In this document: one piece after another, positions 1-64,000 of the stretch
Layout: each line of letters opens with the position of its first letter
How positions within the stretch are numbered: the stretch's first letter is position 1
NCBI GenBank assembly: GCA_024734495.1
Contig: JALMQS010000030.1
Coordinates: 11,944,378-12,008,377 of the forward strand
Origin: Forficula auricularia
Lineage: Eukaryota > Arthropoda > Insecta > Dermaptera > Forficulidae
Length of the DNA stretch: 64,000 nucleotides
Reading direction: 5' to 3'
Made by a program: the position numbers and the translations under genes
The notes under the pieces: model-generated
What the model saw: only the letters and a program-made list of their open reading frames with translations
The model's database searches: none
What the model was told of the DNA's origin: nothing

Positions 1-66
1 CAGCAGAAGACACACTCTTTTATTGTCTCCTTCAATATATAAAAATTCTGCTACTCTCGGCAAAAA
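1..66 (+). repeat. Right-arm end of a Penelope-type hammerhead fold-back unit
   Basis: The window opens with CAGCAGAAGACACACTC followed by the same roughly 65 bases found at 6075 and 14299, and inverted at 5381 and 13550. In the complete copies this segment lies just outside the hammerhead motif. This copy is therefore probably the outer part of a unit whose ribozyme lies left of the window. Confidence 0.6.
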
Positions 67-128
67 TTTTCATTTTAATATCAAAATATATTTTTCAACT
101 TGTAATAATAAGTAAAATATTTAATTAA

Positions 129-204
129 CGACACTGCGCGACCCAAAAAATATGCTTTGCAACCCAATTTTTGGAGTCGCGACCCACATAGGTTAAGAAC
201 CGCA
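129..204 (-). mobile_element. hAT element terminus (Charlie/SPIN-like)
   Basis: Read on the minus strand, the end GCGGTTCTTAACC is followed by a GGGTCGCGACTCC-like segment. This is the usual hAT pattern of CAGNGGTTCTCAACC followed by inverted subterminal GGTCGC blocks. Only one end is recognisable and no transposase is present. The 8-bp target duplication could not be located. Confidence 0.5.
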
Positions 205-205
205 C

Positions 206-955
206 AGAGTTAGTCTATGCGTTACCAAATTTTTGTGGACGAGCTAGCTCAAAAAACTAGTGTGAATATTGAAACCAAATTTCACACGTAGTTTTGGTCC
301 ATTGAGATTAAGAGCTGATTAGATTTTGGTGGATACTCGACCAAAAGTTAAGGGGGGGTGGAGGGTCAAAAAATGAAAATCTTGGCCATTTACCAAACTC
401 AACCAAATTTTGTATACATAATCAGTGGACCCCAGAAGTCTATAAATGCAAAAACTAACCGCCAAAAATGGGGGGAGGGGGAGAAGGTCAAAAAAATGAA
501 AATCTTGGGCATTTACCAAACTCAACCAAATTTTGTATACATAATCAGTGGACCCCCAGAAGTCTAAAAATACAAAAACTAACCCCTCCCCCCTCCCTAC
601 ATGATTATAAATAATTTTATTAAATATTAATGTAAGTGAGGGGCCAGGTTGTATGGTAAAGTCAAGTGGATGGCCACATCAGAACACGAGATTAAGAGCT
701 GATTAGATTTTGGGTGGATATCGACCAAAAGTTAAGGGGGGGTGGAGGGTCAAAAATCAAAATAATTGCCATTTGACCAAACTCAACCAAATTTTGTATA
801 CATAATCAGTGGACCCCAGAAGTCTAAAAATGCAAAAACTAACCTCCCCCCTCCCCTACATGATTATAAATATTTTTGATTAAATATTAATGTAAGTGAG
901 GAGCCAGGTTGTATGGTAAAGTCAAGTGGATGGCCACATCCGAACACGTCAGCTT
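206..955 (+). repeat. Family A repeat, copy 1 (duplicated module)
   Basis: The modules contain GAGATTAAGAGCTGATTAG, a G-run, AACCAAATTTTGTATACAT and CAGTGGACCCC, and end in TATGGTAAAGTCAAGTGGAT. The segment from about 304 to 690 is repeated directly at about 688-955. Other copies lie at 16561, 18780, 21885, 39871, 43915, 46925 and 58350. The short ORFs here are by-products of the repeat. Confidence 0.7.
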
Positions 956-1280
956 ATTTAGATTTAAAATATAAATACAACAATATTCTTGGGAGAGATT
1001 TGTAAGGATTGAACAAACTATAATGTTACCAGCCAACCACTCTATCTTCTAGACTGGATAGAAAAAATCTAGCGCCGCCTGGTAGACTATAGGTTATGCA
1101 TTCGAATGGCACATTCTGATTAGGGGGTTGCCTCCGCAGGCATTGAATATTAAAACCTAACTTTTTGACAATTTTTTTACTTCTTCAAACTTAAACAATT
1201 TAATTATTAATAACCCTCAAAGATAAGTTTATTATTATTCATTTAATAATTTTTTAACAAGTACATCTATCTATACTAGT
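956..1280. other. No gene; small repeat fragment at 1071-1141
   Basis: The sequence is AT-rich. The segment 1071-1141 (GCGCCGCCTGG ... GGTTATGCATTCGAAT) matches 61128-61208 in inverted orientation, so it is an old interspersed repeat. Nothing else is recognisable. Confidence 0.4.
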
Positions 1281-1403
1281 TTTTAAGGAATTTGGTGTTG
1301 GTACTTGGTGAAACATTTTTAAAATTATTGGATAAAACTACTTGGTAGGTTTCACATTAAGATATAAAAAAATAAAACGAATTTATTTTTGGAGAATCTT
1401 TAA

Positions 1404-1448
1404 TCTCGATATATATATATTTCGGGTGACTAACCCATCTTCAGGAGA
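1404..1448 (-). ncRNA. Hammerhead-ribozyme-like motif, left satellite arm
   Basis: On the minus strand: core CTGAAGA (1444-1438), an extra T, stem II GGGT/ACCC with loop TAGTC (1436-1424), GAA (1423-1421), a 12-base AT palindrome replacing stem III, and cleavage-site C at 1408. The bases before the core (TCTC) pair with GAGA after the C, giving a 4-bp stem I. All canonical core positions are present. A single RNA could fold stem III as an AU hairpin or pair it with a second copy. Confidence 0.6.
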
Positions 1449-1482
1449 AACAGAAAGTAACTGACCTGGATAAGTCGAAATT

Positions 1483-2018
1483 GAATACAAGTCAATGGTA
1501 AAATTTATTTTTTAAGATAACAAAAGGGTAAATATTTAAAATTAGTGGAGGGAGAAAAGGTAGGAAGTCTACTTTTGTTTAATTTTGAATGGCCTTTTGA
1601 GAAATGAGGATTTCGAATTTGAATACAACTCAATGGTAAAATTTATTTTTTAAGATAACAAAAGGGTAAATATTTAAAATTAGTGGAGGGAGAAAAGGTA
1701 GGAAGTCTACTTTTGTTTAATTTTGAATGGCCTTTTGAGAAATGAGGATTTCGAATTTGAATACAACTCAATGGTAAAATTTATTTTTAAGATAACAAAA
1801 GGGTAAATATTTAAAATTAGTGGAGGGAGAAAAGGTAGGAAGTCTACTTTTGTTTAATTTTGAATGGCCTTTTGAGAAATGAGGATTTCGAATTTGAATA
1901 CAACTCAATGGTAAAATTTATTTTTAAGATAACAAAAGTGTAAATATTTAAAATTAGTCGGAGACAAGGTAGAAAGTCTACTTTTGTTTAATTTTGAATG
2001 GCCTTTTGAGAAATGAGA
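1483..2018 (+). repeat. 138-bp satellite, left arm (about 4 units)
   Basis: Unit starts (GAATACAA) fall at 1483, 1621, 1759 and 1896, a period of 137-138. The last unit is cut at the inversion point near 2018. Confidence 0.9.
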
Positions 2019-2020
2019 TT

Positions 2021-4512
2021 GTATTCAAATTCGAAATCCTCATTTGCTCAAAAGGCCATTCAAAATTAAACAAAAGTAGACTTTCTACCTTTTCTCCCTC
2101 AACTAATTTTAAATATTTACCCTTTTGTTATCTTAAAAATAAATTTTACTATTGAGTTGTATTCAAATTCGAAATCCTCATTTCTCAAAAGGCCACTCAA
2201 AATTAAACAAAAGTAGACTCCTACCTTTTCTCCCTCCACTAATTTTAAATATTTACCCTTTTGTTATCTTAAAAATAAATTTTACCATTGAGTTGTATTC
2301 AAATTCGAAATCCTCATTTCTCAAAAGGCCATTCAAAATTAAACAAAAGTAGACTTTCTACCTTTTCTCCCTCAACTAATTTTAAATATTTACCCTTTTG
2401 TTATCTTAAAAATAAATTTTACCATTGAGTTGTATTCAAATTCGAAATCCTCATTTCTCAAAAGGCCACTCAAAATTAAACAAAAGTAGACTCCCTACCT
2501 TTTCTCCCTCCACTAATTTTAAATATTTACCCTTTTGTTATCTTAAAAAATAAATTTTACCATTGAGTTGTATTCAAATTCGAAATCCTCATTTCTCAAA
2601 AGGCCACTCAAAATTAAACAAAAGTAGACTCCCTACCTTTTCTCCCTCCACTAATTTTAAATATTTACCCTTTTGTTATCTTAAAAAATAAATTTTACCA
2701 TTGAGTTGTATTCAAATTCGAAATCCTCATTTCTCAAAAGGCCACTCAAAATTAAACAAAAGTAGACTCCCTACCTTTTCTCCCTCCACTAATTTTAAAT
2801 ATTTACCCTTTTGTTATCTTTAAAAAATAAATTTTACCATTGAGTTGTATTCAAATTCGAAATCCTCATTTCTCAAAAGGCCACTCAAAATTAAACAAAA
2901 GTAGACTTCCTACCTTTTCTCCCTCCACTAATTTTAAATATTTACCCTTTTGTTATCTTTAAAAAATAAATTTTACCATTGAGTTGTATTCAAATTCGAA
3001 ATCCTCATTTCTCAAAAGGCCACTCAAAATTAAACAAAAGTAGACTCCCTACCTTTTCTCCCTCCACTAATTTTAAATATTTACCCTTTTGTTATCTTTA
3101 AAAAATAAATTTTACCATTGAGTTGTATTCAAATTCGAAATCCTCATTTCTCAAAAGGCCACTCAAAATTAAACAAAAGTAGACTCCCTACCTTTTCTCC
3201 CTCCACTAATTTTAAATATTTACCCTTTTGTTATCTTTAAAAAATAAATTTTACCATTGAGTTGTATTCAAATTCGAAATCCTCATTTCTCAAAAGGCCA
3301 CTCAAAATTAAACAAAAGTAGACTCCCTACCTTTTCTCCCTCCACTAATTTTAAATATTTACCCTTTTGTTATCTTTAAAAAATAAATTTTACCATTGAG
3401 TTGTATTCAAATTCGAAATCCTCATTTCTCAAAAGGCCACTCAAAATTAAACAAAAGTAGACTCCCTACCTTTTCTCCCTCCACTAATTTTAAATATTTA
3501 CCCTTTTGTTATCTTAAAAATAAATTTTGCCATTGAGTTGTATTCAAATTCGAAATCCTCATTTCTCAAAAGGCCACTCAAAATTAAACAAAAGTAGACT
3601 CCCTACCTTTTCTCCCTCCACTAATTTTAAATATTTACCCTTTTGTTATCTTTAAAAAATAAATTTTACCATTGAGTTGTATTCAAATTCGAAATCCTCA
3701 TTTCTCAAAAGGCCACTCAAAATTAAACAAAAGTAGACTCCCTACCTTTTCTCCCTCCACTAATTTTAAATATTTACCCTTTTGTTATCTTTAAAAAATA
3801 AATTTTACCATTGAGTTGTATTCAAATTCGAAATCCTCATTTCTCAAAAGGCCACTCAAAATTAAACAAAAGTAGACTCCCTACCTTTTCTCCCTCCACT
3901 AATTTTAAATATTTACCCTTTTGTTATCTTTAAAAAATAAATTTTACCATTGAGTTGTATTCAAATTCGAAATCCTCATTTCTCAAAAGGCCACTCAAAA
4001 TTAAACAAAAGTAGACTCCCTACCTTTTCTCCCTCCACTAATTTTAAATATTTACCCTTTTGTTATCTTTAAAAAATAAATTTTACCATTGAGTTGTATT
4101 CAAATTCGAAATCCTCATTTCTCAAAAGGCCACTCAAAATTAAACAAAAGTAGACTCCCTACCTTTTCTCCCTCCACTAATTTTAAATATTTACCCTTTT
4201 GTTATCTTTAAAAAATAAATTTTACCATTGAGTTGTATTCAAATTCGAAATCCTCATTTCTCAAAAGGCCACTCAAAATTAAACAAAAGTAGACTCCCTA
4301 CCTTTTCTCCCTCCACTAATTTTAAATATTTACCCTTTTGTTATCTTTAAAAAATAAATTTTACCATTGAGTTGTATTCAAATTCGAAATCCTCATTTCT
4401 CAAAAGGCCACTCAAAATTAAACAAAAGTAGACTCCCTACCTTTTCTCCCTCCACTAATTTTAAATATTTACCCTTTTGTTATCTTTAAAAAATAAATTT
4501 TACCATTGACTT
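2021..4512 (-). repeat. 139-bp satellite, right arm (18 units, inverted)
   Basis: Unit starts (GTATTC) fall at 2021, 2159, 2295, 2432, 2570, 2708, 2847, 2986, 3125, 3264, 3403, 3540, 3679, 3818, 3957, 4096, 4235 and 4374, ending at 4513. The older units by the inversion are 136-138 bp and more divergent. Those from 2708 outward are nearly identical at 139 bp, except one 137-bp unit at 3403. The pattern suggests recent array expansion. Confidence 0.92.
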
Positions 4513-4552
4513 GTATTCAATTTCGACTTATCCAGGTCAGTTACTTTCTGTT

Positions 4553-4595
4553 TCTCCTGAAGATGGGTTAGTCACCCGAAATATATATATCGAGA
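4553..4595 (+). ncRNA. Hammerhead-ribozyme-like motif, right satellite arm
   Basis: This is the mirror of the motif at 1404-1448: TCTC (4553-4556), core CTGAAGA (4557-4563), extra T, stem II (4565-4577), GAA (4578-4580), a 10-base AT palindrome (4581-4590), C17 at 4591 and GAGA (4592-4595). The AT palindrome is two bases shorter than in the left arm; the core is unchanged. Confidence 0.6.
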
Positions 4596-4676
4596 TTAAA
4601 GATTCTCCAAAAATAAATTCGTTTTATTTTTTTATATCTTAATGTGAAACCTACCAAGTATTTTTATCCAATAATT

Positions 4677-5342
4677 CTATCTATACTTATTATAATCGGC
4701 TTGCTCAACGGGGCCGACGTGATTTTTTTGAATTTGAAAACCCATTAATTTTCATGACAAATAAATCCCTGGCCAGCAAAATGCCGGCCGAAGGCGGACT
4801 TCGCACCTTTGGTTTTATAAATATCATGAATAACGTAAAATAAGTAGATTTAAGCCGAGCCTAAATAGTTTTGAAACTTTGCGAGGAATGTTAGAACATT
4901 TTTTTTCACTTTAAAAGACATTATTAATAAAGTTAAGGCAATGACATTTTTTTTCAAAAGACATGATTTTTATTATTAAAGTTTTTTGTCAATAAATCAT
5001 GAAAATGTGATTGATTTCATTTTAAATTGAAAAATATATTAAAAGAGAAAAACAAACGTTTAAAAACATAATTTATTTTACACTTCACTAGAGAGAAGAA
5101 AATAAAGTTGTCTTTAGTGCTCTAAAAATTTATATTCTCACTTGACTAAAAATATAAGCGTAAGGGCTTATTATTTCAAATGAATATATCAAGTGAAAGA
5201 GGGTTCAGGGGTCAAACGCGCAATGTCAATTTTTTGTCAAAAGTGTGATCCTGAAGCATTTGAAGGAAACTATTAAGTAGTAGTTTCATTTTTGGAAAAA
5301 GGCATTATATTAAGCTTAAAATGACGGGAAAAGTTTTGCTAT
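4677..5342. other. AT-rich; degenerate Helitron-like 3' hairpin at 4771-4805
   Basis: GCCGGCCGAAGGCGGACTTC near 4782 resembles the GC-rich terminal hairpins of the Helitrons at 11437, 54227 and 61062, but lacks CTAG. The rest is AT-rich with no gene seen. Confidence 0.35.
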
Positions 5343-5421
5343 ACAACAGTAAAAAATTGTTTTTTTAAAGAATTGTTTTTGAAGGAGACAATAAAAGAGT
5401 ATGTCTTCTGCTGTAATTATA

Positions 5422-5882
5422 ATTTTTTTTTTTTTTTTTTATGATATTGATGTGAGAAGGAGATACACCCCAGGTAACCACAATATCCTAAGAATATTCT
5501 AAGGATATTCTAAGGACATTTAAATCTTCTTAGAATATTCTGAGGATATTGTGTGTAACCTGGGACCAGAAGGTGGATCCCCTAAAGGCCTGTATGGGCT
5601 GGCCCCTCCATCGTGAAAAGAACAGAGTAGAAGGAAAAGAAGCCGGGATCACGAGCCAATCTCAGAAACTTAGATACAATTCAATATCCAATTTACTAAG
5701 GTTTTAGGGGCTTCGAGCAGTGGTAAATTCTCCGCGCGATAAATTCGGCTAAATTTATCTCCCACTTAATTTTTATTACCAGACCCTATACTTACAGAAA
5801 AAATGTCTGGGTATAGCCGGGAATCGAACCCGAGACCTCCGGGTTGCCAGTCAGTTATTCTGACCATTACACCACGGAGGCG
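5422..5882 (-). mobile_element. tRNA-derived SINE, full-length copy 1
   Basis: Read on the minus strand, the head near 5882-5812 has a box-A-like GTGGTGTAATGGTCAG and box B GGTTCGATTCC. It is followed by an AT-rich body, a CTCCTTCTC segment and a poly(A) tail (the T-run at about 5423-5440). Internal promoter boxes and an A-tail are the mark of a tRNA SINE. The anticodon arm does not pair properly, so this is not a working tRNA. The body matches 7550-7799. A 96-bp palindromic MITE is inserted at 5469-5564. Confidence 0.75.
5469..5564 (+). mobile_element. 96-bp palindromic MITE, copy 1 (TSD AC)
   Basis: The element runs from CCCAGGTAAC to GTAACCTGGG and is a near-palindrome rich in GAATATTC. 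The second SINE copy at 7585 gives the empty site (GATACACCAGAAGG). Comparison shows a 2-bp duplication, AC, at 5467-5468 and 5565-5566. Three further 96-bp copies lie at 17798, 46629 and 54538. Confidence 0.85.
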
Positions 5883-5890
5883 GATAGACG

Positions 5891-5940
5891 ATAACGAGAC
5901 TATAGTTTCGAGGGCTTTGCCCTCTTCATCAGTCTATTAC
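5891..5940 (-). ncRNA. Hammerhead-ribozyme-like motif (ACTATAGT class)
   Basis: On the minus strand: core CTGATGA (5932-5926), extra A, stem II GAGGGC-AAA-GCCCTC (5924-5910), GAA (5909-5907), palindrome ACTATAGT (5906-5899) and C17 at 5898. In stem III, AC/GU closes a UAUA loop, or all 8 bases pair in a dimer. Stem I pairs AG with CU, then a bulged A, a U-G wobble and AAU/AUU. All core bases are intact. Confidence 0.65.
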
Positions 5941-6000
5941 AATGGATTCACAGGAATTAATTAATTTATTAATTCATAAATTAATTCCTGTAAATCCATT

Positions 6001-6050
6001 GTAATAGTCTGATGAAGAGGGCAAAGCCCTCGAAGCTATAGTCTCGTTAT
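6001..6050 (+). ncRNA. Hammerhead-like motif, slightly altered right-arm partner
   Basis: Core CTGATGA (6009-6015), extra A, the same stem II (6017-6031), GAA (6032-6034), then GCTATAGT (6035-6042) and C17 at 6043. Position 15.1 is G instead of A and the base before the core is T. The closing pairs of stems III and I are therefore weakened compared with 5891-5940. Confidence 0.5.
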
Positions 6051-6133
6051 AAATAAATACAATTTATAATTCCAGCAGAAGACACACTCTTTTATTGTCT
6101 CCTTCAATATATAAAAATTCTGCTACTCTCGGC

Positions 6134-6520
6134 AAAAAACTTTCAATTTAAGAATTGTTTTTGTTGACAATACGTCGTTTTTACTAATTTGAAAATACAA
6201 TTTTATGGAAATTTAGAAAAGTGTATTTTTCTAGTTTTTAGTTCATTTTAAAACAAGAGTCTTTTTTAATTTCAAAAAATGTTTAAGAAAATGTTTCCTA
6301 TTTTGTTAAATATGTAAATATAAAATATCTCTTTTTGCGCCCCTCCGTCATGAGTGAAAATTTCATATAAAAGCCTGTTATGAGTAAATTTTCGATTTTG
6401 ATTGGAAAATAAAATTCTAGTTCCACTAAAATGATACTTTTAGTTAAATTTGTATGTATTTTATAAAAAATATATAATAATAAGATTGGAGTAATTTTTG
6501 GAGACGGACTGATAAGTGAA
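6134..6520. other. AT-rich, nothing recognised
   Basis: I see no ORF with family similarity and no clear repeat shared with the rest of the window. Confidence 0.4.
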
Positions 6521-6586
6521 TTAAGTGGATATTGATGAGGCAGTCCAAAAAAAGAAGAAGATAATTTACACTATCTTTTTATTCAT

Positions 6587-6630
6587 AAAACCGACGTTTC
6601 GGAGGCTATTCCCTCCTTCTTCAGGGTTTT
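6587..6630 (-). ncRNA. Hammerhead-ribozyme-like motif (ACGT class), perfect stem I
   Basis: On the minus strand: AAAACC (6630-6625), core CTGAAGA (6624-6618), extra A, stem II GGAGG/CCTCC (6616-6601), GAA (6600-6598), palindrome ACGT (6597-6594), C17 at 6593 and GGTTTT (6592-6587). The 6-bp stem I is perfect. ACGT has no room for a loop, so stem III can form only between two RNA molecules, as described for dimeric Penelope-associated hammerheads. Confidence 0.65.
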
Positions 6631-6824
6631 GAAAAGTCAGTGAAGGAAATCCAATGCGGCATTCCCCTCTGTCTCCTCTTTCAGTGGCAGTAACAATAAT
6701 ATCTTGTATTTCATTCTCAGCAGAATTATAATGTAATGCTGAGAATTATAATTATGCTAGAATATGTATTGTTACTGCCACTGAAAGAGGCAGAGTAGCA
6801 TTGATTTCGCTTCACTGACTTTTC

Positions 6825-6864
6825 AAAACCCTGAAAGGAGGGATAGCTCCGAAACGTCGGTTTT
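6825..6864 (+). pseudogene. Decayed hammerhead partner (core deletion)
   Basis: The stem I strands AAAACC and GGTTTT, GAA, ACGT and C are all retained. The core reads CTGAAAGG because the GA of CTGAAGA is lost, and stem II is shortened. The motif is probably inactive. Confidence 0.6.
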
Positions 6865-6926
6865 ATGAATAAAAAGATAGTGTAAAGTATCTTCTTCTTT
6901 GGACTGCCTCATCAATATCCACTTAA

Positions 6927-7207
6927 TATATAATAATTTCGTTAAAATATCTCTGAAAAAATATATTTTTATACCCTTCTCAGTGGCCTAACTAAGCTTA
7001 CTACCTACTCTAAATGTCTAATTTTAATTTTATTATTGAGATGGAATCGTAGGAAGTTGGACAAAAAAAATTAAATTAAAAATTTGAATGTAACAAGTTA
7101 AAATTTTGTCAAGTGCAATATATTAAATACTATTAACCTCATCAAAATGAGTTGCTTGTACGATATACTTGGACCATATACAATAATGTGTTTGTCAAAG
7201 TATCTGA
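6927..7207. other. AT-rich, nothing recognised
   Basis: No gene or shared repeat seen. Confidence 0.35.
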
Positions 7208-8402
7208 TTCCGCGACATTTCAGCGCCTGACAAAATATCCCCCGACAATATATCCCCGAAAAAATATCCTTCAGACAAAATATCTCATGACAAAATAACC
7301 CTTCCTCGCGTGTATCTTATGAGTAATGCAAATCGACTCCGGTTCGAGTTAATATAAATTCAGTTCGCCTCGGTTGGGTTCGTATAGCTCCTTTTCGGGC
7401 TGGTTTTTAGACAGTTCGGTTGGTAGACGCCAACCAAACCGTCTAAATGCCAGCCCGTTTTTAGACGGTTCGGTTTTGGTAGACGCCAACCGGAATCGCC
7501 AGCCCGAAAAGGAGCTATACGCACCCAACCGAGCCGAACTGAATATATTTTTTTTTTTTTTTTTTTTAATGATATTGATGAGAGAAGGAGATACACCAGA
7601 AGGTGGATCCCCTAAGGCCTGTATGGGCCTGGCCCCTCAATCGTGAAAAGAACAGAGCAGAAGGAAAAGAAGCCGGGATCACGAGCCAATCTCAGAAACT
7701 TAGATATAATTCAATATCCAATTTACTAAGGTTTTAGGGGCTTCGAGCAGTGGTAAATCCTCCGCGCGATAAATTCGGTTAAATTTATCTCCCACTTATA
7801 ATATATTAACCGAACCTCCGAAAGTTTAGGCGGGGTGGGTTTCGGGCTCCCATTTTTTCTAATCAAACACACATTGCAAAGCGAACCAGCCAATCGTCGG
7901 GCCGGGTGTGTTTGGGGCGCTATATTTTCGCCCAATATTATAATAATAATTAATAACGACAATGATTAATAATTATTAATGAGGTCGTCCCAAGAAAAGA
8001 TGTCATGACGATCTGGAAGAAACAAACCTATATGTTTAAAAACAAGAAGAAGAAGTAGATGATTAATAACACTTTTAACAAACAATCAATAATTGTGTAA
8101 TGTAAAAATAAACGATAAATAGTTAAATATAGATGATAAATACTATATTATAGATAGTAAAAATAATAAATTGTTAGCTAGAGAATCTAACGACAGACAG
8201 CAGCACTTTCAAACGGCTAATTAGCCGCCAAAATATGAAAGTCTGTTTATATTATTCAAAACTATGATTATAAGCAGGACTTAATCTTTTTTGTATTCTC
8301 CCTTATACTGGCGAATATTTTGTCAGAAGATATTATGTCGGGGGATATTTTGTCCTTGGGATTTTTGTCGGGGATATTTCGTTGGGGGCTGAAAACGCGC
8401 GG
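7208..8402. mobile_element. Family G TIR element, copy 1 (carries SINE2)
   Basis: The ends are TTCCGCGACATTTCAG and an inverted GGGGGCTGAAAACGCGCGG. Subterminal short repeats of the type GACAAAATATCCCCC occur on both sides. The centre has inverted segments (GGTTCGTATAGCTCC and GGAGCTATACG). The shorter copy at 40481-41174 lacks the SINE. There is no transposase, so the element is non-autonomous and its superfamily unassigned. Confidence 0.7.
7550..7799 (-). mobile_element. SINE copy 2, 5'-truncated, with 8-bp TSD
   Basis: It matches the body of the SINE at 5422-5882 but lacks the tRNA head. The T-run at its left end is the A-tail of the minus-strand insert. AATATATT occurs at 7542-7549 and 7800-7807, and family G copy 2 (near 40748) shows the uninterrupted target. 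The truncated 5' end fits target-primed reverse transcription. Confidence 0.8.
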
Positions 8403-8804
8403 TACCATCTGTAGAAATAATAAGCTTTAGCCCGAGCCCGCAGGCACTATCAATATAATCGTTTTGGAGTTCTATTTTTTCTCAATCACATATACTTCCA
8501 AAAGCCAGAGCATTATTATAAACTCTTATGTTGTCTTTAAAGATTTTTGAATAGGCAGTATTTTTCAAGTACAAATTTTTGACATACTCTGGTGGCGGTA
8601 AATTAATTTTCCTCTAGTGACAGCAACTCGCAAATTCGTCATCTTGGGGTTTTTCAGCTGCAAAATGCTTTGCCTTACAATGTTTGCATTTTCCATCCAT
8701 TTTCTAGAGATAATGAGGTTCTACTATATTTTATTTGTTGTAATTAGAAATAACGGATATATTTTTTTTGGTGGGGGGGGTTTCCGGATATATTTTATAA
8801 ATTG
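8403..8804. other. AT-rich, nothing recognised
   Basis: Contains a GGTGGGGGGG run near 8770. No gene seen. Confidence 0.35.
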
Positions 8805-9260
8805 TATTAGTATATTAAACTAATTGTGTGTTTTAAAAAGATTAAATTTATCAATTAGAGTTTTCTTATAAGAACTTCGAATAAGAATATAAAAGAAATT
8901 CTAAAGTTCCTCCTGGGACTTAAAGTTCACTTTTTATGAATTACACCGCTTACGTGGCCCCTCGGGTGTATTTGTTTTAAATTTCAAATCAATTGGTAAA
9001 TCCGTTTAACGTGGAGGTCGGTGAACATAGAGATATAGAATTCCAAAACTATCAATTAATAATCCGGTGCAACTCTCATTTTGGTCCAACTTTCTACGAT
9101 TCCATCTCAATAATAAAATTATGGGTACGATTAAGGAAACTTTTTTTCAACAATCTTTGCACCCCCAGCATAGAAGGGTCTACGCGGGCGTTATTTGCCT
9201 CAACCAGAGGAGCCTTTTTCGATTTTCTTTTAAAAATATTTAGTCAAGAAAATCTTTGAA
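8805..9260 (+). repeat. Family E repeat, copy 1
   Basis: Shared blocks include TTAGAGTTTTCTTAT, CTCCTGGGACTTAAAGTTCA and ACGTGGAGGTCGGTGAACAT. Related copies lie at 23990, 24375 and 25290. The 88-residue reading frame here is not conserved among copies. Confidence 0.6.
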
Positions 9261-9772
9261 ATTTCCCAAGGTTCTTTAAGTTCACATTAAATTCACACTA
9301 AGCATAATGGAAAAAGTGACAAGAGAAAAATGTTTGAATATTTATTTTAACAAGAATAATATATTTTATATTTTTTTATATATTTTTGTCCCCCGGTACA
9401 TTTATCAATCCTCATTTGATCTAAATAATATGAAAGACGTGGGAGGAAACAATGCAAAAAGGAAGTGGGTGTGGGGGGGGGGGGTTGAAGAAAGGGGGTA
9501 AACCAGAATGCTACTGTGCTTTTCACACCATCTTGGATATTTTTTTTCGGCTTTTTGCCAGATTCCTGGAAAGCTAGCTCGATGACAGTCAGGCAATGTC
9601 TCTCTATCTCCGTTTAACAAAAGACTAAAACAAAATCTTTTTTTTTTGTTTGGCCTTTTGAATGGTTTTAAAGCCACAAATAGAATGTATCCTTTATACC
9701 TATATTTTAATACAAAAAAAACCTTTAAATTCCACCTGTGCAATCAATATAATTTCTTTTAACATATAGGTC
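9261..9772. other. AT-rich; G-run at about 9471
   Basis: No recognised gene. The 112-residue minus frame has low-complexity composition and no family I know. Confidence 0.35.
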
Positions 9773-10389
9773 TACACTACGGTACAAAAAAATCGAGCCA
9801 CCAAAAAAAATTTATTAAATATGAAATTATTTTTAAAATTGCTACAAATAACCATATAATTTGTTTTATTAACTCTTAAACTAACATATTCAATAAATAT
9901 TGTTGATAATTTTTGAATTTTATAAAAAAAATAAATAAAATTAAAAGATACAATTACAAATTATCATACTTTCTCAATATCGCTTTATCTATATAATAAA
10001 AATGAATTTCTGTTTCTGGACCGATTCGGCTAATTTTTTTTTTAAATGTTCGTAATAGTCCATTTCAGGTTAATACGTAAAAAAAATAAGTTGCCCGGAA
10101 AATTGCAAAATTCAGGAAAAACTAAAAAATTTCAGGTTAGCCAACATAGCTTGCCAAATAATAAAAGAACTAAACTAGCAAAAAACAAGTGTTGGCGGCC
10201 CTGTTTGTAAGATTTTTGAATGTCATTCATTCTCAATAGTTCTAACCACATTATCGTTGAAGAACTTAATACTGCATTTTTACAAAAGTATTTATTAAGT
10301 AACATTTTTATTATTTTATTTTATTTTATTTTCTCAAATTCTTTTTTACTTATGGAAAGTGGTGTAGGTTTTAGGTGAAACATGATGTT

Positions 10390-11090
10390 AGTTAATAGAG
10401 TAAAGGGTGTGTAGTTTCACAGTGAATGAAATAAAACTCAAAGAGGTTTATACAAATCATATATTACAATATATAATATCATACAATAAATTCAAATCAC
10501 GCGCCTTCAGTCTTCTAAAATAAATGACATTTTGATATATGAGATAACCACAAAAATTGTTGTATATTGTAATTTATCTCATCTAATTTATCCCTATTAT
10601 GTTTTATCTTAATTCTTCATCTCTATATGTTATTTAGGCTTATTTGTAAATTGATATTTATAATTAATTTTGTGTCTATGACTTAAATTTGTAATTTTAT
10701 TTTCTAATCTAATTCTAAAAAGACTTTATATTTATACTTGTAATTTTTATTAATATTAATATTCATATTTACTTAGACTTCTTATATTTACATTTATATA
10801 TTTTATAATTAAAAAAGAACAATCTTTGTAAAACAATTTTTTAAATTTTAAATTTTCATTGGTGTTTTTCTTGTGTTAGGTTGGTATGTAAGATTTGAAT
10901 GTTATATTTTGTTATATTGGTAACCATGATTTGAATGTCAAGAATGGCGACCACTCGTTCAATTATTATTAGTTTTAACTTGTAAACTCCTGATGATGGA
11001 CTAATAATCCGAAATATATTGAGTTTGTATAAACCTCTTTGAGTTTTATTTCATTCACTGTGAAACTACACACCCTTTACTCTATTAACT
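10390..11090. mobile_element. Fold-back element inside Helitron 1
   Basis: Arms 10390-10456 and 11024-11090 are 67-bp inverted copies (GTAAAGGGTGTGTAGTTTCA). The right arm adjoins a hammerhead motif at 10981-11029; the left-arm partner is not recognisable. The interior is AT-rich and non-coding. Confidence 0.75.
10981..11029 (+). ncRNA. Hammerhead-ribozyme-like motif with 9-bp stem I
   Basis: Stem I strand TGTAAACTC (10981-10989), core CTGATGA (10990-10996), extra T, stem II GGA/TCC with a 7-base loop (10998-11010), GAA (11011-11013), palindrome ATATAT (11014-11019), cleavage-site T at 11020 and GAGTTTGTA (11021-11029). Stem I is nine pairs including two wobbles. Its sequence is unrelated to stem I at 6587 although the fold is the same. 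Confidence 0.65.
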
Positions 11091-11529
11091 TTCTCAAATT
11101 CTAAATATTTATTTTTTCCAAATAATAAATACAATATGATAATTATTTTGTCAAAGTTTTTTATGAGAAAAAAAATTAAAAATGGTAATCATTGAGAAAT
11201 TTTCGGTTTTTGCGAAAAAACTAATTAAAGATAGGTTTCAAAAAGGCTTATCTATTTTTTTAAAAGTACATTTAAATTGCAGTTAATAGAATCTTAAATT
11301 ATATCTATTTAAGACTTATAATAAAACAATTATATTTATTCTCTGTAACTGTAATCAATAAAGCAGCCACGTGGGGGTCCAGGGGGCGTACCCTCCTGGG
11401 TAGCAAATGGCCCGCCGAAGGCGGGCCTTGAAGCTAGTATCTAAATAAAAGATCAAATTCCATTTGAAATATGAATAAAATGAATAATTTTGAATTAAGC
11501 ATCATTGATAGAAAAATAAAATATTCAAA

Positions 11530-11667
11530 ATGGATATTTCTGAAGTTCAAGCAGTTCAAATTGTGTGCCTAATTAATCAAGGGCTAAGTCAACGACAAGT
11601 AACAAGTACACTTGCAATAAGCCGTTTTTCAGTAAATGTATGGTTACTTGTAAAAAATTATAAATGA
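11530..11667 (+). pseudogene. Tc1-like transposase N-terminus, truncated
   Basis: A 45-residue frame begins MDISEVQAVQIVCLINQGLS and continues QRQV...AISRFSV. This is the first helix-turn-helix of Tc1-like transposases, which binds the element's own inverted repeats. It ends 53 bases before the right TIR end. The rest of the DNA-binding domain and the DDE catalytic domain are missing, so it encodes no active enzyme. Confidence 0.75.
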
Positions 11668-11745
11668 TTTACTATTTAATAAAGTTTTTATTGGTGGCTC
11701 GATTTTTTTGCACCGTAGTGTAGAGAAATAGTTATGAATCTAGTC

Positions 11746-11830
11746 CAGTGATTCTCAACCTTTTCTTTGTTGCGGCACACTTTTAACAATTTAAAAATTT
11801 GGCGGCACAAATTGACGATAGTCGAGTTTC
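11746..11830 (+). mobile_element. hAT element terminus
   Basis: CAGTGATTCTCAACCTTTTC followed by a GCGGCACAC/GGCGGCACA pair is the hAT end pattern. The other end and the target duplication were not identified. Confidence 0.5.
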
Positions 11831-12765
11831 AATTCCTTCTCCTGGGAATCCCTTAGGGTGAAGAGGGCCTTAAACATTTCATTAAATTAGAAATAGCCAT
11901 AAAATTAATGCAAATTCATAGATATCCAGCATTTTCCATGACGCTTTTGAGGATTCAGATTATATCCTGACCGGAAAATGTAGAATATCTATAAATCTAA
12001 GAGTTTTATTAAAAAAGTGGTCCAAGTAAACCTTCAAGTCAATAAAATTTCCTAGAAAATGAAATAGGAATCAAGTTTCTAGGATGAGTGGTTTTTATTT
12101 TATGAAGGAAAAACTGCGATTTTTTGAAAAAAATTGCATTTTTTTTTTCAAAACTTCAACCTCATGTTACCATTATCCAATTAAGATGAAACTTTATTTA
12201 AATTGTAGAAAATTTAATCTAGTTTAAAAATGTATAGAGTCATCTTTGTCGAAAACGTGATCCTTCAAAAGGAAAAATGTACGAGTTTTAGGGATATTCA
12301 AAAGTGATCCCGGGGGCTGTTTTTTGACAGGCGCTAGTACTGGTTCTAATGACCATAGATAAATGAAATTTTTATTATTTTACGCGCAATTTAAAGAGCT
12401 TTAACTTATCTAATGAATATCTTTTTGATTTGATAAGACGTTTTAGAGTTATTCAAGAAAAACTGAAAAAAATCCGAAATTTTGCCATTTTGAGGCGCGT
12501 AGAAAAAATTTTCACAACACAGATTTGGGGCAAAACTTAGAGTAGTAATATTGGAGTACCAATAAAGATATTCCACCAATAAAATTTTTTATGGGAATTA
12601 TTTCCTGTTAAAATTTTAATATGCCTGGACTATAGTGGGTTTTAAAATAATAATGACTTAAATTCCCTAATTTTAATAGCTTTTATTAGTCATGAATTAC
12701 TAGTGGGTTTTAAAATTAAAAAAAATCAGGTCGGCGTCGTCGCGCAAGCCGATTATAATAAGTTG
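11831..12765. other. AT-rich; small inverted pair at about 11915-11995
   Basis: AGATATCCAGCATTTTCC and GGAAAATGTAGAATATCT are inverted, forming a stem of roughly 20 bases with an 80-bp span. Otherwise no recognised feature. Confidence 0.35.
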
Positions 12766-13462
12766 TACCTGGAGCCACCGAGCGATGTACGGTAACCAAC
12801 CCTGTTCCCCCCACCACACAAGCCCAACCACGCCCCCGCAACCTCGCACCTCACCACACTCCCGGATGCCCCACCTCATGCACTCCCCACATCCATCCCC
12901 ACCCCGCACCCAGTTTTGGCATTTCTAGCTTTCTAGTGGTCCACAGATTATGTCTATATAGGTATATAAATAAATTCCGTTTAATTATTTTTTTTAATTA
13001 AATAACAATTTATCGAGTTTTTTATCAATTAAATAAATAATAAATAATAATTTTATTGAAGCAATTTTTTCCATTAAATAATGCAGCAATACATTGTATT
13101 TGAGGCTTCTCGTATCCGGAGATTACTTCCCCACCATCGACTGTACTTGATCTTCTAGCTTGCGATAATATTTTTAGTCAGTGTTTTTTAATAAGAGGAA
13201 TTTTAATCAATTAAATTTTTTAATTCTAATATATAACCCTATTTGGTATAAAGTTTTAGTGGGTTTTAAAATTGAAAAACCAATTAATAAATAAAAGATA
13301 ATTGAAAAAAATGTAAACAAACTTTTTTATTGAGATTTTCATCTATCAATAATTACTTTAATTAAGAAAAGATCAACTAAGATGAAATTTGTCCTCAAAA
13401 CTTGTTAATAGATTTTGTTTCATCAAAATCGGTAGAGCCGCTTTCAAAATAGAACTAAGATA

Positions 13463-13463
13463 C

Positions 13464-13535
<72 letters not shown>
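13463..13535. repeat. AT dinucleotide microsatellite
   Basis: A continuous TA run of about 70 bases at the insertion point of the fold-back. The 60-odd residue IYIY frame is an artefact of it. Confidence 0.95.
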
Positions 13536-13542
<7 letters not shown>

Positions 13543-13637
13543 TGAAAGTTTTTGCCGAGAGTAGCAGAATTTTTATATATTGAAGGAGACAATAAAAGAG
13601 TGTGTCTTCTGCTGGAATTATAAATTTTATTTATTTA

Positions 13638-13688
13638 TAACGAGACTATAGTTTCGAGGGCTTTGCCCTCTTCATCAGTCTATTACAA
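13638..13688 (-). ncRNA. Hammerhead-ribozyme-like motif (ACTATAGT class)
   Basis: Identical in core to 5891-5940: CTGATGA (13678-13672), extra A, stem II GAGGGC-AAA-GCCCTC (13670-13656), GAA (13655-13653), ACTATAGT (13652-13645) and C17 at 13644. Stem I is the same bulged helix. Confidence 0.65.
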
Positions 13689-13789
13689 TGTATTCACAGG
13701 AATTAATTTATGAATGAAAGGTTAACATTTTTCATGTGGTAAGGTTATAAATTACATAGAGTGGGCAAGTTAAGAATTGACACTTATAC

Positions 13790-13972
13790 TTGTTTTATTA
13801 TTTTGCCTGTAGTTGGTGTGCATTTGCAGACCATTTAATTTCCGAGAAACATTGTTTTCCAGATGAATCAAATATTAAATTAATTAGATCAGAATTAGAT
13901 CCCTTAAAAATTAGTATTTTCGAATCGTTAGAAATTTTAAAATCATACAATAATTCACCAAAAAATTCTTAA
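13790..13972 (+). pseudogene. Penelope-like GIY-YIG endonuclease C-terminal remnant
   Basis: The open stretch reads CAFADHLISEKHCF, then a variable segment, then IFESLEILKSYNN and a stop. An S/CxFAxHL...H block followed by a hydrophobic strand and a (K)xxxFESLEIxK helix is what I expect at the end of the GIY-YIG domain in Penelope-like polymerases. There is no ATG in the proper place (the frame opens at TTG) and the catalytic GIY and YIG strands are absent. It lies between hammerhead arms, as expected for this class. The match is from memory of the family; no alignment was run. Confidence 0.5.
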
Positions 13973-14239
13973 ATCGTAAAATAGAAATTCCCGAAAGCTT
14001 TATTTTAAAAATAGCTGCTAAAATATAAACTTCACGAACGCCAACTACAGTCAAAATAATAAAACAAGTATAAGTGTCAATTGGCGTGTTGGATGCGGAA
14101 AACGGCGCATGCTGTAGAACAAACCGCTTTATTATTATTATATAAGTGTCAATTCTTAACTTGCCCACTCTATGTAATTTATAACCTTACCACATGAAAA
14201 ATGTTAACCTTTCATTCATAAATTAATTCCTGTGAATAC

Positions 14240-14280
14240 ATTGTAATAGACGGATGAAGAGGGCAAAGCCTCGTTATAAA
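14240..14280 (+). pseudogene. Broken hammerhead partner
   Basis: The core is CGGATGA instead of CTGATGA. The 3' side of stem II, GAA and the ACTATAGT palindrome are deleted, so the sequence jumps from GGGCAAAGCC to TCGTTATAAA. Confidence 0.7.
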
Positions 14281-14384
14281 TAAATAAAATTTATAATTCC
14301 AGCAGAAGACACACTCTTTTATTGTCTCCTTCAATATATATATATATATTATATAACAATTTTTGCTCGTTTAATAAGAGTAGA

Positions 14385-15423
14385 TAGATAGATTATATTC
14401 TGGAAGAATATCACGTTTAGCTTCGAAATTTCACTTGTTTTTGGTGTCTATTTTAATATTTTCTACAATTAAAAAATAAATAATATCAATAATAATAATA
14501 ACTTAAACGTTTTAGAAATTTATTTAACTCAACTGACGCCTTATTTACAATTTTTCACAAAAAAGTTTTATATTGAAAGCAATAAATGTCTCGAAATTCT
14601 TGATTACTTTAAAAATAGTGAAATAAATAATCTATTGGTCAAAAACTATATAATATATGAGATATACTTATTTTTTTCTAATATATCTCATAAATAAACA
14701 CTCCATTTCGTAAGCATAAAATCCACTGCAGTCCTTCCTTTTAAACTAGATCTCGTTCGCAGTTGAGGCAAATGACCCTTGAATAACGAAACGATCTTTT
14801 TTTTACTGACTCTTTCTCTCTCTGCAAAAAGGCAGCAATATATAATTTATTTCAATTTAATTTTTAGTCAATTTATCATATTTTCGATTTAAGAAAAAAT
14901 TTCTAATATATATAAATATAAGTTTAAGAAAAAAAAAAAAGAAATGATATTAGCGAGACATTTTAAGTAAAGATTAAAAAAGACGACGACGAGAGAGAAA
15001 CGGAATAATTGATCAAAAATAAATTCAATTTTGTCTTTTTCTCTTTTCGTTGTTTTTTTTTTTTGCTTCGTAAAATGTTCGGTAAACGAGATCTCGTTTC
15101 TCCAGTCTGTTGCCTACGAGAGTTCGATTTCTTTTTCCATTTATCATTATTTGCATTGACTTACTTGTGATATTGCCAACAATATATCAATATACAGTCG
15201 GCGGGCGGGGATTCGAGCTCGATGTCAAAAGACATTCATACACCTGTTACCAATTCGACTCTTTGATTGTTCGGGGAAAAGAATAGATACCTACTAGCTG
15301 ATATCAGAACAAAAGAATCATTCGAGTAAAAAAAAAAAACAAAATAATAATTTGAGTTGGAGTGATACTTAATATACTATTGGTAACTGGAAATCGCAGA
15401 TACGCCACTTGTGGCTTAAGCTT
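14385..15423. other. Apparently low-copy AT-rich DNA
   Basis: I see no shared repeat and no coding similarity. This is one of the few stretches not explained by mobile elements. It contains GACGACGACGAGAGAGA near 14983 and scattered homopolymers. Confidence 0.4.
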
Positions 15424-15431
15424 GAACTAGC

Positions 15432-15669
15432 CAAGGGCGGATCCAGGAATTTTTTATGGGGGGTGGAAGGGAGAATGTATATAAGGTGCCCGATGTATAT
15501 AAGATCTACTTTTTAATAATAAAAAAAAAAAATTGTTATAAATTCCCTGTCGATTTGGCCGCCGTTTTTTGGCCTCTTGCGTGCGACGCACGTGTTGCAC
15601 TCCCGCCAGGCGGGCCTGTATGGGGGGTGGGGGGGCGATCGCTCCCTCCGCACCCTGGATCCGCCCTTG
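15432..15669. mobile_element. 238-bp hAT MITE with exact 8-bp TSD
   Basis: The TIRs are CAAGGGCGGATCCAGG and CCTGGATCCGCCCTTG. GAACTAGC flanks both sides (15424-15431, 15670-15677). The 8-bp duplication and GGGCGGATCC-type end are typical of hAT miniature elements. The interior has a GCCGCCGTTTTTTGGC stretch and G-runs and is not coding. Confidence 0.9.
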
Positions 15670-15764
15670 GAACTAGCTCATTGGGATCTTTTGACAGCCA
15701 ATTTTTTTTTAATGACAGTAACAAAAACAAAAATAAAAATAACTTCATATAATATCTAAGTACC

Positions 15765-16556
15765 TACCTGGAGCCACCGAGCGATACACGGTAACCAAAT
15801 TAAAAAAAATAGAAATATATAGTAAATGCCCCCTGGACCCCCCCCCCCAAAAAAAAAAAAAAAAACTCGGACCTCGCCCCCACCACTGCACCCTCACTCC
15901 GCCCCATCCCACCCAAGCCCCGCACCTCGCCAACCCCGGATCCCCACAACTGCACCCCCATCCCTACCCCGCATCCCAGTCTTTTGCATTTCTAGCTTTC
16001 TAGTGGTCCACAGATTATGTGTATATAGGTATATAAATAAATTCCGTATAATTATTATTTTTAATTAAATAAAAATTTATCGTATTTTTTAATCAATTAA
16101 ATAAATAATAATTTTATTGAATCAATTTTTTACATGAAATAATGTATACATTGTATTTGAGGCTTCGATTTCGGAGATTACTTCCCCACCATCGACTGTA
16201 CTTGATCTTCTAGCTTGCAATAATATTTTTAGTCAATTTTAATCAATTGAATTGGCAAATTCTAATATATAACAATATTTGGTATAAAGTATTAGTGGGT
16301 TTTAAAATTAAAAAACCAATTAAAAATAAAAGTTAATTGAAAAAAATGTAAACAAACTTATTTATTCAGATTTTCATCTATCAATAATTACTTTAATTAT
16401 GAAAAGATCAATTAAGATGAAATTTGTCGAGATCCAGACCTAGACAGTTCGCTTTCTCATCCTCAATACTTGTTAATAGAATTTGTTTCATCAAAATCGA
16501 GGCCGTTTTCAAAATAGAACTAAGATACAAATATATATCTAAATAAATATATAGTA
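15765..16556 (-). mobile_element. Family B element, copy 2
   Basis: Starts TACCTGGAGCCACCGAGCG, followed by C-rich sequence, TTTCTAGTGGTCCACAGATT and the CATCGACTGTACTTGATC block. Its TCTACT end is missing. The proline-rich frame at 15826-16068 is a product of the C-runs. Confidence 0.7.
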
Positions 16557-16560
16557 TAAT

Positions 16561-17015
16561 ATGGAGGCACCGAGCGATGCTCAGTAACTTCTTCCTTCAA
16601 AATTAAAAATCTAGGCCGTTTGAGCAAACTTAACCAAATTTTATATACATAATCAGAGGACCCCCAGAAGTCTAAAAATGCAAAAGCTAACCCCTCAAAA
16701 TGGGGGGGGGGGTAGTAGAGTCAAAAAATGAAAATCTTGGCCATTTACCAAACTCAACCAAAAATTTCTAATAAAAAATAAATCCCTGGAATAAAATGGT
16801 TTTTGCTAAGTCGTGAATAAAATCAGTTAAGGTAACAAGTATAGATAAATATTTAGAATTTCTTTCTTTAGCTAAAGGAAGGTGACATATTTAGAGGAAC
16901 AGTTATGCAATACCAAAAATGCAAAAACTAACCCCCCCCCTACATGATTATAAATAATTATAGGGGCCAGGTTGTATGGTAAAGTCAAGTGGATGGCCAC
17001 ATCAGAACACGTCAG
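16561..17015 (+). repeat. Family A repeat, copy 2, with a family B end fragment
   Basis: Begins with a partial GGAGGCACCGAGCGATGC (family B end). It continues with family A blocks (TATACATAATCAG, the G-run) and ends GGCCACATCAGAACACG. Confidence 0.65.
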
Positions 17016-17578
17016 TTTATTTTTACAAGGAATCATACATTATTGAAATTATTGCATATTGCAAGTGTAGGTACTTGCCACTTGTTGTTGGCTTAACCCT
17101 TGATTAATTAGGCACACAATTTGAACTGCTTTAACTTGAGAAATATCCATTTTATATCATTTATCTTTCTATCAATGATGCTTAATTCGAAATTATTCAG
17201 TTTATTGATATTTCAAATGGAATTTGATCTTTTATTAAAACTTTATTTAAATTTAAAGTGATATTGAGAAAGTATGATAATTTCGAAGAGTTTTTGAGTT
17301 TCCTTATTTTTTAATTTAGATATATCCCAATTTTTTCAGCGACCCCCTCTCTTTTTATTAGTTGTATGATAATTTGTAATTGTATCTTTTAATTTAATTT
17401 CACTTTTTTTTATAAAATTCAAAAAATTATCAACAATATTTATTGAATATGTTAGTTTAAGAGTTAATGGAACAAATTATATGAATATTTGAAAAAATTT
17501 TTAAAAATAATTTGCTATTTAATAACGTTTTTATTAGTGGGTCGATTTTTTCTGCACTGTGTAGTGTATTATAACCCC
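17016..17578 (-). mobile_element. Tc1-like transposon, copy 2 (no Helitron)
   Basis: Same family as 9775-11720 in reverse. The recognisable end near 17545-17575 contains GGGTCGATTTTTTCTGCAC. Its middle is continuous where copy 1 carries Helitron 1, so it serves as the empty-site reference. Confidence 0.75.
17049..17150 (-). pseudogene. Tc1-like transposase N-terminal fragment
   Basis: The minus strand reads MDISQVKAVQIVCLINQGLS, then QQQVAS, and stops after 33 codons. It is orthologous to 11530-11667, frameshifted and truncated. Confidence 0.7.
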
Positions 17579-18062
17579 ACTTAATTTTGGGCCCATTAGC
17601 AATTAATAAAACCTTCTTTTAATTATGAGACTATTTTATTAGAAATATCAGTTTTCTTCAATTTTTATTTGAAAATACTTTTACAATATTTATTATGTAA
17701 ATAATTGTGAGAATTTGTTAGTGGTATTGATAAATGGTAGGTACGGTGTTGCCGCCATGTGGTAGAAACTAAAGCAAAACGGGTCAATGTCACAAATCCC
17801 AGGTAACACACAATATCCTCAGAATATTCTAAGAAGATTTAAATGTCCTTAGAATATCCTTAGAATATTCTTAGGATATTGTGGTTACCTGGGATGTCAT
17901 ATGTATAATCAAAGAATATTAAACATTTATTCGATTATTTAAACCTCATTAGATATTATATGAAGTTGTTTTTATTTTGTTTTTATTAATATGTCATTAA
18001 AAAAAATTGACTGTCCAAAGAATCTAATGAGCTAGTTCAAGCTTTTAATCACAAGTTGGCGT
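17579..18062. other. AT-rich spacer containing a 96-bp MITE
   Basis: Apart from 17798-17893, no feature recognised. Confidence 0.4.
17798..17893 (-). mobile_element. 96-bp palindromic MITE, copy 2 (TSD AT)
   Basis: CCCAGGTAAC...GTTACCTGGG, inverted relative to copy 1 and flanked by AT on both sides (17796-17797, 17894-17895). Confidence 0.88.
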
Positions 18063-18092
18063 ATCTGAAATTTTCAAGTTACCAATCATGCC

Positions 18093-18486
18093 ATGTACGG
18101 GTGTGAAACCTGGACAATTAGAAAAGCGGAGAGAAAGAGATTAGAGGCTTTCGAAATGTGGTGCTACAGAAGAATGATGAATATCAAATGGATGGATAAA
18201 ATTACAAATGAAGAAGTTCTTGGAAGAATCGGAGAAAGAAGAACCTTGTGGAAGAGTCTGAAGAAGAGAAGAGGTCAGATGATTGGGCACACACTGAGAC
18301 ATGGGGGACTGCTTAGGGATATCTTGGAGGGAGGTGGGAAAGAAAAGGGGAAGGGGAAGAACCAGATTAGAATATTTCAACCAAATAATAATTGGGGATA
18401 TGGGATGCCAGACATTTAGAGAGGTTAAACAGCTGGCGGGGGACAGAGTCGAGTGGAGACGGATTGTTGCATCAAACCAGTCTTAG
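18093..18486 (+). pseudogene. RTE-like non-LTR reverse transcriptase C-terminus, frameshifted
   Basis: The first frame (18093 to about 18345) reads MYGCETWTIRKAERKRLEAF and on through VLGRIGERRTLWKS and MIGHTLRHGGLLRDILEG. A second frame continues from about 18330 (RTRLEYFNQI ... REVKQLAGDRVEWRRIVAS) to a stop at 18486. The YGCETW, EAFEMWCYRRM and GHxLRHxGLLxDILEG blocks are the tail of the polyprotein in this LINE group. One indel in the G/A-rich stretch near 18340-18360 breaks the frame. The catalytic domain is absent. A GATGATGA tail follows. Confidence 0.85.
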
Positions 18487-18514
18487 GACTGTATACTCAA
18501 TGATGATGAATCTA

Positions 18515-18690
18515 TCTACTCTTATTAAACGAGCAAAAATTGTCTGTTTATATATTTATTTGTTTGTATATTTATTTGTATCTTAGTTCTATTTTGAACA
18601 CGGCTCTACCGATTTTGATGAGACCAGCTCTATTAACAAGTTTCGAGGATGAGAAAACGATCTGTCTAGGTCTGGACCTATAGTTTTCGA
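18515..18690 (+). repeat. Family B fragment, copy 3
   Basis: TCTACTCTTATTAAACGAGC end plus the CGGCTCTACCGATTTTGATG block, truncated after AGGTCTGGACC. Confidence 0.65.
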
Positions 18691-18779
18691 CTATTATATA
18701 TTTTTGTATTTTTTTAATTTTGAAAGCTGGCTCTCAAATAAAAATCGACCTTTTTATTAGAATTTTAAATTAAAAATAA

Positions 18780-19190
18780 TATTAAAATAAAGCTTTTTAA
18801 CCCCCCCTCCACCCCCAATTCTGGGTCGATATGCACTAAAATATAATCAGCTCTTAATCTCAATGGACCAAAACTAACGGTGAAATTTGGTATTGATATT
18901 CACACTAGTTTTTGAGCTAGATCGTCCACAAAAATTTGGTAACGCGCAGACTAACTAACTAAATAACAAACTGACATTTTGACAAAACAATTATTATCTC
19001 GAAAAATATATTTTTTTCGATGTTCACTTATTTAATTTTTTGTAGAGAAAAATGTTATGGTTTTGCTCAATTTTTGTAATCAAAATAGTTTTATCTGTTT
19101 TTGAGATATTTGGAAAAAAAGAAGGAAAAACTCACTTTTTTCATGCACTATTACAATATTTGACCATACCCCTGTATGGTAAAGTAAAAT
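18780..19190 (-). repeat. Family A repeat, copy 4
   Basis: Reversed family A blocks (AGCTCTTAATCTCAATG, GTGAAATTTGGT) ending CCCTGTATGGTAAAGT. The reading frame at 19052 is not conserved. Confidence 0.6.
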
Positions 19191-19254
19191 TCAAAATGAT
19201 TTACTATTTAATAAAGCGTCTATTGCTGGGTCGATTTTTTTGCACTTCAGTGTA
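19190..19254 (+). mobile_element. Tc1-like end fragment
   Basis: TTTACTATTTAATAAAG followed by GGGTCGATTTTTTTGCAC matches the right end of the element at 11720. Confidence 0.6.
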
Positions 19255-19602
19255 TAATTAGTATAAAATACTTTATCAAATATTAATCCTTAAATGATAA
19301 ATAATTTTCAGTTTAAGTTGGGCATCGTTTTATATAATTTCATTAAATATCGATAAAATGTAATATATATTGTACAAACCCTCAACAATTTAACCCTATT
19401 ACTCTCTAGACACGATCAAACCAACATTATTCCATTTATTTGTAAAGAACTTAATTCATAAAAGTTTTTTTTCCTAAAAATAAACAGTTTGAGTGACATT
19501 TTGGACTTTCAATCAAACTTCCTAAGTGTTTCTATGAATATTTCTGACCCGAATCAAACTTTCCAGACCTATTTAAATAAACTGTAACGGATCGTTGCTA
19601 AA
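19255..19602. other. AT-rich, nothing recognised
   Basis: No gene or clear repeat seen up to family H. Confidence 0.35.
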
Positions 19603-20270
19603 CTTTATCCAATTTTTAGCATTTCACAGCGAGAAGCCTATCCATTCTTACTTAAGTTAGGTTAAATGAGCTATCTTAAAACGATCAAATGAATAAATTT
19701 TAAAGAATTTAAAAAAAAATTAAAAAAGTACTATCTTACTCTAGAGTAAAGTACTTTAAAATATGATTTTACTAAAAACTTCATTTAACCTTTTTTGTGC
19801 ATCCCTAAGGTACTTAATTAGGATATTAAATTTCATCAAAATTGGTTAATTCATTTTCAAGATATTTAGAAAAAACTAAAAAAGTACTAAAATAAAGTAC
19901 TAATGTTTGTCGACCGATATGTACCAAAAACTAATCAGCGCTTCATTTTGTTAAAATAATAGTAGATTTTCAATTTAAATTCAATCAGTGCAACGGTGTG
20001 GAAAAAATCGTGGACGAAAAAAACGATAACATACATCCATCCATCCCCACGCACTTCCAAAAAAATGGCACATTTTGGCCTCTCGACGAGATCCCAGATC
20101 ATTTTTGGCAAAACCGTCACGTGCTAAAATTCAACCTAATTGAATACTTCAATTTGTGACCTTAATTGAGTCCATGGGTTCCGTAGTCTTTACCTGAGGA
20201 CCCTTTGAAGTCGCGCTTGCCGCGTGACCGATTACAATACTTTCCCCCATGCTTCGCATTGGATAAAGTA
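19603..20270. repeat. Family H repeat, copy 1
   Basis: The TTTATCCAA-like ends are inverted (start and GGATAAA at 20267). Internal blocks include CTCTAGAGTAAAGTACTTTA, AATCAGCGCTTCATTTTGTT, CATCCATCC and GAGTCCATGGGTTCCGTAG. Copies 2 and 3 are at 27871 and 43065. No protein. Confidence 0.65.
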
Positions 20271-20680
20271 AAAATTTTCCTATGAAATAAATTAAATCCA
20301 AAGTTGTTGTAAGTTAGTTCTTTGATACCCTTGATCATTTATTTTATTAGACGTTCATAGATTAAAAATAGTCGTTATTAATATCATATTATTTCATCAA
20401 TAACATTTAAATACGAAGAGATTAATTTTCAAAATTAGCTCAGATGGAATGGCAGGCAGACGGGGTTGTTTTGATATATTTGAAGATCTCGTTTTGATAA
20501 ACAAATGCTTGAGATATTTTGATTAAATTAAATGTAATTTCATATTTTCATTATATATTATATACATATATAGTACATCTAGTACTGAGAAAGTTCATGC
20601 TTCTATAAACAGCAATAAACATCAAATTTCCGTTGAAGAAGATTGCAAATACAAATAAATTAATTTCCACTTATAACTAA
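20271..20680. other. AT-rich, nothing recognised
   Basis: No gene seen. Confidence 0.35.
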
Positions 20681-21261
20681 GATAAAATTCCGGGAATCCC
20701 GGTTCAGCCCTGGTTTGAACGATATCACCTGTTCAGAAAAATGTCTGTACATATTAATAGGCTGAAACTTGGACACGCGACGACTCCCGAGTACATGCAT
20801 AGGGTTGGTCTCAGAGACCACCCTTTCTGTAGATGTGATTCGAGCTCCCGGGGGGACATTAACCATGCCCTTCTTGGGTATGGGTTGTCTCGACGAAAAA
20901 TAGACCGATTTTATGACAAAGTTCGGGGAAAGATCCAGTTACCTACAAATGCGCAGATATTACTTGCCTGCATATCCGAAGGGGAGAACTAGGGAAGCTG
21001 GTTCTTCAATTCCTTATATCACTGGGCTGTGATATTTTTCGATGAGTTTTTAGGTTGCTATTTATTTATTTTTTTTGTTATTTTTTTATTTTTTTATTTT
21101 TATTTATTTTTTTTATTTTTATTTTTTTATTTTTCTATTTTTATTTTTTTTTAAATTTGTTGTTTTGTTTTTTGTAGAGTTAATGTGTATATGTTGGCTG
21201 GCAAAATGGGTTTGTGCCCGATGCCAATAAATAATATATATATATAAAAAAAAAAAAAACT
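20681..21261 (+). mobile_element. 5'-truncated non-LTR retrotransposon with poly(A)
   Basis: It contains the end of ORF2 (20711-20992), then a T-rich 3' UTR ending GCCCGATGCCAATAAATAA, TA repeats and an A-run at 21247-21260. 5' truncation plus a 3' A-tail is the usual outcome of target-primed reverse transcription. Confidence 0.8.
20711..20992 (+). pseudogene. Non-LTR ORF2 C-terminal domain (I/Jockey-like)
   Basis: Reads WFERYHLFRK and then INRLKLGH, MHRVGL..HPFCRCD and DINHALLGYGL. The RLxxGH, LHRxGL, CxC and (D/G)xxHxLxxC spacing is the zinc-binding tail found after the RNase H region in I and Jockey group elements. The final Cys of the motif is Y here. The polymerase and endonuclease parts are missing. 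The natural start lies far upstream and is lost; the ATG at 20741 is internal. Confidence 0.8.
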
Positions 21262-21722
21262 AAGATAAATTAAATGGATATTAACACAAGTGGAATTAAC
21301 TGAAGGTTTTCTACATTTTATTCGATCGCGACTCTAATGTAGGGAATTTTTGTCAAATATTGAGTGAAAATAATATTTGAACTTATATATTTCTAACTTG
21401 AAATAATGATATTAAATAAATTTTAATTTTCTCATTAATATATCAAAGAATAATTGATACGTCAACAAAATTATTTTGACCGCGCTGATTTGAAAAAAGA
21501 TATTTTTATCTCGCGAGACTACTGCGGATTACGCTATTGGAGTCTGCGTCTGGTCCAGACTTAATACTCCGCAGACTCCAATAGCGTAATCCGCAGTAGT
21601 CTCGCAGATAAAAATATCTTTTTTTCAAATCAGCGCGGTCAAAATAATTCTTGTTGACGTATCAATTATTCTTTGATATATTAATGAGAAAATTAAAATT
21701 TATTTACAAGTGGAATTGTTCC
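21262..21722. mobile_element. Family M element with 292-bp near-perfect palindrome
   Basis: The segment 21414-21705 folds on itself. The arms include CTGCGGATTACGCTATTGGA and its mirror, with the centre near 21559. A one-arm relative lies at 62508-62790. No protein is encoded. Confidence 0.75.
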
Positions 21723-21884
21723 TGTGTCTCATATTACGTAATTATATTTATTGCTGAAGATGGCCAACCAGTGGTGACCGAAATTATTTAATGAATACTC
21801 GTACACAAATATAGGTAAATTAAGAGAGCTTTAGTCCTATATTTTTATTAAATGAGGATTTTAAAAATAAAGTGCGGACTTTTT
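21723..21884. other. Short spacer with a weak hammerhead-like string
   Basis: CTGAAGATGGCC...GACCGAAAT near 21753-21784 resembles the core and GAA. Stem I does not pair and the cleavage-site rule is not met. Confidence 0.3.
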
Positions 21885-23033
21885 ACATTACCATACAGGG
21901 TATGGTCAACTATTGTAATCGTACAAGAAAAAAGTGTTTTTTTCCTTCTTTTTTCGAAATATCTCAAAAACGGCTGAAAGTATTTTGATTAAAAAAATTG
22001 AGCAAAACCATGGCATTTTGCCCTACAAAAAAGCTATAATAAGTGAACATCGAAAAAATTATATTTTTCGAGATAATAATTGTTGTGTCAAAATGTCTGT
22101 TAGTCTGTCTGGTTGTTAGTTTGTGGACGAGCTAGCTCAAAAACTAGTGTGAATATCGAAACCAAATTTCACACGTAGTTGTGGTCCATTGAGATTAAGA
22201 GCTGGTGCATATCAACCCAAAATTAAGGGGGTGGAGGGGGGGGGTTAAAAATTAAAAATCTAGGTCGTTTGAGCAAACTCAACCAAATTTTGTATACATA
22301 ATCAGTGGACCCTCAGAAGTCTAAAAATGCAAAATCTAACACGTCCAAAATGGGGGGGGGGGATCAAAAATGAAAATCTTTGGCATTTACCAAACTCTCC
22401 CAAATTTTGTATACATAATCAGTGGACCCCCAGAAGTCTAAAAATGCAAAAAATAACCCCCCAAAATAGGGGGGGTTCAAAAAATGAAAATCTTGGCCAT
22501 TTACCAAACTCAACCAAATTTTGTATACATATTCAGTGGACCCCCAGAAGTCTAAAAATGCAAAAAATAAGCGCCCAAAATAGGGGGGGGGTTCAAAAAA
22601 TGAAAATTTTGGCTATTTACCAAAGTCAACCAAATTTTGTATACATAATCAGTGGACCCCCAGAAGTCTAAAAATGCAAAAAATAACGGCCCAAAATAGG
22701 GGGGGGGTTCAAAAAATGAAAATCTTGGCCATTTACTAAACTCAACCAAATTTTGTATACATAATCAGTGGACCCCCAGAAGTCTAAAAATGCAAAATCT
22801 AAACGTCCAAAATGGGGGGGGGGGGGTCAAAAAATGAAAATCTTTGGCATTTACCAAACTCTACCTAAATTTTGTATACATAATCAGTGGACCCCTAGAA
22901 GTCTAAAAATGCAAAAACTAACCCCCTACCCTACATGATTATAAATAATTTTATTAAATATTAATGTAAGGGAGGGCCCAGGTTAGTATGGCAAAGTCAA
23001 GTGGATGGCCACATCAGAACACGTCAGCTTATT
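21885..23033 (+). repeat. Family A repeat, copy 3, with a six-unit tandem array
   Basis: Left end TACCATACAGGGTATGGTCA, right end ATGGCAAAGTCAAGTGGAT. Between about 22225 and 22930, units of about 117 bp repeat, each with AACCAAATTTTGTATACAT, CAGTGGACCC and a G-run of 7-12. Because 117 is a multiple of 3, one frame stays open (22327-22671), but it is not a gene. Confidence 0.75.
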
Positions 23034-23341
23034 CAAATCAAATTCAGAGTTTATTAATAAAACAGTTGAAAAAATAGAAAAAAAAGTTATAGTTAAGAAA
23101 AAGTTTTAATTTAATTTAACTCTCAGGAAAAAAGCTAAAATTTGGTTCATTTTATGAAATTTGCGTAACAATTTTCAACTCATTAACTAAAACCTTTCAA
23201 GATTTGCATTTTGTAAAAAGCTATAATTTAATATGTAAAATATTGCATGATTTTATAGAAATTCTGAATTAGAGTTGAAAAATTCTGATTTTAATTTTTA
23301 AAATCCTGAATTTGATATGGAAAAGTCCGAATTTGAAATTA
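23034..23341. other. AT-rich, partly shared with 59210-59550
   Basis: The AAAACCTTTCAAGATT and AATTCTGAATT blocks recur near 59350 and 59450, so this is old repeat DNA. Confidence 0.45.
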
Positions 23342-23460
23342 TTTGATAAAAATACTTGGTAGGTTTCACATTAATCCTTAATGTGAAACCTACCAAGTAT
23401 TTTTATCCAATAATTTTAAAAAATGTTTCACCAAGTACCAACACCAAATTCCTTAAAAAC
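23342..23460. mobile_element. Satellite-free relative of the 1281-4676 fold-back
   Basis: TACTTGGTAGGTTTCACATT is joined through four bases to its own inverse and then extends with the outer TTTCACCAAGTACCAACACC seen at 1281-1322. It lacks the hammerhead and the 139-bp units. Confidence 0.75.
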
Positions 23461-23627
23461 TTCCGAATTTGAAGTTAAAAACCTACCTATATCAAATCAG
23501 GATATATTATTAATTTTATTTTAACAGCCCAGTCGCGCAAAAGACATGTTATCTATATTTATTTCATCATTTACTATTATTATATTCTGATTAATGACAT
23601 TGAAAATTACTGACTAGAACGGTAGGC

Positions 23628-23700
23628 CAGTGGTTCTTAATATATGAGTCGGGACTCAAAATTGGCAGCATATTCTTCGAGTCGCGTTAGCCAAATATTT
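23628..23700 (+). mobile_element. hAT element terminus (relic)
   Basis: CAGTGGTTCTTAATATATGA followed by GTCGGGACTC and GAGTCGCG resembles the end at 129-204. Confidence 0.45.
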
Positions 23701-23989
23701 TCAATAAGTTAAAAAATATACCTATACTTGGGACATTCCACGCCAAATCGGACGGTTTGAAAAATTTTAATTTTTAATTTCCTTCATTTTTGGACATTTT
23801 TTAGTACCCATCAAAAAACTCTTCCTGGTAAATTTTGAAATTTTTTTGATCACCGCCTTAAAAGATGTAGAATTTCGGGTTTTCTCTTATAACTTCTTCA
23901 AAAATAGTCCAAATTCAATTTTTTTTTTTTACCTTATTAATTAATTCTAATTAGCAATTGAGATTTTATAAAAAATTGTATTAAGTATA
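23701..23989. other. Unclassified repeat-like DNA
   Basis: GGGACATTCCACGCCAAATC near 23750 looks like a transposon end, but no partner was found. Confidence 0.3.
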
Positions 23990-24330
23990 TTAAACTGTGT
24001 GTGTAGATTTTAAAAAGATTAAATATAAATTTGTAGAAAAAATTCAATTAGAGTTTTCTTATTAGAACTTGGAATAGTAATAGAAAAAAAAATACTAAAA
24101 TTCCTCCTGGGACTAAAAGTTCACTTTTTATGAATCACACCGATTACTTGACTCATCAGGGGTATATGTTTCAAATTTCACATCCATTTTTCAAGCTGTT
24201 TAACGTGGAGGTCGGTGAACATAGAGATATAGAATCCAAAAACTATTGTTTTGCTCCCCAAACCCAGTTTCGCCCGTAGCGGGTGCCTTTTTTGCCATGC
24301 CTTCGTTACAGCATTATTTATAATTCATTT
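23990..24330 (+). repeat. Family E repeat, copy 2
   Basis: TTTTAAAAAGATTAAAT, ACGTGGAGGTCGGTGAACAT, then CCCAGTTTCGCCCGTAGCGG. Confidence 0.65.
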
Positions 24331-24374
24331 ATTGGAAAAAAGAAAGCGATACCTTTTTAAAATTTAAATTGTAT

Positions 24375-24700
24375 TATAATGAACTGTTTGTGGGTTTTAA
24401 AAAGATTAAGTTTAAATTTATAGAAAAAAAATTCAATTAGAGTTTTCTTATTAGAACTTGGAATAAGAAAAGGAAAAAAATGGTAATGTTCCTACTGTGA
24501 CTGAAAGTTCCCTTTTTATGAATCACACAGGTCACTTGACCCCCCATGAGTTTATGTTTCAAATTTCAAATCATTCGGCTAATCTGTTTAACGTGGAGGT
24601 CGGTGAACACAGAGATATCGCGCCCCAAACCCAGTTTCGCCCGTGGCGGGTGCCTTTTTTTGCCACGCCCTCGTTACAGAATTGTCTATTATTTATTAGA
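24375..24700 (+). repeat. Family E repeat, copy 3
   Basis: Direct neighbour of copy 2 with the same block order. It ends in a CCCGTGGCGGGTGCC hairpin and GCCACGCCCTCGTTACAG. Confidence 0.65.
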
Positions 24701-25289
24701 ACAAAGAAAGCAATACCTTTCAAATTCATTTAAAATAACGAATTATTATTTCCTTTTTAAGCAGATATTTTATTTTAAATCAATAGACGGACAAAAGTGT
24801 GTCCTTGTACACAATAATACAATTGAAAATGTTTACAAAATTCACAAAAATAAATAAAGGTGAATTGATACAAATCAATAATATACAAAAACTTTAAATA
24901 ATCAAAAAAGATAATACAAACATTCATAAGATCAAACAATACATACAAATCAATAAAATACAAAAACTTAAGAAATAATCCCAAAAAGATATACAAATAT
25001 ACATAAGATCCAAAGAAAGAAAAACACAGAAAAACAACAAAAAACAAAAACAAAAAAACAATTACAATAACAAAAACAGAAACAAAACAAAATACAAATT
25101 AAGATTAAAATGTCACGGAGATATAACACTGGCAGACAGCAGGCAAGGCATAACTGGGAATTAATTTTAGTCACAAAATAAAGATTCATGAATGTACAAT
25201 ATTGTGTAAAAATTTTCATTTTGATAATTTATTAATGTTTGTAACTAGAAGGTAAAAATATTCACAATTTCCATGCAGCAACTTAAGAA
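24701..25289. other. A-rich low-complexity DNA
   Basis: Runs such as AAAACAAAAACAAAAAAACA near 25040 give spurious F/C/V-rich minus frames. No gene. Confidence 0.45.
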
Positions 25290-25425
25290 AACAATATCTT
25301 TTTATGAATTACACCGATTACTTGACCCCTCAGGAGTATATATTTCGAATTTCAACTCAATCAGTTAAGCTGTTTAACCTAGAGATGGGTGAACATAGAG
25401 ATAAAAAACCCCAAAACTATTACGA
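25290..25425 (+). repeat. Family E fragment, copy 4
   Basis: CTTTTTATGAATTACACCG and GAGATGGGTGAACATAGAGA blocks only. Confidence 0.55.
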
Positions 25426-26249
25426 TATATTGATCTCCATTTTTTGAGCTTTTATAAATATTTGAAAAGATTATCACATCCACTATACTCTAGTCTAAAT
25501 CCGTTTACTTAATACTAGATAAATTGCATGAGTGGGAAATGCACATTTGCTGGATAGATTCGGTGATTTTGGAAATCTCTTTTCTGACCACAGCTCGATG
25601 CCAATGGCCAAGTGCTAAGCCACTTTTTGGCTCCCTTTCAAAGCTATTTATCTGCATCCTCCACACACCCACCCTCTCTCTTTTTCTCTCCCCATACAAA
25701 TTCCCTGCCTCCGTCTCTCTTTCTCTCTTTAGTCATACGAAATAACTTGGACGGGAAGAGCAAGCTAGCGAACCTTCTTCCAATGCGATTCCACATAAAT
25801 ATCATTGGTTTCTCGCCCAGGGCAAGAAACAGCCAGCCAGCCAACCGGGGCGGCTGCTCTACTGAAGGGTGGGTGTTAAAAGTTATCAAAACGAGAGAGA
25901 AAAAAAAAATAACTTCCCCCGCTCCTGATCACGTATTTGCAACTTTTGGCTCAATAATATGTTTTTCTATTTCGTTATTTGTTATTTTTTTATTCTTTCC
26001 CACCCAATCCATATCCATTTCACTGCCTCGTTTATTTATTCATTCATTTTAAATTAAGATTCAAAAAATACACTGTATTTCATTTATCGATTCCGAAAAA
26101 AGATAACGCGAAATTTGTTTTTATTTATACCTACGTTTAGTTTTGATATGATAAACAAATAAATTCAATTTTTCGAAATCATAAATAAAAGCAAAATCGG
26201 CCTACTTTTTCTCTCTCTCTCTGATCCAATACACTCCACTGTAATTGAT
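25426..26249. other. Apparently low-copy DNA
   Basis: Pyrimidine-rich CTCTCT tracts and a balanced-composition part near 25520-25900. The overlapping frames on both strands show no family similarity, so no gene is called. Confidence 0.35.
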
Positions 26250-26345
26250 GCTTGTTAATTTGTTGTAATTAGATTTGTATTGATGATTGTTTGACCTAGC
26301 CACCGAGGACTTGTCCCCGTAAACGCGGGTCGAGGAATAAATTTA
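26250..26345 (+). repeat. Probable non-LTR retrotransposon 3' tail
   Basis: GACCTAGCCACCGAGGACTT, GTAAACGCGGGTC and AATAAATTTATTTAT form a compact GC patch ending in an A/T tail, as in short LINE 3' ends. No coding part remains. Confidence 0.4.
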
Positions 26346-26406
26346 TTTATCTATTTAATTAATTAATTATTATTATCATTTTCTGATATTTAGCATGTCT
26401 ATTTCT

Positions 26407-26706
26407 TAGACCATGAAATATATAGACACGCCCTCTGCTACTCTACACACAGAGTGAAGTGAGGCCAACATCGCCTACAGATGACGTCACGTTCTCGAAT
26501 AAATATTTTGGTAATATTAATTTACGATTATTGGAATCCAAAATAAATGATCTAAACTACGATAAATTTATATCAATGTATAATAATTCCTATAGTGGAC
26601 ATGCTATTTCTATCCTACCTACCTACAGATGACGTCACATTCTCTAGGAGATGTTGGCCTCACCAAATCGACACCAGGACGTGTCTATATATTTCATGGT
26701 CTAAGG
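26407..26706. mobile_element. 300-bp MITE with two CRE-like sites
   Basis: The TIRs are TTAGACCATGAAATATATAG and its mirror ending at 26706. CCTACAGATGACGTCAC occurs at about 26473 and 26625 in direct orientation. TGACGTCA is the full CREB/ATF palindrome. No protein. Confidence 0.8.
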
Positions 26707-26834
26707 TCGATTTATTAAATAAACTAAGGTAGTTCAAATGGTGGTTTAAATTAATTGGAAACTTTACAGTATTCCTTCTTCAGTGGACCACCATCCAAAT
26801 TACCGTATCTGCTCCGTCTTCAAAATTTGGTATC

Positions 26835-27340
26835 CGCGCTCCCCTCCAAATAGGAGGGGAGCAGCGGACACGCACCACCCGCCCAACCCCTAACAATCTG
26901 GTGACCCAGACGTGATTGCTAAGAAAGCAGCTCTTGACCCACCAGCTAGGTGGATAGAGCCCTGCCCGGCTAACTAAGTCGGTAAAGCAATCACCAAAAA
27001 AAGGAAAGCAAGGGTGTGATGTAGCGGCTCGCTGTTGCTCTGGCTACGAGCTTTTAGACACGGTCGCTAGATGACTCAGTCAGATCGCTGCGACACTTTT
27101 GCATGACTGATAATATTTCAGTCATGTTATAAGTGAAGCAATTCGATCTCGACTAATTATCGGATCAAAGGAGGGGCCATCCACCAACTAGTAGCTCTTC
27201 GCCCGCTAACTAGGCGGGTGGCGCCCAGCCCGGCTTTCCACCAGGGCACAAACATCGCCGTATCCAAATCATTGTTAGGTCCCCTCCAACTAGGAGGGGA
27301 GCGCGGACACGCACCACGCACCCAACCCCTAACAACCCTG
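26835..27340 (+). mobile_element. GC-rich TRIM-like element
   Basis: Two copies of a segment with TCCCCTCC..TAGGAGGGGA and GCGGACACGCACCAC, ending CCCCTAACA, flank about 380 bases. The left copy is followed by ATCTGGTGACCCAGACGTGA, like the start of an LTR-element internal region. The right copy opens TGTTAGG and closes CCTAACA. This fits a terminal-repeat retrotransposon in miniature, but the left repeat's outer part differs and no polypurine tract is clear. Confidence 0.45.
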
Positions 27341-27870
27341 TATACTTATATAGGTATTATATTTATATTCATTTATAGCAAGCATTATTATATTTATATT
27401 TATATTCATTTATAGCAAGCAAAGAAAAATCTCTTTATTTCTCCTTAAGTTAAATTGATTTTAATTATAAAACTTAGTAATCTTTATTGAGACTAAATTA
27501 AATTCTCAAAATCATTATTCAAAATTACTAGTAGCTAGTAAATCTAAAATCGGAGTGGGTGCTGCTTATATTTGAGAACGATTTCATATTAAGCGATCGA
27601 AACAAGAGATCCTTGAAACGTAGCCAAGCTCAGTCCCTAGCCAGTGCAAACGTCAAATCTTCAGGGACTTGTGCATCCTTTTTCCATTTTTCCAATAGAT
27701 TTGCAATCATTTTACCGGTATTCATGTATATTCAGCCAATATAAATCAAAACAACGCCAAAGTTTTAACTCTTTTTTTTTAAATTATTCACAAAGTTTTA
27801 CACGCGAATGAAATATGAGTTGAAAAAAGTATGTTATGCATATCAATACATTTTGTTAGTATTTTTTTAC
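27341..27870. other. AT-rich, nothing recognised
   Basis: No gene or repeat shared within the window. Confidence 0.35.
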
Positions 27871-28565
27871 TTTATCCAATGCAAAGCATGGGTAAAGTAT
27901 TGTAATCGCTCTCGGGGCAAGCGTGGCTTCAAAGGGTCGTCAGGTAAAGACTACGGAACCCATGGACTCAATTAAAGTCACAAATTGTAGTATTCAATTA
28001 GGTTGAATATTAGCACGTGACGGTTTTGCCAAAAATTACATGGGGTCTCGTCGAGAGGCCAAAAAGTGCGATTTTTTCATTTAGTGCGTGCGGATGGATG
28101 GATGGATGGATGGATGGATGTATGGATGGATGGATGTTATCGCTTTTTTGGCCCACGATCCTTTCCACACCGTTGCACCGATTGAAATGAAATTGAAAAC
28201 CTACCATTAGTTTAACAAAATGAAGCGCTGATTAGTTTTTGGTACATATCGGCCCACAAACATTAGTACTTTATTTCAGTACTTTTTAGTTTTTTCTAAA
28301 TATCTTGAAAATGACTTAACCAATTTTGATGAAATTTAATATCCTAATTAAGTACCTTGGGGACCACAAAAAAGGTTAAATAAAGTTTTTAGTAAAATTA
28401 TATTTTAAAGTACTTTACTCTAGAGTAAGATGGTACTTTTTTTATTTTTTCAAATTCTTTAAAATTTATTCATTTGAAAGTTTTAATATAGCTCATTTAG
28501 CCTTGCTTAAGTAAGAATGGATAGGCTTCTCTCTGTGAAATGCTCAAAAATTTGGGAGGAATTTT
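27871..28565. repeat. Family H repeat, copy 2
   Basis: TTTATCCAATGCAAAGCATG start, GATGG-repeat tract at 28090-28135 and CTCTAGAGTAAGATGG block, in inverted orientation to copy 1. Confidence 0.65.
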
Positions 28566-28599
28566 TATGAGTAACCATAGCAACTGCGTTGTTTTCTTA

Positions 28600-28925
28600 T
28601 CCGTTACCTTTGCTGAAGACAGAGAAATCGATTTTAAACCAAAAATAGCGATTGATTCTCATCTGGTACTTGAGGAATAATCATTCTATATTGGATTTTT
28701 GACGTTTCGGTTTTTATTAGTAACCATTGCTGAAGACATAGAGAAATCGATTTTAAACCAAAAATAGCGATTGATTCTCATCTAGTACTTGAGGAATAAT
28801 CATTCATATTGGATTTTTGACGTTTCCGGTTTTCCATTAGTAACCATTGCTGAAGACATGAAAATCGATTTTAAACCAAAAATAGCGATTGATTCTCATC
28901 TAGTTTTTATTTCTCAATATCATTT
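28600..28925 (+). repeat. Tandem repeat of about 120 bp, three units
   Basis: Each unit holds GCTGAAGACAT, AAATCGATTTTAAACC, ATAGCGATTGATTCTCATCT and TTTTTGACGTTTC. Related arrays flank family H copy 3 (42450-43055). The unit includes the reverse of GAAACGTC, but no hammerhead core is in register. Confidence 0.7.
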
Positions 28926-29253
28926 TTCATTTTATTTTTCAATTCATTGAATAAATTAACAAAATTTCGTAAAATATTTTCAAAATCATTTTTTGAAAAA
29001 TTTAGTGTTTTTTTCGTCCGTGTTAAAATTTTTTCTTATATGACTGGTTAATGAGAACTTGAACTTTGAGATAATTGGAAGTTGAATTTTTTAAAAAGTT
29101 GCAACCTTTTGTCGTATATTTTTCGACTTCTTCAGGCAATTTTTAATCTTAGCCTCCTCGCAATAAGTAATATTGTTATTGACATATGGTCTAATGAACT
29201 ATATCTTATCTTATTATTTATTATATTGAACTAGCAATTCTTTGTATATATTA
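28926..29253. other. AT-rich with a repeat-encoded peptide remnant
   Basis: See 29078-29140. Otherwise nothing recognised. Confidence 0.35.
29078..29140 (+). pseudogene. Remnant of an unidentified repeat-encoded protein
   Basis: 21 codons read EVEFFKKLQPFVVYFSTSSG, matching EVKFFKKFQPLEVVYFSTSS encoded at 33892-34136 with an in-frame one-codon difference. The upstream frame is broken. I do not recognise the family. Confidence 0.5.
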
Positions 29254-29654
29254 TCTATATATATATAAAATTCTTTGCCCGATACACTCACTCATCATCG
29301 AAACAGCCAGAACCACTGGACATAGAAACATGAAATTTGGAGAGGATATTACATCTATAAGATAGGGCCTCACTAAGAAGGATTTTTAAATTGACTCCAG
29401 CAAGGGGTCAAAGTGTGTTTTCACTGATTATGCGATATCTCTTAATGACGATAAAATATCTACTTGCTTTTTACTTAATAAAATATCTAAATTAAAATAT
29501 CTAAAAACTAAATTCAGATTTTTTAAATTCGACTCCCTAAAGGAGAAAATATCTTTACAATTTGTTTACACTAATTATGCATTTTCAATTAAGAACGATA
29601 AGATATCTGAAAGATATTAATTTGCCGATGGTAATAGATTCAAATTTACTAGAA
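29254..29654 (+). repeat. Helitron-like 5' segment
   Basis: A|TCTATATATATATAAAATT followed by ACATAGAAACATGAAATTTG is like Helitron 5' ends. No matching 3' end was assigned. Confidence 0.4.
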
Positions 29655-30010
29655 AATCATAGATCAAAGATGGTGTCATCTATTAAGTCCGATGGAGTGG
29701 AATATTTTAATTATATGTCAGAGGGGTTGTTTTTCACCCCTCGGAATCGAACCCGAGTGCCAGTAACAGCAATCCGGGACACCTGGCTCACCTGCGGGAT
29801 AACAAATAAGATAACAATCTTTGAGTAAAATATTTTACGCGTTGCATATGTCAGAGAGGTTCGTATCCCGCAGGTGAGCCAGGTGGCCCGGATTGCTGTT
29901 ACTGGCACTCGGGTTCGATTCCCGAGGTGTGAAAAACAACTCTGATATGGTAATTAAAAATATTCCACTCCATCGGACTTAATAGATGACACCATCTTTG
30001 ATCTATGATA
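29655..30010. mobile_element. Inverted pair of tRNA-like SINE segments
   Basis: Arms 29655-29800 and 29866-30008 mirror each other. Each carries GGTTCGATTCC box B and a GTGAGCCAGGTG box-A-like string, with GTTACTGGCACTCGGGTTCG between. The right arm reads on the plus strand, the left on the minus. No A-tail separates them. Confidence 0.6.
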
Positions 30011-30255
30011 AGATATCTACTTGATTTTTACTTATAAAAATACTAAATACAAATATCTTAGAAGTAATTTCAAGACTGGACATAGAAACATGAAATAATG
30101 ATTTTTTTGATATATTTTTTCATTGATTTTGAGTCGCTTTTATGCTACACTCATAAGATTATAAAATAAGTTTGAACCCTTTTTTTGTGGAATTACTCAT
30201 AACCTAACCAAATTATGCCAAGAGATAGCGTCTTCTATCTATTAAATAATAATAA
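30011..30255. other. AT-rich spacer
   Basis: No gene. Confidence 0.35.
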
Positions 30256-31058
30256 TCTATATATATAAAAGCCATTGTCAGACAGTACCTGTGGCGCCTT
30301 AGCGTACGATGTGGGAGAAAAAGCAACTAATAGTTAGATTGTCAAATTTTTCAAATAAAATATCTCTATATTCTCTATCTATAATATCTCTATATATTAA
30401 TATATTCCTCTATATAGCTTAGAATATTAGGTTTACGGCGTGTCTCATTTGAAATTTTAGTAGACAAATTTATTAATTTTAAATATATTATCATATATAT
30501 ATATTTAATTTTTTGGAAATAATTCATACCGCGAAAATTATTTTTTTTTTTTTGAATTTAAGAAAAATATAAATTCTTAAAATTTTAGTAGACAAATTAA
30601 TTTTAAAATATATATATTATATATATTTAATTTATAATATAAGTTTTAATGAGATATGATTTAATGGGATAATGAGATTAATTCTTAATTTATTACTACG
30701 CGGGTCATTTGAAATTTTAGTAGATAAATTAATTTTAAAATTATTATATATAATTAATTTAGAGACACTTTTTAGATAAATTTAAATATTGAAATGTATT
30801 ATTAAAAAAGAAATAGGTTTCCAACCTATCGGGAACTTCGAGAGAAATGGTTGCATGTTCTAATAAAGTATTTATAAAGCATTTAATGATATTTTTTCAT
30901 CTTTCTTTGATCAAAATTCATTATTCAAAAAATATTTTTTTCACAACATATAATTACGGACAGCTATTAATCACATCTCGAGACGCTGCCCGCCAGGGCC
31001 ACCAGCCCGGAGGGCCGAGCGGCGCCGGGCGTGCCGTAGGCACGCCAGGTACTGCTCG
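30256..31058 (+). mobile_element. Helitron-like element with non-canonical CTCG end
   Basis: 5' TCTATATATATAAAAGCC preceded by A. 3' GC-rich block with GTGCCGTAGGCAC hairpin, then CTCG|T at 31055-31059. The same GC-rich end occurs at 33380, 35490 and 57623. CTCG rather than CTRR is unusual. Confidence 0.5.
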
Positions 31059-31409
31059 TAATAATAATAATTCTTTATTAGCTATTTTAGCTATCTATCA
31101 TACAATTAAACAAATATATGTAATTTGTTTTTAAATAATACATTCAATTTTGAGATACAAAGATAAAGATAATTAATACATTCTAAAATTATAACAATTT
31201 ATAATAAACATATAAATGTATAACACACCACACATGACAATAAACAAATGAACACATGTACATAAATACTAATATTAATAATAACAAAAATTCAAATTAA
31301 TCCTACATTAAAAAACAAAAATCACAATTTTGATACTATGAGATAACGAATATAACAAAAATAACAATAATAATCTTTATTAGCCACTTTCTGCTATATT
31401 CATACAATT

Positions 31410-31462
<53 letters not shown>

Positions 31463-31751
31463 TTAACTAATACATTCAATTATTTGAATATGAACACTAG
31501 AATTAAGGTGTATAGAACTATAATTAATAATAATAATAATAATAATCTTTATTAGCTATTTTCAGCCATAACATATACAATAATAATATGCAAGAACATA
31601 CAATGTTAACATCACAAAAATAACAATATACAATGATAATATCACAAAAACAAAAGAAAACAATACAACACAATATAATTTAACAATACAATGCAATAAT
31701 GACGCAATCTACAATACAACATTATAATTTTCGAGGAGATTCACAAGAAGA
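31059..31751 (-). repeat. Three overlapping LINE 3' tails
   Basis: (TAA)n followed by TCTTTATTAGC occurs at about 31059, 31366 and 31527. These are repeated 3' ends of one LINE family in minus orientation. Only the third continues into coding sequence. A TA run lies at 31417-31460. Confidence 0.65.
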
Positions 31752-31934
31752 TTATCTTTTCGAAATTACGAATTCCAACAATCGCTCCTTAAATTCCTGG
31801 ATTCTAGTGACATTTCTTATCTCACTCGGCACTTTATTGTAATCGGACAAACTCCTATGAAATAAAGTCCTAAATTTTTTATTTGTCCTACAAATATCAA
31901 TCCTGAAATTTTCCCCACCTCTCAAATCATAATT
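31752..31934 (-). pseudogene. Non-LTR ORF C-terminal fragment
   Basis: The minus strand reads RTNKKFRTLFHRSLSDYNKV, then PSEIRN and FKERLLEF, and stops. The YNxxPxEIRN...FKxxL pattern is the end of CR1/Jockey-group ORF2. The apparent N-terminus MKSVN comes from the adjoining family F element. The catalytic part is absent. Confidence 0.7.
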
Positions 31935-32658
31935 AACCGACTTCAAAAAAGGAGGAGGTTCTCTATTCGATTGAATTTTTTTTTTTTTTTTGTGCCTATG
32001 TTACCTCATATCTCCGCCAATTGTCAACCGATTTTGAAAATTTTTTTTGCATTGGGTCCAGTCTAGCTTCCGATTGGTCCCATTTTTTTTTCGATTTTTT
32101 TTCATAGGTATTAGACCTTTTTTATTAGGTTTGTTTAGGTTTGTTTAGACCTAACCTCTTTGTTTATGAACCGATTTCGATGGTTCTTTTTTTATCCGAA
32201 AGGGGGTGTCTTAGGGATGGTGTCATATTAATTTGGTCAAGTTCTGATGATATAATCACTATTAATAACATCACTAAAAAAGAGAAAATAAAAATTTTTA
32301 AGAAAAAATAAAAACCGACTTCAAAAAATTAAGTGCAACAAATATAAAAATACACTAAAAGGTATAAAATAATTATTATCTTATTTAGTTACAACTCAAA
32401 CGACGAAATATTAACACGAAATTACTTTTTGAAGTTGGTGCCAAACATATACCTTTTATGGATCTTACTTAGTACGTTTGGCGGGTACGCTCGCTTATAG
32501 GTATAGTTTGTTTGGCACCGACTTTAAAAAGTAATTTCGTGTTAATATTTCGTCGTTTAGTTGTAACTAAATAAGATAATAATCATTTTATACCTTTAGT
32601 GTATTTTATATTTGTTGCACTTAATTTTTTGAAGTCGGTTTTTATTTTTTCTTAAAAA
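31935..32658 (+). mobile_element. Family F element, copy 1
   Basis: Starts AACCGACTTCAAAAAAGGAG, then a T-run, CGATTTCGATGGTTC, a long inverted section around GTACGTTTGGCGGGTACG, and ends TCTTAAAAA. The right part (about 32310-32658) is a hairpin of about 165-bp arms. Confidence 0.75.
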
Positions 32659-33379
32659 TTTTAACCACCTTCATTCGTATATTTTAATTTTTTCCTTTAA
32701 ATATTCTGGTGCCAAACTGTCTCTTATCCTGGAATCATACATTAGCTAAATTGCAATATATTGCCTTTCTACATTGAGAAAATTTCGAGTATTGTACATC
32801 ATATTAATACTGGTGTATCTATACATAAAGATAAGAGTAATAGATAGTTTAGCTAATATGGATTTGTTATGAGTTAGTGATATTAGTCACTTATTTCACA
32901 ATAAAATTTTAACTGAAATAAGGACCGTAGATCCTAACTATAGTAAATCCACATTAAATAAAATATTTATTTACTTATCTTTATTAAAGATGTTTCACCT
33001 TGCACCAACATCACAATCTCTACTGAGTATCTATTACATTTTGCAATTATTCTCATGCATACATTTTGTTTTAATTACAACTCTTAATCAGAAAATCAGA
33101 AGAATATTTAGCCATGTTTTGAACAAAAAGTGAAGTGAGGCTCTATTAGAGATTTATAGTAACAATAATTTTGTATTGAATGATCAAATTTTCTCTCTAC
33201 ATCTAATAGTGTAGAGTTAGCTAGATATTTTATTTATAATATACTTTGCATGCATTTCGAACCTGATCCTACAATAAAATGTTAAAACTTTACGAAGCAA
33301 TATAAATAAAGTGCTTAATTTTTTGCAGTGTTTTATAATTAACAAAACATACTTCTTAAATGAATTTCTTGGAGACCTA
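32659..33379. other. AT-rich, nothing recognised
   Basis: No gene seen. Confidence 0.35.
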
Positions 33380-33465
33380 ATAATCACGTTGCCAGACGCC
33401 GCTCGCAAGGGCCACTCTGCTCGAGGGCCGAGTTGCACAAAGCGCAGTACGCCCGGAGCAGCTCG
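33380..33465 (+). repeat. Helitron-like GC-rich 3' end (CTCG)
   Basis: AGACGCCGCTCGCAAGGGCC...GGAGCAGCTCG|T, a diverged version of the end at 31058. Confidence 0.45.
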
Positions 33466-33891
33466 TATATATACATTTATAAATAGAATCTGTTTCTAGA
33501 AAACAGTTATAATTTGATAAAATTCACGGTTAGGTTTTTTTTTGGATTGACATTTCGATCTGTCACGGTCTCATCTTCGGCTAAGTTGTTTTTGATAGGC
33601 TTTTTATTAATTGAAATAATTATTCACAGGTGGTTGTTTAAATAAAAATATAATTACATTTTTATTCAATTTCCTTTTTAACTAATTAATTGTTTTTTTT
33701 TATTTAAATTCAATTAATAGATCATTATAAATATTATTATATATTAGAATTTGCTAATTCGATTAATTGGAGGTAATGTATTATTGATACAATCATAAAG
33801 TTAATATTAATATGATCACTTTGAACCAAAGCCAAAAATTAAAGAGCAACGCTCAGTTTTTCCAGCTACGATTACTTAATGACGAGCGGTT
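33466..33891. other. AT-rich with one weak hammerhead-like string
   Basis: The minus strand near 33590-33555 reads CCGAAGATGAGACC...GATCGAAATGTC. The core has a C for T and stem II is poor. Confidence 0.3.
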
Positions 33892-34136
33892 GCTTTAAGC
33901 ACTACCTGAAGAAGTAGAAAAATATACTACTTCAAGAGGCTGAAACTTTTTAAAAAATTTAACTTCTGAAATTTGCAGCCCAAGCTCCTTCACTGAAAAA
34001 CACTTTTTACTGGTTCTATTAGCGTTGTCTCTCACTGGAGCAGCGAAATTTTGACTATCCACATATGCAACATCCATATAACTACCTAGTCGCAATTTCA
34101 TGTTTAACTTTACTACTTTAAGCCTGGACACAATAG
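33892..34136 (-). pseudogene. Conserved repeat-encoded ORF of unknown function (78 aa)
   Basis: An open frame of 78 codons includes YMDVAYVDSQNFAAPVRDNA, KCFSVKELGL and QPLEVVYFSTSSGSA. The C-terminal 22 residues recur at 29078-29140 with mainly conservative changes, so the frame was once protein-coding in a dispersed element. CAGA repeats precede it on the minus strand. The 5' part is probably missing. No domain recognised. Confidence 0.45.
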
Positions 34137-34789
34137 ACAGACAGACAGACAGAGGAACGCAATCATAACAAGGGCTCCGTTTAAAACGAATGGATCCGGA
34201 ACAAAAAATAAATGTAATTTATTTTAAATGATGGAATAAAATTTCAAATGGCAGCGTATATCCAAGTTAAAATTAATTTAATAATTATATCTGGTATGAA
34301 GCGATCAATATTATGAAACGATTTAAAATTGAGAAAGCGAGAATAAGCCCTAAGGGCCCGCGTTAAAGGCTTCGGTCGCTAATTCTAACTTAACAAGATA
34401 ATGTCTATGGAATGATAGCAAAATGAAGCATAAGCGAACCAGAGATGATAGAATTTACAATTTACATGTATTTCGAACTAATTTTGATTACATTTCCTTC
34501 ATTTACATTGTTAGGGGGAAAACGTAAGAAAATGGATACTCACAATTCGTAACTATTGCAAACTAGAATAAGACTTTATCCCGGCTTTTAATATTTTGGT
34601 CCATCTTAGGTCGTTTTCCTAGTAATCTATTCCAATTCTTCTAATGTAGAATGCATTGTTTAAAACCAAAGTATAGAATCAACTTTTTAATTTATTTTAT
34701 TTTTTGTAGGCATATACTGGAGATGAAAGTCATTTTCCAGACTTCATATAACTATATATATTTGTCTCAGATTAATTTTGCCGCAACGC
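34137..34789. other. CAGA microsatellite and AT-rich DNA
   Basis: CAGACAGACAGACAG at 34137-34152, then a GC patch AAGGGCCCGCGTTAAAGGC near 34352 that resembles Helitron-like ends. Confidence 0.4.
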
Positions 34790-35545
34790 TGACGTAATGC
34801 TGCCGAGAGAGAGCGCCATCGGTATATTTGCGGCAAATTTGAAATATAATCGTAATTTGGACTCAAATTTCGAAATGAAAGACTCCAATTGATTTTAAAT
34901 TAAGAAACATTAAATATATTGATAATTATTACCCCCCCCCCTTCACCACTCAAAAATTAAATATTCAATTCGCTTTTCTTTGCGCACAGAAAAAGAAATC
35001 AATCACATCTTATTTGATTTATATATTATTTGTTTATTTTTTAATAATTTGCCACTTTTTTTATAATTTTTTAAAAATCTAAATTTTGTTATTCTTATTT
35101 TTTGATTTTTACAAAATTAAACGACTTAAGACACGCATGCCCATATGAGTTTCTCATTGCAATACTGGAGCAGCCTGTCATACAAACAACACCTGATCTC
35201 TTTTAAATATTTGGAGCCTTATATCGATTATCGATCCCAAATTTTAAAAAAATGATATAATATAATTCTCCTCCTCACACGATACCACTTATTTAAATAA
35301 ATCTATTTCCACACAAAAAATATCACAATGCTGTAGATTATAGAAAAAAAATACTTCCAGATTCATATCTAGAGCCTCATTTCTGTAGCTGTGTCAGGAC
35401 GAAAATGAGGCGAAACTTTTAGAAGACTATGTATTTTCGGGAGTTTACAGGTATACATTTGGAGTGTGGTTTTTAAGAGGAATAAAAATTTTGGACCGAG
35501 ACGCCGCCCGCCAGGCACCAGCCTTCGGCACGCCCTCGAAGCTCG
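34790..35545 (+). mobile_element. Family K Helitron-like element
   Basis: It shares with 57623-58075 (inverted) the blocks AAAGACTCCAATTGATTTTA, a C-run, TTTGGAGTGTGGTTTTTAAG and the GC-rich end closing GAAGCTCG|T. The 5' boundary is uncertain. Confidence 0.55.
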
Positions 35546-35894
35546 TTAAATAATAAGACTCATGACGAATAATTAAATCTAATTAATTAATTGTTTAATC
35601 ATTAATTTGTTTTGTTTACAATATTTTATATGATTATTTATTTGTATTGATGATAGAAAGTAAGTAAAGCTAAATCATAACACACGTTTATATCAGCTCT
35701 TCTTTATTTTACTGAATTATAACAACCAGCTTTAGGGTTAAAAGTTTGGCAGTTTTTACCTTTGGACCGGTAAGGAATGAAAATTACTAATATTTTATAT
35801 GACATACATATGGTAGCATGTGTCGCAGCATGTATATTTTTGTGATTGAATCGGTTGCAGGTTATTTTTGTTAAATCACATAAGTATAATTCTT
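35546..35894. other. AT-rich, nothing recognised
   Basis: No gene seen. Confidence 0.35.
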
Positions 35895-36180
35895 CTTCTT
35901 CGAGTGCCATACCCGAAACGGGTCGTCGGCGCCTCTCCACATATACCTAGTGCTGAGTGTGTTTAGTTGTTTTACACAGATATGTGGGACCTACTTTTTA
36001 ACGCCGGTTCCGAACGGCTAATTTGGAGAGGTTGAATAGAGCAGTTATGCTCTCGGTAGGTTGCCATTACTTTCCAAGAGGAGGCGGCTGCAAATATCTA
36101 TCTGCCGAGACTCGGTCTCGAACCAGCGATCTTCGAGTCAGCGACCCGACACTCTAGCCACTGACCCATAGTCACCTCTT
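35895..36180 (-). mobile_element. tRNA-derived SINE (second family)
   Basis: The minus strand starts with GTCAGTGGCTAGAGTG (box-A-like) and GGTTCGAGACC (box B). A GC-balanced body follows, ending in GAAGAAGAAG simple repeats near 35895. The anticodon region does not form a proper arm. Confidence 0.65.
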
Positions 36181-36589
36181 AAGTATAATTGCGGGGAGGA
36201 TATTCAGAGACTATGCGACCCACTGAGTATCTATCGCAGTCAACGAGATGTGAGTTGTAAGAATAAACGCCGAAAAAACCGAGGATCTGACTGTTTGCAG
36301 AGTCATGCACAGCGACATGGACGATCTAAATGTAGGAGGCTATAATTTTAAATAAACTTTATATCCCATCCTGACTATGAGGGAGAATATAATAAGAGAA
36401 GAGATTTTCAAGATTTCCAACCTATCTGTTTTTTAAGCCTATATATACCAAACTCAACCTGGGTTCTGTAGCTTATAGCCACCAGAGTGGGGCTAGAAAT
36501 GTAAAAACTAACCACCCAAAATGGAGGAAAATAAAAAAGCCGAAAATTCTGCTTTGAACAAACGCAACCAAATTTTGCATACACATCTT
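36181..36589. other. Unassigned
   Basis: Contains a degenerate family A string (TATATACCAAACTCAACC near 36440). No gene. Confidence 0.35.
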
Positions 36590-36840
36590 ATGGGCCCTCT
36601 TCTTCTTCTTCCAGTGCCTGTCCGTTGCTGGACTTTGGCGATCATTCTGACAATACTATTAGAGGCCTCCTTAAATAGACCCGTAGTGGAAGTAGCAACC
36701 AAGTTCTTAGGTTTTGCCGAGATGTCTTCGGGCTCTGGTCCTCTCTTTTCCCTACTACCTTCCTCTAGAGCCCATATCGTTCTTTGTTTTCATTATATGT
36801 CCCAAGACTTCAAAGCTTTTGCCTTGATTGGGTCATGATT
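36590..36840. repeat. Repeat fragment with CTTCTTCTTC start
   Basis: CTTCTTCTTCCAGTGCCTGT and GCTGGACTTTGGCGATCATT look like the antisense of a SINE/LINE tail. The 105-residue plus frame across it is unlikely to be a gene. Confidence 0.35.
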
Positions 36841-37495
36841 TCATTTTATTGAGGTTAAAATGCATTTTTATTTGTACATGGGCTGTCCAAGGATTTCAAA
36901 ATTTCAGATAGAGCCACATTTCAAATGCGTCCAATCTTTTACTAGCTGTTTTCTAAACGTCCAAGTCTCTAGCCCTGGGCTAGGAACAGCGTAGACCGGA
37001 GAGCCCACTCTAGTTGGCAAAATAAGGAAATGGCACTTTGAATGAAATTGCATTCTGATGAAAGTGTCTTGTTTTTCTCGGCAGCGGATTCTGTATATTA
37101 TGGAATGGTCCTACTTTCTGGTATCTGTATCTCTCCAAATATGTGGTTGCTTTCAAATTAAATTATTTCTATTATTAGAAAATACATTCAGGTTGTGGTG
37201 GATTTTTGCTTATTAACATGTATTTGCTTGTTTATTTATTTATTCCATATTCGTATCAGTTTGAGAGGTTGCCCATCAGTTTCAGATCTTCCAGATCAAT
37301 CTTAAAATACCATTTGTGTTGTTCTGCAACTTGAATATTATTTATCCTTATCCCATTTTACTGTGATTCCCTTTGTTGAGTCATAGAGGTTGGTTAAAAA
37401 TTTCTTCGAGTATGTTAAACAAAAAGGGTATAAAATGCATCCTTCAAGCCAAATCTACAAGTCAGGGCCTCCTAGAGAGCTAAAAATAAAATAAT
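36841..37495. other. Unassigned, moderately AT-rich
   Basis: No shared repeat or coding similarity seen. Confidence 0.35.
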
Positions 37496-38108
37496 TTTTA
37501 AGAAAAAATAAAAAACCCGACTTCAAAAATTAAATTGCAACAACAAAAGTTACACTCAAAAGGTATGACGATAGACTGATGAGAAGGCACCAAACGGACG
37601 AAGTACACATGAAATTAGCTAAACAGCAAAACAACCACATACTATATGATGTACCTGGCCAAATGGCAATGGGTAAAGATCATTGAAAGATTCAAAAGGT
37701 ATCTAGTTTCAACTAACCAAGGTAATTCTGTTAATATCACGTTAGTTGTAACCAAAATAAAAGAGCACAGTCTGGCTATACCTGTAGTGGTATTTAAATG
37801 TTGCATTTAATTTTTTGAAGTCGGCTTTATTTTTTTCTTAAAAATTATTTTTTTCTTTTTAGTGATGTTAGCAAAAGGACCATATCATCAGAACTGGACC
37901 AACATATAAGAATCATCCCCGGGATAGACAACCCATCGAATAAAAGAGATCCATCGAAGGGGGACCAACCAGAAGCTAGACTGACCCAATGAATTTTTTT
38001 TTCAAAATCGGCTGAGAATTTAGTGAGATATGAAGTGTAGGCACAAAATAAAAAAAAAAAAAAAATTCTAATCGACCATAGAGAAACCCTTCCTGTTTGA
38101 AGTCGGTT
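37496..38108 (-). mobile_element. Family F element, copy 2 (diverged)
   Basis: Begins TTTTTAAGAAAAAATAAAAA, contains TTTTTGAAGTCGG and ATCATCAGAACTGGACCAAC, and ends GAAGTCGGTT. The centre differs from other copies, so it is an older copy. Confidence 0.65.
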
Positions 38109-38716
38109 AAAATGACGAAAACGTGCAGGATGCAGGCACGTGAGCGAAGAGAGCACGGTGGGTAGTAAAGAAAGTCTGGGAGAATGGGCAGGGTGGCAGG
38201 CACAAGGGAGGGTCCAGGGCGCAGGCGGGCCTCGGTTGGCGGCCAAGGAGCTGCTCTTTGGCTAGTGGCAGAGAGCTGCTGCAATGCTAAGTCAGTTCAG
38301 CGCAGGAGATAGAAATCTGAAGTAAATGTTGCACAAATAAAGAAATAAAAAATCAGGTAGACACATGGACTAAAATTCCACTATATCCTCTGAGAGGAGT
38401 TTTTCAAATAAAATATACTTTCTGTTCTCTCTCTCTCTCTGTTTCTATTGTACTTATTCTTTTAAATTAGTTAGAAATCTCTACAAATAAACGGAGCTCC
38501 CATTGAAGCCAATTCATTTTTTCTATTTACAAACAGTCTATCTATCTCAATCTTCCAATCCCATTTACCACATTTGATGGAAAAATTCACTTGTAAAATG
38601 CTTATGTTAACATTTGAAAAATATTAAAAGCTGAAATTTTGTTAAAATCCCACATAATTAACATTATTAGGAGTTCTATTGTGGTTGATATGTCTATGTT
38701 CTAATAGCTAATTTAG
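38109..38716. other. GC-richer patch then AT-rich DNA
   Basis: 38120-38330 has balanced composition and ends near AATAAAGAAATAAAAAATCA. The minus frames there resemble no family I know. Confidence 0.35.
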
Positions 38717-39504
38717 TACCTGGAGCCAACTGAGCGATGCACTGCAACTCCTGACCCCACCACCACCCCCACTACTCCCCAACACAGCCTCCCCTACCCT
38801 GATCCCCCAGCAGCAATGCAACACATCCCTCCGACCTCCCAGATACCCACCCCACCTCGCACCCAGCTTTTTGAATTTCTCAGCTGTCAATGGTTTCACA
38901 TATTATGTGCATATTAAGTCTTGACTGTAACAATTAATTAAGGCCTACATTCGTTCATAGGTATTGATGAACATTATAAAAAATAAATATGAAAAAAAAT
39001 AATAAAAACAATTCCTACAGGATTCAGAAATATAAAACATAAAAATTAAACAGCAGATTTATTTCCAAGTTATGAGAAAAAAAGCCACTTGAACCACTTT
39101 ATTTGTAAAACAAACCTGTTTTGTTATGATTTAGACACCTGTTAATTAAAAACAAACAAAAAATTCCTAATTTTAACATAATATATTAATATTTGCTATA
39201 ACCTATTAGTGGGTTTTAAAATTAAAAAACCAATTAATAAATAAAATATAATTGAAAAAAATGTAAACAAACTTTTTATTGAGATTTTCATCTATCAATA
39301 ATTACTTTAATTAAGAAAAGATCAATTAAGATTAAATTTGTCGAGGTCCAGGCCTAGCTGGATCGTTTTCTCATTCTCAAAACTTGTTAATAAATTTTAT
39401 TTCATCAAAATCGGTAGAGCCGTTTTCAATAATAGAACTAAGATACAAATATACCATATACAAATATATATATAAACAATTTTTGCTCGTTTAATAAGAG
39501 TAGA
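38717..39504 (-). mobile_element. Family B element, copy 4 (uninterrupted reference)
   Basis: TACCTGGAGCCAACTGAGCG to TTTAATAAGAGTAGA. The place where copy 1 holds the fold-back reads ACAAATATATATATAAACAA here. Confidence 0.75.
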
Positions 39505-39870
39505 TAATTAATAGTGGATTTTAATAAAATTTCAACTTTTAATAAAATTTATCACAAAAATAAAAGCTTCAAGAGCGTCAATATTTAGAAAATATGTCTA
39601 GATATATGGTATATGAATATCCATGTAAATTCAATCGAGGTTTTGTCGGTGACCCTCTTCAATTTTTTTATTTTCTGATATTTTACCTATTATATATGTA
39701 TAAAGAAGTACCAAATAAATTTTAGTTTTCTATCTTAATCAATAAGGACATTTCGATTTGAAAAAAATAGATCAAGTATTATTAAAATATTCTTAACTTT
39801 GACAAGAATAATGGTAGTGTAACTTAAATAGGGAGCCATGTCTATTTACTTTACTCATAGAGGTATTAGT
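39505..39870. other. AT-rich, nothing recognised
   Basis: No gene seen. Confidence 0.35.
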
Positions 39871-40262
39871 GGTCAAGTATTGTAATTCCTATGAAAATGG
39901 TTTTATTTTGTTTTTTCTGCAATATTCCAAAACTGTCTGAGACTATTTTGATAAAAAAATTGGGCGAAACCATGGCATTTCAGTCTACAAAAAGCTCTAC
40001 AAGTGAACATTGAAAAATTATATTTCTGAGATAAAAACCGTTTTGTCAAAATGTCTATTAATCTGTTATTTGTAGGAGAAGAGGGGGTGGTCAAAAAATG
40101 AAAATTCTAGGCCCTTTGACCAAACTCAACCAAATTTTGTATACATAATCAGTGGGCTACCAGAAGACTAAAAATGCAAAAACTAACCCTCTAAAAATCT
40201 ATATCCTTGTGCCAAACTCAATTAGAACTGTATGGTAAAGTCAAGTGGATGGCCACATCAGA
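39871..40262 (+). repeat. Family A repeat, copy 5
   Basis: GGTCAAGTATTGTAATTCC to GTATGGTAAAGTCAAGTGGA, with a single unit and no tandem array. Confidence 0.7.
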
Positions 40263-40480
40263 ATCGTGTGTCAATGTATTTTCAAAAAATACATTAAAAT
40301 CGACAAAAATGACCCTCTATTAAGCTAGAATATCTTTATTCTGGTTAAAGTTATAGAATATTTTTAATATTATGTACTTTGATATATTTCCTTCAATAAT
40401 CGAAATTTAAGTTAAGTTAATTTAATTTAAGTTAAGATTGAATCGTGGATACTTCTTTCTACATATACCTCTAATAACGA
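40263..40480. other. AT-rich spacer
   Basis: No gene. Confidence 0.35.
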
Positions 40481-41174
40481 TTCCGCGACATTTCAGCCCC
40501 CGACAAAATATCCCCCGACAAAATATCCCCCGATAAATTATCCTTCAGACAAAATATCTCATGACAAAATAACCCTTCCCCTCGTGAATCTTATGAGTAA
40601 TGCAAATCGACTCCGGTTCGGTTAATATATAGATATTCATTTCGGCTCGGTTGGGTTCGTATAGCTCTTTTCGGGCTGGCTGACGCCAACCGAACCGTTT
40701 AAAAAGCTGCCCGAAAAGGAGCTATACGAACCCAACCGAGCCGAACTGAATATATATTAACCGAACCTCCGAAAGTTTAGTCCGGGCGGGGTGTGTTTCG
40801 GGCTCCCATTTTTTTTCTAATCAAACACACATTGAAAACCGAACCAGCCAATCGTCGGGCGGGGTGTGTTTGGGGCGCTATATTTTCGCCCAATATAATA
40901 ATAATAATTAATAACGACAATGATTAATAACACTTTTAACAAACAATCAATAATTGTGTAATGTAAACAAGGACGATAAATAAGTAAATATAGATGATAA
41001 ATACTATATTATAGATAGTAAAAATAATAAATTGTTAGCTAGAAAATCTATATATATATTATTATTATAAGCTTCTCACTTAATCTCTTTTGTATTCTCC
41101 CTTATACTGGGGAATATTTTGTCAGAAGATAATACGTCGGTGGATATTTTGTCGGGGGCTGAAATGTCGCGGAA
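40481..41174. mobile_element. Family G TIR element, copy 2 (no SINE)
   Basis: TIRs TTCCGCGACATTTCAGCCCC and GGGGCTGAAATGTCGCGGAA, with subterminal GACAAAATATC repeats. The GAACTGAATATATATTAACC stretch is the empty site for SINE2. Confidence 0.8.
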
Positions 41175-42184
41175 CCTATAATAACATATTATAAAAATCA
41201 AAAAAATCGAAGAGGGTCACCGACAAAACGTCCTTGAAATGACATGGAATAACCCATATACATAGAATGATCTCAATTAGAAATTGTAACATAATTCTAA
41301 TTTTTTATAAACTTTAGCTGGTTTATTAAAAATAAATTATAATGAAAAAATATAGCTTTTAATGACTCGAAAATTAGGCTTCGTCAAAACTTTGTACATT
41401 TTGATGAGTTTATCTCATTAAAAATTTGCGATCTAGTTGGTTTCAACCGAAAATTCTCTTTTGATACGCTTTATACTAAGAGTTCTTTTTAAAACGCAAT
41501 CTAAATACCTCTATAGAAAAATTTAGTCAAAAGTAATTTTATGATTTATGAGCCCGATTTTATAAGAAGAACAGGGGGGGGGCTAGTCATAAAAGTATCC
41601 ATTCTAATTAATTAACTCCATAAAGGGTAGAGGAAGGTATATAAAAATTGGCAAATGATTAATGATTGCGCGCATATTTAACCTGTCGAAAACAGACATC
41701 ATATCCATAGTTGGTGAAAATGAATTATAAATTAGTTTTGATTAAATTAGTAATAAGTAATTAATAAACAATTAAAATATTACTATATCATCATCATCAG
41801 TCAAGGTTGTAGAGAAACTGTCAGGAACAAAATTGAGGACAGGAAGCGAAAAGCTGACGGACGACGACATACGGACAAGTTCAATACGAAATGAACAAAT
41901 CATTATTAAACGATTCGGTGAAAGTGAGTGGGTGGGTGCGGGGTGCGGGGACGGGGGCATTGAATTGCGATGAATAATCGCTTTATGAACTCAACGTTTA
42001 TATGTGGGAATGAAAATTAATCGGGGAAAAAAACAGAGAGTGAGAAGGGGATGATTTCATTTAAAATAAAAAATAAATAGGAGGTATTTGCGAGGGACAG
42101 AGAAATCAATAAATAATCCAAGATGAATAATCCTATTAAGCTCGAATAACTTCATTTAAAAAGTATAATAGGGATTATATAATA
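41175..42184. other. Unassigned AT-rich DNA
   Basis: Includes a G-rich patch (GTGAGTGGGTGGGTGCGGGG near 41920). No gene recognised. Confidence 0.35.
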
Positions 42185-42345
42185 TAAAAAAATCAATCCA
42201 CCAATATAAACTTGATTAAATAGCAAATTATTTTTAAAATTTTTATAAATATTCATATAATTTATTCTATTAAGTCTTAAACTAACATTATTCAATAAAT
42301 ATTAATGAAAATTTTTGAATTTTATAAAAAATAAACTGCAACGGA
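42185..42345 (+). mobile_element. Tc1-like left-end fragment
   Basis: AAAAAATCAATCCACCAATA followed by the AATTTTTGAATTTTATAAAA block matches 9780-9935. Confidence 0.6.
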
Positions 42346-43064
42346 TCGTTGCTAAACTTTATCCAAATTCATTTGAAATATTAATATGTTTGTTCCTTTA
42401 TTATTAATCAGATATCACTTGCAATTTGTAGTTCATGTTGACATTAATTAAAAATAATTCTGATTTAATAGTCGAGGAATAACCATTCTACATTGGATTT
42501 TTGACATTTCGGTTATTAATTTAACCATTCCTGAAGACATGGAGGAATCGACTTAAAATCAAAAATAGCCATCGATTCTCATCTAATACTTGAGAAATAA
42601 CAATTCTACATTAGGTTTTTGACGTTTCGATTATTATTGGTAACCATTGCTGAAGACATGGAGGAATCGACTTAAAATCAAAAATAACGAACGATTCTCA
42701 TCTAATACTATAGGAATAACCTTATTGCATTCCATTTTTGATGTTTTGAATATTAATGGCAACCTCTACTGAAAACGTGGAAGAATCGACTTAAAATCAA
42801 AAAGACTAAATTCTTTTTGGTAAACAACTCAAGCTTGAGTATTAGATGAGAATCAATCGCTATTTTTGGTTTAAAGTCGATTTCTCTATGTCTTCAGCAA
42901 TGGTTACCAATAAAAACCGAAACGTCAAAAATCCAATATAGAATGGTTATTCCTCAAGCATTAGATGAGAATCAATCGCTATTTTTGGTTTAAAGTCGAT
43001 TTCTCTGTCTTAAGCAAAGGTAACGGATAAGAAAACAACGCAGTTGCTATGGTTACTTATAAAA
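42346..43064. repeat. Inverted arrays of the ~120-bp repeat
   Basis: Three units on the plus strand (about 42460-42800) face two on the minus (about 42840-43030), the same unit as at 28600-28925. Tandem units in opposite orientation are again fold-back-like. Confidence 0.65.
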
Positions 43065-43773
43065 TTTCCTACCAAATTTTTACCATTTCACAGCGAGAAG
43101 CCTAACCATTCTTACTTAAGTTACGTTAAATGAGCTATCTTAAAACGATCAAATGAATAAATTTTAAAGAATTTAAAATAAAAAATTAAAAAAAGTACTA
43201 TTTTATTCTAGAGTAAAGTACTTTAAAATATAATTTTACTAAAAACTTTATTTAACCTTTTTTGTGGTCCCCAAGGTACTTAATTAGGATATTAAATTCC
43301 ATACAAATTGGTTAAGTCATTTTCAAGATATTTAGAAAAAACTAAAAAAGTACTTAATTAAAGTACTAATGTTTGTGGGCCGATATGTACCAAAAACTAA
43401 TCAGCGCTTCATTTTGTTAAACGAATGCTAGGTTTTTAATTTCATTTCAATCGGTGCAACGGTGTGGAAAAAATCGTGGGCCAAAAAAACGATAACATAC
43501 ATACATCCATCCATCCATACATACATCCATCCATCCATACATACATCCATCCGCACGCACTAAATGAAAAAATCGCACTTTTTGGCCTCTCGACGAGACT
43601 CCATGTAATTTTTGGCAAAACCGTCACGTGCTAAAATTCAACCTAATTGAATACTACAATTTGTGACTTTAATTGAGTCCATGGGTTCCGTAGTCTTTAC
43701 CTGAGGACCCTTTGAAGCCACGCTTGCCCCGAGAGCGATTACAATACTTTACCCATGCTTTGCATTGGATAAA
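43065..43773. repeat. Family H repeat, copy 3
   Basis: Same blocks as 19603-20270, including CATCCATCC repeats at 43505-43550. Confidence 0.7.
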
Positions 43774-44255
43774 GTAAAAAATAAGTAAATTTAAATTAAA
43801 AGGTTGTCTATCTATTTCGAGAATTTCGTTCGGTAATTTATTTAGAGTTATCGAACCCCAGTGCAAAACTTGCTTTCCGGACAGTTGATTTAGATTTTTA
43901 AGAAAACATGAAAAAATGTTGTTTTTTTGATTCATTTTTTCAAAATATCTCAAAAAACGGGTGAATCTATTTTGATTAAAAAAAATTGAACAAAACCATG
44001 GCACTTTGGTCTACAAAAAAGCTTTAATAAGTGAACATCGAAAAAAATTATATTTTTCGAGATATTAAATGTTTTATCAAAATGTATGTTAGTACGTTAG
44101 CAGAGTTTTTGTGTACGCTTTAGCTCAAAAACTTGTCTAAATATCACAACAAAATTTCACATGAAGTATTGGTGCATTGAGATTAAGAGCTGATTAGATT
44201 TTGGTTGAAATCGGGGGGGGGGGGGCGGGTGAATAATTGAATTTATAAGATTTTC
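43774..44255 (+). repeat. Family A repeat, copy 6, with LINE-like flank
   Basis: 43803-43910 matches 46809-46918 (TATCGAACCCCAGTGC, CCGGACAGTTGA). It may be a LINE C-terminal remnant on the minus strand (LNKLPNEI). Family A blocks follow from about 43915. Confidence 0.5.
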
Positions 44256-44470
44256 AAACTAAATAATCAAGAAAAATGAAATTTACTATAAAGGCTTAAT
44301 TTTCATTAAATAGAAAAAATATTTTTGACCCCTATGGACCGGGAGTAGAATAGGTCCATAGGGGTCAAAAAAAATTTTAATTTAAATTATTTTCATTAAA
44401 CTTGGCTGGTCACGGATTTAAATAATTTAAATTAAAAATTTAGAATCTATAAATTTAGATTGTCATTCAA
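44256..44470. repeat. Family N repeat with a hairpin
   Basis: TTTGACCCCTATGGACC and its inverse around GGAGTAGAATA form a strong stem at 44330-44378. The flank matches 47210-47272 plus 47998-48060, where family F copy 3 is inserted. Confidence 0.6.
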
Positions 44471-44475
44471 AGAAT

Positions 44476-44608
44476 TGATGCGTACAAAGCTTACTTGATG
44501 TATTGTTAATCGTTCTATTGTTTATATTTATATTTATATGTTTGTTGATGTTATTGAAAATAAATGTTTTTGAATAAGATTACGAGTATTAATTAATATG
44601 ATCGTAAT
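44476..44608 (+). repeat. 5' LTR
   Basis: TGATGCGTACAAAGC to TATGATCGTAAT. It contains an AATAAATG string (44569-44576) that could serve as a poly(A) signal. Apparently identical to the 3' LTR, which implies a recent insertion. Confidence 0.85.
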
Positions 44609-44610
44609 AT

Positions 44611-44623
44611 TGGCGCCCGAACA
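44611..44623 (+). promoter_or_regulatory. Primer-binding site, lysine-tRNA type
   Basis: TGGCGCCCGAACA, two bases after the LTR, is complementary to the 3' end of tRNA-Lys as used by several retroelements. Confidence 0.8.
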
Positions 44624-44756
44624 ATGTGAAAATGATAAGAAAACCTAGTAGACCACTAGCGAAGAGGAATAAGAAAAATGATTTTGCGAATATGGAAATA
44701 ACGAGGGGGAGATATCGAAGATCAAGGATCATATAAAAAAAGGTGAGCATAGAGTA

Positions 44757-45629
44757 ATGGATTTGGGAGAGGAGGTGAATAAATTAAAAAATGAATTCGA
44801 AAAAATAATAAAAAAATTAAAAGATGATTTGGAAGAGGAAAAAAACAAGAGGATAGAGTTGGAAGAAATAATAAAAAGGAAGGAAAATTCGGAAAAGGGA
44901 AGTGATTTCGAGATTAATAGGAATATTCAATTAGCAGACGTGGGAAAATTCCTTCCGGTGTTTAGAGCTCTCCCAGAGGAAGATCCGAAGTTATTTTTAA
45001 AAAAGGTCGAGAATACTCTATTAAAATATAAAGTACCGGAATATGTTTGGCTCATGGTGGTTTCGGATCAGTTGTTAGATAAGGCCAAGACATGGTGGCG
45101 GGTGGTCAATCAATTTCCAGCGTTGGATTGGAAAGATTTTAAAATGAAATTTCTCCGAGAATACGATAGTTTAATCGTAGTCTCAAAGTTAAAGGTTATG
45201 TTTTATGAGGAGAAACAGAGAAAAGACGAACCTATAAGGTTATTTATTGAGAATAAGATGGCTTTATATAAGAGAGTTTTTCCGGACGAAGATGCTGGTG
45301 CAATCCTTCAAGTTTTAGTGGAGATGATTACTCCACGTGTTAGATCGTCCATTAGGGGAATGAAATTCACTGATATTGAAGGGTTTATGCAGACGGTAGA
45401 AGAAATAGAAAGGGATTTAAAGGATATGGATAAAGAAGAAATAGAAAGGGATTTAAAGGATATGGATAAAGAAGAGAAGACAAGTCCCACTCAGGATAGA
45501 AGTTGCATTCAGGATAGACGTTTTTGTGGATTCTGTAGGCGGGAAGGACATGGGGAAGACACTTGCTTCAAGAAGGGAAACGAGTGGAGGGGCAAGGAAA
45601 AAGGGAGTTCCTTGTCCAAAAAGCAGTAG
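44757..45629 (+). CDS. gag: Gag-like capsid/nucleocapsid protein
   Basis: 290 residues. Residues 1-45 are charged heptads, probably a coiled coil. Residues 60-210 match the Retrotrans_gag pattern, with a KTWWRVV core at 111-117 and KFLREYD at 131-137. A 36-bp tandem duplication (45399-45470) repeats EEIERDLKDMDK at about 215-238. Residues 257-270 form a CCHC zinc knuckle (C257, C260, H265, C270), which binds RNA in the particle. The ATG follows a 130-base leader after the primer site. The frame is intact, so the protein could still be made. The downstream frame overlaps in -1. Confidence 0.85.
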   Translation: MDLGEEVNKLKNEFEKIIKKLKDDLEEEKNKRIELEEIIKRKENSEKGSDFEINRNIQLADVGKFLPVFRALPEEDPKLFLKKVENTLLKYKVPEYVWLMVVSDQLLDKAKTWWRVVNQFPALDWKDFKMKFLREYDSLIVVSKLKVMFYEEKQRKDEPIRLFIENKMALYKRVFPDEDAGAILQVLVEMITPRVRSSIRGMKFTDIEGFMQTVEEIERDLKDMDKEEIERDLKDMDKEEKTSPTQDRSCIQDRRFCGFCRREGHGEDTCFKKGNEWRGKEKGSSLSKKQ

Positions 45630-46006
45630 GATTCCCTAAGAAAGTAGGAATAGAAAGTGAGATCGCTAGTCATATTATTTGTTGTGTGAATAAATTTTCG
45701 GAAATCATTAGGCCATCAATGGAATTAGAAATAGAGGAAAGTAGAATGGCATTAACTAATGAAGATGATTTAATTCCGTACTGGTTGAAGGAAGTCAAGG
45801 AGGATGAGTTGAATATAATGGAAGAGGAGAAACTAGATGCTGGTCAGATGAAATTAAATCAAAATAAGGAAGAGTTACTTCATCAAATAAAATTATATTT
45901 AGAAGAATCGATGGATGGAGCAAAAATTATTGAAAATAGTCAAGAAAGGGGAAGGTTAGTTAAATATCATTCGAGTTATTTTAAACCTAGGAAGAAAGAA
46001 GAATGA
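45563..46006 (+). pseudogene. Residual pol-frame ORF, internal domains deleted
   Basis: It opens 67 bases before the gag stop in the -1 frame, the usual gag-pol arrangement. It encodes an acidic helix-rich stretch and ends VKYHSSYFKPRKKEE, like the last residues of gypsy integrases. No protease DTG, no YxDD and no integrase DDE are present. I infer a large deletion joining the gag end to the pol end. No clear slip heptamer is seen. Confidence 0.5.
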
Positions 46007-46033
46007 TCCTGTGGGAAGCTGCGTCCGTGTTCT

Positions 46034-46047
46034 AAGGAGGGGAGAAT
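46034..46047 (+). promoter_or_regulatory. Polypurine tract
   Basis: AAGGAGGGGAGAA just before the 3' LTR, the expected primer for plus-strand synthesis. Confidence 0.75.
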
Positions 46048-46180
46048 TGATGCGTACAAAGCTTACTTGATGTATTGTTAATCGTTCTATTGTTTATATT
46101 TATATTTATATGTTTGTTGATGTTATTGAAAATAAATGTTTTTGAATAAGATTACGAGTATTAATTAATATGATCGTAAT
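46048..46180 (+). repeat. 3' LTR
   Basis: Matches 44476-44608 base for base as far as I can read. Followed by AGAAT (46181-46185). Confidence 0.85.
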
Positions 46181-46185
46181 AGAAT

Positions 46186-46628
46186 GCATTTTAAATGAAT
46201 TTACTATTTTCCCAACTTAATTATTCTTGGCGAATTTAACTTGGCTGCACAGTAGATTTGAACTACTTTTTCAAACTTGGCCTGTTTTTTTCAGAGAATG
46301 TTTTGGTTGAGATTTCTATTACATGCTAGAAGAGTTCTATATAGTCATATTGCTGTTGTGAACCAGAGTATCAAAAAGCAATAGGAGTAAAATATTTTAA
46401 AATCTTGTTAAATTTTAGTACTAGGGTTCAATTCGAGACTGGGTCAATATAAGTCTACTAGCATGTAAAGATACTATATCTACTATTTTCAACAAATTAA
46501 TTTTTTAATTTTACTCCCAAGTTATGAAGATATTGAAGAAATTCAAAATTCGAATTACTCGTCAATTTCTAATCAAACAGATAGCTGAGTCTGAATAAAA
46601 CAGGTCATTATACTTTCGATATAGTTTA
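46186..46628. other. AT-rich, nothing recognised
   Basis: No gene seen. Confidence 0.35.
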
Positions 46629-46724
46629 CCCAGGTAACCACAATATCCTCAGAATATTCTAAGGATATTCTAAGGACATTTAAATCTTCTTAGAATATTC
46701 TGAGGATATTGTGTGTTACCTGGG
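46629..46724 (+). mobile_element. 96-bp palindromic MITE, copy 3 (TSD TA)
   Basis: CCCAGGTAAC...GTTACCTGGG with TA at 46627-46628 and 46725-46726. Confidence 0.88.
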
Positions 46725-46726
46725 TA

Positions 46727-47220
46727 AGTAGAATTTCTTCTTTCTTGCAAACCCCAGTATGTAGTCAACCACGAAGACAGATTATTAAAGGAATTTCCAC
46801 TAGATGCACGGTTGTCTATCTATTTCAAGAATTCCGTTCGGTAATTTATATAAAATTATCGAACCCCAGTGCCAAACTTGTTTTCCGGACAGTTGACTTA
46901 GATTTTTAAGAAAACATCATCTTTACAGGGTATGGTCAATTATTGTAATCGTGTTAAAGTGTTTTTTTTTGCTTCGTCTACAAAAAATTCCTAATAAGTA
47001 AACATGGAATTTTTTTTATTTTTTTAGATATTAAATATTTTGTCAAAATGTCTGTTAGTACGTTAGCATAATTTTTTATATATCTCAAAAACTACATAGT
47101 CTGAATATCACAACGAAATTTCACATGTAGTTTTGATGCATTGAGATTAATAGCTGATTAGATTTTGGTTAAAATTGAAACAAAAATTAAGAGTAAGATT
47201 TAAAAATTGAAATTATAAGA
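46727..47220 (+). repeat. LINE-like remnant and family A copy 7
   Basis: 46809-46918 repeats 43803-43910. Then CAGGGTATGGTCAATTATTG and other family A blocks follow, badly eroded. Confidence 0.5.
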
Positions 47221-47272
47221 TTTTCAATCTAAAAATCAAGAAAAATGAAATTTACCATAATGACTTATTTTT

Positions 47273-47989
47273 AACCGACTTCAAAAAAGGAGGAGGTTCT
47301 CTATTCGACTGAATTTTTTTTTTTTTTTTTGTGCCTCATATCTCAGCCAATTCTCAACCGATTTTGAAAAAATTTTTTGCATTGGGTCCAGTCTAGCTTC
47401 CGATTGGTCCCATTTTTTTTCGTTTTTTTTCTAGGTATTAGACCTTTTTTGTTAGGTTTGTTTAGGCCTAACTTCTTTGTTTATGAACCGATTTCGATGG
47501 TTCTTTTTTTATCCGAAAGGGGTGTCTTAGGGATGGTGTCATATTAATTTGGTCAAGTTCTGACGATATGATCACTATTAATAACTTCACTAAAAAGAGA
47601 AAAATAAAAATAATTTTTAAGAAAAAATAAAAACCGACTTCAAAAAATTAAATGCAACAAATAAAAAATACACTAAAAGGTATAAAATAATTATTATCTT
47701 ATTTAGTTACAATTAAACGACGAAATATTAACACGAAATTACTTTTTAAAGTCGGTGCCAAACATATACTTTTTATGAATCGCACTCGACGGATCTTACT
47801 TAGTACGTTTGGCGGGTACGCTCGCTTATAGGTATAGTTTGTTTGGTACCGACTTCAAAAAGTAATTTCATGTTAATATTTCGTCGTTTAATTGTAACTA
47901 AATAAGATTATAATTATTTTATACCTTTTAGTGTATTTTATTTGTTGCATTTAATTTTTTGAAGTCGGTTTTTATTTTTTTCTTAAAAA
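47273..47989 (+). mobile_element. Family F element, copy 3, with 8-bp target duplication
   Basis: AACCGACTTC... to ...TCTTAAAAA, flanked by TTATTTTT (47265-47272, 47990-47997). The empty target is preserved in family N at 44300-44315. The right half is a long hairpin. No protein. This copy fixes the true ends of the family. Confidence 0.75.
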
Positions 47990-47997
47990 TTATTTTT

Positions 47998-48190
47998 TCA
48001 TCAAATAGTGAAAAAGAAACTTGACCCCTATGGACCGGGGTAGAATAAGTCCATAGTATCCCCTGCTTATCGTAAAAGGCGACTAAAAGGGGTTGGACGG
48101 GAGGCTAACAAGCTCACTCCGTAAAAAAACCTCCCAGTCATGGAGAGCAAATCCTTTGCTTCCATTTAACTGGGAGAAGAATATTAAGAA
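47998..48190 (+). repeat. Structured GC-rich repeat, possibly a LINE 5' region
   Basis: CTATGGAC...GTCCATAG hairpin, then CCCCTGCTTATCGTAAAAGG, CGACTAAAAGGGG and a CTCCC/GGGAG pair. Such compact stems precede ORFs in some LINEs, but no ORF follows. Confidence 0.4.
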
Positions 48191-48829
48191 GACATCTACG
48201 AGTATATAAAACAAAAATAATACATATTAAGATTCTAAAGAAAAAAACAACTATTTTTCATTTGAGAAGATTCTCATATAAGAAACTTGGATATTATATG
48301 TATCAGGCTGCTTCGCAGCCTGGATACATATATTAACGTTACGCTCGATCTGAGAGTAGCAAAACCGCCTGGTTTCCATTGCGGGAGTCCCCTCTCCTAA
48401 GTAAGTTCTTTGACTTCTTAATAATACAAATTTGGAACTCATATATATATTCCATTCATGTATAGGATGCAAACTGCACCTCTGATGCAATTTTTAATCA
48501 GTTCATAAAAATTTATCCAGGAATTAAATTAAAATCCCAATCAGAATTCTATTAAATAGAATTTTTGACATATTTTAAATAAAATAGAATTGGAATTGAT
48601 TCTAAAATATCAGAGAAAAAGATTTTTGATTAAATTCGCGTGACAATCATAAACTAATAAAAAAATCAATTAAACAATAAAATGAATAAAACGACAATTA
48701 AAACGTTTGAATTGCAACAATGGACATGTTTGAATTCAAATTTATCATATTTTAACGGAATTTTTTAATATAAAATTCCAATTCAAATATACACATTGCC
48801 ATTTGATTGGTGGCATTCTTAAAGCCAAT
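48191..48829. other. Mostly AT-rich, one GC patch
   Basis: 48300-48400 is GC-richer (TCTGAGAGTAGCAAAACC). The 79-residue minus frame has no recognised domain. Confidence 0.35.
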
Positions 48830-48950
48830 TTTTTGATGATTTTCATCAAGGGACGCTTGTCCGAGGGGGTAGAGGTCGCTGCCTAATTAATTAATTGTGT
48901 GGACGACGCCGACTTCTCAAGTTCAAGTCGCGTCCTTGCTATTATTATTT
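48830..48950 (+). repeat. Possible tRNA-like SINE remnant
   Basis: GGGACGC and GCGTCCT could pair as an acceptor stem. TGTCCGAGGGGG and AAGTTCAAGTC resemble boxes A and B. The D and anticodon arms do not fold. Confidence 0.35.
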
Positions 48951-49339
48951 TATTTATTTATTTTTTTTTTTAATAAAATTTGAATCATTTTTTGAACTCC
49001 ACCGTGTGATATATATTTATTTTTTAAATATTAATTATTTTTTATTAAGACTAAAAATTGTTTTTATTTTTTGACATTATTTTTTTAATCTAACAAATAA
49101 ATTTCTATATGGCCTTAATCATAGCAGGGATTCAAAAATCCATTCTAAAAATTTTTTTATTATATTTTAAATAAAACAGAATTCTTTTTAAAGGCTTTTT
49201 TGTTGAGAAATTAATTTAAAACCGGTGTTGTATAGATGTATTTAATTATATTTTTATGATAATGTAATGAAATCACGTGATTGGAGACTTCAATATGGTC
49301 TAATTAAATAATTTAAATTAATTAAAAACTTAAATATTA
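48951..49339. other. AT-rich, nothing recognised
   Basis: No gene. Confidence 0.35.
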
Positions 49340-49565
49340 TACATTTTTTTTTTATAAATTTTATTAAACCAATTATTTTACATTAATTAATGTATACCTT
49401 GTATTTTAGCTTCGATTCCGGAGATTGCTTCTCCACCATCGAGTGTCCTTATTCATCTTTAGTCCTTGTTTTTAATAAGAGGAAAAATCTAATTAGATAA
49501 AAAAACCTCTTTTCCGATAATTATTTCAATTCCATTATTCCCCAATCAAGTCGATTGGATCTCAC
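49340..49565 (+). repeat. Family D repeat
   Basis: TACCTTGTATTTTAGCTTCG, GCTTCTCCACCATCGAGTGT and ACCTCTTTTCCGATAATTAT. The same block occurs twice, inverted, inside family B copy 6 (59980-60530). Confidence 0.65.
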
Positions 49566-50330
49566 CACACCCCTTTCCAAATATTATACATTAATAAAAT
49601 TGCTTGATAATCAGCGTAGAACATTACTGGAATCCATTGTTAGATTTTCGGGGACAAATTTTTGTTTAATTTTTGTCGAGCAGTGTAATGATCAGAATAG
49701 ATTTTTGTGTATTAAACATAGTAGTATCTTTCTATGATAACTTAAACATAATAAAGAAAATATATATATATATATATATATTTAAAATTAATAAAAATCT
49801 ACAAAAATTCAAATTTCTCAATTATTCAGTGAACTTATTAAATAATAATACAAAATAGTAAGTAAAAAAAATTTATTTAAACCAGAGATTCTACTTAAAA
49901 ATTCGCAAAGGGTAAAACTTTTATCATTAATTTTTTAAATTAGACGAAGTGAATAAATAAAAAAACTCTTGAAAGAAAAAGTTGTTTAAGGATAAGGGAT
50001 TAGTCGGGAAGAATGTCACATGAGAGAAAAATATGTACTAGGTGAAAGTATTTTGTAATTAGAAAAACAAAATATTTTTAACCAAGTTAAATAAATATTT
50101 ATTTATATTAAAGTAGTTAGTGTGTGGGAATATTTAGTATGTTGGTTAAATTAAAACAAATATTATTTATGTGGATAGATCTAAAAAAGAAGGTTCGAAT
50201 TAATTATGAAAAAGTTAACAAATAAACAAAATATATTTAGCTACTTGGTTGTTTAATTATTTGTTTATTTTTATGAGAAATACTGTAAGTATATCTATTA
50301 TTAAACTATATATATATATATATATATATA
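49566..50330. other. AT-rich with TA runs
   Basis: TA runs at 49759-49780 and 50309-50330. The two short frames near 49600 have no known family. Confidence 0.4.
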
Positions 50331-50884
50331 TCTATTATTAAACGAGCAAAAATTGTTTGTATATATATTTGTATATATATTTATATATATATTTGTATCA
50401 TTGTTCTATTTTGAAAACGGCTTTATCGATTTTGATGAAACAAATTCTATTAACAAGTTTTGAGGATGAGAAAGCAATTTGGCTAGGTCTGGACCTCGAC
50501 AAATTTAATCTTAATTGATCTTTTCTTAATTAAAGTAATTATTGACAGATGAAAATCTCAATAAAAAATTTTGTTTAGATTTTTTTCAATTATGTTTTAT
50601 TTTTAATTGGTTTTTTAATTTTAAAACCCACTAATGGGTTATAGCAAATATTAATACATATATATTAAAATTAGGAATTTTTTGTTTGTTTTTAATTAAC
50701 AGGTGTCTAAATCATAACAAAACAGGTGTGTTTACAAATAAAGAGGTTGAAGTGGCTTTTTTTATATAACTTGGAAACAAATCTTATTTAATTTTGTGTT
50801 TTTATTTCAGATCCTATACGATTATTTTTTTTATTATTTTTTCCCTATTTATTTTACCGTGCATCGTTTGATGGCTCCAGGTAC
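50331..50884 (+). mobile_element. Family B element, copy 5 (short)
   Basis: TCTATTATTAAACGAGC to ATGGCTCCAGGTA. It lacks the C-rich section, and its 5' end abuts a TA run. Confidence 0.7.
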
Positions 50885-50943
50885 TATCTAATAAAATGTT
50901 TTAATTAGATAAATCTTTATTTTACTTTCTTTATTTTTTTATT

Positions 50944-50990
50944 CAAAGTCGACGTTTCGGGGTATTCTTCCCTCCTTCGTCAGGCTTTTG
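50944..50990 (-). ncRNA. Hammerhead-ribozyme-like motif (ACGT class)
   Basis: Core CTGACGA (50983-50977), extra A, stem II GG-A-GG/CCCC (50975-50959), GAA (50958-50956), ACGT (50955-50952) and C17 at 50951. Stem I pairs TTC-AAAGC with GaCTTTGAA, with one bulge on each side. Flanks resemble 6521-6926, but no opposite arm was found. Confidence 0.55.
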
Positions 50991-51960
50991 AAAAGGTCAT
51001 GAAGGAAGTACAAAATTTTTCATTATCTGTTTGAATTTTTTTTTACCTTCCAGACATTTCTAAATTACAATATGCTTTAAAAAACCCTTCGAGTAAATTC
51101 AATAACACTTTGGTTCCGCAATTTAAAAAACTTTCAATTTTATACTTTTGATTAATTCAAAGGTTCTTTCTTGACTGAATATAAATTTCAAATATATATC
51201 AAACCAAATAGGAGATAAAAATTTATAGATATTGATAGGAATCGGGGGTTGATATTTCAAGATTTATTAAACGCTATAAAAATATAATAATAATTTATAT
51301 ATAGGTATATAAAATGTTTTATTGGGTGTCGTCTATTAAAGTAACATCTGGTAGAACCTGAAGAGGTTCTGAATTTGGTTCTATTGATTTTTTTTCTTTC
51401 CGGTTTTATGGATTCGCCTATAAAGCAACCCTAAATGAATGCAGCTCATTCCTTTTCCCATTCCGGGGGGTGGTTTTTTCCCTACCACTTCCGACCTGCC
51501 CACCTTCCCGCCCTTCTACTCACCTGCCGGTTGAAATATGCGATTTGATTAAAGCCAATCTACATACGGAAATTATTCATGGCAAAATAGATAATATTTA
51601 ATCAGAAATGGTCAAATTAGAAATTCAATTTTTGTTTTTATAATATTTCACAATTTATACAAGAAATTTAGGTACCTCTGATTAGTTAACGAATTGAAAA
51701 ATTTAGTTAAAGACGAACGTTGTTAATGAGAATATATTTACTCAACATGATTTTAAACTTACTACATATTTTATTATTTAAATCAGACGTCTTCAACCTT
51801 AATTATGTCCCTGAGCTACCACCCTAGCTTTCCAAGTTAAAATCATCCTTTTATTAGTTGAATAAAAGATTTCACTGTCGATGGTAACAGAATTGTTTTT
51901 ATTTTAGGTTAAAAATAAAATAAAATGAGAGAGTCTTCTGTTTTTTAAATAAAATAATTT
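50991..51960. other. Mostly AT-rich, nothing recognised
   Basis: No coding similarity or shared repeat. Confidence 0.35.
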
Positions 51961-51969
51961 TTAATTATT

Positions 51970-52020
51970 TCTAGAGACTATAGTTTTGAAGGCATTGCCT
52001 TCATCATCAGTCTATCACAA
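51970..52020 (-). pseudogene. Hammerhead motif with altered G12
   Basis: Core CTGATGA (52010-52004), extra T, stem II GAAGGC-AAT-GCCTTC (52002-51988), then AAA where GAA is required, ACTATAGT (51984-51977) and C17. Loss of G12, the catalytic general base, should abolish cleavage. Confidence 0.6.
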
Positions 52021-52312
52021 ATATTTCAAATTAGTTACAAATTAAGATTTATACATTGAAAATTTTGAAAAATATATAATGTCTTTTTCTTCGTGTTTCC
52101 TCTTGGGAGAATTTTTTTTTTTTATTTATTGATGATGTTATGTACATAGGTCAGAGTAGACTCTTATAGTGTACATTCAAAGAGAGAAAAAAAAAGAAAC
52201 TGACAAATATAGAGATTGACAATATAAAGAAAAATAAAATACAAATTATATATAAAAATACAAAACAAAATATAAAATACAAAATATACACTACAAAATA
52301 TAAAATAGACAA
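52021..52312. other. A-rich DNA
   Basis: No gene. Confidence 0.35.
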
Positions 52313-52331
52313 TCTATATAATAAAAAATAA

Positions 52332-53027
52332 TTCTTGAAGAAAAATAAAAACCGACTTCAAAAATGCAACAAATAAAATACACTAAAAGGTATAAAATAA
52401 TTATTATCTTATTTAGTTACAACTAAACGACGAAATATTAACATGAAATTACTTTTGAAGTCGGTGCCAAACAAACTATACCTATAAGCCCGCCAAACAT
52501 ACTAAGTAAGATCCGTCGAGTGCGATTCATAAAAGGTATATGTTTAGCACCAACTTCAAAAAGTAATTTCATGTTAATATTTCGTCGTTTAGTTGTAACT
52601 AAATAAGATAATAATTATTTTATACCTTTTAGTGTATTTTATTTGTTGCATTTTTTGAAGTCGGTTTTTATTTTTTTCTTAAAACTTATTTTATTTTTCT
52701 CTTTTTAGTGATGTTATTAATAGTGATCATATCATCAGAACTTGATCAAATTAATATGGCACCATCCCTAAAACACCCCTTTCGGATAAAAAATGAACCA
52801 TCGAAATCGGTTCATAAACAAAGAGGTTAGGTCTAAACAAACCTAATAAAAAAGGTCTAATACCTATGAAAAAAACGAAAAAAAAATGGGACCAATCGGA
52901 AGCTAGACTGGACCCAATGCAAAAATTTTTTTCAAAATCAGTTGAGAATTGAGCGGAGATATAGGCACAAAAAAAAAAAAAAAAAATTCAATCGAATAGA
53001 GAACCTCCTCCTTTTTTGAAGTCGGTT
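52332..53027 (-). mobile_element. Family F element, copy 4
   Basis: The hairpin half comes first, then the CGAAATCGGTTCATAAAC section, ending GAAGTCGGTT. Inserted 20 bases inside Helitron 2. Confidence 0.75.
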
Positions 53028-53242
53028 AAAAATGAATTTCTGTTTCTTCGTAAGCGCACATCTCTCAAATGCCTGGACCGATTTGGCTAATTTTTTTCGT
53101 GTTCGTAATAGTACAATTCAGGTTAATACGTAAAAAAAAAATTGGAAGAGTTGTCCGGAAAATTGGAAAATTCAAGAAAAACGAAAAAAAATTCAGGTTA
53201 GCCAACATAGCTTACCAAACAATAAAAGAACTAAACTTGCAA

Positions 53243-53499
53243 AAAAACAAGTGAATACATATATCCCCATGACTTCAAGGAACTGGAACTCTCTCCCAGC
53301 CTCTATCTTTCCCAGCACCTATGATCTTCAAACCTTCAAAACCAGGGTGCATAGACACCTACGTCTACACCCTCTCACATAATCAACTTTCCCTTCTCTT
53401 CGGTAATGCAAGGGTCTTTCGAGATCCATAGGGGCTACATCTTTACTGAGTGCACCCCTTCTTGCATTCGATTGCATTAAAAAAAAAAATAAAAAAGTG
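53243..53499 (+). mobile_element. Very short 5'-truncated LINE insertion
   Basis: Interrupts Helitron 2 between AACAAGTG and TTGGTGGTCC. Helitron 1 has the same bases joined at about 10190. AGTG is repeated after the A-run at about 53477-53496. Confidence 0.75.
53269..53382 (+). pseudogene. Non-LTR ORF2 extreme C-terminus
   Basis: Reads MTSRNWNSLPASIFPSTYDL and then QTFKTRVHRHL. RxWNSLPxxIFPxxxxxxxFKxRVxRHL is the standard terminal motif of Jockey/RTE-group polyproteins. The ATG is internal to the ancestral gene. Confidence 0.8.
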
Positions 53500-54256
53500 T
53501 TGGTGGTCCTGTTTGTAAGATTTTTGAGTGTCATTAATTCTCAATAGTTCTAACTACATTGTCGTTGAAGAAGAATTTAATACTGCAACAAAGATTTAAA
53601 AAACAATCTATTTTTTACTTTATTTTTTATCATGATAACTGAATTTTTGAAAAAATTATGGTTATTTAAAAAAAGCTATTTTTTCAAAAATTCCTAACTT
53701 CTTTTGGGTTTGATGAAATTTTTTAAAAAAATTCTGAAAACCGTCTTTAATAGGGTAGACAAAAATAAAAAAATTTTCAGCCAAGCTTTTGATTATATAT
53801 ATATAGATGAAAAATATTTAATTTAAAATAAAATATGTTATTTAAAAATCATTTTTCTTAAAAATACCCTTGGGAATCTCACCTCATTCTTTTTCTATTG
53901 TATTTAAGACCCTCAGCCATTTCAAAAGAACTAAGCCTTTTGGCTTTTGTATTCGAGCTCATTCATTCATTTCAATATTATTTATTTATTTCAAAGTTAA
54001 CTATAAAGGATTATTGAAACTATACTAACTAAACTAACTGAAATGAATTAATTAGCATTTGGAATTTCTTTAAAAATATATTTTAAAGATTAAAACCAAA
54101 TATATATTATATTTATAGTATATTTATTCTCTGTAACTAATAAAACATCAATAAAGCGCACACGTAGGGGTCCAGGGGCAAAGCCCCTCCTAATAAAAGG
54201 CCCGCCAAAGGCGGGCCTTGAAGCTAGTATAAAATATGTTAGAGGCTATAGTATTA

Positions 54257-54445
54257 TCATGATAAAGTTTCAGTGAGTCCACGCAAAAAGCGGGCAGCAG
54301 AGGATGGTTGTCTTAGGGCACAGGGCATTGAGATCCACAGTAGTGGGGCTGTGATCTCAAATGACCTCGATCTGAGGGCAGTCTGATGACGCGGGCATAC
54401 CAGGGCTCTTGATCTTGAAGGACCAGGGGTGAGTAGTTCCGCCAA
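54257..54445 (-). pseudogene. Non-LTR ORF2 C-terminal fragment
   Basis: The minus strand reads SRALVCPRHQTALRSRSFEI, then TAPLLWISMPCALR and AARFLRGLTE. It matches the SFxxxAPxLWNSLPxxLR ... FxxxL ending of LINE proteins (I replaces N). Composition is GC-richer than the surroundings. Confidence 0.65.
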
Positions 54446-54537
54446 GTAGGAAGGAGACCCCGATATAAGGACCCTATGGACAAACCTCAGGTATCTGAAC
54501 CTTTATATAGTTAGGAAGGCTGAGGCCTAATACCTCT
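54446..54537. other. Flank of the LINE fragment
   Basis: No separate feature. Confidence 0.3.
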
Positions 54538-54633
54538 CCCAGGTAACCACAATATCCTAAGAATATTCCAAGGATATTCTAAGGACATTTAAATCTTCTT
54601 AGAATATTCTGAGGATATTGTGTGTTACCTGGG
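54538..54633 (+). mobile_element. 96-bp palindromic MITE, copy 4 (TSD CT)
   Basis: CCCAGGTAAC...GTTACCTGGG with CT at 54536-54537 and 54634-54635. Confidence 0.88.
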
Positions 54634-55912
54634 CTACTACCCGCTCAGAAACAGAGATGGTATTTACAATGGCGGAGAACTTTTAAAAATTAAATTCACT
54701 AAAATAACTTCAAATGAAAGAGGATTTGAAAAGTACCTTCATCATAAATCCAAAATATTTGTTTTATTTCTAAAATAAAGAGCCTATTAAATTTTTGCTT
54801 TTTCTAGCTTCAGATATAATTTGCGGAAAGGCTATCATTTTTTTCCTTCAACTCCATATTGAAATCATACTCAATTATGAATAATATTACTAATTTAAAA
54901 AACTCGAATAAATAATACAATAAATCTACTACTCCATCTGTCCGAAAATTTCAACTCTTAATAAAATTAATCACAAAAATAAAAGCTTCAACAACTTCAG
55001 TACTGATAATTTTAAAAACAGTTACGAAGTTTTTAAGCATTAGGGCTTGTATTTAAGTCTCTTCATAAACTCCTTCAGATTTAGAATCCAATAAGGATTA
55101 CGTTTTTTTTTATTTATTTTAGTTCCATAAGAGATGCGATCTTTTCTTTTAATTACAATTTTGAAGTCTGAAATTAACAGTGTTCTTTCTTCTGTTAATT
55201 GCTTAGGACAATATTTCGTCCGAGAACGAATTTACCGTTTTTAATCCTATTATAGGGGGATTTCCTTTATACCTAAGCTACGAAAAGTAAACCTAATTAC
55301 AGTTAGTTTAAAATAACAAACGAGGTGATAAGTATTATTTTTCTAGCAGAATTAAATTAAGAAATAGATTTTGGAAGAATTGCCTGAACAACTATATCTC
55401 CCTCTGTCTTGGAGAACTCTTTTTATTTTTTTAAGATAAGAGTAGATTTATAATCATGTTCTATTTCTTGTGAACTTGGTTTATCCCCGGGGCGTTAAAT
55501 TTCTTTGGGGGTTGCCTATTTCTTTTCTTTTTATTATTTTTCTCTAAAAGATACGGAATATTAATCGACTCACCATTTGCATTTAAATTCTTTTTTTCTT
55601 ATTTTGCTTTTCTTCCCCGTTGGAGCTGTCAGCTTCTTAAAAAAATTAAGTTTCTGAAGCTCGGGTTTAAAAAAGTTAGTGTTCAATTAAAATTGTTGTG
55701 GTTTCGATTAATTAGTGGACTGTAGATTAATAGGAATTAAATATCTTTCAAAAGGTGTAAAATGAATATGTTTAGATTATCAGGTAAAGAAATTAAAAAG
55801 AAAGCAGTTTGGTTTTAAATGATTTTATTAACAAATGGAAAACAAGAAAAATTTGAAGAAAACGATAAAAATGAAAATTTAGTTAAATTGATTTTTTATG
55901 ATCAATGTCTGT
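54634..55912. other. Apparently low-copy AT-rich DNA
   Basis: No shared repeat or coding similarity seen. Confidence 0.4.
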
Positions 55913-56077
55913 TTTTGTGTGGGTAGCCAATATCACAGTTTGCAACGAAAGCTTGAATAGCGTTGCGGTAAATGGATACGGTCCCTTGGAGATCTTGTAT
56001 GTGGGTAGCCAATATCCCAGTTTGCAAAGAAAGCTTGAATATCGTTGCAGGTGGATACGGTCCCTTGGAGATCTGTT
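55913..56077 (+). repeat. Tandem duplication of about 80 bp
   Basis: GTGGGTAGCCAATATC, CGAAAGCTTGAATA and GGATACGGTCCCTTGGAGAT occur twice in a row with a few differences. Confidence 0.85.
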
Positions 56078-56789
56078 TAATTTGGGTTTATCCCGGTAAG
56101 ATGTCGGACCTTATACACAAAAAAAAACATTTATAAGAAAAGATTACAATATAAAAAATTTCTAAACACAAGTAATATCAATTAAAGACCTACCTTATCT
56201 AGCGGTTTTAGCAATCAAACCGTTGTCAACACTGGTTGACAGAGTTGGATTCAGTTCTAGTTTGAAGTCAGAGATGGTCAGTCGATTTTGAAATCCACTT
56301 GGAGACGGTTCGAATCTGAAGCCCAGTTGGGGTGGTCAAGTCAGCTGTTAATTTGGAGTTACAGAGATGAGGCTCTCCAGCCATCAGTTTTGGAGACAAG
56401 TGTATTTATAATTAACTAATAAAAAAATAACCAATATGAAATAATCTCTTTCTTTTAAAATAGACCCTTCTCTTCTCTCTTCAAACCAGTACCAGGGCTT
56501 AAACAGGCCGAATCGACTTGGGAGCGCGTTACCAAGACCAGTCACGGGGATCTATCTTCGAGATAAAACTACAAATCGCCAAGCTTTCTCTGGTCAAGAA
56601 GGATTGCAACCAAAAACCAATAGTGTGTCGCAACACTGGTTTAACGGGTTCACTTACATATAGATACTATATATATTTCTGCAAATATCAAAACGAATTT
56701 TAGGTGCCACCCTGGTTTAACGTGTAAAACCTTTCGAAACATAATTATGTTGAGACTAGAAAAAATCTGGTTTTTTCCCATTCACTTAC
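56078..56789. other. Unassigned, balanced composition in part
   Basis: 56180-56420 is GC-richer with no domain recognised. AACACTGGTT recurs at 56229 and 56632. Confidence 0.35.
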
Positions 56790-57060
56790 TATGTCATTCA
56801 ATAAGTCCCTAGGATGACACATAGATGGCGTTACTAGAATTTTTCCATATGATTTTTATTTAGTACTAACCTTCAAACGATACGTGTATAAATTTGACAG
56901 CAATCTCACTATTGATTCGTGAGTTATAGCATTTTGTGTGAAGCAAACTTTTGTTATTGAAAAAAAAAATGGAAAAAAGTGAATTTCGAGTTTTAATAAA
57001 GCATTGCTTTTTGATGGGAATGTGATAATATGACAACTACGAAACTATTATATTGATATG
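56790..57060 (+). mobile_element. mariner-family transposon 5' fragment
   Basis: AAGTCCCTAGGATGACACAT and ATAGATGGCG begin the element, with the transposase start at 56969. The right part is missing. Confidence 0.65.
56969..57025 (+). pseudogene. mariner transposase N-terminus
   Basis: MEKSEFRVLIKHCFLMGM then stop. The ExRxxIxxxFLxGK start is the first helix of the mariner DNA-binding domain. Everything after residue 17 is lost or out of frame. Confidence 0.75.
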
Positions 57061-57622
57061 TGCCTTACGGGCGCGGGCTAAGGCTTGTTAATAATAATAA
57101 TTTTAAATACAAATTGTTCCAAATTAATCAAAAAGTCTAACTTTCCTTTTTTGACAAATGTATACTAATAATTCACTTAAATAAATAATTTATTTCACAA
57201 CATAAACTGCTGAAGAGCAAAAAAAATATAGCCTCTTGAAGATGATAACAAATTTGCTATTAGTCGTATATTTTCTATTTTTATTTATTATTTATCTCGT
57301 ATTAAAAAGAATGTGTCAAAAAGAGAAAACAAATCGATTCTTTAAAAGAATTGTCATGTAGTGGGTGTAGTGGGGGGTGGGAATTCTCTGATAGCTAAGT
57401 TTATTGGCCTAAAGTTTTCGAAAAATATGGTCTCGCTCGTAATTTGCTTGTGTTCGTCAATATACTAACTCTCTAAATAGGAAGCAAAAAAGGTGGTGGT
57501 ATTCACCGGATATCACCATTTTTCACAAACAGCCATAAAATTGAAAGAGACAACATAAACAGGAAATTTTTTAAGAAATTTATTTTTCAAATCGGTTTTG
57601 TTATTTATTTTATTATAAAGTA
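57061..57622. other. AT-rich with a small GC patch
   Basis: CCTTACGGGCGCGGGCTAAGG at 57063 resembles a Helitron-like terminal hairpin. No gene. Confidence 0.35.
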
Positions 57623-58075
57623 CGAGCTTTTCGTGCGTGCCTTCGGCACGACCTCGAAGCTCGGCCCTCCGGGCTGGTGCCCTGGCGGGCAGCGTCTCGG
57701 TCCAAAAATTTTATTCCTCTTAAAAAACCACACTCCAAATGTATACCCGTAAACTACCGAAAATACATTATCTCTTAAAAGTTTCGCCTCTTTAATTTTT
57801 GAGTGGCCTGGGGGGGGGGGGAGGAACAATTATCAATATATTTAATGTTTCTTAATTTAAAATGAATTGGAGTCTTTCATTTCAAAATTCGAGTCAAATT
57901 AGAATTATATTTCAAATTTGCCTGGTTAATGAAAATCGATTGGAGCCATCAGTTTAAAATCCGAGCTGACAATTATATTTCAAATTTGCCTCGTTAATTA
58001 ATATATATTTAATGTTTCTTAATTTAAAATCTATTGGTGATTTTTCATTTTCATTCGAGTTCAAATGAATACAAT
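57623..58075 (-). mobile_element. Family K Helitron-like element, copy 2
   Basis: On the minus strand it ends GTGCCGAAGGCACGCACGAA, then AAGCTCG|T. Interior blocks match 34860-35545, including the G/C-run. Confidence 0.55.
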
Positions 58076-58147
58076 ATTATCTCGACACAAAGTCTAAATC
58101 AAAAATATATAGTTTTAGTAACAGAAATCAAGATATAAATATTAATG

Positions 58148-58225
58148 TTACATTGGTCTAATGGCTAGAGCTCATGCCCTTAGTTCAAGAGTTCTTCGGT
58201 TCGATTCTAGGCAAGAGGGTAATTT
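58148..58225 (+). repeat. tRNA-like SINE head
   Basis: TTGGTCTAATGGCTAGAG (box A) and CGGTTCGATTCTAGGC (box B), 30 bases apart, followed by AT-rich sequence. The acceptor ends do not pair. Confidence 0.5.
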
Positions 58226-58349
58226 TCTTAGAGAAATTTCTCTAAGCGTTGTTACAAATTAATCTAGACAAATATATATATAAAGTATAATAAATTTAAT
58301 ATTCACCTTCCGCATTCTCAATCTATATTCATATAAAATAAATTGACAC
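58226..58349. other. Possible SINE body
   Basis: TTAGAGAAATTTCTCTAA hairpin, then AT-rich sequence. Confidence 0.3.
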
Positions 58350-59050
58350 ATTCTGATGTGGCCATCCACTTGACTTTACCATACACTTCTGGTTGAGTTT
58401 GGTCCAAGGGCCTAGATTTTCATTTTTTGACCCCCCCACCCCCCATTTTTGGCCGTTTGTTTTTGCATTTTTAGTGTTCTGGGGAGCCACTGATATGTAT
58501 ACAAAATTTGGTTGAATTTGCTCAAATGGCCTAGATTTTTATTTTTGACCACCCCACCTAATTTTGGCCCCAGGAAAAAAATATTTCCGGTATTATACGT
58601 TCATTTTATACTATATTTCATTTTTTCTTGTTTTGTTAGTTTTCAAATATTATAATTTTAAATTTTAACTACCCCCTCATGCCCCCTTTAATTTTGGGTC
58701 AATATGCACCAAAATCTAATAAGCTTTTAATCTCAATGCACCAAAACTACGTGTGAAATTTGGTTTTGATATTCACACTAGTTTTTGAGCTAACTCGTCT
58801 ACAAAAATTTGGTAACGCACAGACTAACAGAATAACATACTAACGGATTAACAAACATTTTGACAAAACAATTATTATCTCGAAAAATATAATTTTTTCG
58901 ATGTTTACTTATTAGGGCTTTTTTGTAGACCGAAATGCCATGGTTTCGCCCAATTTTTTTCATCAAAATAGTTTCAGCAGTTTTTGAGATATTTCGAAAA
59001 AACCCACTTTTTTCATGCACAATTACAATACTTGACCATACCCTGTATGG
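58350..59050 (-). repeat. Family A repeat, copy 8
   Basis: GTGGCCATCCACTTGACTTT to ACCATACCCTGTATGGTAAA in reverse, the most complete single copy. The minus ORF at 58799 is part of the repeat. Confidence 0.75.
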
Positions 59051-59682
59051 TAAAGTAAAAAAAATAAATAGACAAACAAAATTTTGGCTAATAGGCCACG
59101 AAGATTAAACATTTTAATAAAATATAGGTTTTAAATTTCTAATTTGAACTTTTCCATATCAAATTCAGGATGTTTCAAACCAAATCCAGGATTTTAAAAA
59201 TCAAATTTAGAATTTATTAATAAACAGTTGAAAAAATAGCAAAAAGTTATAGTTAAGAACAAGTTTTAATTTAACTCTCAAGAAAAGTTTTCAAGTAAAA
59301 ATCTAAAATTTGGTGAATTCTAAGATATTTGCCTATTAATTCTCAGCTCATTAACTAAAACCTTTCAAGATTAGCATTTTTTATACTCTAAAGAAATATT
59401 TTCAGGTAAAAAGCCTTAATTTAATAAATAAAAATATGCATGATTTAATAGAAATTCTGAATTTGATTTGAAAAAGTTTCATTTCGATTTTTAAAATTCT
59501 GAATTTGATATGCTAAAGTTCGAATTAAAAGTTAAAAACCTTTATTCTCAATTAAAATTCACAACGTTTAGAGTCATATTCAAATACTTATACAGGTGAA
59601 GCATTGATCATCATTTTAAAACGACTCCAGAATTAGATGTCGAAACGTTGTCCATTTTGATGAGAATATATAATTAAATTTA
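59051..59682. other. Old repeat DNA shared with 23036-23340
   Basis: AACAGTTGAAAAAATAG, TTTAACTCTCA and AAAACCTTTCAAGATT recur. No gene. Confidence 0.45.
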
Positions 59683-60938
59683 TCTACTCTTATTAAACGA
59701 GGAAAAATTGTTTATTTGTTTGTATAAATATTTGTATCTTAGTTCTATTTTGAAAACGGCTCTACCGATTTTTGATGAAACAAATTCTATTAACAAGTTT
59801 TGAGGATGAGAAAGCGATCTGGCTAGGTCTGGACCTCGACAAATTTAATCTTAATTGATATTTTCTTAATTAAAGTAATTATTGATAGATGAAAATCTCA
59901 ATAAAAAAGTTTGTTTACATTTTTTTCAATTATCTTTTATTTTTAATTGGTTTTTTAATTTTAAAAATCACTAATAGGTTATATTTTTTTTTTTTTATAA
60001 ATTTTATAAAACCAATTATTTTACATTAGATTAATGTATACCTTGTATTTTAGCTTCGATTTCGGAGATTGCTTCTCCACCATCGAGTGTCCTTATTAAT
60101 CTTTAGTCCTTGTTTCTAATAAGAGGAAAAATCTAATTAGATAAAAAAACCTCTTTTCCGATAATTATTTCAATTCCATTATTCCCCAATCAAATCGATT
60201 GGTATCTCTCCTCCTCTCTCACCTCCTCCTTTTCTCAATCCACTAATAGGTTATAGCAAATATTAATATATTATATTAAAATTGGGAACTTTTTGTCTGG
60301 GGAGATTAATTGGATGGATTAATTTCCGCAATATGATATTAGAATAATTATCGGAAAAGAGGTTTTTTTTCTATAATTAGTTTTTCCTCTTATTAAAAAC
60401 AAGGACTAAAGATGATCAAGGACACTCGATGGTGGAGAAGTAATCTCGGAGTCGAAGCTAAAATACAATGTATACATTAATTAATGTAAAATAATTGGTT
60501 TAATAAAATTCATAAAAAAAAATTGTCTGTTTTTATTTAACAGGTGTCTAAATCATAACAAAACAGGTGTGTTTACAAATAAAGTGAAGTGTTTTTTTTA
60601 TATTACTTGAAAATAAATCTTATTTAATTTTATGTTTTTATTTCAAATCCTATACGCTTATTTTTTTATTATTTTTATTTTTCTATTTATTTTTTATAAT
60701 GTTTATCAATATGAACGAATGTGGGCAAATTGGTGTACGAGTAAACAAATATACACATAATATATACGTGGACCATTAGAAAGCTAGAAATGCAAAAACT
60801 GGGTGGGGGTGAGGTGGATGTGAGAGGTGCAGGAGGAGGGGTGCAGTTGTGGGAGATCCGGGGTGGGAGGCGCGGTTGGGGTGGGTGTGTAGTGGTGGGA
60901 GTCAGGGGTTACCGTGCATCGCTCGGTGGTTCCAGGTA
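59683..60938 (+). mobile_element. Family B element, copy 6, with inverted family D pair
   Basis: TCTACTCTTATTAAACGAGG to CGGTGGTTCCAGGTA. Two family D blocks (about 59980-60215 and 60290-60530) face each other inside it, giving a 230-bp stem. The terminal GGTTACCGTGCATCGCTCGG is intact. Confidence 0.75.
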
Positions 60939-61219
60939 CTCTAATCTAAATTACTACAGCTAACATTTATTTTTTTAATAAAACAACTTAAACACCGAAT
61001 CATTAAATATACACAATATAATATTGTAATAATAAATTGTAAATTAAATATATACCATATACTAGCTGCGAAGCCCGCTTTCGGCAAGTAAATTTTATTA
61101 TTCTAAATAAAAGTAATTTATAAAAATCAGCGGCGCCTGATGCTGCAACCTCAGCACAGATTGTGCTATTTGAATGCATAACCTAACATTTCCAGGCGCC
61201 GTCAGGCAAGCAGAAAAAA
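60939..61219. other. AT-rich with a reversed Helitron 3' end at 61062
   Basis: On the minus strand GCCGAAAGCGGGCTTCGC, AG, CTAG|T (61065-61062) fits a Helitron terminus. 61128-61208 matches 1071-1141. Confidence 0.5.
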
Positions 61220-61902
61220 TTTTTAAGAAAAAATAAAAACCGACTTCAAAAATTAAGTGCAACAAATATAAAAATACACTAAAAGGTATAAAATAATTAT
61301 TATCTTATTTAGTTACAACTAAACGACGAAATATTAACACGAAATTACTTTTTAAAGTCGGTGCCAAACAAACTATACCTATAAGCGAGCGTACCCGCCA
61401 AACGTACTAAGTAAGATCCGTCGAGTGCGATTCATAAAAGGTATATGTTTGGCACCGACTTCAAAAAGTAATTTCGTGTTAATATTTCGTCGTTTAGTTG
61501 TAACTAAATAAGATAATAATTATTTTATACCTTTTAGTGTATTTTTATATTTGTTGCACTTAATTTTTTGAAGTCGGTTTTTATTTTTTTCTTAAAAAAT
61601 TTTTTATTTTTCTCTCTTTTTAGTGATGCTATTAATAGTGATCATATCATCAGAACTTGACCAAATTAATATGACACCATCCCTAAGACACCCCTTTCGG
61701 ATAAAAAAGAACCATCGAAATCGGTTCATAAACAAAGAGGTTAGGTCTAAACAAACCTAAACAAACCTAATAAAAAAGGTCTAATACCTATGAAAAAAAA
61801 TCGAAAAAAAAATGGGACCAATCGGAAGCTAGACTGGACCCAATGCAAAAAAAATTTTCAAAATCGGTTGACAATTGGCGGAGATATGAGGTAACATAGG
61901 CA

Positions 61903-61936
<34 letters not shown>

Positions 61937-61975
61937 CAATCGAATAGAGAACCTCCTCCTTTTTTGAAGTCGGTT
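61220..61975 (-). mobile_element. Family F element, copy 5
   Basis: Complete, with hairpin half 61220-61605 and A-run 61902-61934. The best-preserved inverted arms of the family. Confidence 0.78.
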
Positions 61976-62507
61976 AAAAAAAACCTCCAAATTAGAGAGT
62001 CCAAAATCCAAGTGGTGTGCATTGGAAATAAAAACATTTTGCCAACAAAATGAAATTTCTACGATGGTACGCAACTGATATAATAAAATTATTTATAATC
62101 ACCCCCCCCCCCATCTATCATTAATACGCCAATGGTATTGTCAAGATTAAGAAAAAAAATGATAAATATTTTGGAAACTGGTGATACAAACATAATGTAT
62201 AAGTATTTTGATTATTTATGTTCATAAATTAAATTAATCATGTATAAGATTTTAAATTTTATCAAGGAATTTATACAATTATTCGCTCAGTGCGCAACCG
62301 CGCTTACCGCCATTCGTGGCCAAAAAAACAACTTCAGGTACAATAATAGTGTATAAAAGAAATAGGCATTTATGAAAAATAATTAATTTCATAAAAATTA
62401 CAAAATTTAAAAACTAAATAAATAAATCATTTTGGTGATCCATCCGAATGTCTATACGCGAAATGACTTTGGATTGTAGCTAAGTGGATCACATCTTTTT
62501 CTCTCTT
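61976..62507. other. AT-rich, nothing recognised
   Basis: C-run at 62102. No gene. Confidence 0.35.
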
Positions 62508-62790
62508 GGTCCAGACTTAAGACTTCACAGACTCCAATAGCGTAATCCGCAGTAGTCTCGCGATAAATATCTTTTTCAAATAAGCGCGGTCAAAATAATT
62601 ATCGTTGACGTATCAATTATTCTTTGATATATTAATGAGAAAAATTATAAAATTTATTTAATATCATTATTTCAAGTTAGAAATTATTTTCACTCAATAT
62701 TTGACAAAAATTCCCTACATTTGATTCACGATTGAATCAAATGTAGAAAACATTCGATTAAACTACCACTTGTTATCAGCTCAATTAGAT
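62508..62790. mobile_element. Family M element, single-arm copy
   Basis: TGGTCCAGACTTAAGACTTC, CTCCAATAGCGTAATCCGCA and TTGACGTATCAATTATTC match the right arm at 21559-21700 and part of 21300-21400. Confidence 0.65.
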
Positions 62791-62915
62791 TTCGAGTTAT
62801 AACTAAAAAACTAAATTTATGTGATTAAAAGGATAATAAACATAGATAAAAACATAAGGTCTTAGTTTTTTAGTTATAACTCGAGTTATAATTGAACTAA
62901 AAACAAGTGATAATT
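62791..62915. repeat. Short palindrome
   Basis: GAGTTATAACTAAAAAACTA is mirrored near 62857 around an AT-rich loop of about 45 bases. Confidence 0.6.
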
Positions 62916-62941
62916 TGATAATCAAAGAGGAAGCTGTTTTT

Positions 62942-63654
62942 AACCGACTTCAAAAAAGGAGGAGGTTCTCTATTCGACAGATTTTTTTTTTTTTTTTTGT
63001 GCTTATGTTACCTCATATCTCAGCCAATTTGTAACCGATTTTGAAATTTTTTTTGCATTGGGTCCAGTTTAGCTTCGGATTGGTTCCATTTTTTTTTCAT
63101 TGGTATTCGACCTTTTTTGTTAGGTTTGTTTAGGCCTAACTTCTTTGTTTATGAACCGATTTCGATGATTCTTTTTTTATTGGAAAGGGGGTATTTTAGG
63201 GATGATGCCATATTAATTTAGTCAAGTTCTGATGATATGATCACTATTAATAACATCACTAAAAGAGAAAAATAAAAATAATTTTTAAGAAAAAATAAAA
63301 ACCGACTTCAAAAAATAAAATGCAACAAATAAAATACACTAAAAGGTATAAAATAATTATTATCTTATTTAGTTACAACTAAACGACGAAATATTAACAT
63401 GAAATTACTTTTTAAGTTGGTGCCAAACATATACCTTTTATGAATCGCACTCGACGGATCTTACTTAGTACGTTTGGCGGGTACGCTCGCTTATAGGTAT
63501 AGTTTGTTTGGCACCGACTTTAAAAAGTAATTTCGTGTTAATATTTCGTCGTTTAGTTGTAACTAAATAAGATAATAATTATTTTATACCTTTTAGTGTA
63601 TTTTATTTGTTGCATTTAATTTTTTGAAGTCGGTTTTTATTTTTTTCTTAAAAA
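62942..63654 (+). mobile_element. Family F element, copy 6
   Basis: AACCGACTTCAAAAAAGGAG to TTTTTTCTTAAAA, same order as copy 3. Confidence 0.75.
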
Positions 63655-63900
63655 TTATTTTCTATTACGTCAACAAAATATTTTAATTTCAAATATTGCT
63701 GTTTAATATCTAATGGGACTCGAAAATAGGTCAAAATGACCTTTTTCGTCATTTTGACCGATAATATCTCAAAACTCTGACGCGTGTTGTAAAAAATCGG
63801 TAAATTTCATGATGAGAAACAAAGAGGTTGTCCTCTGCTTGATGCAAATAAACATACACACATATATATCGAGATGATATATCTGTATATATATTATTTG
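63655..63900. other. AT-rich spacer
   Basis: GGTCAAAATGACC-type short inverted repeat at about 63730-63760. No gene. Confidence 0.35.
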
Positions 63901-63902
63901 TT

Positions 63903-63950
63903 TGTTTGAGACTATAGTTTCGAAGACTTGGTCTTCTTCATCAGTCATGG
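63903..63950 (-). ncRNA. Hammerhead-ribozyme-like motif (ACTATAGT class), edge copy
   Basis: Core CTGATGA (63944-63938), extra A, stem II GAAGAC-CAA-GTCTTC (63936-63922), GAA (63921-63919), ACTATAGT (63918-63911) and C17 at 63910. Stem I is ATG... 3 bp (TGA/TCA). Stem II differs from 5891 by compensating changes (GAGGGC/GCCCTC to GAAGAC/GTCTTC). A 15-bp-arm palindrome (63946-63980) follows. Confidence 0.65.
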
Positions 63951-64000
63951 AGTCAATATCATATGGATATTGACTCCATGAAAAACATTTATAATTGAAG

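Follow-up and report, generated by a model that had tools for sequence, protein, structure and literature searches.

The window, that is, the whole stretch of 64,000 nucleotides of Forficula auricularia DNA analysed here, contains hammerhead-ribozyme-like motifs, many of them borne on inverted arms, and raises the question of what kind of element carries them and how such an element came to be inserted. An initial annotation had listed twelve motifs, nine with a complete core.

Hammerhead-like motifs and their core

The window was scanned for structures made up of CUGANGA, stem II, GAA, a stem III closed by an A-U pair, a cleavage site of the form NUH and stem I. GAAA was also demanded, and an extra base was allowed between A9 and stem II, a rule adopted after the motifs had been inspected; dinucleotide shuffles were scored under the same loosened rule. 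The motifs are given below, with their designation in the initial annotation in brackets.

1408 to 1444, minus strand: hammerhead motif A- (1404-), C3 at 1444, H17 at 1408, score 33
4557 to 4591, plus strand: hammerhead motif A+ (4553+), C3 at 4557, H17 at 4591, score 33
5898 to 5932, minus strand: hammerhead motif B- (5891-), score 36
6009 to 6043, plus strand: hammerhead motif B+ (6001+), A15.1 changed to G, position 2.1 altered too
6593 to 6624, minus strand: hammerhead motif C- (6587-), score 33
6831 to 6858, plus strand: broken hammerhead motif C+ (6825+), deletions in core and stem II
10990 to 11020, plus strand: hammerhead motif D+ (10981+), score 32
13644 to 13678, minus strand: hammerhead motif E- (13638-), score 39
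14251 to 14272, plus strand: broken hammerhead motif E+ (14240+), U4 changed to G, GAA/stem III stretch missing
21754 to 21788, plus strand: hammerhead motif F+, stem II with one mismatch, score 30
50951 to 50983, minus strand: hammerhead motif G- (50944-), C-related, bulged A in stem II, score 26
51976 to 52010, minus strand: broken hammerhead motif H- (51970-), B family, G12 changed to A, stem II intact
63910 to 63944, minus strand: hammerhead motif I- (63903-), B family, short palindrome on the 5' side, score 30

Nine motifs (A-, A+, B-, C-, D+, E-, F+, G- and I-) passed the scan with scores of 26-39. The nine motifs first described as complete were all found in place and eight of them were recovered in this range, whereas 6001+ deviates: it reads GAAG, which turns the 15.1-16.1 pair into G-U, and was excluded by the GAAA rule. 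The motif at 21754+ (score 30) is complete and was missing from the first list, so that the two lists differ by one each way. The three motifs called broken (6825+, 14240+ and 51970-) are indeed so, with the base changes, deletions and missing stretch listed above. A candidate at 37891- scored 14.5 and was left out of the motif count.

In 300 dinucleotide shuffles, 0.03 matches per shuffle were obtained at a score of at least 25, far fewer than the nine motifs of the window. The best shuffle match scored 31 and exceeds three of the nine motifs (30, 30 and 26); the set is secure against shuffles, and the weak motifs taken singly are not secure on score. In a further scan under the loosened rule, five motifs were found, whereas 200 shuffles averaged 0.065.

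The nine scan motifs share the core C3-U-G-A-N-G-A9, G12-A13-A14, A15.1-U16.1 and an NUH site; MAFFT misaligned the cores and the core counts were made without it. The canonical descriptor, with stem II immediately after A9, gave no match in the whole window. One additional A/T, which the initial annotation does not mention, lies between A9 and stem II in all 11 aligned motifs; they depart from the canonical spacing, and the scan found motifs only once the extra base was allowed. Stem II varies on both sides yet stays paired (GAGGGC/GCCCTC, GAAGGC/GCCTTC, GAAGAC/GTCTTC), and the G10.1-C11.1 pair is present in 11/11 motifs, while two of five covariation measures are not clearly beyond shuffles (44/500 and 461/500). 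At most 0-4 intramolecular stem III pairs are possible in a monomer, and when B, E and I are folded as monomers, the bases C3, U4 and G5 are drawn into a competing stem.

Hammerheads in Penelope-like elements (PLEs) were reportedly described by Cervera and De la Pena in 2014. They are minimal, without a proper helix III, and located in terminal repeats (PMC6155905); the minimal helix III and the terminal-repeat location are common to the motifs of the window. The window motifs have in addition a single A/T after A9 and before stem II, and other PLE hammerheads may often have one too. Judged by sequence, the motifs are very probably minimal hammerheads of the PLE kind.

The scan with Rfam hammerhead models suggested in the initial annotation was negative, with no match at E ≤ 10 in the window or in 121 bases around C-. 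The best sub-threshold Rfam matches were microRNA families, located on palindromes. With a covariance model of our own, built on five B-family motifs, E+ came up at E = 9e-6, C- at 8e-4 and D+ at 0.017, but G- only at 1.4 and A+ only at 3.9; A- and F+ did not appear up to E = 10, and a low-complexity match at 50536 (E = 0.0012) ranked between C- and D+. A model made from the motifs, as had also been proposed, thus detects C- and D+ across families and the others poorly, and it lends weak support.

The missing Rfam match, the extra core base, the three broken copies and the competing monomer fold would suit a reading in which the repeats act at the DNA level, their ribozyme likeness being decayed or fortuitous, and no RNA is cleaved. 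Against it stand the excess over shuffles, the double-sided changes in stem II and the existence of minimal PLE hammerheads. Moreover, De la Pena and Flores reportedly described in 2001 a viroid hammerhead with an extra nucleotide in its catalytic core, placed between A9 and stem II and said to be compatible with activity, so that non-canonical spacing does not exclude activity here; that RNA belongs to a viroid, not a retroelement, and resembles the window motifs in position only. The hammerhead of PAc, an Anolis Poseidon PLE, cleaves only with the PLE protein (PMC11167929), and hence a failure to cleave at high RNA and Mg2+, which the initial annotation would have counted against the motifs, would not be decisive. 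We consider this DNA-level reading, with no cleavage at all, improbable.

Fold-back elements and target duplications

The elements, the fold-backs being listed without strand, and their target duplications (TSDs) are as follows.

1 to 78, plus strand: B-family 3' terminus, a further copy, 96% to B, cut by the window start
1278 to 4675: element A, head-to-head PLE-type fold-back of 3398 bp, arms ending in hammerhead and outer terminus; TSD TCTATCTATACT at 1266-1277 and 4676-4687
5382 to 6149: element B, fold-back with palindromic centre; TSD AAGAATTGTTTTTG at 5368-5381 and 6150-6163
6482 to 6924: element C, fold-back; TSD AATATATAATAAT at 6469-6481 and 6925-6937
10343 to 11089: element D, fold-back; TSD TTTCTCAAATTCT at 10330-10342 and 11090-11102
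13536 to 14340: element E, B-family fold-back with longer arms, ends approximate
23338 to 23461: element J, A-family fold-back with palindromic centre; TSD TCCGAATTTGAA at 23326-23337 and 23462-23473

In A-E and J the arms lie head-to-head, with the 3' sides of the ribozymes facing outward. The inverted-repeat setting claimed for all twelve listed motifs holds for nine (elements A-E); no such setting was seen around 50944- and 51970-, nor around the added 21754+, and 63903- has only the short palindrome on its 5' side before the window ends. The left arm of B is split by a tRNA-derived SINE-like repeat at about 5436-5888 (limits drawn by eye), and the arms of C differ at 32 of 190 aligned positions (identity ~83%).

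Exact TSDs of 12-14 bp directly adjoin the element ends in five of the six fold-backs (A, B, C, D and J); E sits in a (TA)n tract, where a TSD cannot be read. When 66 inverted-repeat pairs, a set without the pairs inside the array of element A, were searched automatically for TSDs, five gave one: A, B, D, K and a pair of low complexity. The TSDs of C and J escaped this search since their arm alignments run too far; they came to light in windows picked by eye. Among random pairs, 50/2000 had at least 12 bp, tandem arrays included. AT makes up 51/64 (80%) of the TSD bases versus 69% across the window, which indicates no clear AT preference. Element K has a fold-back and TSD layout like the others without a hammerhead, so the layout by itself does not imply a ribozyme.

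Fixed outer ends and variable inner ends

Each of the six fold-backs pairs a short outer end with a long one, in E to the extent that its ends can be read. The long end reaches 40-48 nt further: 46 nt in A, 47 in J, 45 in B, approximately 47 in E, 40 in C and 48 in D. In A and J both outer ends are identical to the base. B and E have a common long end, and the short end of E agrees with that of B where the (TA)n target permits reading. Across copies, the two-end pattern is seen only in A/J and B/E. The inner ends vary: J consists of the outer termini alone, both arms stopping 3' of the ribozyme, B is shorter than E, the left arm of D breaks off within the ribozyme, in the stem III stretch, and the interior of A, made of 137-139 bp monomers, has 4.0 copies in the left arm versus 18.1 in the right.

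The termini of A and D are modestly similar (0/500 shuffles; J versus D 2/500), a similarity that is not significant when searched over the whole window, and a shuffle comparison revealed no similarity of the B and C termini to those of A and D. In the tails of A, J and D a possible ORF start, MFHxxPTPxS, may be read, which is suggestive only; a similar stretch at 32990 merely equals the best of 30 shuffled windows.

These ends bear on whether the elements could be Foldback-type DNA transposons, such as Tetris or Galileo, with tandem repeats inside long inverted repeats and hammerhead-like motifs by chance. Tetris has inverted arms holding tandem repeats and 8-10 bp TSDs (PMC4079207), and element A resembles it in its long inverted arms, internal tandem repeats and TSD, while K shows the layout without a hammerhead. 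However, a transposase needs equivalent inverted ends, whereas the TSDs adjoin unequal ends in 5/5 testable elements. J, a copy of termini only, has both end points of A, and the hammerhead motifs occur across families without detectable terminus similarity; unequal outer ends, ribozyme motifs and a terminus-only copy all separate the window elements from Tetris and its kin. An origin as DNA transposons is thus very improbable.

PLE insertions whose arms arose by self-priming (snap-back) of one cDNA, or on an antisense template, demand closer attention. The authors of the Adineta vaga study preferred self-priming on an antisense template (PMC3846280), and the palindromic centres of B and J, the palindrome in I and the arms of E, identical across 110 aligned inner columns, are in line with it. 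Snap-back predicts mirror-image arms, whereas the monomer counts in A are unequal and its monomers L1-L3 have common differences from R1-R11, the arms of D are internally unequal, the outer ends differ and the TSDs imply two staggered nicks. The monomer distances in A alone do not discriminate two templates from snap-back. On balance we hold self-priming to be unlikely, though a serious contender.

Penelope-like anatomy and proposed dual priming

The features found agree with those of PLEs: a minimal hammerhead in terminal repeats and head-to-head inverted terminal copies (A-E and J), a tail at one end (A, B, C, D and J, and E where readable), TSDs in 5/6 and 5' truncation, J and B being shortened inside. 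Both the anatomy of the insertions and the motif give good support to the link to PLEs drawn in the initial annotation. Its remark that the ribozymes are packaged in fold-backs was borne out as an observation and is not novel, being equal to the inverted-pLTR architecture of Adineta vaga (PMC3846280); hammerheads in PLEs, pLTRs in inverted orientation and the tail have all been published before.

Penelope families of A. vaga have inverted head-to-head pLTRs, a one-sided tail of 31 bp, TSDs and palindromes (PMC3846280). The window elements share the head-to-head arrangement, TSD, optional tail, palindromes and the capture of unrelated sequence between the copies. They differ in TSD length (12-14 bp versus 8-10 bp) and tail length (40-48 nt versus 31), and no ORF was seen in the window copies; the word hammerhead is absent from that account (PMC3846280).

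Autonomous PLEs encode a telomerase-like reverse transcriptase, with or without a GIY-YIG endonuclease. Pfam searches of 10 of the 49 listed ORFs in the window picked up neither a PLE reverse transcriptase nor a GIY-YIG domain, only one gag and a sub-threshold Arc capsid match, and no homologue of the gag ORF was found at E ≤ 1e-5. With no PLE protein in the 10 tested ORFs, PLE membership rests on the anatomy. Autonomous copies may be located beyond the window. A search for relatives gave 0 matches in viral and genome contig collections, which hardly hold animals.

Being non-coding and hammerhead-bearing with a type I layout, the elements also recall the metazoan non-LTR retrozymes, small direct-tandem repeats with type I hammerheads copied through circular RNA, and retrozyme-like repeats have been reported from insects and other invertebrates (PMC7229834). 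Here the hammerheads occur once per arm, inverted, and the structural scan found none in the repeat unit of the array in A. The minimal, mostly palindromic stem III, the one-sided tail and the 5' truncation are likewise out of keeping with retrozymes, and we find an assignment to them scarcely credible.

Taken together, the fold-backs are very probably short non-coding insertions of PLEs, built of pLTR-type ends, the motifs their minimal hammerheads, and dual priming followed by joining the way in which they formed. From the motifs, head-to-head arms, TSDs, two alternative outer ends and variable inner ends, as read in the sequence, we infer a PLE enzyme as the agent, which would cut both strands of the target. 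Each target strand would prime reverse transcription within the RNA, at points 66-130 nt downstream of where cleavage is predicted; both cDNAs would extend toward the RNA 5' end, halt at variable points and be joined head-to-head. The outcome would be outward ribozymes, fixed outer ends and a target duplication of 12-14 bp. Since a monomer forms at most a few stem III pairs, the predicted cleavage would probably require a dimer or the PLE protein.

With PAc, both target strands are cut and extended, and two internal reverse-transcription starts bound the tail (PMC11167929). The window elements are alike in having the hammerhead upstream of two such putative starts and in the probable use of both strands, but the PAc assays revealed no difference in start between the strands (PMC11167929), whereas here 6/6 insertions combine a short end with a long one. 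This one-short, one-long rule suggests strand-specific reverse-transcription starts. It is possible, and we propose it tentatively, that integration is strand-assigned, one strand using the proximal start and the other the distal one, and that small non-coding fold-backs whose hammerhead has a one-base spacer between A9 and stem II are the main self-sustaining progeny of these PLEs; every two-sided insertion would then receive one short and one long end.

If the escape from Rfam models holds for other PLEs too, surveys with those models would undercount PLE ribozymes. These insertions bear on how PLEs integrate and copy themselves. Their clean marks (a TSD, a pair of fixed outer ends that each occur once, and variable inner ends) would allow a counting test of dual priming in any PLE-rich genome.

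Hammerhead motifs and their cores

The initial annotation listed twelve hammerhead-like motifs, nine complete and three broken, and proposed to check them with Rfam models and by shuffling. We employed a structural scan of the window whose pattern runs from stem I through CUGANGA and, after at most one extra base, stem II to GAA, stem III (A first, U last) and H17, and closes with stem I. Nine positions scored 26 to 39 (13638-, 5891-, 4553+, 6587-, 1404-, 10981+, 21754+, 63903- and 50944-; the sign gives the strand). In 300 dinucleotide shuffles, 0.03 matches per shuffle were obtained at a score of at least 25, with a top score of 31, and the motif set thus exceeds its background; the Rfam hammerhead models give no match. 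Eight of the nine complete motifs were recovered, while 6001+ was excluded by rule for having GAAG instead of GAAA, and 21754+ (motif F) is a complete match absent from the initial list. The motifs at 6825+, 14240+ and 51970- are indeed broken. Separately, the stretch at 33520-33590 on the minus strand (GAAGATGAGACCGTGACAGATCGAAATGTC) resembles by eye a decayed hammerhead core and lies outside the structural-scan and covariance-model lists.

A single A or T, which the initial annotation did not report, stands between A9 and G10.1 in all 11 motifs with alignable stem II (the nine scan matches, 6001+ and 51970-; 6825+ and 14240+, both broken, were omitted). Canonical spacing, with stem II directly after A9, was found in no motif in the scan of the window. 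The extra nucleotide of the viroid hammerhead of De la Pena and Flores is reportedly at the same place and compatible with activity, and an extra base is frequent in other Penelope-like element (PLE) hammerheads. Given this frequency and the already published extra core nucleotide of a viroid hammerhead (De la Pena and Flores 2001), the base between A9 and stem II does not count as a new kind of feature.

The G10.1-C11.1 pair is present in 11/11 aligned motifs. Between families, stem II differs on both sides with pairing mostly kept, the exceptions being one mismatch in F and one bulge in G (50944-). For five sequences of the family of element B, the observed covariation score was reached by 4 of 500 shuffles, the tally of pairs altered at both positions by 44/500, and the number of pair types by 461/500. 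The covariation count, drawn from few related sequences, lends modest support to stem II.

Between GAA and H17, all matches except F (eight of nine) have a perfectly palindromic segment; these segments are ACTATAGT, ATATATATAT and a 12-nt version, ACGT, and ATATAT. At most 0-4 stem III pairs are possible in the monomer, and none in element C. ViennaRNA predicted only stem I and stem II for the minus-strand motif of C, and in B, E and I (63903-) a preferred stem that sequesters C3, U4 and G5. This minimal architecture has been attributed to PLE hammerheads (PMC6155905), and help in cleavage from a dimer or a protein is therefore likely. The Anolis hammerhead was shown to need protein for cleavage (PMC11167929).

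Outer ends of the fold-back elements

The ribozymes of A-E face outward, which places the 3' side of the RNA outside.

Head-to-head fold-back elements: exact duplication at the ends, distance from predicted cleavage site to each outer end, and long minus short end
A, 1278-4675: 12 bp; short end 84 nt, long end 130 nt; difference 46 nt
B, 5382-6149: 14 bp; long end 106 nt; difference 45 nt
C, 6482-6924: 13 bp; short end 66 nt, long end 111 nt; difference 40 nt
D, 10343-11089: 13 bp; short end 69 nt; difference 48 nt
E, 13536-14340: inserted in a (TA)n tract, duplication unreadable there; long end 108 nt; difference 47 nt (approximate)
J, 23338-23461: 12 bp; difference 47 nt

One short and one long end were found in 6/6 insertions, which would have a probability of 0.016 by our own arithmetic if ends picked freely and equally between two starts; for C and D, which are single copies, the labels "short" and "long" come from a comparison inside one element alone. 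The sharpest cases are therefore A, J, B and E. Both outer ends are base-identical in A and J, separate insertions of one family, while the long end is common to B and E, and the short end of E is consistent with that of B where (TA)n permits reading. The inner ends differ: J consists of termini only, B is a shortened E, the left arm of D stops in the stem III stretch, and the arms of A hold 4.0 versus 18.1 monomers of 137-139 bp.

The best reading of the origin of the fold-backs is that reverse transcription (RT) would be target-primed on both sides, followed by 5' truncation and then by joining of the two cDNAs. Snap-back (self-priming), preferred by the A. vaga authors for their elements (PMC3846280), seems a less likely source of the arms here; in its simple form it predicts mirror arms, but A and D have none. 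We infer that RT starts may be assigned by strand, and go no further because the Anolis assay showed no difference in start site between strands (PMC11167929), whereas each of the six insertions here has one end of each kind. Strand-assigned RT starts were not met in the titles and abstract openings surveyed, in a survey not aimed at that idea, and absence from print is not claimed.

An AC-rich stretch starting ATGTTTCACC is found in the long termini of A (1278-1316), D (10343-10383) and J (23423-23461). Its translation (MFHQVPTPNS / MFHLKPTPLS) could be an ORF start, which would be expected of a tail that extends over the beginning of a PLE ORF.

Other repeats in the window

Further repeats and a coding feature
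21298-21705: fold-back element K, with a 12-bp target site duplication (ACAAGTGGAATT) and one end ~115 nt longer, with motif F about 40 bp downstream
5436-5888 and 7663-7817: tRNA-derived SINE-like repeat, two copies, 93.5% identity over the compared 155 bases
5469-5563, 17799-17893, 46629-46723 and 54538-54632: ~95-bp palindromic element (CCCAGGTAACCACAATATCC...), four copies
44682-45629: ORF for a retrotransposon gag (Pfam Retrotrans_gag, slightly over cut-off)

Element K, which has a relative at 62507-62773, shares the layout of the hammerhead fold-backs but lacks the hammerhead; K could belong to a further PLE family or be of a different nature. The left arm of B is interrupted by the first SINE-like copy, which shows a weak Rfam tRNA match below threshold at 5816-5875 and contains the first copy of the palindromic element. 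This palindromic element is probably a miniature inverted-repeat transposon. The second SINE-like copy seemingly extends back, by eye, to about 7575. Within the gag ORF, a 36-bp tandem repeat runs to 2.2 copies with 100% matches, and a protein search found no homologues of the ORF at E<=1e-5.

Probable relation to Penelope-like elements

The PLE literature documents target site duplications, one-sided extension, and fixed outer with variable inner ends, and all are present here. The A. vaga paper describes head-to-head inverted terminal repeats (pLTRs), one of which bears a 31-bp tail, together with target site duplications and palindromes (PMC3846280). In the Anolis paper, both strands are cut and extended by the PLE protein, and two internal RT start sites bound the tail (PMC11167929). 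A curation guide names inverted pLTRs and short 3' extensions among PLE features (PMC8969392). No PLE domain was found in the 10 ORFs tested of 49 listed. Since the end pattern, duplications and one-sided extension match this literature, the insertions look, by their anatomy, like PLE products. Published work already covers hammerheads in PLEs, inverted pLTRs and tails, as well as non-coding sequence lying between pLTRs, and we file the elements of the window as additional members of a type already known.
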